DNA of 24,333 nucleotides. It comes from a virus. Below the pieces are notes generated by a model, which ran no database searches, was not told the DNA's origin, and worked only from the letters and a program-made list of their open reading frames with translations. Below are positions 1 to 24,333 of this stretch, piece by piece. The translations under genes and the position numbers were made by a program. The stretch is taken from IMG/VR virus record IMGVR_UViG_3300005432_000016, positions 1 to 24,333 of that record; one strand, given 5' to 3'. Each line of letters opens with the position of its first letter. Position 1 is the stretch's first letter.

Positions 1-3000
1 TATTGTTTGTAAAACCAATTCTTAGGTTATTCCAGATCGCTGCGTTACCATTAACTTGAGCGTTAAATGTAGATGTAGCATTAACTGTCAGAGTATCGCT
101 AGAAGCGTCACCAAGAGTTGAGTTACCTTCTACCAGAATGAATCCATCAACTTCAAGATTGTCTGTGATATGGACTTGACCACCTTGAGAGTCAAGAATT
201 AGATTTCCTGATGTGGTGGAGATTTCGGTTGCAGCATCAACGCCGATCTTGATGTTATCCGCCGTGATGTCGGTGGAAGTAATCGCTTGGTTGAAGGTGA
301 CAGTACCTGTAACGACGTGTGCATCCCCAGCACCATTACCGATAGTCGCGTTGCCATCAACCGTGAGTGTGCCATCAATCTGTGTATTGCCATCAACATT
401 GAGGTTACCGTCTACGTCAGCATTATCTGTGATGTTGACAGTGCCGCCATCAGAATCAAGAATCAGGTTACCAGAAGTAGTGCTGATTTCAGTAGGACCA
501 TCAACACCAATCTCAATCTGATCAGCAGTGATGTCAGTAGATGTAATTGCTTGGTTGAATGTTACTGTGCCAGTAACAATGTGGTTATCAGATCCAGCAT
601 TACCAATGGTAGAGTTACCATCAACTTGGAAAGTGCCTGCAACATATGTGTTACCGTTGCTGGCAACAACAGTAAATTTATTACCGTTGACTGCAAGGTC
701 ATTAGTGACATCTAATGTGCCAGTAATATCTACGTTGCCACCGAAACTACCGTCATCGGTAACAATAAGATCATCACCAACAGTAAGGTCTAGACCAATA
801 CCAACACCACCACCAACAATCAGTGCACCTGTAGATGCTGATGTGGAATTAGTTGTATCAAATAGTTTGATTGATCCAGCGTCAATACCAGAGCGTGTGC
901 CAGAGAATGCCTCTGAAGAATTAGTCGCTCCATGATAGAAAGCATAGCGACCAGCAGAGTTATCCCAACCAAAGAAACCAATCTGTGCGCTGCCAGAATA
1001 ATATCTAAACTCAATACCTCTATCCTTAGCATCTGCCTGAGAAGGAGCAGTATCGCCACCCAGAGTAAAGACGGGATCGTCCAGAGTCTGAGTTGTAGAG
1101 TTAATAGTTGTAGTTGTGCCGTTAACAGTCAGGTTACCTTCAATAACGGTATTACCATCAACATCCAAGTCACCGTTAACAGTAACGTTGTCAGTGAATG
1201 TGGAGATAGCATTGACTGTCAATACATCAGTTGCATCAACACCAAAGGTTAGAGCGTCACCATTAAATGTGACATCACGGTTAAATGTGACATCACCGTG
1301 GACTGTAAGTGATCCATCTGTTGTGCCACCCTGTCCAACACGACCGATTGTAGTAGCACCAGACTCACCAAGGACTTGGAATTCAATAGTGTCTGTATTA
1401 GAAACCTTACCAATATAGAAATCGTCACCAACATACAAGTCTTGGACAATACCTACACCACCTGCAACTCTAAGTTGAGCATCAGGATCATCAGCAAAGT
1501 CTGCATTGTGTGCTGTGCCACCACCCAGATAGGTGCGATACAGGACATCAACGTTGTTGAGAAGTGAAGGACGTGTGCGTGCTGTGCCAGCGTCTTTGAC
1601 GACTAAACGGTCGGCCACGTACAGATCGGTGCCGATTCTTACATCCTTATCGATGTTTACACCACCAGCAAAGGTAGCGTTACCTACAGTGCTTAATGTG
1701 ATATCGTCTGTAGTTTCAGCAATAACGATATTGTTAGTGCGCTCAAAAGTGTTGATGCCGCCAACATTAAGACTACCTTCAATATCTGTGTTACCATTTG
1801 TCGATGTTACACGGAAAGTCTGACTACTACCATTGGTAATTGTAAAGAATTTACCAGTGGTATCAAGTGTAATGTCGTTGTGGAATGTAGCATCATCGTC
1901 AACATCCAATGTTGCGTTGAAGGTTACATCACTATCGACATTCAGTGTGCTATCAAAGTCAACGCCTTGCTTGACATTAACTGTGCCTTCAATGACAGTG
2001 TTACCATTATCGGTATCTACAGTAAACTTAGATACGCCAGCATCTGTCTTAATATCAAATACTTTATTATCTGCTCTTACAATTAGGTTATCTGTAATTT
2101 CAGTTTCCAGCTGGACATCCAGTGTGCCTTCAATAACAGTATTACCTGAAGCACTAGCAACAGTAAACTTATCAGTGCTGCCATCTCTGATAGCAAAGTT
2201 GGCATCAATATCAAGTGTGCCATCAATCTCAACGTTACCATTCAGGTGAGTTGTGCCACCCACGTTGAGGTTTTCAGAAATACCTGCACCACCAGTTACT
2301 ACCAATGTGCCAGTTGTAGGTGTCTTCCAAGTAGAAGACGTATTAGTTGTTAGTCTGAGGTTACCAGCAATGAGAGGAGCGTCAGTACCAGAATAAACTT
2401 CGCTTGTGTTAGTCGCGTTGTAGAGGAACCTATACCCGCCAGTGCCAGACCATATGTTAGCATCCGCGTAATTTTCGTCCCACCCGAAGAAGCCTTTTCT
2501 TGCTTGTGAATCATAATAGTGGAATTCAACACCTCTGTCTTTTCCATCATCGAGCGTTGGTGTTGTGTCTCCGCCCAAGGTAAGAATGACATCATCGATG
2601 GTGACTGTAGTTGAGTTAACTGTAGTCGTGGTGCCATCAACAGTCAAGTCTCCACGGATACGGACTGTGCCACTAATGTCATCGTCATCAGCAGGGTCAA
2701 GCACCATGATGGAATTGGTGGTTGACAACACATTATCCTGAATGTGGAAGTCTTCTACGTTAACGCGATGATCAACATCGGTAACGTTAATAGTAATATC
2801 TTGATCAACAGTCAGATTGAATGTTGCATCACCAGAACCTGCGTTGGTGACATTAACATCCATCGAGCGGTTGTTAGTTTCATTAATCTCTAGAGCAACC
2901 TCAAGATTGCCGCTAGTCCTCTTTATGAATTGATCGACTTTTGCAACGTCGAGGGTAAGATTACCAGAAAGGGTAGTGTCAAGATTAATGTCAACAGCGC

Positions 3001-4426
3001 CAGTAAGAGAAGAACCGCTTGTGGCGCTCCCATTGCCGTTAGCATCATCAGCAGTAATAGCGGGGTAAGAATTACCCTGCGACAGGATGGAAGGTTGGAA
3101 GGGATACTCAGAAGTATCGTAGCCAACAACTCTGAAAACAGAATTACCAGTGCGGTTGTTGATGTTAACATGGTTTACTTTAGTGATGCCATGATAGGCA
3201 TTGTCAGTTGTGCGCTCTTTGTCGAGAATAAACTCTTCAGTTGCTGCTTGGTCGGTAAACATAAGTTTACCAGCAGATTGTAACTGAGTATTTTCGATTG
3301 CGTCTGCAGCAATCGTTACATGACCGTTGTCATCTACATCAAAGTCTTCTTGGTCGAAACTCGCAAGACCCTTTTGCTCGACGGAATCAGCACCCAGATC
3401 TCTCCATCCACCTTGATCGTCTGCATCACCATTGTTTGTGTTGTGCGTTGGTGCGCCGAGACCTGCTCCGACATCCCGAATAGCAGCTTGATATACTCTA
3501 CCATTAGGAGCAATAATCTTTGAAAATCTAGGATACGCAACAGCGTTATCGTAAGTGGTGAAAGATGTGCCAGACTTCGCTCCCTCCGTTGCAGTTGCGA
3601 TAGGACTGGTTTGAGCATAAGTCAAACGACCGTATCTGTCAACTGTGAAGTTTGTAGTATTAACAGTCTGAGAACCTGTGCCTACAGAAACAAGAGGGGT
3701 ATCTCCAAGTCCTACAGGGTTATATGTGCCAACAACAACTGCTGTATCAGCAAGATCAAGGAAGGGGTTGTTGGTTTGTGCGTTACCATTCTGTACAATA
3801 ATACGACCACTACCACCAGTGATGGTGCGAGTGACAATACTACCTTCTGCCTGACGAGACATCAGACCGAAAGTGGTCATACTAGCAATCGATGTCAGAT
3901 CGCTATCAAGAGGTTGCGCGTCAACGATTCCATAATCGTTTAGAGTCGTGGGATTGAATGCGTTAACAATACGACCACGAGAGTCAATAGTTAGTTTTGT
4001 ATATGTGCCTTGTGCGTCAAGATCATTCTGATCATAGTGTGGCAGAGTTGTAACATAATTCAATTCTGCAGTAATGGTCAAGTTTGAGGATCCATCAAAC
4101 GTGCCACTACCAGACATGTCACCACCCAGTTGGATCTGTCTGGAGTTTGCCAGTCTTGTTGCAGTCGCAGCATTACCAATCAGCGATGCAGTAATTGCAC
4201 CCGCCTCAAAGTTACCGTCAGCATCCCTCTTTACCAGAGTGTTGGCGGTATTAGATTCGGTTTCTAGTGGTCGCTCATATTTAAGCGAGTTCCACGGCGT
4301 AACGCCATCACCGATTTTGATACGCGACGTATCGATCTCGATACCCAATTCACCTTGGGCAAGGATAGGGTTGACGTTTGCCCATTGCTGAGCACCGTCT
4401 CTTCTTAGTTGTATTCTATTTGCCAT
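1..4426 (-). CDS. Long tail-fibre protein, 3' end beyond left edge
   Basis: I translated this frame by hand from the ATG at 4426. It stays open to position 1, giving at least 1475 residues with the C-terminus outside the window. Residues 1-50 (starting MANRIQLRRDGAQQWANVNP, then a GELGIEIDT...IKIGDG stretch) match the N-terminal domain of phage fibres related to the major tropism determinant (Mtd_N type), which normally attaches the fibre to the baseplate. The rest is a long array of short beta repeats rich in DGN, GTL and TVNG turns, as expected for a trimeric beta-helical shaft. One cassette containing GFFGWD occurs twice (about 2260-2650 and 786-1140), and an 88-residue unit is tandemly repeated at 139-625. 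The receptor-binding tip should be encoded off the left edge. AGGA lies 11 bases before the ATG, and a late promoter lies 42 bases upstream. Fibre identity is well supported; the receptor is unknown. Confidence 0.9.
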   Translation of the reverse strand, partial: MANRIQLRRDGAQQWANVNPILAQGELGIEIDTSRIKIGDGVTPWNSLKYERPLETESNTANTLVKRDADGNFEAGAITASLIGNAATATRLANSRQIQLGGDMSGSGTFDGSSNLTITAELNYVTTLPHYDQNDLDAQGTYTKLTIDSRGRIVNAFNPTTLNDYGIVDAQPLDSDLTSIASMTTFGLMSRQAEGSIVTRTITGGSGRIIVQNGNAQTNNPFLDLADTAVVVGTYNPVGLGDTPLVSVGTGSQTVNTTNFTVDRYGRLTYAQTSPIATATEGAKSGTSFTTYDNAVAYPRFSKIIAPNGRVYQAAIRDVGAGLGAPTHNTNNGDADDQGGWRDLGADSVEQKGLASFDQEDFDVDDNGHVTIAADAIENTQLQSAGKLMFTDQAATEEFILDKERTTDNAYHGITKVNHVNINNRTGNSVFRVVGYDTSEYPFQPSILSQGNSYPAITADDANGNGSATSGSSLTGAVDINLDTTLSGNLTLDVAKVDQFIKRTSGNLEVALEINETNNRSMDVNVTNAGSGDATFNLTVDQDITINVTDVDHRVNVEDFHIQDNVLSTTNSIMVLDPADDDDISGTVRIRGDLTVDGTTTTVNSTTVTIDDVILTLGGDTTPTLDDGKDRGVEFHYYDSQARKGFFGWDENYADANIWSGTGGYRFLYNATNTSEVYSGTDAPLIAGNLRLTTNTSSTWKTPTTGTLVVTGGAGISENLNVGGTTHLNGNVEIDGTLDIDANFAIRDGSTDKFTVASASGNTVIEGTLDVQLETEITDNLIVRADNKVFDIKTDAGVSKFTVDTDNGNTVIEGTVNVKQGVDFDSTLNVDSDVTFNATLDVDDDATFHNDITLDTTGKFFTITNGSSQTFRVTSTNGNTDIEGSLNVGGINTFERTNNIVIAETTDDITLSTVGNATFAGGVNIDKDVRIGTDLYVADRLVVKDAGTARTRPSLLNNVDVLYRTYLGGGTAHNADFADDPDAQLRVAGGVGIVQDLYVGDDFYIGKVSNTDTIEFQVLGESGATTIGRVGQGGTTDGSLTVHGDVTFNRDVTFNGDALTFGVDATDVLTVNAISTFTDNVTVNGDLDVDGNTVIEGNLTVNGTTTTINSTTQTLDDPVFTLGGDTAPSQADAKDRGIEFRYYSGSAQIGFFGWDNSAGRYAFYHGATNSSEAFSGTRSGIDAGSIKLFDTTNSTSASTGALIVGGGVGIGLDLTVGDDLIVTDDGSFGGNVDITGTLDVTNDLAVNGNKFTVVASNGNTYVAGTFQVDGNSTIGNAGSDNHIVTGTVTFNQAITSTDITADQIEIGVDGPTEISTTSGNLILDSDGGTVNITDNADVDGNLNVDGNTQIDGTLTVDGNATIGNGAGDAHVVTGTVTFNQAITSTDITADNIKIGVDAATEISTTSGNLILDSQGGQVHITDNLEVDGFILVEGNSTLGDASSDTLTVNATSTFNAQVNGNAAIWNNLRIGFTNN
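139..625 (-). repeat. 88-residue tandem repeat in the fibre shaft
   Basis: Two consecutive units in the fibre reading frame are offset by exactly 264 bases. Each starts with VDGN(S/A)TIGN, runs through GTVTFNQAITSTDITAD, then EISTTSGNLILDS, and ends in ITDN. Unit 1 covers about 403-625 and unit 2 about 139-361. A third, degraded start (VEGNSTLGD followed by TFNAQV) follows at about 60-133, 76 residues further on. The pattern points to growth of the shaft by unit duplication. Its nucleotide identity looks lower than its protein identity, so the duplication is not very recent. Confidence 0.8.
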
Positions 4427-4467
4427 TGCTTAAAGGATCCTGCAACTGCACACATTGTCTGCTGGTT

Positions 4468-4475
4468 TATTTATA
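4468..4475 (-). promoter_or_regulatory. T4-type late promoter (TATAAATA)
   Basis: Read on the minus strand this is TATAAATA, identical to the T4 late promoter -10 element recognised by gp55 with the gp45 clamp. It lies 42 bases upstream of the fibre ATG and just downstream of a transcription terminator. The fibre gene would therefore be re-initiated as a separate late transcript with a leader of roughly 35 bases. Confidence 0.75.
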
Positions 4476-4482
4476 TGTCTAT

Positions 4483-4506
4483 AAGAAAACCCCCTTTACG
4501 GGGGCT
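4483..4506 (-). terminator. Intrinsic terminator after the small-gene cassette
   Basis: On the minus strand AGCCCCC, loop GTAAA, GGGGGTT forms a 7-bp stem (five G-C pairs, one G-U, one A-T). A T-rich TTTTCTT tract overlaps and follows its end. It begins 5 bases after the TAA of the 69-aa gene and sits immediately before the late promoter of the fibre gene, so it isolates the two transcription units. Confidence 0.85.
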
Positions 4507-4511
4507 ATATC

Positions 4512-4721
4512 TTATTCACCCGCTTCCTCAGTTTTGTCCTCGGGTGGACTGTCCAGATATTCAAGAGTTTCAATAGCACCCATGAGTTTCAGTGCTGTTG
4601 CTTCATTATCACGAATTTGTTTTTGGAGTTTCTGGTTCTCAGTTACCAAATTCTGATAGCGTGTCTTGAATTGCTCAAGCAATTCAGATTGGTCCATTGT
4701 TTCAGGTACGTCAAGTGTCAT
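4512..4721 (-). CDS. Small coiled-coil protein (69 aa), function unknown
   Basis: A 69-residue acidic protein. After a short N-terminal segment (MTLDVPETMDQSELL) it has heptad-like spacing of L, V, I and A from about residue 14 to 54, with many E, K and Q, which predicts a single coiled-coil helix. The tail is acidic and disordered (SPPEDKTEEAGE). There is no signal peptide or membrane segment. The ATG overlaps the TGA of the upstream gene as ATGA, which suggests translational coupling, and GGAG lies 10 bases before the start. I recognise it only as the kind of small conserved hypothetical found among cyanophage virion genes. Its size, its coiled coil and its place directly before a tail-fibre gene recall T4 gp57A, a small fibre-folding chaperone, but I see no sequence proof of homology. 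Confidence 0.8.
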   Translation of the reverse strand: MTLDVPETMDQSELLEQFKTRYQNLVTENQKLQKQIRDNEATALKLMGAIETLEYLDSPPEDKTEEAGE

Positions 4722-4975
4722 TTAGATTGATCTCCGTTAGCAATAATGTGTAGTAAACGTTTGATGTCATTCAATTCAGATTTTAACCCTTTTACTTCAT
4801 CTTGTAAAGTAGAGAAGGATTCATCTTTTTTGGTGCGCTTATCATGCGCTGCCATATATTTATCATACTCACTTTTATTGCAATTCACGATTGCATTGGA
4901 GTATGGGTCACGATACCAGCCATCTTTCCCCTCAACGGGGATGAGATCTGGATCATAGGGGTTGGTTTGTGCCAT
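4718..4975 (-). CDS. Small conserved phage protein with C-terminal coiled coil (85 aa)
   Basis: The protein starts MAQTNPYDPDLIPVEGKDGW. The first half is rich in P, Y, D and N (WYRDPYSNAIVN, then KSEYDKYMAAHDKR), and the last third (about 53-80) is a predicted coiled coil with L and I at heptad positions. I chose the ATG at 4975. A TTG at 4993 would add six residues, but it falls on the likely transcription start and would use up the only GAGG that can serve as a ribosome site, although that site is 12 bases from the ATG. The gene is first in a two-gene cassette, overlaps the next gene by 4 bases, and has a sigma70-like promoter just upstream. It resembles conserved hypothetical proteins of marine T4-like phages; the function is unknown to me. 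The coiled coils of the two small proteins could pair. Confidence 0.82.
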   Translation of the reverse strand: MAQTNPYDPDLIPVEGKDGWYRDPYSNAIVNCNKSEYDKYMAAHDKRTKKDESFSTLQDEVKGLKSELNDIKRLLHIIANGDQSK

Positions 4976-4998
4976 ACTTGACAAGTGCCTCAATTATT

Positions 4999-5026
4999 AT
5001 TATAATCAACCATGTAAGGGTTGCAA
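4999..5026 (-). promoter_or_regulatory. Sigma70-like promoter of the small-gene cassette
   Basis: On the minus strand TTGCAA (5021-5026) and a perfect TATAAT (4999-5004) are separated by 16 bases in the 58-base gap after the DUF4815 gene. Transcription would start near 4992 and give a leader of about 17 bases. This is a host-type (early) signal, whereas the flanking structural genes carry late-type words. Confidence 0.6.
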
Positions 5027-5033
5027 GGGAGCT

Positions 5034-8000
5034 TTAAGTAGCTAAAGCAGTAGCACGAAGATCAGCAATTAGAGGTACTCTTGCTTGGTTAGTAGATCTC
5101 ATAACGATCTTCACTTGGAATGCGTTGAAGTTAAGACCTCTTGCTTCATAGGCATAATCCTTATAAAGAATTTCCTCGGAAGGAGTAGAGTCATAATTCG
5201 TCGGCAGACCTAACAGAGTCCAACCTGTCTCTTCGCTGGATGTAGCATTACCGATCTTGAATGCACGGTAGTATACGCGGACTTCAGAAGCAGGATGTCT
5301 GGTGACTTGGAAGTCAACCTTGAGAGATCTAGCCTCTTGACCCAAGCGGGCGAGACGTGTGATGTATACTGCGTCGTTTTGATCACCATTAGGAAGTGTC
5401 GAAACATCTTGATCCCTATCAATATTAGACTGTTGTCCATAAGGATCAGGACCGCCTGGCCATGCATTGATACGGTTGGTGGTTGTAATCAGAGAGCAAC
5501 GATCCAAGTCAATACATGGAGATAGAGATGCCTTATCAGTAGACAACTCAATAATCATGTTGAATGACTTACCACCATCAAGTTTGTTTTGCTCGTTAAT
5601 CTTGGAGCAGATCAACTGAGGTGAGTAGAATCTATTTTGCTCATTGAGGACAACATCCTCGTATGTGCCATTGTTAACAAAGGACGCTTGGTCGATGGTG
5701 GTAGATCCATCACCGATTGACGTGCCCGTAGTAGTATTTACACGAGCAAGAATATTAGTCTCTGGGAGATTCATGGTGGAGACAGTAGGTGTCAAAGTCT
5801 CATACTGGACATTCTGAGAAGCAATAACGCCTGTGCCACCTGCACGAATTCCATTTGTTGCAACACTATCAACGTGCAACATATAAGTATCCAACCATGG
5901 GCAAGAAATGCTGGTATGGACCTTATTGATTTCTGTCAGAGGAATACCATCAAGGTTGTAACATTCAACAACTGTGCCAGAGGGATGCTCTTGCTCAGCA
6001 GTAGAGTTAGATCCTCTACCAGAAGTTGCAACTGTAATGGTTTGTCCGCTAGTAGAAATAGCAGAGTATTTAATAATTTCTGTGCCGATCTTAATAAAGC
6101 CAGGATTCAAGTTACCAATTCCTGTGCCATTAATAATCGTATGGAATGCAGAAGCATCCTGCACCTGAATACTACCAGCACCAACTGACAGAGTAGAAGT
6201 CAAAGTAGTAGAAGGGATCTCAGAAACAATTCCAGAAACCTCTACGTTGTTTGTGCGTTGATGCATACAGTGGTTTCTGTGATACACCAAGACTTCCTTA
6301 TCATCATTTGAATATGTAGGAGCAGCAGTAGGATAAGTGTCATAAGTATCACCAGCATAAGTAACGCTAGTAATAGTTGCAGATGTGCCGCCTGGCTCAG
6401 ATAGTGTATCTGCCAAGTCGAATGCACCATCAACAAAGTTGACACTCAAAGTTTGTGTGCCTGCATCATAGTTTGTTACTTTAGCGGTAGCGTTGGATGT
6501 AGATCCTGTGATAGTATTATTAACTTCAAAGACACCGTTAAAGATAGCGGACAACACAATGGTTGCTGTTGACTGAGAGGATTTAATACCTTGGAATGGA
6601 TTACCATTTGCATCCAAGAAACCTGACTGCCAAGATCCAACAATATCGGAAATCGTAATCACTTCAGGATCAGATGTTGAGTCAAACTCAACAATGGTGC
6701 CTTCTGCGTTAGAAGGTGTCTGAATGATACGAGCACCAATAGTGAAATTATTATTTGTGCCTGTAGGGAGCAACAGTTGTTGCTTTGGTTTGAGAGTTTG
6801 AATTGGATTCTCAATCAAGTTATGGACACCACCGTTACCGAGACCCAACTCAGCGTTATTAAATACGGCGTTACCAATACTTGCTGTGAATTCAGCACGA
6901 TAGATGGTAAACTTCAAATCCTCATACTGGTCAGCAGTCCATGTAGATGCGTTTTGTGACTTAAAGAGCACACCAGCATATGGTTGGTCAGAGATGGTCC
7001 TTGTCCCGCTGACTTCAACGTCACCCATTCTGGAGATCCAAACTTTATATTCGTTGGAGTCAGACAGAAGCACGAAGCAATATTCAATCGACTGCTTAAT
7101 ATAAACAGGAGACTGGAATGTAAATCGTGTTGGGATTGCAGCGTTATCAGACAATTCAACCTGAGAAGGATCGATTGTCACGTCAGAGAAAGGAAGAATA
7201 TCCTTAGTAGGATAACCATTCTCCATAGTCCTGATCTGCATAGAGATAGGAATGTTGCTATCTTTAGTGTTAAAGAAGATATCAACACCTGTCAGGAAGA
7301 TACCACCTTCTTCATCAACGATGAAGGATTGTGCAAGAGGGTCATACCAACCAACCTGACGTGTCTCAGTCCTAGTTGTAATAACTTGTCTTTCATCAGT
7401 AACAGTATCTCTAACGATTTGAGCGTTTCTGATTGCAAGAATATTTTCTCTAACAGTCTGTAAAGTACCTGTTGCTTTATATTCAGTATCTGCAGAAGAA
7501 TCAACTTCGCCAGGTGATCTACTATTAGTATTAGATGTTGTGAATCTAAATGTCCTTGTGCCAGTTGCCCAACGTGGGTTTGCATCATTCTTAGGAGAAG
7601 GAATGAAGAATGTGCCCTGCAGGTTACCGATGTTATCAGAGAGCAGACGGCGATCTTTCACAACAGCGCGAGCACCAGAGGTTTGACCCACCAACACTTC
7701 ACCTGTTTGTGCATTACCGAAGAAGTTAGGATTGACAGTTTCAGCAAGTGCCTTCAAGTCAATATTAAGTACGGGTGTTTGAGATGCATATGACTCGGGA
7801 AGAGTTGCCTCACCAACACCATAAGGGTCAGTCTTATAACCGTCATTTGCAGCGACGACCTGAAGTTGACACTTGGAAGATTCACCAATGACAGTTTCGC
7901 CAACAACGAAAGGTGTTTCGTTTGTGCGAGTGTCTTCAGAAGAGTTTTTGATCAGCTCAATAACCTTAGGAGTAATATAGTTGGTAACATCAACACCATC

Positions 8001-11000
8001 AAAGAATGCATACATTCTGGTGCGAGGCTTCAAACGATCAACGTTGAAACCAATGTTACGAGATCTAATCCAAGGAATTGCTGTTTGAGACAGGATAGTG
8101 TCACCAAGAGACTTTCTGTCAATCTTGGGCACAACACGAGTCCTGATACCTTGTCTTGCTTGGTTGTTAACAACACGATATGTGCGTCTTTCGTGCAGGT
8201 AGAAAAGACCCTGACGACGCTGACCGTGACCAGCACGACCTAACTGACGACCAATACCATATGTACCTGATCTAGACTGGAAGGAAGAAGATGATTGAAG
8301 TGATTCACCAGTCCAGTTGGTTTGCCAAGATCCCCATTGGATAGGAGCAAAACCATTCTGGTCAATCTGAAGGTCTCTAGCAACAGCAGAGAAATCACCC
8401 TCGACGTTTTCAACACGAGCAGGAAGACGCTCAATATCAATCCAATCGTCAGATGCTGGAGTTAGGTCAACACGACCAATGAATGTAAACACGTTGAATG
8501 GGTTAACATTCTCAGTCCTAGATGCATAAGGTTGCTTAACAATCTCAACATCCTGCCAAGGCAGGAAGATCATATTACTTTCAGTCCTTACAACATTGTT
8601 AGATGCTGAAGCATTAAACTCAAGAGGGACATTAGTAGTATAGTGAGCAGGTCTCAACAGACCTTCTTTGAAGTCCATGGAGCACTTATAGTCAACGTTA
8701 AGCACGTCGCCAATAGTGTGGTCGGTAAAGTCATCAACCACATAACCATTCTTCAGACGGTCGAAACCATTGTCGTCATAGGACTTAGCGTTGTCTGCTT
8801 GGACTTCCAACAGTGACAGAGATGTGTAATACTCAACGTGAGTAAGACGAGTCTCAAGATCACCAATATCTTTCATAGTGTAGCGACGAATGATCTCAGG
8901 GAAGATCAGAGTATCTCGCTCCACATCGTAGTTGTATGGTTTGTGCTCAAGCACTGCCAACAACATAGCATTTTCAATACCCTCAGGTGGGAGAAGATCC
9001 TCACCAGAGACACCCCTTACAACTTGCAGTTTGTTGTCATGGGTAATAAACAGTTTGTCGATTCTAGGAAGATAGTAGGAATAATCCATTCTAAATTCCG
9101 TATCAACCTTCATGATGTCGAAGATTGTCGCACCGCCCGTGCCACCAGAAGTGTTAAATGTGCGTGCAGCAAAGTCAAGAGATGCACAGTTAACAAAGTA
9201 TGGTGCACCAATAGTGCCGTTACCAGATGCCAATTCACCAACAGCAGGACGGAAGTCCAACTGGTCTCTCAGGAAGTTAATAGATCCATCAAGTTTGTAA
9301 TTTGGAATCTCTTTGAAAGTAATACCTGTGTAAGATTGTGCAGCAAAATAGTCACCTGAAGATTCATGAATGAAGTAGTCAAAGATAACAAGTAGTTTTC
9401 TTGTAGGTGCTGTAAATCCTGGAATTCTAGTGATCTTACAAACATCATAGAAATGTGCTTTTTGACCAGGATCCAACTCATACTGAGATGTAATAACTTT
9501 ACTACCTCTACCGATAGATCCTTCAGCATCATCAATGATTGCTGAGAGAGGTTGACTATCATCATCTACACCATCAATAGTTTCGCCAGGCAAGAATGGA
9601 ATTTCATTCAATGCGACGATGTGTAGTTTTAGAGTTGCGTTAATAAACTGAATAACACGACCACGAGCACCAGATGTCCTACCAATAACAACACTACCAG
9701 AATCAAAGAAGGTTGCTTCTTGCAGTGTCAGGAAAGGTGCTTCTGCATCATTATCGTCTTCAGATTCATAGATTGCATGAATCTTATAAACGTCATTTAG
9801 AGCAAAAGAAATTTCTCTATCTTCAATACGGGTGCCATACAAGTTACCGTAAGCAAGACCGAATTTTTGCTGGTCATTATTATTTTGTGTGCGGACCACT
9901 TTCATGGCACGCATCTTCGCAGCAGTCTTAATTTTCTTAGAAACGATATTCTTAGAAACCAGTGCAGTCAATTTAACAGTCTGGACATTTGTCAAACCGT
10001 CAATCGTGATGGACTGTCTAGATGCACCGAAGGTAACAGTCAACTGTCCACCATCATTCAGAGCATCAATGTCAAGGTTTTGTCCAACTGAGTATGCAGA
10101 TCCAGATTCAGACAGGACAGTCAAGACATAGTTTTCACCGTCAAGAGATGCAAACTGCTCAGATTCAGGCAGAGTAACAGTAACACCACCAGACACAACA
10201 GTTTTGTTTGTGAATGTGCGATAGACAAAGAATGATTCATCACTGATAGACTTCATTGAAGTCTTAGGAGTATCAATCGTCAGCTCACCATTCTGATAAT
10301 CTTTTTGGAAAATGTATGGACGAAGACGTGCCAATACAGAATATTCTCCATTGGAAATAGATCCCTTATTCAGAGTAGGATCAACTCTCGCTACTTGAGT
10401 AGCATAATCAAACACATTATAGGAAGCACCTGTGTGAGAGTTACCAGATTGTGTCTTAATATATTGTGGATCAACTCTCTCAATACGGAAAGATGTCTCA
10501 CCTTCTGCACTTGTGCCAGATACAGTTACAACTTCACCTGGTCTAAGATCGTTTTCAAACTTAGTCCTAAAACCAGTCAAAGTAAATGCAGCTTGATCAA
10601 GAGTAACAGTAGTTGCTTCGATTTCTCTTTGATCATTTAACAACCAGTTACAACCAAAGATAACTTGGTTACTGTTGTTTCTACCAATACAAGATCTTGT
10701 ATCAGTAGGCTCAAATGTCCATGCTGCTTCCAGTGTGCCGATAACACGACCATCTCTTTCCATCACCTCACCGTTAACAAATTTACCAGAAACTTGCTCA
10801 AGGGAGAAATAGTTACCAGATCCAGCATCAGCAACAAAACCTCTAGCATTAGAAGTCCTGCCGACAATCACATCACCAACCTGCACAGATTGGTTACCTG
10901 CTGCCAAGTTAACGGCAGTATACATTTGAATATCAAACATATAAAGGTCATAGATGCCAGTCTGATCTTCTTGGATCTGAATGGTGCGACAACGACCAAT

Positions 11001-12320
11001 CTGTCTACCACTTACACTGGAGCCTGGATTGAGAGCCCAGTCGTCTCTCATCTCAAGGACTTGATATGCATCAGTAACACCTTCACCAGTTAGATCAGGC
11101 CATCCATATACATCGTAGACCTTAACAAACTGACCTAGGTTGAAAGATACAATAGCGTTTTCTTCAGAGTTGAAGTCTCTAGGTTTAGGAGCATCAACAT
11201 ACTGAGGCACAAGGAATTCAGTCCTGTAACCTTTAACATATGCTCTACCTGGTGAAACCTCAATGGCAAGCATATCTTCAGAGGCAGCATTGCCTTCTCT
11301 GGATTGTGCACCTGCTCTATAAACACCATTGTTGAAACCATCGTCAAGGTGCTCACGCATCTTGATGTCAAAGGTATCAATAACATAGTCGCCACTCTCT
11401 TCATATGTGCGGCGTGCCAGAGATCTCTCCAGCTCAGAGTATTCAGTATTATTAACAAACTGCTCTAGTTTGGAGTTATTAATTCTGAGTAGCTCGATAA
11501 AATTCTTATCTGTCTCATCGTTAATTGCTTTCTTGACGAGAGAGGTACGAATTCTGAAACGATGTCCGCCTGGCGCAGAATAATTAGAAGTGCCAGCGGC
11601 ATTATCATTAAGAGAAGGATCATCTTCAGGAGTAATAATGGATTCTGAAACTTCAAGACCAACTCTATAAGAAGGGTTGTTTGAATACTGCTCAAGAATC
11701 AAATAAGAGGAAGGTACATCAACAAAGTGACCTCTAATAAAATAGACACCCTCATTGATATAAGCAGAAGATGCTACAGCAGTTGCATCAACAGGAAGCA
11801 ACTGTGCAAATGGAGACCCAATTTCAATCAGAGTTGTGCCGAAAGTGATTTCGTTTTCAGCAAGCAACTGCTCGTTAGGTTGGAAACCTTTAAGAGATTC
11901 ACTTGAAGTTGTGTCACCTGAGTCAATATATTTTACATACAGTGTAATATAACCACGCTCTGATTCTGTAGAAGGAATAGAGTAAAGGACCTTTGCCTTA
12001 ACGCCAGTTGTGATGCCCTCAATAATCTGACCGTTAAGTTGTGTCCTATATGTCTCTACGTCTACACCAAGGAAAGATTGCTGCAGAATAACTGCCTGCA
12101 CATTAAGGTCATATCCAATTTGTCCAGGAATGACCATCGCACCTTCTTTGAAGAAGTGCGTGCCGATGCTTTCAACCTGATTCTGTAGAATCGATTGCAT
12201 CGTTGTAAGCTCTCTCGCCTGGATGGGATATCCTGGTCGAAAGAGGACTCTATAAAAGTTTTTGTCCTTATCGAAGTCGTCAAAATAAGGAGCAATATTT
12301 AGATTAGTATTCTGGGGCAT
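5034..12320 (-). CDS. Giant DUF4815 virion structural protein (2428 aa)
   Basis: The N-terminus (IAPYFDDFDKDKNFYRVLFR, then PGYPIQARELTTMQSILQNQ) is the DUF4815 signature of large structural proteins in marine T4-like phages. Further conserved blocks are IPWIRSRNIGF followed by LKPRTRMYAFFDGVDVTNYI (about 1420-1460), DPLAQSF with GGIFLTGVDIFF (about 1660-1690) and a C-terminal block from about 2340. At least six G-x-T-S-G-A-type modules interrupt the chain, near residues 97, 482, 873, 1471, 1541 and 1934. A segment with PGFIKIGTEIIKY and GRGSN near 2075-2105 recurs in form in the 623-aa protein (LLIGREVVRYTG). I see no catalytic motif, signal peptide or membrane segment. The gene begins one base after the gp8 stop with no strong ribosome site, so it is probably translationally coupled. 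The role is inferred: a peripheral baseplate or short-fibre component beside gp8, perhaps filling the place of T4 gp9/gp10. Confidence 0.92.
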   Translation of the reverse strand: MPQNTNLNIAPYFDDFDKDKNFYRVLFRPGYPIQARELTTMQSILQNQVESIGTHFFKEGAMVIPGQIGYDLNVQAVILQQSFLGVDVETYRTQLNGQIIEGITTGVKAKVLYSIPSTESERGYITLYVKYIDSGDTTSSESLKGFQPNEQLLAENEITFGTTLIEIGSPFAQLLPVDATAVASSAYINEGVYFIRGHFVDVPSSYLILEQYSNNPSYRVGLEVSESIITPEDDPSLNDNAAGTSNYSAPGGHRFRIRTSLVKKAINDETDKNFIELLRINNSKLEQFVNNTEYSELERSLARRTYEESGDYVIDTFDIKMREHLDDGFNNGVYRAGAQSREGNAASEDMLAIEVSPGRAYVKGYRTEFLVPQYVDAPKPRDFNSEENAIVSFNLGQFVKVYDVYGWPDLTGEGVTDAYQVLEMRDDWALNPGSSVSGRQIGRCRTIQIQEDQTGIYDLYMFDIQMYTAVNLAAGNQSVQVGDVIVGRTSNARGFVADAGSGNYFSLEQVSGKFVNGEVMERDGRVIGTLEAAWTFEPTDTRSCIGRNNSNQVIFGCNWLLNDQREIEATTVTLDQAAFTLTGFRTKFENDLRPGEVVTVSGTSAEGETSFRIERVDPQYIKTQSGNSHTGASYNVFDYATQVARVDPTLNKGSISNGEYSVLARLRPYIFQKDYQNGELTIDTPKTSMKSISDESFFVYRTFTNKTVVSGGVTVTLPESEQFASLDGENYVLTVLSESGSAYSVGQNLDIDALNDGGQLTVTFGASRQSITIDGLTNVQTVKLTALVSKNIVSKKIKTAAKMRAMKVVRTQNNNDQQKFGLAYGNLYGTRIEDREISFALNDVYKIHAIYESEDDNDAEAPFLTLQEATFFDSGSVVIGRTSGARGRVIQFINATLKLHIVALNEIPFLPGETIDGVDDDSQPLSAIIDDAEGSIGRGSKVITSQYELDPGQKAHFYDVCKITRIPGFTAPTRKLLVIFDYFIHESSGDYFAAQSYTGITFKEIPNYKLDGSINFLRDQLDFRPAVGELASGNGTIGAPYFVNCASLDFAARTFNTSGGTGGATIFDIMKVDTEFRMDYSYYLPRIDKLFITHDNKLQVVRGVSGEDLLPPEGIENAMLLAVLEHKPYNYDVERDTLIFPEIIRRYTMKDIGDLETRLTHVEYYTSLSLLEVQADNAKSYDDNGFDRLKNGYVVDDFTDHTIGDVLNVDYKCSMDFKEGLLRPAHYTTNVPLEFNASASNNVVRTESNMIFLPWQDVEIVKQPYASRTENVNPFNVFTFIGRVDLTPASDDWIDIERLPARVENVEGDFSAVARDLQIDQNGFAPIQWGSWQTNWTGESLQSSSSFQSRSGTYGIGRQLGRAGHGQRRQGLFYLHERRTYRVVNNQARQGIRTRVVPKIDRKSLGDTILSQTAIPWIRSRNIGFNVDRLKPRTRMYAFFDGVDVTNYITPKVIELIKNSSEDTRTNETPFVVGETVIGESSKCQLQVVAANDGYKTDPYGVGEATLPESYASQTPVLNIDLKALAETVNPNFFGNAQTGEVLVGQTSGARAVVKDRRLLSDNIGNLQGTFFIPSPKNDANPRWATGTRTFRFTTSNTNSRSPGEVDSSADTEYKATGTLQTVRENILAIRNAQIVRDTVTDERQVITTRTETRQVGWYDPLAQSFIVDEEGGIFLTGVDIFFNTKDSNIPISMQIRTMENGYPTKDILPFSDVTIDPSQVELSDNAAIPTRFTFQSPVYIKQSIEYCFVLLSDSNEYKVWISRMGDVEVSGTRTISDQPYAGVLFKSQNASTWTADQYEDLKFTIYRAEFTASIGNAVFNNAELGLGNGGVHNLIENPIQTLKPKQQLLLPTGTNNNFTIGARIIQTPSNAEGTIVEFDSTSDPEVITISDIVGSWQSGFLDANGNPFQGIKSSQSTATIVLSAIFNGVFEVNNTITGSTSNATAKVTNYDAGTQTLSVNFVDGAFDLADTLSEPGGTSATITSVTYAGDTYDTYPTAAPTYSNDDKEVLVYHRNHCMHQRTNNVEVSGIVSEIPSTTLTSTLSVGAGSIQVQDASAFHTIINGTGIGNLNPGFIKIGTEIIKYSAISTSGQTITVATSGRGSNSTAEQEHPSGTVVECYNLDGIPLTEINKVHTSISCPWLDTYMLHVDSVATNGIRAGGTGVIASQNVQYETLTPTVSTMNLPETNILARVNTTTGTSIGDGSTTIDQASFVNNGTYEDVVLNEQNRFYSPQLICSKINEQNKLDGGKSFNMIIELSTDKASLSPCIDLDRCSLITTTNRINAWPGGPDPYGQQSNIDRDQDVSTLPNGDQNDAVYITRLARLGQEARSLKVDFQVTRHPASEVRVYYRAFKIGNATSSEETGWTLLGLPTNYDSTPSEEILYKDYAYEARGLNFNAFQVKIVMRSTNQARVPLIADLRATALAT

Positions 12321-12321
12321 C

Positions 12322-13857
12322 TTAGAACTCGATTACGATTTTGATATCCTCGATTTGGTCACCAGCACGAGTGATCGCGCCTCTATTATCTATGTAGATT
12401 ACGCTACCCGAATCTGGCTCGATCTCAGGTCTCGCATATCCATTGGTAAATGACATACCAAGGTCATATTCAGTGTTGTTAATAATTCTGGTAGACTCAC
12501 CAGAAATAATTGGGAAGTTGATATCAGGGTCAGCAGATGCACCAGAGGTGCTACCAACCACAGGGTTACCACCTTCAAAGTCAATCAGGTTACCTGTAAT
12601 TTCAGGGAATACCCCGTCAATTCTGTTTTGGTAATACTTAAGGACCTTCGTTGTGTTATTCCAAGAAATAACACGTCCACGAGCAGTAACTTGCTGACCA
12701 CCAATGGTACGAGATTGTGTGATAATCTCATCAGTTTGGAAGTTGCCCGTAAATGTAGGGGAGAAGATAACAGCTTTTGTAGCAGACAGAGTAAGATCTG
12801 ATGTCAACTCTTGTGTGCCATTCTTGTATGGGTTGATAACGAGTCCAATACGTCTGTAATCGTTATCAGTTGGGAAGTCACCACTACCTTCAGCGTAGGT
12901 GAATTTGGTGTTGATCATGATACGATATCCACCCAATTCAACTTTGGGATCTGCACCGTGACCAGTAACAGGAGGGATAACTACTTCGACGCTACCGCCT
13001 GATCCTGCACCTGCACCGATACCGTTGACTTCATCGATGATGACTTTACCGAAGGTGTATCCCGATCCACCTGACGTAACAGTGGCAGACACAATGCGCC
13101 CACCATCAACAACAAGCGAAACACGCCCGCCAGTGCCATCACCTTTAATGGGGACATTTTCATATGTGCCATTGTTATAACCGTTTCCTGATGCTGCAAT
13201 AACAACTGTGTCGATTTCACCACCGATAGCGTCTGAGATAACAGCGGTATCTGTCAACACAGGCATGTATTCATTCGAGAAGAATTTCAAAACCTGACCA
13301 ACAGGGATCGTATACAAATACTTCCAACGATAACCATCGGCAGTTGTAATAATGGATGTGGAAGTACCAGTAGGCTCAACAGTAGAAGGTTTACCGTTAG
13401 GATCACTAGGACTGGTCCCGTTGTAGATGCACTTATAGACCTGATAGGACGAGTTAACGACATAAAAGTCTGCATCATAAAGCTTCGTCGCACCCGACGA
13501 TGCCGTCTTTGTGGCGGAGTAATCATGGCGATACATGTCATAAACGTAACCCAGACCACCAGTGGTTTGCTCTGGGGGAATCCAGTCAATACGACGGACC
13601 ACTTGAATGGTATCGTTAGCAAGGACTCTCTTAAGAGAGATCATGTCAGAATAGTCATCCGAGAATTCTTGGAAAGAATCCACAGGATCAGGTGCTGCGT
13701 TTTCGTTATCCCACGGTTGGGGACGACCAATGAAAACATACAGTCGATCACGATTTGCACCAGCATCTAGGTCCGACTGAGTTGGGTCAGGACCTTCCAG
13801 AGATTTTTTGAATCTCTGTGCCGTGAAAATTCTAAATTGGTCAGTAAGTAGTGCCAT
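12322..13857 (-). CDS. 8: Baseplate wedge subunit gp8, enlarged (511 aa)
   Basis: T4 gp8 is a 334-residue wedge protein that joins gp6, gp7 and gp10 in the baseplate. The matching blocks here are VFIGRPQPWDNEN (41-53), VVRRIDW (86-92), YQVYKCIYN (138-146), ADGYRWKYLYTIP (173-185), FFSNEYMPV (192-200), YRRIGLVINPY (334-344) and the end from SGSVIYIDNR to the final F, all in T4 order. Two blocks are extra. Residues about 215-297 hold two GxGY repeats, and about 365-450 hold a segment ending in GNPVVGSTSGASAD. Both modules also occur in neighbouring proteins. The core lacks the large hydrophobic or signal segments of exported proteins, as expected for a cytoplasmically assembled baseplate. The start is the ATG at 13857; AGAAGG lies 12 bases upstream, which is a weak spacing. 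The identification is from remembered T4 sequence, and the block order makes it strong. Confidence 0.9.
   Translation of the reverse strand: MALLTDQFRIFTAQRFKKSLEGPDPTQSDLDAGANRDRLYVFIGRPQPWDNENAAPDPVDSFQEFSDDYSDMISLKRVLANDTIQVVRRIDWIPPEQTTGGLGYVYDMYRHDYSATKTASSGATKLYDADFYVVNSSYQVYKCIYNGTSPSDPNGKPSTVEPTGTSTSIITTADGYRWKYLYTIPVGQVLKFFSNEYMPVLTDTAVISDAIGGEIDTVVIAASGNGYNNGTYENVPIKGDGTGGRVSLVVDGGRIVSATVTSGGSGYTFGKVIIDEVNGIGAGAGSGGSVEVVIPPVTGHGADPKVELGGYRIMINTKFTYAEGSGDFPTDNDYRRIGLVINPYKNGTQELTSDLTLSATKAVIFSPTFTGNFQTDEIITQSRTIGGQQVTARGRVISWNNTTKVLKYYQNRIDGVFPEITGNLIDFEGGNPVVGSTSGASADPDINFPIISGESTRIINNTEYDLGMSFTNGYARPEIEPDSGSVIYIDNRGAITRAGDQIEDIKIVIEF
12508..12765 (-). repeat. G-x-T-S-G-A module inserted in gp8
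   Basis: Residues about 365-450 of gp8 have no counterpart in T4 gp8 between its conserved central and C-terminal parts. They contain TARGRVISWNNTTKVLKYYQ and then GNPVVGSTSGASAD, the same turn-strand pattern as modules in the DUF4815 protein (for example VIGRTSGARGRVI) and the 623-aa protein (LNGVTSGVTATI). Confidence 0.6.
12967..13215 (-). repeat. GxGY beta module inserted in gp8
   Basis: Residues about 215-297 of gp8 contain two copies of the pattern hydrophobic-strand, GxGY, strand: VVIAASGNGYNNGTYENVPI and VSATVTSGGSGYTFGKVII, followed by a glycine-rich GAGAGSGG stretch. The gp8 core resumes afterwards with GADPKVELGGY. The same repeat makes up the N-terminal third of the 623-aa protein. 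Confidence 0.7.
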
Positions 13858-13878
13858 TTTCTACCGATACCTTCTTTT

Positions 13879-13886
13879 TATTTATG
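13879..13886 (-). promoter_or_regulatory. Probable late promoter for gp8 (CATAAATA)
   Basis: The 33-base gap between the 623-aa gene and gp8 contains CATAAATA on the minus strand, one base from the T4 late consensus TATAAATA and followed by an A-rich run. It lies 21 bases before the gp8 ATG, which would give a very short leader. The call is tentative because A+T-rich gaps can match by chance. Confidence 0.5.
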
Positions 13887-13890
13887 GGAC

Positions 13891-15762
13891 TTAATCGTCC
13901 TCGTTTCTTACGAAGCTGTTATATTCAATAGCTTTGATAGTGGCAGTGACGCCACTTGTTACGCCATTAAGTGTTTCACCCACTTGGAATAGGTAAGTTG
14001 CACCATTATTGACGATTGTTTTTATTTGGACAGTTTGCTGATTTGTTTTAGGTGTGTTTTCCGCAACAGAAACAAATGTTGCTGTAACACCTGTAGTTGC
14101 TCCACTCAGCGATTCTGATGCAGAATATCTTGATGCTCCAGAGAATTCGACAATGACACTTGCTGTAGAAACATGAGCGTCACCATCTCCAAGTTGTCCA
14201 GCATCACTGATGGCAGCAACCAAAGGTTGTGCATTACCATCATAGATTTGATCACCTGTTTGGAGCAGAGTAGTATTCTGTCCACCAAGTGTCTCCTCAA
14301 TACCATATTTAGACGAGGCAATACCACCGTCCAAAGAAGTATCGTTAGCATAATCTGTATTTGCATTCACCAAATCAGGAATTCCATCACCAAAGGCTGG
14401 GTTTCCAAACTCATCAGTGTATTCCTCATCATCATCCTCAAACTTTCTATTAAGAATCAAGCTGAGTGGATTTGTAAATGCAACAATATTTTGACCTTCT
14501 GCTTCAATCAAAACATGTGGCTCAACACCTGTGCCAGATGAAGATGCACTACCGCAAATAAATCTAATTGCTTGAGACTTTTCATTAGATCTACCAGCAT
14601 CAATAAATGCCAGCTCGTCAATCTCAAACACAAGATATAGGGCACGCTCTTCAGGCACCCAGTCATAAACGATAGCAATTCTGTTGTTAGAGTTTTCAAC
14701 GACTCTTTTTACGCGGTCAGTAACTCTAAATTCATATGCAGTCTCACCTGTAACAGGATCATCCTGTAGATTATCTAGAATAACCTTCTGGTCAAAACGG
14801 AAATTTGTTGCTCTATCAATACCAGTAAAAGAGTTTGCAGTTTTACCAGTATATCTAACAACTTCTCTACCAATCAAAAGTTTTCCAGATCCTGGATATG
14901 GAGCTGTTGACTGCACATATACGGTCTGCTCAGAAGGAGTAACATCTTTTAGAAGACCAGTCAAGTTATACATCACACTATTCAAAGACTGTCTATTTCT
15001 TGCAGTCCTGATTAGGTTAGTATCTCTTGTAAAAATAACCTGAGGATCATTGACATATCCACCACCTTTTTGTAGCAGACTAATATCATCAATAACACCT
15101 AGATTAATATTTGCTTCAGCAGTAGCACCATTACCGCCACCACCGATAATTTGAATGAGAGGAGGTGTCTCAAAAAACTCACCTTGATTCGTAATAAGAA
15201 TCTGATCAACTTCACCAAACTCATTTACGTTTGCAACACCAGTAGCGTTTTGTCCACCGCCACCACTGATAACAAGGTTGATATCATCATTAGTATAATT
15301 TTGTCCAAACTGCTCAATAGAGAGACCAGTTAACAAACCTGTAATAGGGACCAATTCTGATCCAGATCCACCACCACCTTTAATTTCAGCAGTAGTAGTA
15401 TCAAAGTATTGATCGCCATTTTTTGTAACCTGAATGTAGTCAATACCACCTGAAGCATTCAGAAATACTTTTGCGTCAGCACCATAACCATCATCTTCAC
15501 TATCAATCACCATTCTGAGGGGATCGTAACCCTCACCAGGATCTAAAACTTCAACAGCAGTAATCTCACCTAGATCTCCTTCGATAACTGCTCTAAGGAC
15601 AGCCTCACGGATAGGTGTGCCACAATTAGTAATACGAAGTCTAGGAGGATCGTTGGGGTCATACCCAGATCCACCGTTTGTGACATAGACATCTCTGACC
15701 CCATATATGCTATTGAATATGGGCTCGATTGATGCACCAGAACCAGGAACTACTCTTGGCAT
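13891..15762 (-). CDS. Repeat-rich virion structural protein (623 aa)
   Basis: Residues 22-245 hold six degenerate beta repeats, each with a G-x-G-Y-type turn (GGSGY 30, GEGY 76, NGDQY 115, FGQNY 152, QGEFF 193, GGGY 233). Most of the later copies are followed by GGGG-x-x-A segments. Residues about 280-320 contain LLIGREVVRYTG, a module also seen in the DUF4815 protein. Residues 440-450 are very acidic (FEDDDEEYTDEF). The C-terminus carries two G-x-T-S-G modules (SLSGATTGVTATF 551-563 and LNGVTSGVTATI 598-609). There is no signal peptide or membrane segment. The ATG follows the previous stop after two bases (TAATAATG), so coupling is likely. I know proteins of this type only as uncharacterised structural proteins near gp8 in cyanophages. 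The repeats suggest an elongated beta-rich baseplate or fibre element; no enzymatic site is visible. Confidence 0.85.
   Translation of the reverse strand: MPRVVPGSGASIEPIFNSIYGVRDVYVTNGGSGYDPNDPPRLRITNCGTPIREAVLRAVIEGDLGEITAVEVLDPGEGYDPLRMVIDSEDDGYGADAKVFLNASGGIDYIQVTKNGDQYFDTTTAEIKGGGGSGSELVPITGLLTGLSIEQFGQNYTNDDINLVISGGGGQNATGVANVNEFGEVDQILITNQGEFFETPPLIQIIGGGGNGATAEANINLGVIDDISLLQKGGGYVNDPQVIFTRDTNLIRTARNRQSLNSVMYNLTGLLKDVTPSEQTVYVQSTAPYPGSGKLLIGREVVRYTGKTANSFTGIDRATNFRFDQKVILDNLQDDPVTGETAYEFRVTDRVKRVVENSNNRIAIVYDWVPEERALYLVFEIDELAFIDAGRSNEKSQAIRFICGSASSSGTGVEPHVLIEAEGQNIVAFTNPLSLILNRKFEDDDEEYTDEFGNPAFGDGIPDLVNANTDYANDTSLDGGIASSKYGIEETLGGQNTTLLQTGDQIYDGNAQPLVAAISDAGQLGDGDAHVSTASVIVEFSGASRYSASESLSGATTGVTATFVSVAENTPKTNQQTVQIKTIVNNGATYLFQVGETLNGVTSGVTATIKAIEYNSFVRNEDD
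15028..15699 (-). repeat. Six GxGY/GGGG beta repeats
   Basis: This covers residues 22-245 of the 623-aa protein. Spacing between GxGY turns is about 37-46 residues. The best-preserved units read hydrophobic strand, GxGY or aromatic pair, xxPPxxxI, GGGGxxA. Related single or double units occur in gp8 (12967-13215) and in the C-terminal quarter of the right-edge protein (GDGYTSRPNVDII and GTGYAMPNVLV). Confidence 0.75.
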
Positions 15763-15764
15763 TA

Positions 15765-17681
15765 TTAGACAACTGTAAGATTACCGACCATCAATGGATG
15801 TTGAGTGCATTGATACACATATGTCGTGCCAGGAGCAAGATCCATAGGCACTGTCCAATATTGGACACCATTCTGAGATCCACTCACGCCTTCAGTAACA
15901 GCAGATCCACCACTTGTTAGTCTCAGAGCAAATGGGTGAGGACCACCAACTGTATTATCAAAACGATATGTAAAACCACGATAAACGTAGATTGTAGGAT
16001 CGTCTGTGTTTGGATCAACGCCACCACCTGCAAATCTGTATGCACCAGATCCATTAGCAGTGATTTGGAAAGAGATTGTAGGAGATGCAACTCCTTCATA
16101 TCCACTTCCATTGTGGATCAAACTTTGACCATCAGATGCTGTAGGAAGTGCAGCAGCAGAGTTATTAATAGTAAGGACCGTATTTGCACCAGTGCCAGAC
16201 ACTACTGTTTGGATGTTAGTGCCACCAACAACCGACAGCTCACCAGTTGCTGTAGAAGCTGTAACAGATCCACTATCACCAGAAAGTGTCTCAAAAAGAT
16301 TTTGGACAACGTTAGGTGCGTCGTTAGTGATTGTTATAGCAGCACCAGTGATCGATGTCGTAATACCTGTGCCGCCAGTGAATGTAAAAGAATCATCCGT
16401 AGCGGCTGCAGATCTGGTGCCAGAATCTGCATTAAAAGTTTCAAATATATTTTGATCAGGTGCGCCAGCTGCTCCAGTGTAAGCAATAGTTACAGTGTCA
16501 CCACTAATTGAAGTAGAGATACTTGACCCACCAGCAATGATAAGGGTGTCATTTGCAGCAGAAGCAGTTGTAGTGCCTGTGTCAGCATTAACAGTTTCAA
16601 AAAGATTCTGTGTTGTGCCGCCACCGCCACCAGTTGTTGAATCGTCATTCGCTGCTTGGAAAGCATTGGCAGATGCAACCCACTTAAGGACTTGACCATC
16701 ACTAGGACCACCATTGGCAGCCATGTCAACATCTTTCAACTCACCGATAGATGAGTGGATATCAAGAAGTTGTCTCCATCTAACAGGATCACTAACGGCA
16801 AAACTGCTACCTTGTCCTGTATGGTGATGACACCAGTAATAAAGAGCAGCAGGAGCATCAGAAGGAATAGTCCATTCTATTGTCCTAGTTGTAGCTGCAG
16901 CAAATCCAGTAGTATACCCTGACATGTCAACGTTGGATCCATCCAACTTGTATTGCACGCCAGCCATATAATGACCATTACCGTTATGGTCGCCATCAGA
17001 CCCTGTGCTAAACATCAAGGGGTGAGTCTGACTATTATAATTTTCGTTTGAGGCGTCGGACTGATCGAAGACGTATGTATTTCCTCTTACCAATGGGAAG
17101 TTAGATGGTTTTTCTGTGCCATCGAGATAGAAAACACCAGTTGCTTGTCCACCTACAGTATCTACACCAACTGTAACTGCAACGTTAACAGTTTCTCCAG
17201 ATGGAGAATGTGCAAAATATCCATGTGCTGTGCTATGGACATGAGCAAACATACCGTGGTGTGTCGTAGCATCAGGTAGATCTGCTAGGTTTGTATACAC
17301 TGCAGAATATTTCAGCTTTCCATCAGCGCCATCAATATATGTTAAAGGACTTCCAGAAGATCCAGCCCAAAGGTGAATATCGCCAGTGCCATGTGGTTTA
17401 ACAACAATATTACCGTCAGATGACGAAGTAATTTGGTTTCCTGCTACGTCGAGGTTACTACTCAATGCGTCGTAGTGACTGCCAACAAATGCAGTGCTAC
17501 CATTCCAGCGCAAAACTTGACCCGCTGCTGGAGTAGCGATGTCGATTTGCACATTTGTGCCATCGCCAAGTGCATTGTAGACCTCATTAATGACGTTATT
17601 AAGTTTAATAGCGCCATCTCGCAGAGTATCGCCAGTGCCATCGTTGGCGGCAGAACCGATATTTAGATTTTCCTTTGCCAT
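15765..17681 (-). CDS. Fibre-like virion protein with two cupredoxin-like domains (638 aa)
   Basis: The N-terminus (LNIGSAANDGTGDTLRDGAI, then KLNNVINEVY) is the common phage fibre motif. A His-rich stretch (HHGMFAHVHSTAHGYFAH, 141-158) follows. Residues about 180-297 form a cupredoxin-like domain: VRGNTYVFDQ, THPLMF with H220, then YYWCHHHTGQG with C284, H287 and Q290. Residues 301-345 return to fibre sequence (LLDIHSSIGELKDVD, GQVLKW). Three 50-residue repeats beginning QN(L/I)FET lie at 357-508. The C-terminal domain, about 534-638, is again cupredoxin-like: YRGFTYRFDN, PHPFALRL with H582, and YQCTQHPLMVG with C625, H628 and M631. The ligand set H, C-x2-H-x2-M has the spacing of amicyanin. 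There is no signal peptide. The 25-base upstream gap lacks a clear ribosome site. Fibre identity is firm, the cupredoxin fold is likely, and copper binding is inferred. It is not a plastocyanin gene. Confidence 0.88.
   Translation of the reverse strand: MAKENLNIGSAANDGTGDTLRDGAIKLNNVINEVYNALGDGTNVQIDIATPAAGQVLRWNGSTAFVGSHYDALSSNLDVAGNQITSSSDGNIVVKPHGTGDIHLWAGSSGSPLTYIDGADGKLKYSAVYTNLADLPDATTHHGMFAHVHSTAHGYFAHSPSGETVNVAVTVGVDTVGGQATGVFYLDGTEKPSNFPLVRGNTYVFDQSDASNENYNSQTHPLMFSTGSDGDHNGNGHYMAGVQYKLDGSNVDMSGYTTGFAAATTRTIEWTIPSDAPAALYYWCHHHTGQGSSFAVSDPVRWRQLLDIHSSIGELKDVDMAANGGPSDGQVLKWVASANAFQAANDDSTTGGGGGTTQNLFETVNADTGTTTASAANDTLIIAGGSSISTSISGDTVTIAYTGAAGAPDQNIFETFNADSGTRSAAATDDSFTFTGGTGITTSITGAAITITNDAPNVVQNLFETLSGDSGSVTASTATGELSVVGGTNIQTVVSGTGANTVLTINNSAAALPTASDGQSLIHNGSGYEGVASPTISFQITANGSGAYRFAGGGVDPNTDDPTIYVYRGFTYRFDNTVGGPHPFALRLTSGGSAVTEGVSGSQNGVQYWTVPMDLAPGTTYVYQCTQHPLMVGNLTVV
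15768..16082 (-). other. C-terminal cupredoxin-like domain with complete ligand set
   Basis: Residues about 534-638 of the fibre-like protein. Candidate type-1 copper ligands are H582 (in PHPFAL), C625, H628 and M631. C-x2-H-x2-M is the amicyanin spacing, and the arrangement of a first His about 43 residues before the Cys fits the small blue copper proteins. The YRGFTYRF strand upstream matches the usual hydrophobic core strand of these folds. Confidence 0.65.
16158..16613 (-). repeat. Three tandem QN(L/I)FET repeats
   Basis: Three units of about 50 residues each (357-402, 409-455, 459-508 of the fibre-like protein) share QNLFETVNADTG, QNIFETFNADSG and QNLFETLSGDSG starts. Each continues with a T/S/A-rich segment, a GG(S/T) turn and alternating I/T/V strand residues. 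They probably form a repetitive beta shaft between the two cupredoxin-like domains. Confidence 0.8.
16791..17144 (-). other. Internal cupredoxin-like domain with Gln at the axial position
   Basis: Residues about 180-297 of the fibre-like protein. H220, C284 and H287 take the equatorial ligand positions. At the place of the axial Met there is Q290 (C-x2-H-x2-Q), the substitution known from stellacyanins. The domain lies between fibre-type sequences (GYFAH before, LLDIHSSIGELKDVD after) and looks inserted. Confidence 0.55.
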
Positions 17682-17703
17682 CGTGCTTGGATTTCTACAG
17701 TTT

Positions 17704-17711
17704 TATTTAGG
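17704..17711 (-). promoter_or_regulatory. Possible weak late promoter (CCTAAATA) overlapping a stop codon
   Basis: On the minus strand CCTAAATAAAA spans the TAA stop of the YHYH gene and precedes the fibre-like gene by about 22 bases. It matches six of eight bases of TATAAATA. The same CCTAAATA word spans the stop codon before the YHYH gene, which is the main reason to list it. Confidence 0.3.
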
Positions 17712-19290
17712 TGCCATCAAAGGTAATACCTGTGCTATCGAATGTAGCATTAGTGAAGGAGAAGTCGGCACCACTACCGCCACCCTCATTACCAGTTACT
17801 GTCAATGTTGCAACACTAGACAGCAATGGTGAGTTTTGTGCTGCTTGAGGTGCACCGAGAGGTCCACGCAATTCACAACGATAACGATATCCTGTCATGT
17901 AACCTTGAGCAGTTACAGCGTAAGTATTTGACGTTGCACCTGTAATAGTTGCAAACGAGAAACCACCGTCTGTAGATCTCTGCCACTGATAGGCAATAGG
18001 TCCATTTTCTGGTAGCACTTGTGCTGTAAGTGTGAATGTTGCAACAAGACCACCCGCAGTTGTAACATTCTGGGGTTGAGCACCAATCTGCAATGTTGGT
18101 GGAGGACCTTGCTGCTCACCGCCGCCACCTTGACTAGGTGGAGTTGCAGCACCATTATTAACAGGTTGATTAACACCTTCTCTAGTTGTAGTGCCAATCA
18201 AATATGGGAATGCTGCCTCAGTAGCATCATTCTCATCAAGACTTAAAAAATAGGCATAAGTGCCATCTGGGAATTCGGGTGTAACACAAAATCTACCATT
18301 ATGGTAGTCTAGGTCACCTATACCCTCAACATACTCCCAGTCCTGCATGAGAGACCCTGCAGGGGGGTTTGCTTGGGTCTGACCATACTCAGGTCTACCT
18401 AGTGCTTCTTCTGATTTAACCCTGTAAGACGAGACCATAGAGTCTGTGCCAGAGAGGTTATTCCAAGGGTTGTTGTAACCAAATGGTCCATAGATTGGGA
18501 ATCCATCAAATGCAACTCCGACCATCTTGGAGTGTCCATCAGGGTGTCTGATGTTATTTCCGTTGTATTGTGTTGATCCATAATAGTCATTGTAGGTTGC
18601 CATAATGGAATTGTCTTTCCAGCAATCTAGGAAATGAGTATCATGATAGTGATACTGTCCTGTTTGCTCTGGATGTCCCCCACAACTATCATCACCAAAA
18701 TCTACAGGAGAGGTGGGATAATGTGCATTCCAATTAAATCCTGCGGGAGGATTGCCACCGTTTCCAGCGCTAGGATTAAACATAACGACCCCGTTAGCAG
18801 CAATGCCAATAGCACCAAGAGGAGTAGCTGCCCTACCGTTTCTTTGGTCATAATATTCGCAAGTACCAGATGTGCCACTTTCACTATTCTCCATAATCAG
18901 ATCAAGTCTTTGATCTGTCGCTAACCAACAATTACCAGCTGAGCTTGTAAATGTTGTGCCTTGATAAACAAATCTTTGTTTTACTCCGTCAGAGAAAACA
19001 AACAAAAGATGATCACCACTCTGAATTTGATTATCAAACAAAGAGTTATCATTAACACTAATATTGACACTTCTAATAAAACCTTCTTGTGTCCAAGAAG
19101 TATCATCAAAAGTCCTAGAGATGCCAAAAGTCCCACCTCTGTAATAGAAGGTATGAGCAAATGCTTGCTCAGTTACAGAGTTTGGGTTGTTAACATTCGG
19201 GAAAGTGCCGTAACTCACGGGGTCTGGCAGACCGTCACCAGTAACTGCCAGTGTCCTAGTAGAGCTATCGTATGTTGCGGTAGCGGTCAT
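17707..19290 (-). CDS. YHYH-domain virion protein with C-terminal Ig-like domain (527 aa)
   Basis: Residues about 150-365 are a YHYH domain: GQYHYHDTHF (211-220), PDGHSKMVGVAFDGFPIYGP (250-269) and LDYHNGRFCVTPEFPDGTYA (327-346) are its hallmark blocks in order. The domain has many His, Cys and Asp residues in possible metal-binding places, but its biochemical role is not established to my knowledge. The N-terminal 145 residues are a separate beta-rich region with three Cys (121, 144, 203 across the border). A G/P/Q linker (380-397) leads to an Ig-like domain at 398-500 (PQNVTTAGG, YQWQRS with W436, YRYRCEL with C472) and a short tail. Ig-like domains on phage virions commonly sit on the surface and bind glycans weakly. 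The gap to the upstream gene is 14 bases, with no strong ribosome site. Domain calls are firm; a baseplate or fibre location is inferred from neighbours. Confidence 0.88.
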   Translation of the reverse strand: MTATATYDSSTRTLAVTGDGLPDPVSYGTFPNVNNPNSVTEQAFAHTFYYRGGTFGISRTFDDTSWTQEGFIRSVNISVNDNSLFDNQIQSGDHLLFVFSDGVKQRFVYQGTTFTSSAGNCWLATDQRLDLIMENSESGTSGTCEYYDQRNGRAATPLGAIGIAANGVVMFNPSAGNGGNPPAGFNWNAHYPTSPVDFGDDSCGGHPEQTGQYHYHDTHFLDCWKDNSIMATYNDYYGSTQYNGNNIRHPDGHSKMVGVAFDGFPIYGPFGYNNPWNNLSGTDSMVSSYRVKSEEALGRPEYGQTQANPPAGSLMQDWEYVEGIGDLDYHNGRFCVTPEFPDGTYAYFLSLDENDATEAAFPYLIGTTTREGVNQPVNNGAATPPSQGGGGEQQGPPPTLQIGAQPQNVTTAGGLVATFTLTAQVLPENGPIAYQWQRSTDGGFSFATITGATSNTYAVTAQGYMTGYRYRCELRGPLGAPQAAQNSPLLSSVATLTVTGNEGGGSGADFSFTNATFDSTGITFDGT

Positions 19291-19301
19291 CTTTTTACTT
19301 G

Positions 19302-19309
19302 TATTTAGG
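19302..19309 (-). promoter_or_regulatory. Possible weak late promoter (CCTAAATA) overlapping a stop codon
   Basis: The minus strand reads CCTAAATACAAG across the TAA stop of the right-edge gene, 11 bases before the ATG of the YHYH gene. It has six of eight matches to the late word and would leave almost no leader, so it is weak on its own. Confidence 0.25.
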
Positions 19310-22300
19310 CGTCGTCAAAGATTTGTGCAGGACTGAAGTTGCTCAAGACAGTAGCACCAGTCTGGACTGTGAGGATCGCAGAGTTGGAGTAGACAGGTGT
19401 TGCACCTGCTGCTGTGATTGCCACTCTATATTCATCACCATCGTCTGCCTGCGCTGCGGAGATCGTAGTAAATGTCGCTTGGTTAGCGCCAATAATATTA
19501 CTCCAAACAGTTGTGCCGTAGTCCTTCTTCTGCCACTGATAATTCAGTTGCTGATTATTGCTAACAGTAGCAATAACTGTGAAGGATGCTGTCTGACCTT
19601 GGTTAACAGTTACGTTAACAGGGTTGTATGTGATAGCGATTGTGCCAGGATCGATCTGTGCACCACCACCATAGTATTCTGCACCTTCGCCTGCGAGGAC
19701 ATCAAAACCACCGTTGACAGGTGTGCCAGTAGGTTCTGTGTAGTCGTCGGGGACAGTAGTCTCAACCAACACATTAGGCATTGCATATCCTGTGCCTGCA
19801 GTCTTCACGTCAATGCGTGCGATACCATTCAGTGCCTTGATGCGACCATCAAATCCAGAAGAGGAGATGATGTCAACGTTAGGTCTGGAGGTATAACCAT
19901 CGCCAGGGTTGGTGAGAAGTGCTTCGGTAACCTTACCTTTCTTGATTCTGGCAAGTGCCTCAGCGTTACGACCCTTAACAGATCCAGTGTATTCAAAGGT
20001 GATTAGAGAGTTGGAAGATTCGATCAAAGCAACTTCTCTGTTGAATTCCTCACCTTCGATGAAGAGTGAGTCACCAGTCTCGATAGGAGGCACAACAGTT
20101 GCAGCGATCACGTCAGCATCAGATCCAATGTAGGAGAATGCCACGAATGTGCCGCCTGCGCGAGGCACTTCAGAGAAGATGATTCTAGAACCAACGATCT
20201 CATATGAAACACCAGGCTCCTGTATAACACCGTTGAGAGAAACAATAATATTATTTTCAGGTCTAATGACGTTAGAGGAAACACCTTCAGTCAGTGTCAA
20301 GGAGTAGTAAATACCCAAGTAACGGAGGTTGAAGGAAGATCTCAATGAGTCAAACTCGAAGGAGATATCATCCAACTGACGCATCTTACCGATGTAGTAA
20401 CCAACGAATTCGGATCCAATCTCAGGTGCCTCAGTGAAGCGAATCTGATCAGAGAATGCGTTATAAGCGAAGTTACCGCCAGGTGGTTGAAGAATACCAT
20501 TAACAAAGACGAGCAGATGACCTGCAGGATCAGGGAAGTAGGATTCACCATTAGAGATGGTGAGTGAGAATTCTGTTTGTGTGCCGTCGAAACCTCTGAA
20601 GTAACGATCAACACGACCTTGAAGTTTAGCGGCTCTAGTAACAGCAGCACCCCATCCGTCATTAGCGGAGAGAGACATGTTATCAAGGAAATCGCCAACT
20701 GCATTCTCAATCCAGATGGTGCCAGTAACACCTGCGATATCGATCTTAACAACACGTCCGTAAGAGGTATATGTTGTGTCTGTCAGTGATGTTACAGGCG
20801 CGTAGATAGTTGGGAAGTTAGAGTTAATGTCATACTTACCAATCGAGTAGATTGTATTGGAAACTGCGCTAACTGGCTCACCAGATCCAACATCAATAGG
20901 ATTAGCAATCCAAAGTTTGTGGACACCGTAATTTGGCTCGCCTGGATCAAGATTCAATCCATTGATATATTTGGTGACCGTTGCGCTGAATCCAGGATCC
21001 TTAATAACGGTGCCTTGCAGCATGTAGACGGTATCGCCAGGTGCGAAGGTATCTGTAATACCAGTGTCAATAATTGCAGTGCCAAGATTCAACTCATACA
21101 CGTTAGTGCCGTGGACATAAGAGTTGAGAGTTAGTGGACTAGATCCAGAAACACCCTTGACTTCCAAGATGTAAGATGTCTGGTTACCATAAATGATATC
21201 GCCAGAATTCCATGCTCCATCAATGGTCTCAACGTCCATTGTGATCTTACCGCCAGTGTTATCAACGATAGCACCAGACTTATTGGAGTATTCACTCATC
21301 TTGGCGTAAGTTGCAGCAGTCTTACTGAAGAACCAGTCGCCTGTAGCAAATGCACCTTTCTTAACGTTGATTAGGAAGCGATCACTAATATCTGTGACAG
21401 TGCCTTCCAAGTTACTTTCTTGTGAAAGAAGCACATCATTTTGACTGATGATGCCTTGTTGGTTAATAAGTTTAACAAATGAAGTTGCTTGAGCATCCTG
21501 CAGTCTTGTTTGCAGAATCTTACCATTAACACTTGTGTTACCTTGGACAACCAGAGTCTCACCATTTGCAAATTCTTGCAGGTCGGTTGAGAGATTATTC
21601 AATTCATAGTGCTTGTAAGACTGAATAATTTCTGCCTCATTCTGAAGCACACTACCAACTTCAGCGTATGCTTGGGAGGTAGATCCATAAAGCACGTCTG
21701 CGGGGAGGAATCCACCCTCAAGAGGAGTGAAGTTTTCTCTTGTGCCGTATGTGGTGGTTGCTCTAGTAATTCCACTTCTGAGTGTCAAAGCAAATTGCTG
21801 TGCACCATTATTGGTAATATCGATGAAGAAATTATGGAATCTACCATCATGAATAGGAGATTCTGCAATTTCAAACCACGAAGAGGAATCAGACGCGATC
21901 ACAAAATATTCTGGTTTATTCAGAGTTTGTAGTGATGTCTGAGATGCAGGGATGTAGGTAACAATGTCACCTCTTCTAAAGTTGTTAGGCTTGTTGATTC
22001 TGATTCTGTATTCTGCTCTGTCATAACCAACAGGGACTGTAGGTGTAAGAAGGACAAGTGCAGGATCAGTATTCCAATCGTAACCAAGATTATACTTATT
22101 GCTAATATTAACAACGTCAGTGCTTGGGACAAAGTTGACTCTGTTTTCTGTTGGGAATTCAGATCTTGACATCGCATAGCGAATCACATTCAAAGAGGAG
22201 TCGAGGATAAACTCGGCGTGCTCTTGATTCCACTCAAGGCGAGTATTGATAGGAATGTTATAGATGTAATTTGCATATGCTGCCCACTCAGGTTCGGTCT

Positions 22301-24333
22301 GTGAGAGGTAAATAACAGACTTGGCCATTTCTCTGATCTTGGACAAGAATTCCAAGAGGAAAGATCTAATAATATTTGGGAATGCAATGAATGCACCATC
22401 ACCATCAAACCAATCAGCGATCAACTTAAATGCACCAGCGTTACCCTTAGTAATAAGGTCATACTGAATAGCATCAACGATTTCCTTACCAAGGAGATAT
22501 GGATCTGAATTGTAAGTTAGGATCTGTGTAGCAAATTGAGGATAAGAAACAACAGTCTCATCATATGCACGTCTGTAAATTGCAGGAGCATTGAATCTCA
22601 TGAGGTCTGCATACTGACGCAAGTTTCTATTGTCAGCAGTTAGAGATTCTGTCATCAAGACGAAGAGGTTATCAATCATCGATCTGACATTCTCACATGT
22701 ACCTTCTTGATAGTTGGTGTTAGAGGAGTATGCCGTTGTGCGAGTAATACCTGCAAGAGCATTGGTATTTGTCAAACCACCAACAATAGTGCTATCAACA
22801 ATATCCATCAAGGTAGTGATGGAAGACGCAACTTGTGGACAAGTTTGATTCCATGTGCCACTGTTTCCTAGACCACCATTAGCGGAGTCAAAGGTGATGG
22901 TAAGATCTCTATCAGCGATTTCGCTTGTATATTTGATTGGCCAGAAGTTAGGCAATTCCCACTGGAAATTCTTACTAGCAGCAGAATTAGGATACGTTGG
23001 GGCATTTTGTCCATTAGGATCTTGCATTGTATCTTCGACAATATCCCAGAGATATGTCAAACGATTCTGAATTTCTGTATTCTGATCTGAAGTGCCGTTA
23101 AATGTATTTGCTGGAGGTTGTGCGACTTCACCAACAATAGATCCAACACCTGCACCCAGCGCCATGTTGATCATAATATTCTTCGCTTGCTGAATAGCGT
23201 AAAGCGTCTCAGTTACCTGTGAAGTAACGTGAATAATAGCAGGACCACTTAAGTAGAATTCAGTTGCCAAACCAACATAGTTGTCACCACCATTCTCAGC
23301 ATTCCAGAGGACAGCACGGATTAGATCTGCAACGTCATGGACACAATCGATAGCGCCAGCAGAAATGATTCCGCCTTGGACAGCTCTCACGAAAGTGTGA
23401 GCGTATTGATTGTTAGAAGGAGATGCACCAACATTAACTGTAACAGTGCCATTTTGCTTGATAAGTGCACCAGCAGTAGCACTCACAAAGGTATGATCAT
23501 ATTGGTTATTGTTTGCAGCAACACCCACATAGCAAGAGAATGTTGTATCACTCTCGCGGCTGACAAGCAACCACTTCTCATTTGCAGGGTCTGTAGCACG
23601 AGGATAAGTATGGTTACTACCATTGCTATCCATTGTGCATGTGAATGTCAAGGAGTTAGCGGCAAGTTTAATTCTGTTGCCAGTTACCAATCCATGGTTG
23701 CCACTTGTTGTGATAACCATCTTACCTGAGACAGGATCATAAGTTGCATTGGTAATATCTTGAGTAGAAGTGCCAATAGCAGTGATAGCGCGAGTTGTGC
23801 CATATGCTGGATCACCATTACGAGGATATGCGTGCTCGCTTTGGTTATTATCCATAGCACAAGTGAATACCAAGCTATGAGGCTCGATAGACATTCTGCT
23901 GCCAACGTTGAAGGAGTGGTTAGGAATGGTCAGGACCATCTCACCTGTGCTTGCTGTGTAGTTAACAGCAGTTGGAGTGAAGTGCTCTCCACCATCATTC
24001 CATCCATAACGGACAGCACCAGTAACAGCAGATACAAATGTGTGGTCGTATTGCTGGCCTGAAGGAGATGCACCGACATTAATTGTGAGTGTATCTGGAG
24101 TTGTATCTGTGATTAGCAGACGTTTCTCGTAAGCAGGATCAGTATTTCGTGGATATGGATGGTTAGTTGCATTGCTATCCATACTGCAGGTAAATGTAAT
24201 ACCATTTGCAGCGATACTGATATACTCACCAACGTTAAGTCTGTGATCTGGAATAGTGAGAGTCAACACACCAGTTGATGCAGTATATGATGCATTTGTT
24301 GGAGTGAATTCCTTCCACCACATTGCACCAGCA
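19305..24333 (-). CDS. Very large virion structural protein, start beyond right edge
   Basis: The frame is open from 24333 to the TAA at 19305, about 1675 codons. The first ATG in the window (24323) is internal: the codons before it (Ala-Gly-Ala) and after it fit the middle of a repeat, so the true start lies outside. Residues 1-320, counted from that Met, hold three repeats with F(T/S)C-x-MD and H-x-YPR-x-x-DP. A helical region (about 325-700) includes LYAIQQAKNIMINMALGAGV. Two NGxxQxPG units occur at about 20113-20605 (LLVFVNGILQPPG, IIVSLNGVIQEPG), then two GxGY units, and an Ig-like domain at the end (NVTVNQGQTASFTV, NYQWQKK, DEYRVAI). By gene order it precedes gp8 at some distance and may occupy the role of T4 gp7, for which no sequence evidence is visible. 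No signal peptide or enzyme motif is seen. Confidence 0.88.
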   Translation of the reverse strand, partial: AGAMWWKEFTPTNASYTASTGVLTLTIPDHRLNVGEYISIAANGITFTCSMDSNATNHPYPRNTDPAYEKRLLITDTTPDTLTINVGASPSGQQYDHTFVSAVTGAVRYGWNDGGEHFTPTAVNYTASTGEMVLTIPNHSFNVGSRMSIEPHSLVFTCAMDNNQSEHAYPRNGDPAYGTTRAITAIGTSTQDITNATYDPVSGKMVITTSGNHGLVTGNRIKLAANSLTFTCTMDSNGSNHTYPRATDPANEKWLLVSRESDTTFSCYVGVAANNNQYDHTFVSATAGALIKQNGTVTVNVGASPSNNQYAHTFVRAVQGGIISAGAIDCVHDVADLIRAVLWNAENGGDNYVGLATEFYLSGPAIIHVTSQVTETLYAIQQAKNIMINMALGAGVGSIVGEVAQPPANTFNGTSDQNTEIQNRLTYLWDIVEDTMQDPNGQNAPTYPNSAASKNFQWELPNFWPIKYTSEIADRDLTITFDSANGGLGNSGTWNQTCPQVASSITTLMDIVDSTIVGGLTNTNALAGITRTTAYSSNTNYQEGTCENVRSMIDNLFVLMTESLTADNRNLRQYADLMRFNAPAIYRRAYDETVVSYPQFATQILTYNSDPYLLGKEIVDAIQYDLITKGNAGAFKLIADWFDGDGAFIAFPNIIRSFLLEFLSKIREMAKSVIYLSQTEPEWAAYANYIYNIPINTRLEWNQEHAEFILDSSLNVIRYAMSRSEFPTENRVNFVPSTDVVNISNKYNLGYDWNTDPALVLLTPTVPVGYDRAEYRIRINKPNNFRRGDIVTYIPASQTSLQTLNKPEYFVIASDSSSWFEIAESPIHDGRFHNFFIDITNNGAQQFALTLRSGITRATTTYGTRENFTPLEGGFLPADVLYGSTSQAYAEVGSVLQNEAEIIQSYKHYELNNLSTDLQEFANGETLVVQGNTSVNGKILQTRLQDAQATSFVKLINQQGIISQNDVLLSQESNLEGTVTDISDRFLINVKKGAFATGDWFFSKTAATYAKMSEYSNKSGAIVDNTGGKITMDVETIDGAWNSGDIIYGNQTSYILEVKGVSGSSPLTLNSYVHGTNVYELNLGTAIIDTGITDTFAPGDTVYMLQGTVIKDPGFSATVTKYINGLNLDPGEPNYGVHKLWIANPIDVGSGEPVSAVSNTIYSIGKYDINSNFPTIYAPVTSLTDTTYTSYGRVVKIDIAGVTGTIWIENAVGDFLDNMSLSANDGWGAAVTRAAKLQGRVDRYFRGFDGTQTEFSLTISNGESYFPDPAGHLLVFVNGILQPPGGNFAYNAFSDQIRFTEAPEIGSEFVGYYIGKMRQLDDISFEFDSLRSSFNLRYLGIYYSLTLTEGVSSNVIRPENNIIVSLNGVIQEPGVSYEIVGSRIIFSEVPRAGGTFVAFSYIGSDADVIAATVVPPIETGDSLFIEGEEFNREVALIESSNSLITFEYTGSVKGRNAEALARIKKGKVTEALLTNPGDGYTSRPNVDIISSSGFDGRIKALNGIARIDVKTAGTGYAMPNVLVETTVPDDYTEPTGTPVNGGFDVLAGEGAEYYGGGAQIDPGTIAITYNPVNVTVNQGQTASFTVIATVSNNQQLNYQWQKKDYGTTVWSNIIGANQATFTTISAAQADDGDEYRVAITAAGATPVYSNSAILTVQTGATVLSNFSPAQIFDDA
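20113..20605 (-). repeat. Two NGxxQxPG beta units
   Basis: Two successive units in the right-edge protein share the order: strand, (L/I)(L/I)V-x-(V/L)NG(I/V)(L/I)Q, xPG, a short turn, I(R/I)F-(T/S)-E-(A/V)P, then G-x-x-F or G-x-F with an aromatic strand (GYYIG, FSYIG). This unit is widespread in phage fibre and baseplate proteins, where it forms part of a beta-rich shaft. Confidence 0.75.
23364..24333 (-). repeat. Three Cys/Met/His-containing repeats at the start of the visible protein
   Basis: The repeated core is FTCSMDSN...HPYPRNTDP, FTCAMDNN...HAYPRNGDP and FTCTMDSN...HTYPRATDP, at residues 44-63, 153-172 and 227-246 counted from the Met at 24323. Each is preceded by a strand pair (T-I-P-x-H-x-x-N-V-G type) and mostly followed by QYDHTFV or QYAHTFV. 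At the right edge the first copy is cut, so more copies may lie outside. Confidence 0.8.

Follow-up and report, generated by a model that had tools for sequence, protein, structure and literature searches.

Why are the words GTAC, GAAC, and GTTC so nearly missing from a stretch of cyanophage DNA in which similar words are common? The window considered here, meaning the whole stretch of 24,333 bases that was analyzed, has a GC content of 43.0%, slightly below the value of about 45% first given for it, and Megablast and gp8 searches placed it in the marine T4-like cyanophages (Kyanoviridae). It is almost wholly coding, with nine frames on the minus strand (Table 1), and the S-WAM1 counterpart of the gene for the 2428-aa protein is annotated as a baseplate wedge tail fiber connector. 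A recount of the plus strand gave 15 GTAC, 10 GAAC, and 4 GTTC, exactly the numbers in the original prediction, which attributed the shortage to selection on the DNA, for example by a host restriction or modification activity with a degenerate GTWC-like target.

Table 1 Genes of the window and the GTAC, GAAC, and GTTC sites that survive in them
Coordinates	Strand	Feature	Sites	Basis
1..24333		Whole window, tail/baseplate region of a marine T4-like cyanophage (Kyanoviridae)		Word counts, relatives
2..4426	-	Large structural gene, cut at window edge	4 GTAC, 4 GAAC, 1 GTTC	Role inferred from S-WAM1 gene order
4512..4721	-	Small gene, function not assigned	1 GTAC, 1 GTTC	Open frame
4718..4993	-	Small gene, function not assigned	No site	Open frame
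5034..12320	-	2428-aa structural protein (7.3 kb)	6 GTAC, 0 GAAC/GTTC	Open frame
12322..13857	-	gp8 baseplate wedge, source of backbone tree	2 GTAC, 1 GAAC	
13891..15762	-	Structural gene	2 GAAC	Open frame
15765..17681	-	Structural gene, gp10-like baseplate wedge	1 GAAC	Role inferred from gene order
17707..19290	-	Structural gene	1 GTAC	Open frame
19305..24323	-	Large structural gene	1 GTAC, 2 GAAC, 2 GTTC	Open frame

Depletion of three tetranucleotides in the window

Under a second-order Markov model, the observed-to-expected (o/e) ratios in the window were 0.04 for GTTC, 0.10 for GAAC, and 0.18 for GTAC. The related words are spared, as had been claimed: the plus strand contains 95 GCAC, 178 GTGC, 72 GGAC, and 65 GTCC, together with 165 GATC. 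In the first 1.2 kb, the single GTAC and the absence of GAAC and GTTC were likewise as described, although GTGC and GCAC together number 13 (11 and 2, respectively) rather than about eleven. As a null model, we used 300 synonymous-codon shuffles that preserved each protein and the codon usage of each gene. The window genes hold 14 GAAC and GTTC against a shuffle mean of 206.6 (minimum among the 300, 180) and 15 GTAC against 100.5 (minimum 81), a gap that neither codon usage nor dipeptide content can account for. The depletion stands under both the Markov-corrected and the codon-shuffled expectation, with ratios far below 1. The shortage is present in each of the three codon phases, in agreement with the predicted independence of phase, and the codon choices that had been cited for it were borne out in the window. 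GAA is followed by C in 2/209 cases and GAG in 46/158, whereas for valine GTT is followed by C in 1/309 cases and GTC in 46/128. Ahead of an AC-codon, glycine is written GGC 84 times, GGT 7 times, and GGG 3 times, and arginine is written CGC 17 times, AGG 17 times, and CGT twice.

Other words are also low in the window relative to the shuffle means, including CCGG (0 versus 25.3), AGCC/GGCT (27 versus 90.2), AGCT (27 versus 79.0), and GGCC (6 versus 25.9). These deficits are common to most relatives, whereas that of GAAC/GTTC is not. As a separate observation, the RGCY words (AGCC/GGCT, AGCT, and GGCC) were low and CCGG was nearly missing in most cyanophages examined. In the window, the base after GAAC is C or T at all 14 sites (both strands counted), as first noted, but this does not hold genome-wide, since in a 186-kb contig of the same species the next base is A in 28/160 and G in 20/160 sites. 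A long-context rule that forbids GAACA and GAACG is thus not upheld. The flanks have some effect, TGAAC being kept least and CGAACC most, and a longer motif did not emerge.

The way in which sites were lost was read from a comparison of the window with three undepleted relatives, which are not independent of one another (S-SZBM1, locus L092, was left out). The window still has 20/565 of their GAAC, GTTC, and GTAC sites, compared with 42/109 GCAC, 27/99 GGAC, 72/223 GATC, 59/125 GAAT, and 64/218 GAAG among the control words. The losses hit all four positions, by transitions and transversions alike. The commonest single change in GAAC is C-to-T at the last position (35/236), and other losses include G1T (20) and A2C (9) in GAAC, T2A (25) in GTTC, and T2C (31) in GTAC. 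Replacements at all four positions point to selection against the word rather than decay of one modified base. Overall, the proposal that selection acts on the DNA word in a cyanophage, through a degenerate GTWC-like target, is supported, with codon usage, dipeptides, and a single class of mutation ruled out.

Distribution of the avoidance and of a gene pair among relatives

The 186,016-base contig G031 matches 19,633 window bases at 98.71% identity and another 4,702 at 98.55%, contig G028 is 99.87% identical to the window in DNA over 20,000 bases, and gp8 is identical in G028, G029, and G031. Genome-wide, G031 contains 160 GAAC against 1399 expected and 133 GTAC against 574, with GATC at 1176 against 1211; the observed and expected GAAC counts of the controls are 1952/2051 in S-WAM1 and 1803/1833 in S-RIM14. 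Among 80 gp8-related viral contigs, the o/e of GAAC is 0.05 to 0.32 in 25 and at least 0.83 in 55, with none between; equal depletion of unrelated phages is thus not seen. Within the 25, GTAC is at or below 0.50 in 17 and at 0.56 to 0.79 in 8. GAAC is the clean marker because GTAC is also variable or low in the undepleted relatives (about 0.4 to 1.15, mostly about 0.6–0.9). The isolates Syn9, MS29, S-H35, S-RIM4, P-TIM40, and S-MbCM6 are low in both GAAC and GTAC, and S-WAM1, ACG-2014a, S-RIM8, S-RIM2, S-CAM22, S-RIM12, S-RIM14, S-SZBM1, QB2, and the record L080 are undepleted. S-WAM1 is undepleted though its gp8 is 88% identical to that of the window, implying that the avoidance cannot be put down simply to the backbone.

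The avoidance is associated with a module in which a gene for a protein of about 200 aa (phrog_11812, function unknown in PHROGs), hereafter the partner, overlaps or adjoins a PF01555 DNA methyltransferase gene near a UvsW-like helicase. A search found PF01555 methyltransferases in 10/20 records. Among the ten carriers are contig G004 and each of the six depleted isolates with a complete genome, and the undepleted ACG-2014a, S-CAM22, and S-RIM12 carry a different PF01555 methyltransferase; PF00145 methyltransferases were found in 0/17 genomes. In the depleted phages, a frame of 202 to 222 aa directly precedes the methyltransferase, overlapping it in Syn9, P-TIM40, and S-MbCM6 and separated by a 37-base gap in S-RIM4, and a homologous upstream frame is present at 66/80 methyltransferase loci (best 80 of 388). 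In the comparison of Syn9, P-TIM40, S-MbCM6, and S-RIM4, the methyltransferases are 77 to 94% identical to that of Syn9 and the partners 37 to 70%. The Syn9 pair lies 2.9 kb before the helicase. In G031, the pair directly follows the helicase (121,182–122,399), with the partner at 122,494–123,093 and the methyltransferase at 123,086–123,913; the window counterpart lies at about 155,300–179,632, and the module (122,494–123,913) is thus outside the window. The module is intact at three loci of same-species contigs (L187, L189, and L192). At L210 (10001–10782), the methyltransferase frame seems shifted (782 bases matched, the starting frame running into a stop after 34 residues), possibly by a sequencing error, and there the nuclease frame is intact and GAAC is at 0.09 despite the shift. 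The methyltransferase matches PF01555 with an E value of 9.5e-40, and its sequence matches in the PDB are N4-cytosine and N6-adenine enzymes. The motif TSPPY is a sign of the N4-cytosine type. A 2010 comparison places an "N6A-methylase" beside a helicase within a variable gene set, according to the portion drawn on here (PMC3037559), and the MS29 paper (PMC10436341), in the corresponding portion, names a methyltransferase and no nuclease.

The partner profile matched 7/37 gp8-derived records, and all seven are depleted. In a set of 16 relatives with complete or near-complete genomes (QB2 being recorded as partial), the nuclease profile had matches in 6/6 GAAC-depleted and 0/10 undepleted genomes (Fisher p = 1.2e-4, kinship ignored). 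For 33 phages with a judgeable module state, GAAC was measured near gp8, at least 10 kb from the module, and its o/e was 0.04 to 0.54 in 17/17 module phages and 0.82 to 1.13 in 16/16 module-free phages. Three depleted fragments (G003, G009, and G019) have no nuclease match, and none reaches the locus, as two are without the helicase and one stops 1.5 kb beyond it. When contigs were picked by the methyltransferase alone (best 80 of 388), GAAC was below 0.6 in 69, compared with the 25 depleted contigs among the 80 picked by gp8, and at 0.61 to 1.13 in 11, which include the five most distant methyltransferases (56–61% identical); exceptions in this set are L231, at 0.87 with a good nuclease match, and L204, at 0.77. 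Nine contigs outside the discovery set gave 0.04 to 0.68, all under the lowest module-free value. Three of them are close relatives with the full GTWC pattern, and the distant L321, L331, L333, and L334 show mild, unspecific lows (0.48–0.68); L332, tabulated with them, lies on a contig that the discovery set had already covered. On the gp8 tree, module state changes three times and depletion changes at the same three places. Two independent pairs sit on well-supported branches and both are concordant (sign test p = 0.5), and with two to three phylogenetically independent contrasts, shared descent is weakly controlled. Outside the viral records, a Nonlabens xiamenensis contig (L278, with proteins nearly those of P-TIM40) and two MAG contigs (L277 and L279) carry the cyanophage module and the word avoidance; all three are probably phage contigs misfiled as cellular.

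The partner protein and the words avoided by its subtypes

In 30 aligned partner sequences, Glu96 and Lys98 are invariant and Asp79 is kept in at least 90%, and the simple pattern G[YFW]D..[EQ]xK matches 27/36 non-redundant sequences. As read from the alignment, this D...ExK arrangement is the signature of PD-(D/E)XK nucleases. An AlphaFold2 model of the partner (mean pLDDT 89) was compared with known structures by VIA-align, in which NaeI (Z = 9.7 and 9.3), DpnI (7.8), BglI (7.3), SfiI (7.1), and SwaI (6.9) precede the first non-nuclease match (Z = 5.8). Since a Z of 7 to 8 commonly arises by chance in this method, the motif, the gene pairing, and the fold are to be weighed together. The top Foldseek rows were EcoRV and SwaI, which are weak matches (best E = 8.5e-3, none at or below 0.001). 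There was no meaningful Pfam match, no named family in NCBIfam, PADLOC, or Pfam was similar at the thresholds used, and a scan with the S-MbCM6 nuclease gave no match. Judging by the modeled fold, the partner looks like a Type II restriction endonuclease, for which DNA cutting would be expected.

The avoided words vary with the subtype of the partner, the subtypes being single-linkage clusters at 50% identity. Medians in the cluster of 39 loci are 0.11 for GAAC, 0.21 for GTAC, and 0.94 for GATC. Clusters of 9 and 5 loci are also depleted in GATC (0.31 and 0.16, respectively), a cluster of 4 loci is low in GAAC only (0.43, with GTAC at 1.02), and five loci of another cluster show a mixed pattern. 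The GATC contrast between clusters has a p value of 2e-8, kinship ignored. Likewise, partners with the GATC-type motif accompany a GATC ratio of 0.38 in L284, a contig outside the discovery set, and GATC at 4/65 in L279, from the genome collection. GTAC and GAAC might conceivably belong to two separate systems: they mostly drop together, yet GAAC-only subtypes exist. Dam protection was also considered as an explanation for the sparing of GATC, as a Dam-like PF02086 gene is present in 17/17 complete or near-complete genomes; it is insufficient alone, because G040 (199 kb), which has a GATC-avoiding subtype, carries PF02086 too.

Several other cyanophages have missing words of their own. TTAA occurs 0 times against 590 expected in the 179,558 bases of S-RIM14 (KX349301, loci L251–L259), which has no PF01555 gene and one PF02086 gene; when its genes beside the helicase were compared with PHROGs, no nuclease was found save for a weak endonuclease V match in an oxygenase. 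In P-TIM40 (KP211958, loci L115–L124), GCGC occurs 0 times against 107, and a second PF01555 methyltransferase lies at 51.6 kb. The o/e of TCGA is 0.00 in a 21.5-kb stretch of L080, a record of 179,110 bases. An extra Dam-like PF02086 gene is present in each of S-RIM8 (L083), QB2 (L094), S-RIM12 (L086), and S-RIM2 (L084), in which low ratios were seen for GATC (0.16 in S-RIM8 and 0.22 in QB2), ACGT (0.44 in S-RIM12), and AATT (0.24 in S-RIM2). We speculate that the total absence of a word may mark nucleases without a protecting methyltransferase.

Source of the selection and comparison with known systems

The explanation that we favor, and hold to be probable, is that the phage encodes an exchangeable Type II-like restriction–modification (R–M) system of GTWC-type specificity and has purged the system's own sites from its genome. 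The module inserted beside the UvsW-like helicase would supply a PD-(D/E)XK-type nuclease and a PF01555 methyltransferase, and the target set of the window subtype would be GTAC plus GAAC/GTTC, that is, GTWC and its complement. The nuclease would cut unmarked DNA bearing these words, namely the host chromosome and perhaps that of competing phages, probably after the phage has taken over the cell. The methyltransferase would mark the same words and protect phage DNA incompletely, so that the remaining sites would be costly and be lost by any available substitution. Such incomplete methylation would account for the 10 to 25% of sites that survive in module phages. Against this explanation, complete methylation would make avoidance needless, and the word set is not constant among the depleted phages, 8/25 of which have GTAC at 0.56 to 0.79.

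The source that the original prediction gave as an example was the host. A host R–M system that cuts GTWC could have driven the phage to lose its sites and acquire a protective methyltransferase; site loss against host enzymes is well documented (PMC6286503, in the portion cited here), and a methyltransferase would be another means of escape. However, the methyltransferase comes with a conserved partner of nuclease fold, which keeps catalytic-type residues and would be useless for protection alone. Moreover, MS29 and QB2, both reported as isolated on Synechococcus sp. MW02 (PMC10436341), differ according to the module, GAAC being at 0.14 in MS29, which has it, and at 1.02 in QB2, which does not. 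This contrast argues against a purely host-set avoidance, bearing in mind that an isolation host is not a host range. When about 85,000 species genomes were scanned for the nuclease with a single peptide pattern, which would not pick up an unrelated enzyme that had the same specificity, three loci came up, all resembling phage contigs. The deficit tracks the phage-encoded nuclease and methyltransferase instead, and we consider host restriction an unlikely source.

Dnd phosphorothioation by the host, at GpsAAC/GpsTTC with minor GpsTAC, would fit the words themselves, as the motifs reported for Salmonella Cerro 87 are mainly GAAC/GTTC with GTAC as a minor one (PMC9521924). It does not account for the association with two phage genes, nor for the subtypes in which GATC is avoided as well or GTAC is not avoided. 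Marine Synechococcus and Prochlorococcus fall outside the order Cyanobacteriales. Cyanobacterial dnd clusters were in Cyanobacteriales only, going by the cited portion of one survey (PMC8569181), and Dnd modification appears extremely improbable here. It is also very improbable, if slightly less so, that a readily mutating base methylated by the phage enzyme erodes the words, with no need for the nuclease. The methyltransferase is indeed present in depleted phages, and the last-position C-to-T change leads the GAAC losses, but sites are lost through changes at each of the four positions, transversions included, and the avoided word set tracks the nuclease subtype.

Under the favored explanation of a phage-encoded R–M module, phrog_11812 would gain a likely function and target, and word avoidance would serve to predict which enzymes a phage itself encodes. 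Cyanomyoviruses are without the T4 genes denA, ndd, and denB, and an "as yet un-described method" for breaking down host DNA was raised in the portion cited here of a 2010 review (PMC2984593); the module is a candidate for this route. A wider proposal, which we put forward tentatively, is that marine T4-like cyanophages replace denA, ndd, and denB with exchangeable restriction endonucleases, in which case the erased words would be the fingerprint of each nuclease: GTWC/GWWC for phrog_11812 and probably others, such as TTAA and GCGC. Confirmation of the favored explanation would also mean that restriction modules are passed around among ocean phages as weapons of their own, beyond a role in host defense.

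A literature search, covering its sources in part, found no published report of GTWC avoidance or of a cyanophage restriction pair. Phage genomes that have lost short recognition words are known, and in the cases described in the cited part of PMC6286503 the sites are paired with host-encoded enzymes, whereas in the present case the phage itself seems to encode the enzyme that matches. Dnd shares the word set of GAAC/GTTC with minor GTAC, as reported in PMC9521924, but is a host modification of the backbone, made by dnd genes that have no relation to the two phage genes. Within the cyanophages, the phrog_3978 endonuclease and PF01555 pair of ACG-2014a (L159:5682–7044) occupies the same hotspot beside the helicase; its proteins are different ones (14% identity in alignment), and that phage does not avoid GAAC (0.91) and has AGCC at an o/e of 0.05. 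The gene pair, fold, and motif of the module resemble those of orthodox Type II R–M systems of the NaeI, EcoRV, and PvuII type. However, the word set is closed under complement rather than being one plain palindrome, and the nuclease is without sequence likeness to a named family (Pfam, NCBIfam, and PADLOC, at the thresholds used). The chloroviruses also encode Type II R–M systems (CviAII, CviJI, and others), for which host DNA degradation is a proposed use (PMC7019647, as cited in part). They too are large DNA viruses in which genes for a short-site nuclease and a methyltransferase are adjacent, but their hosts are eukaryotic algae, their enzymes were shown biochemically, and their nucleases are packaged in the virion, whereas the cyanophage module has a cyanobacterial host, predicted enzymes, a degenerate word set, and a visibly purged genome. 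Virus-encoded R–M is therefore already known, and what would be new here is the putative nuclease family, degenerate words that vary with its subtype, and the purging of a genome by its own enzyme.
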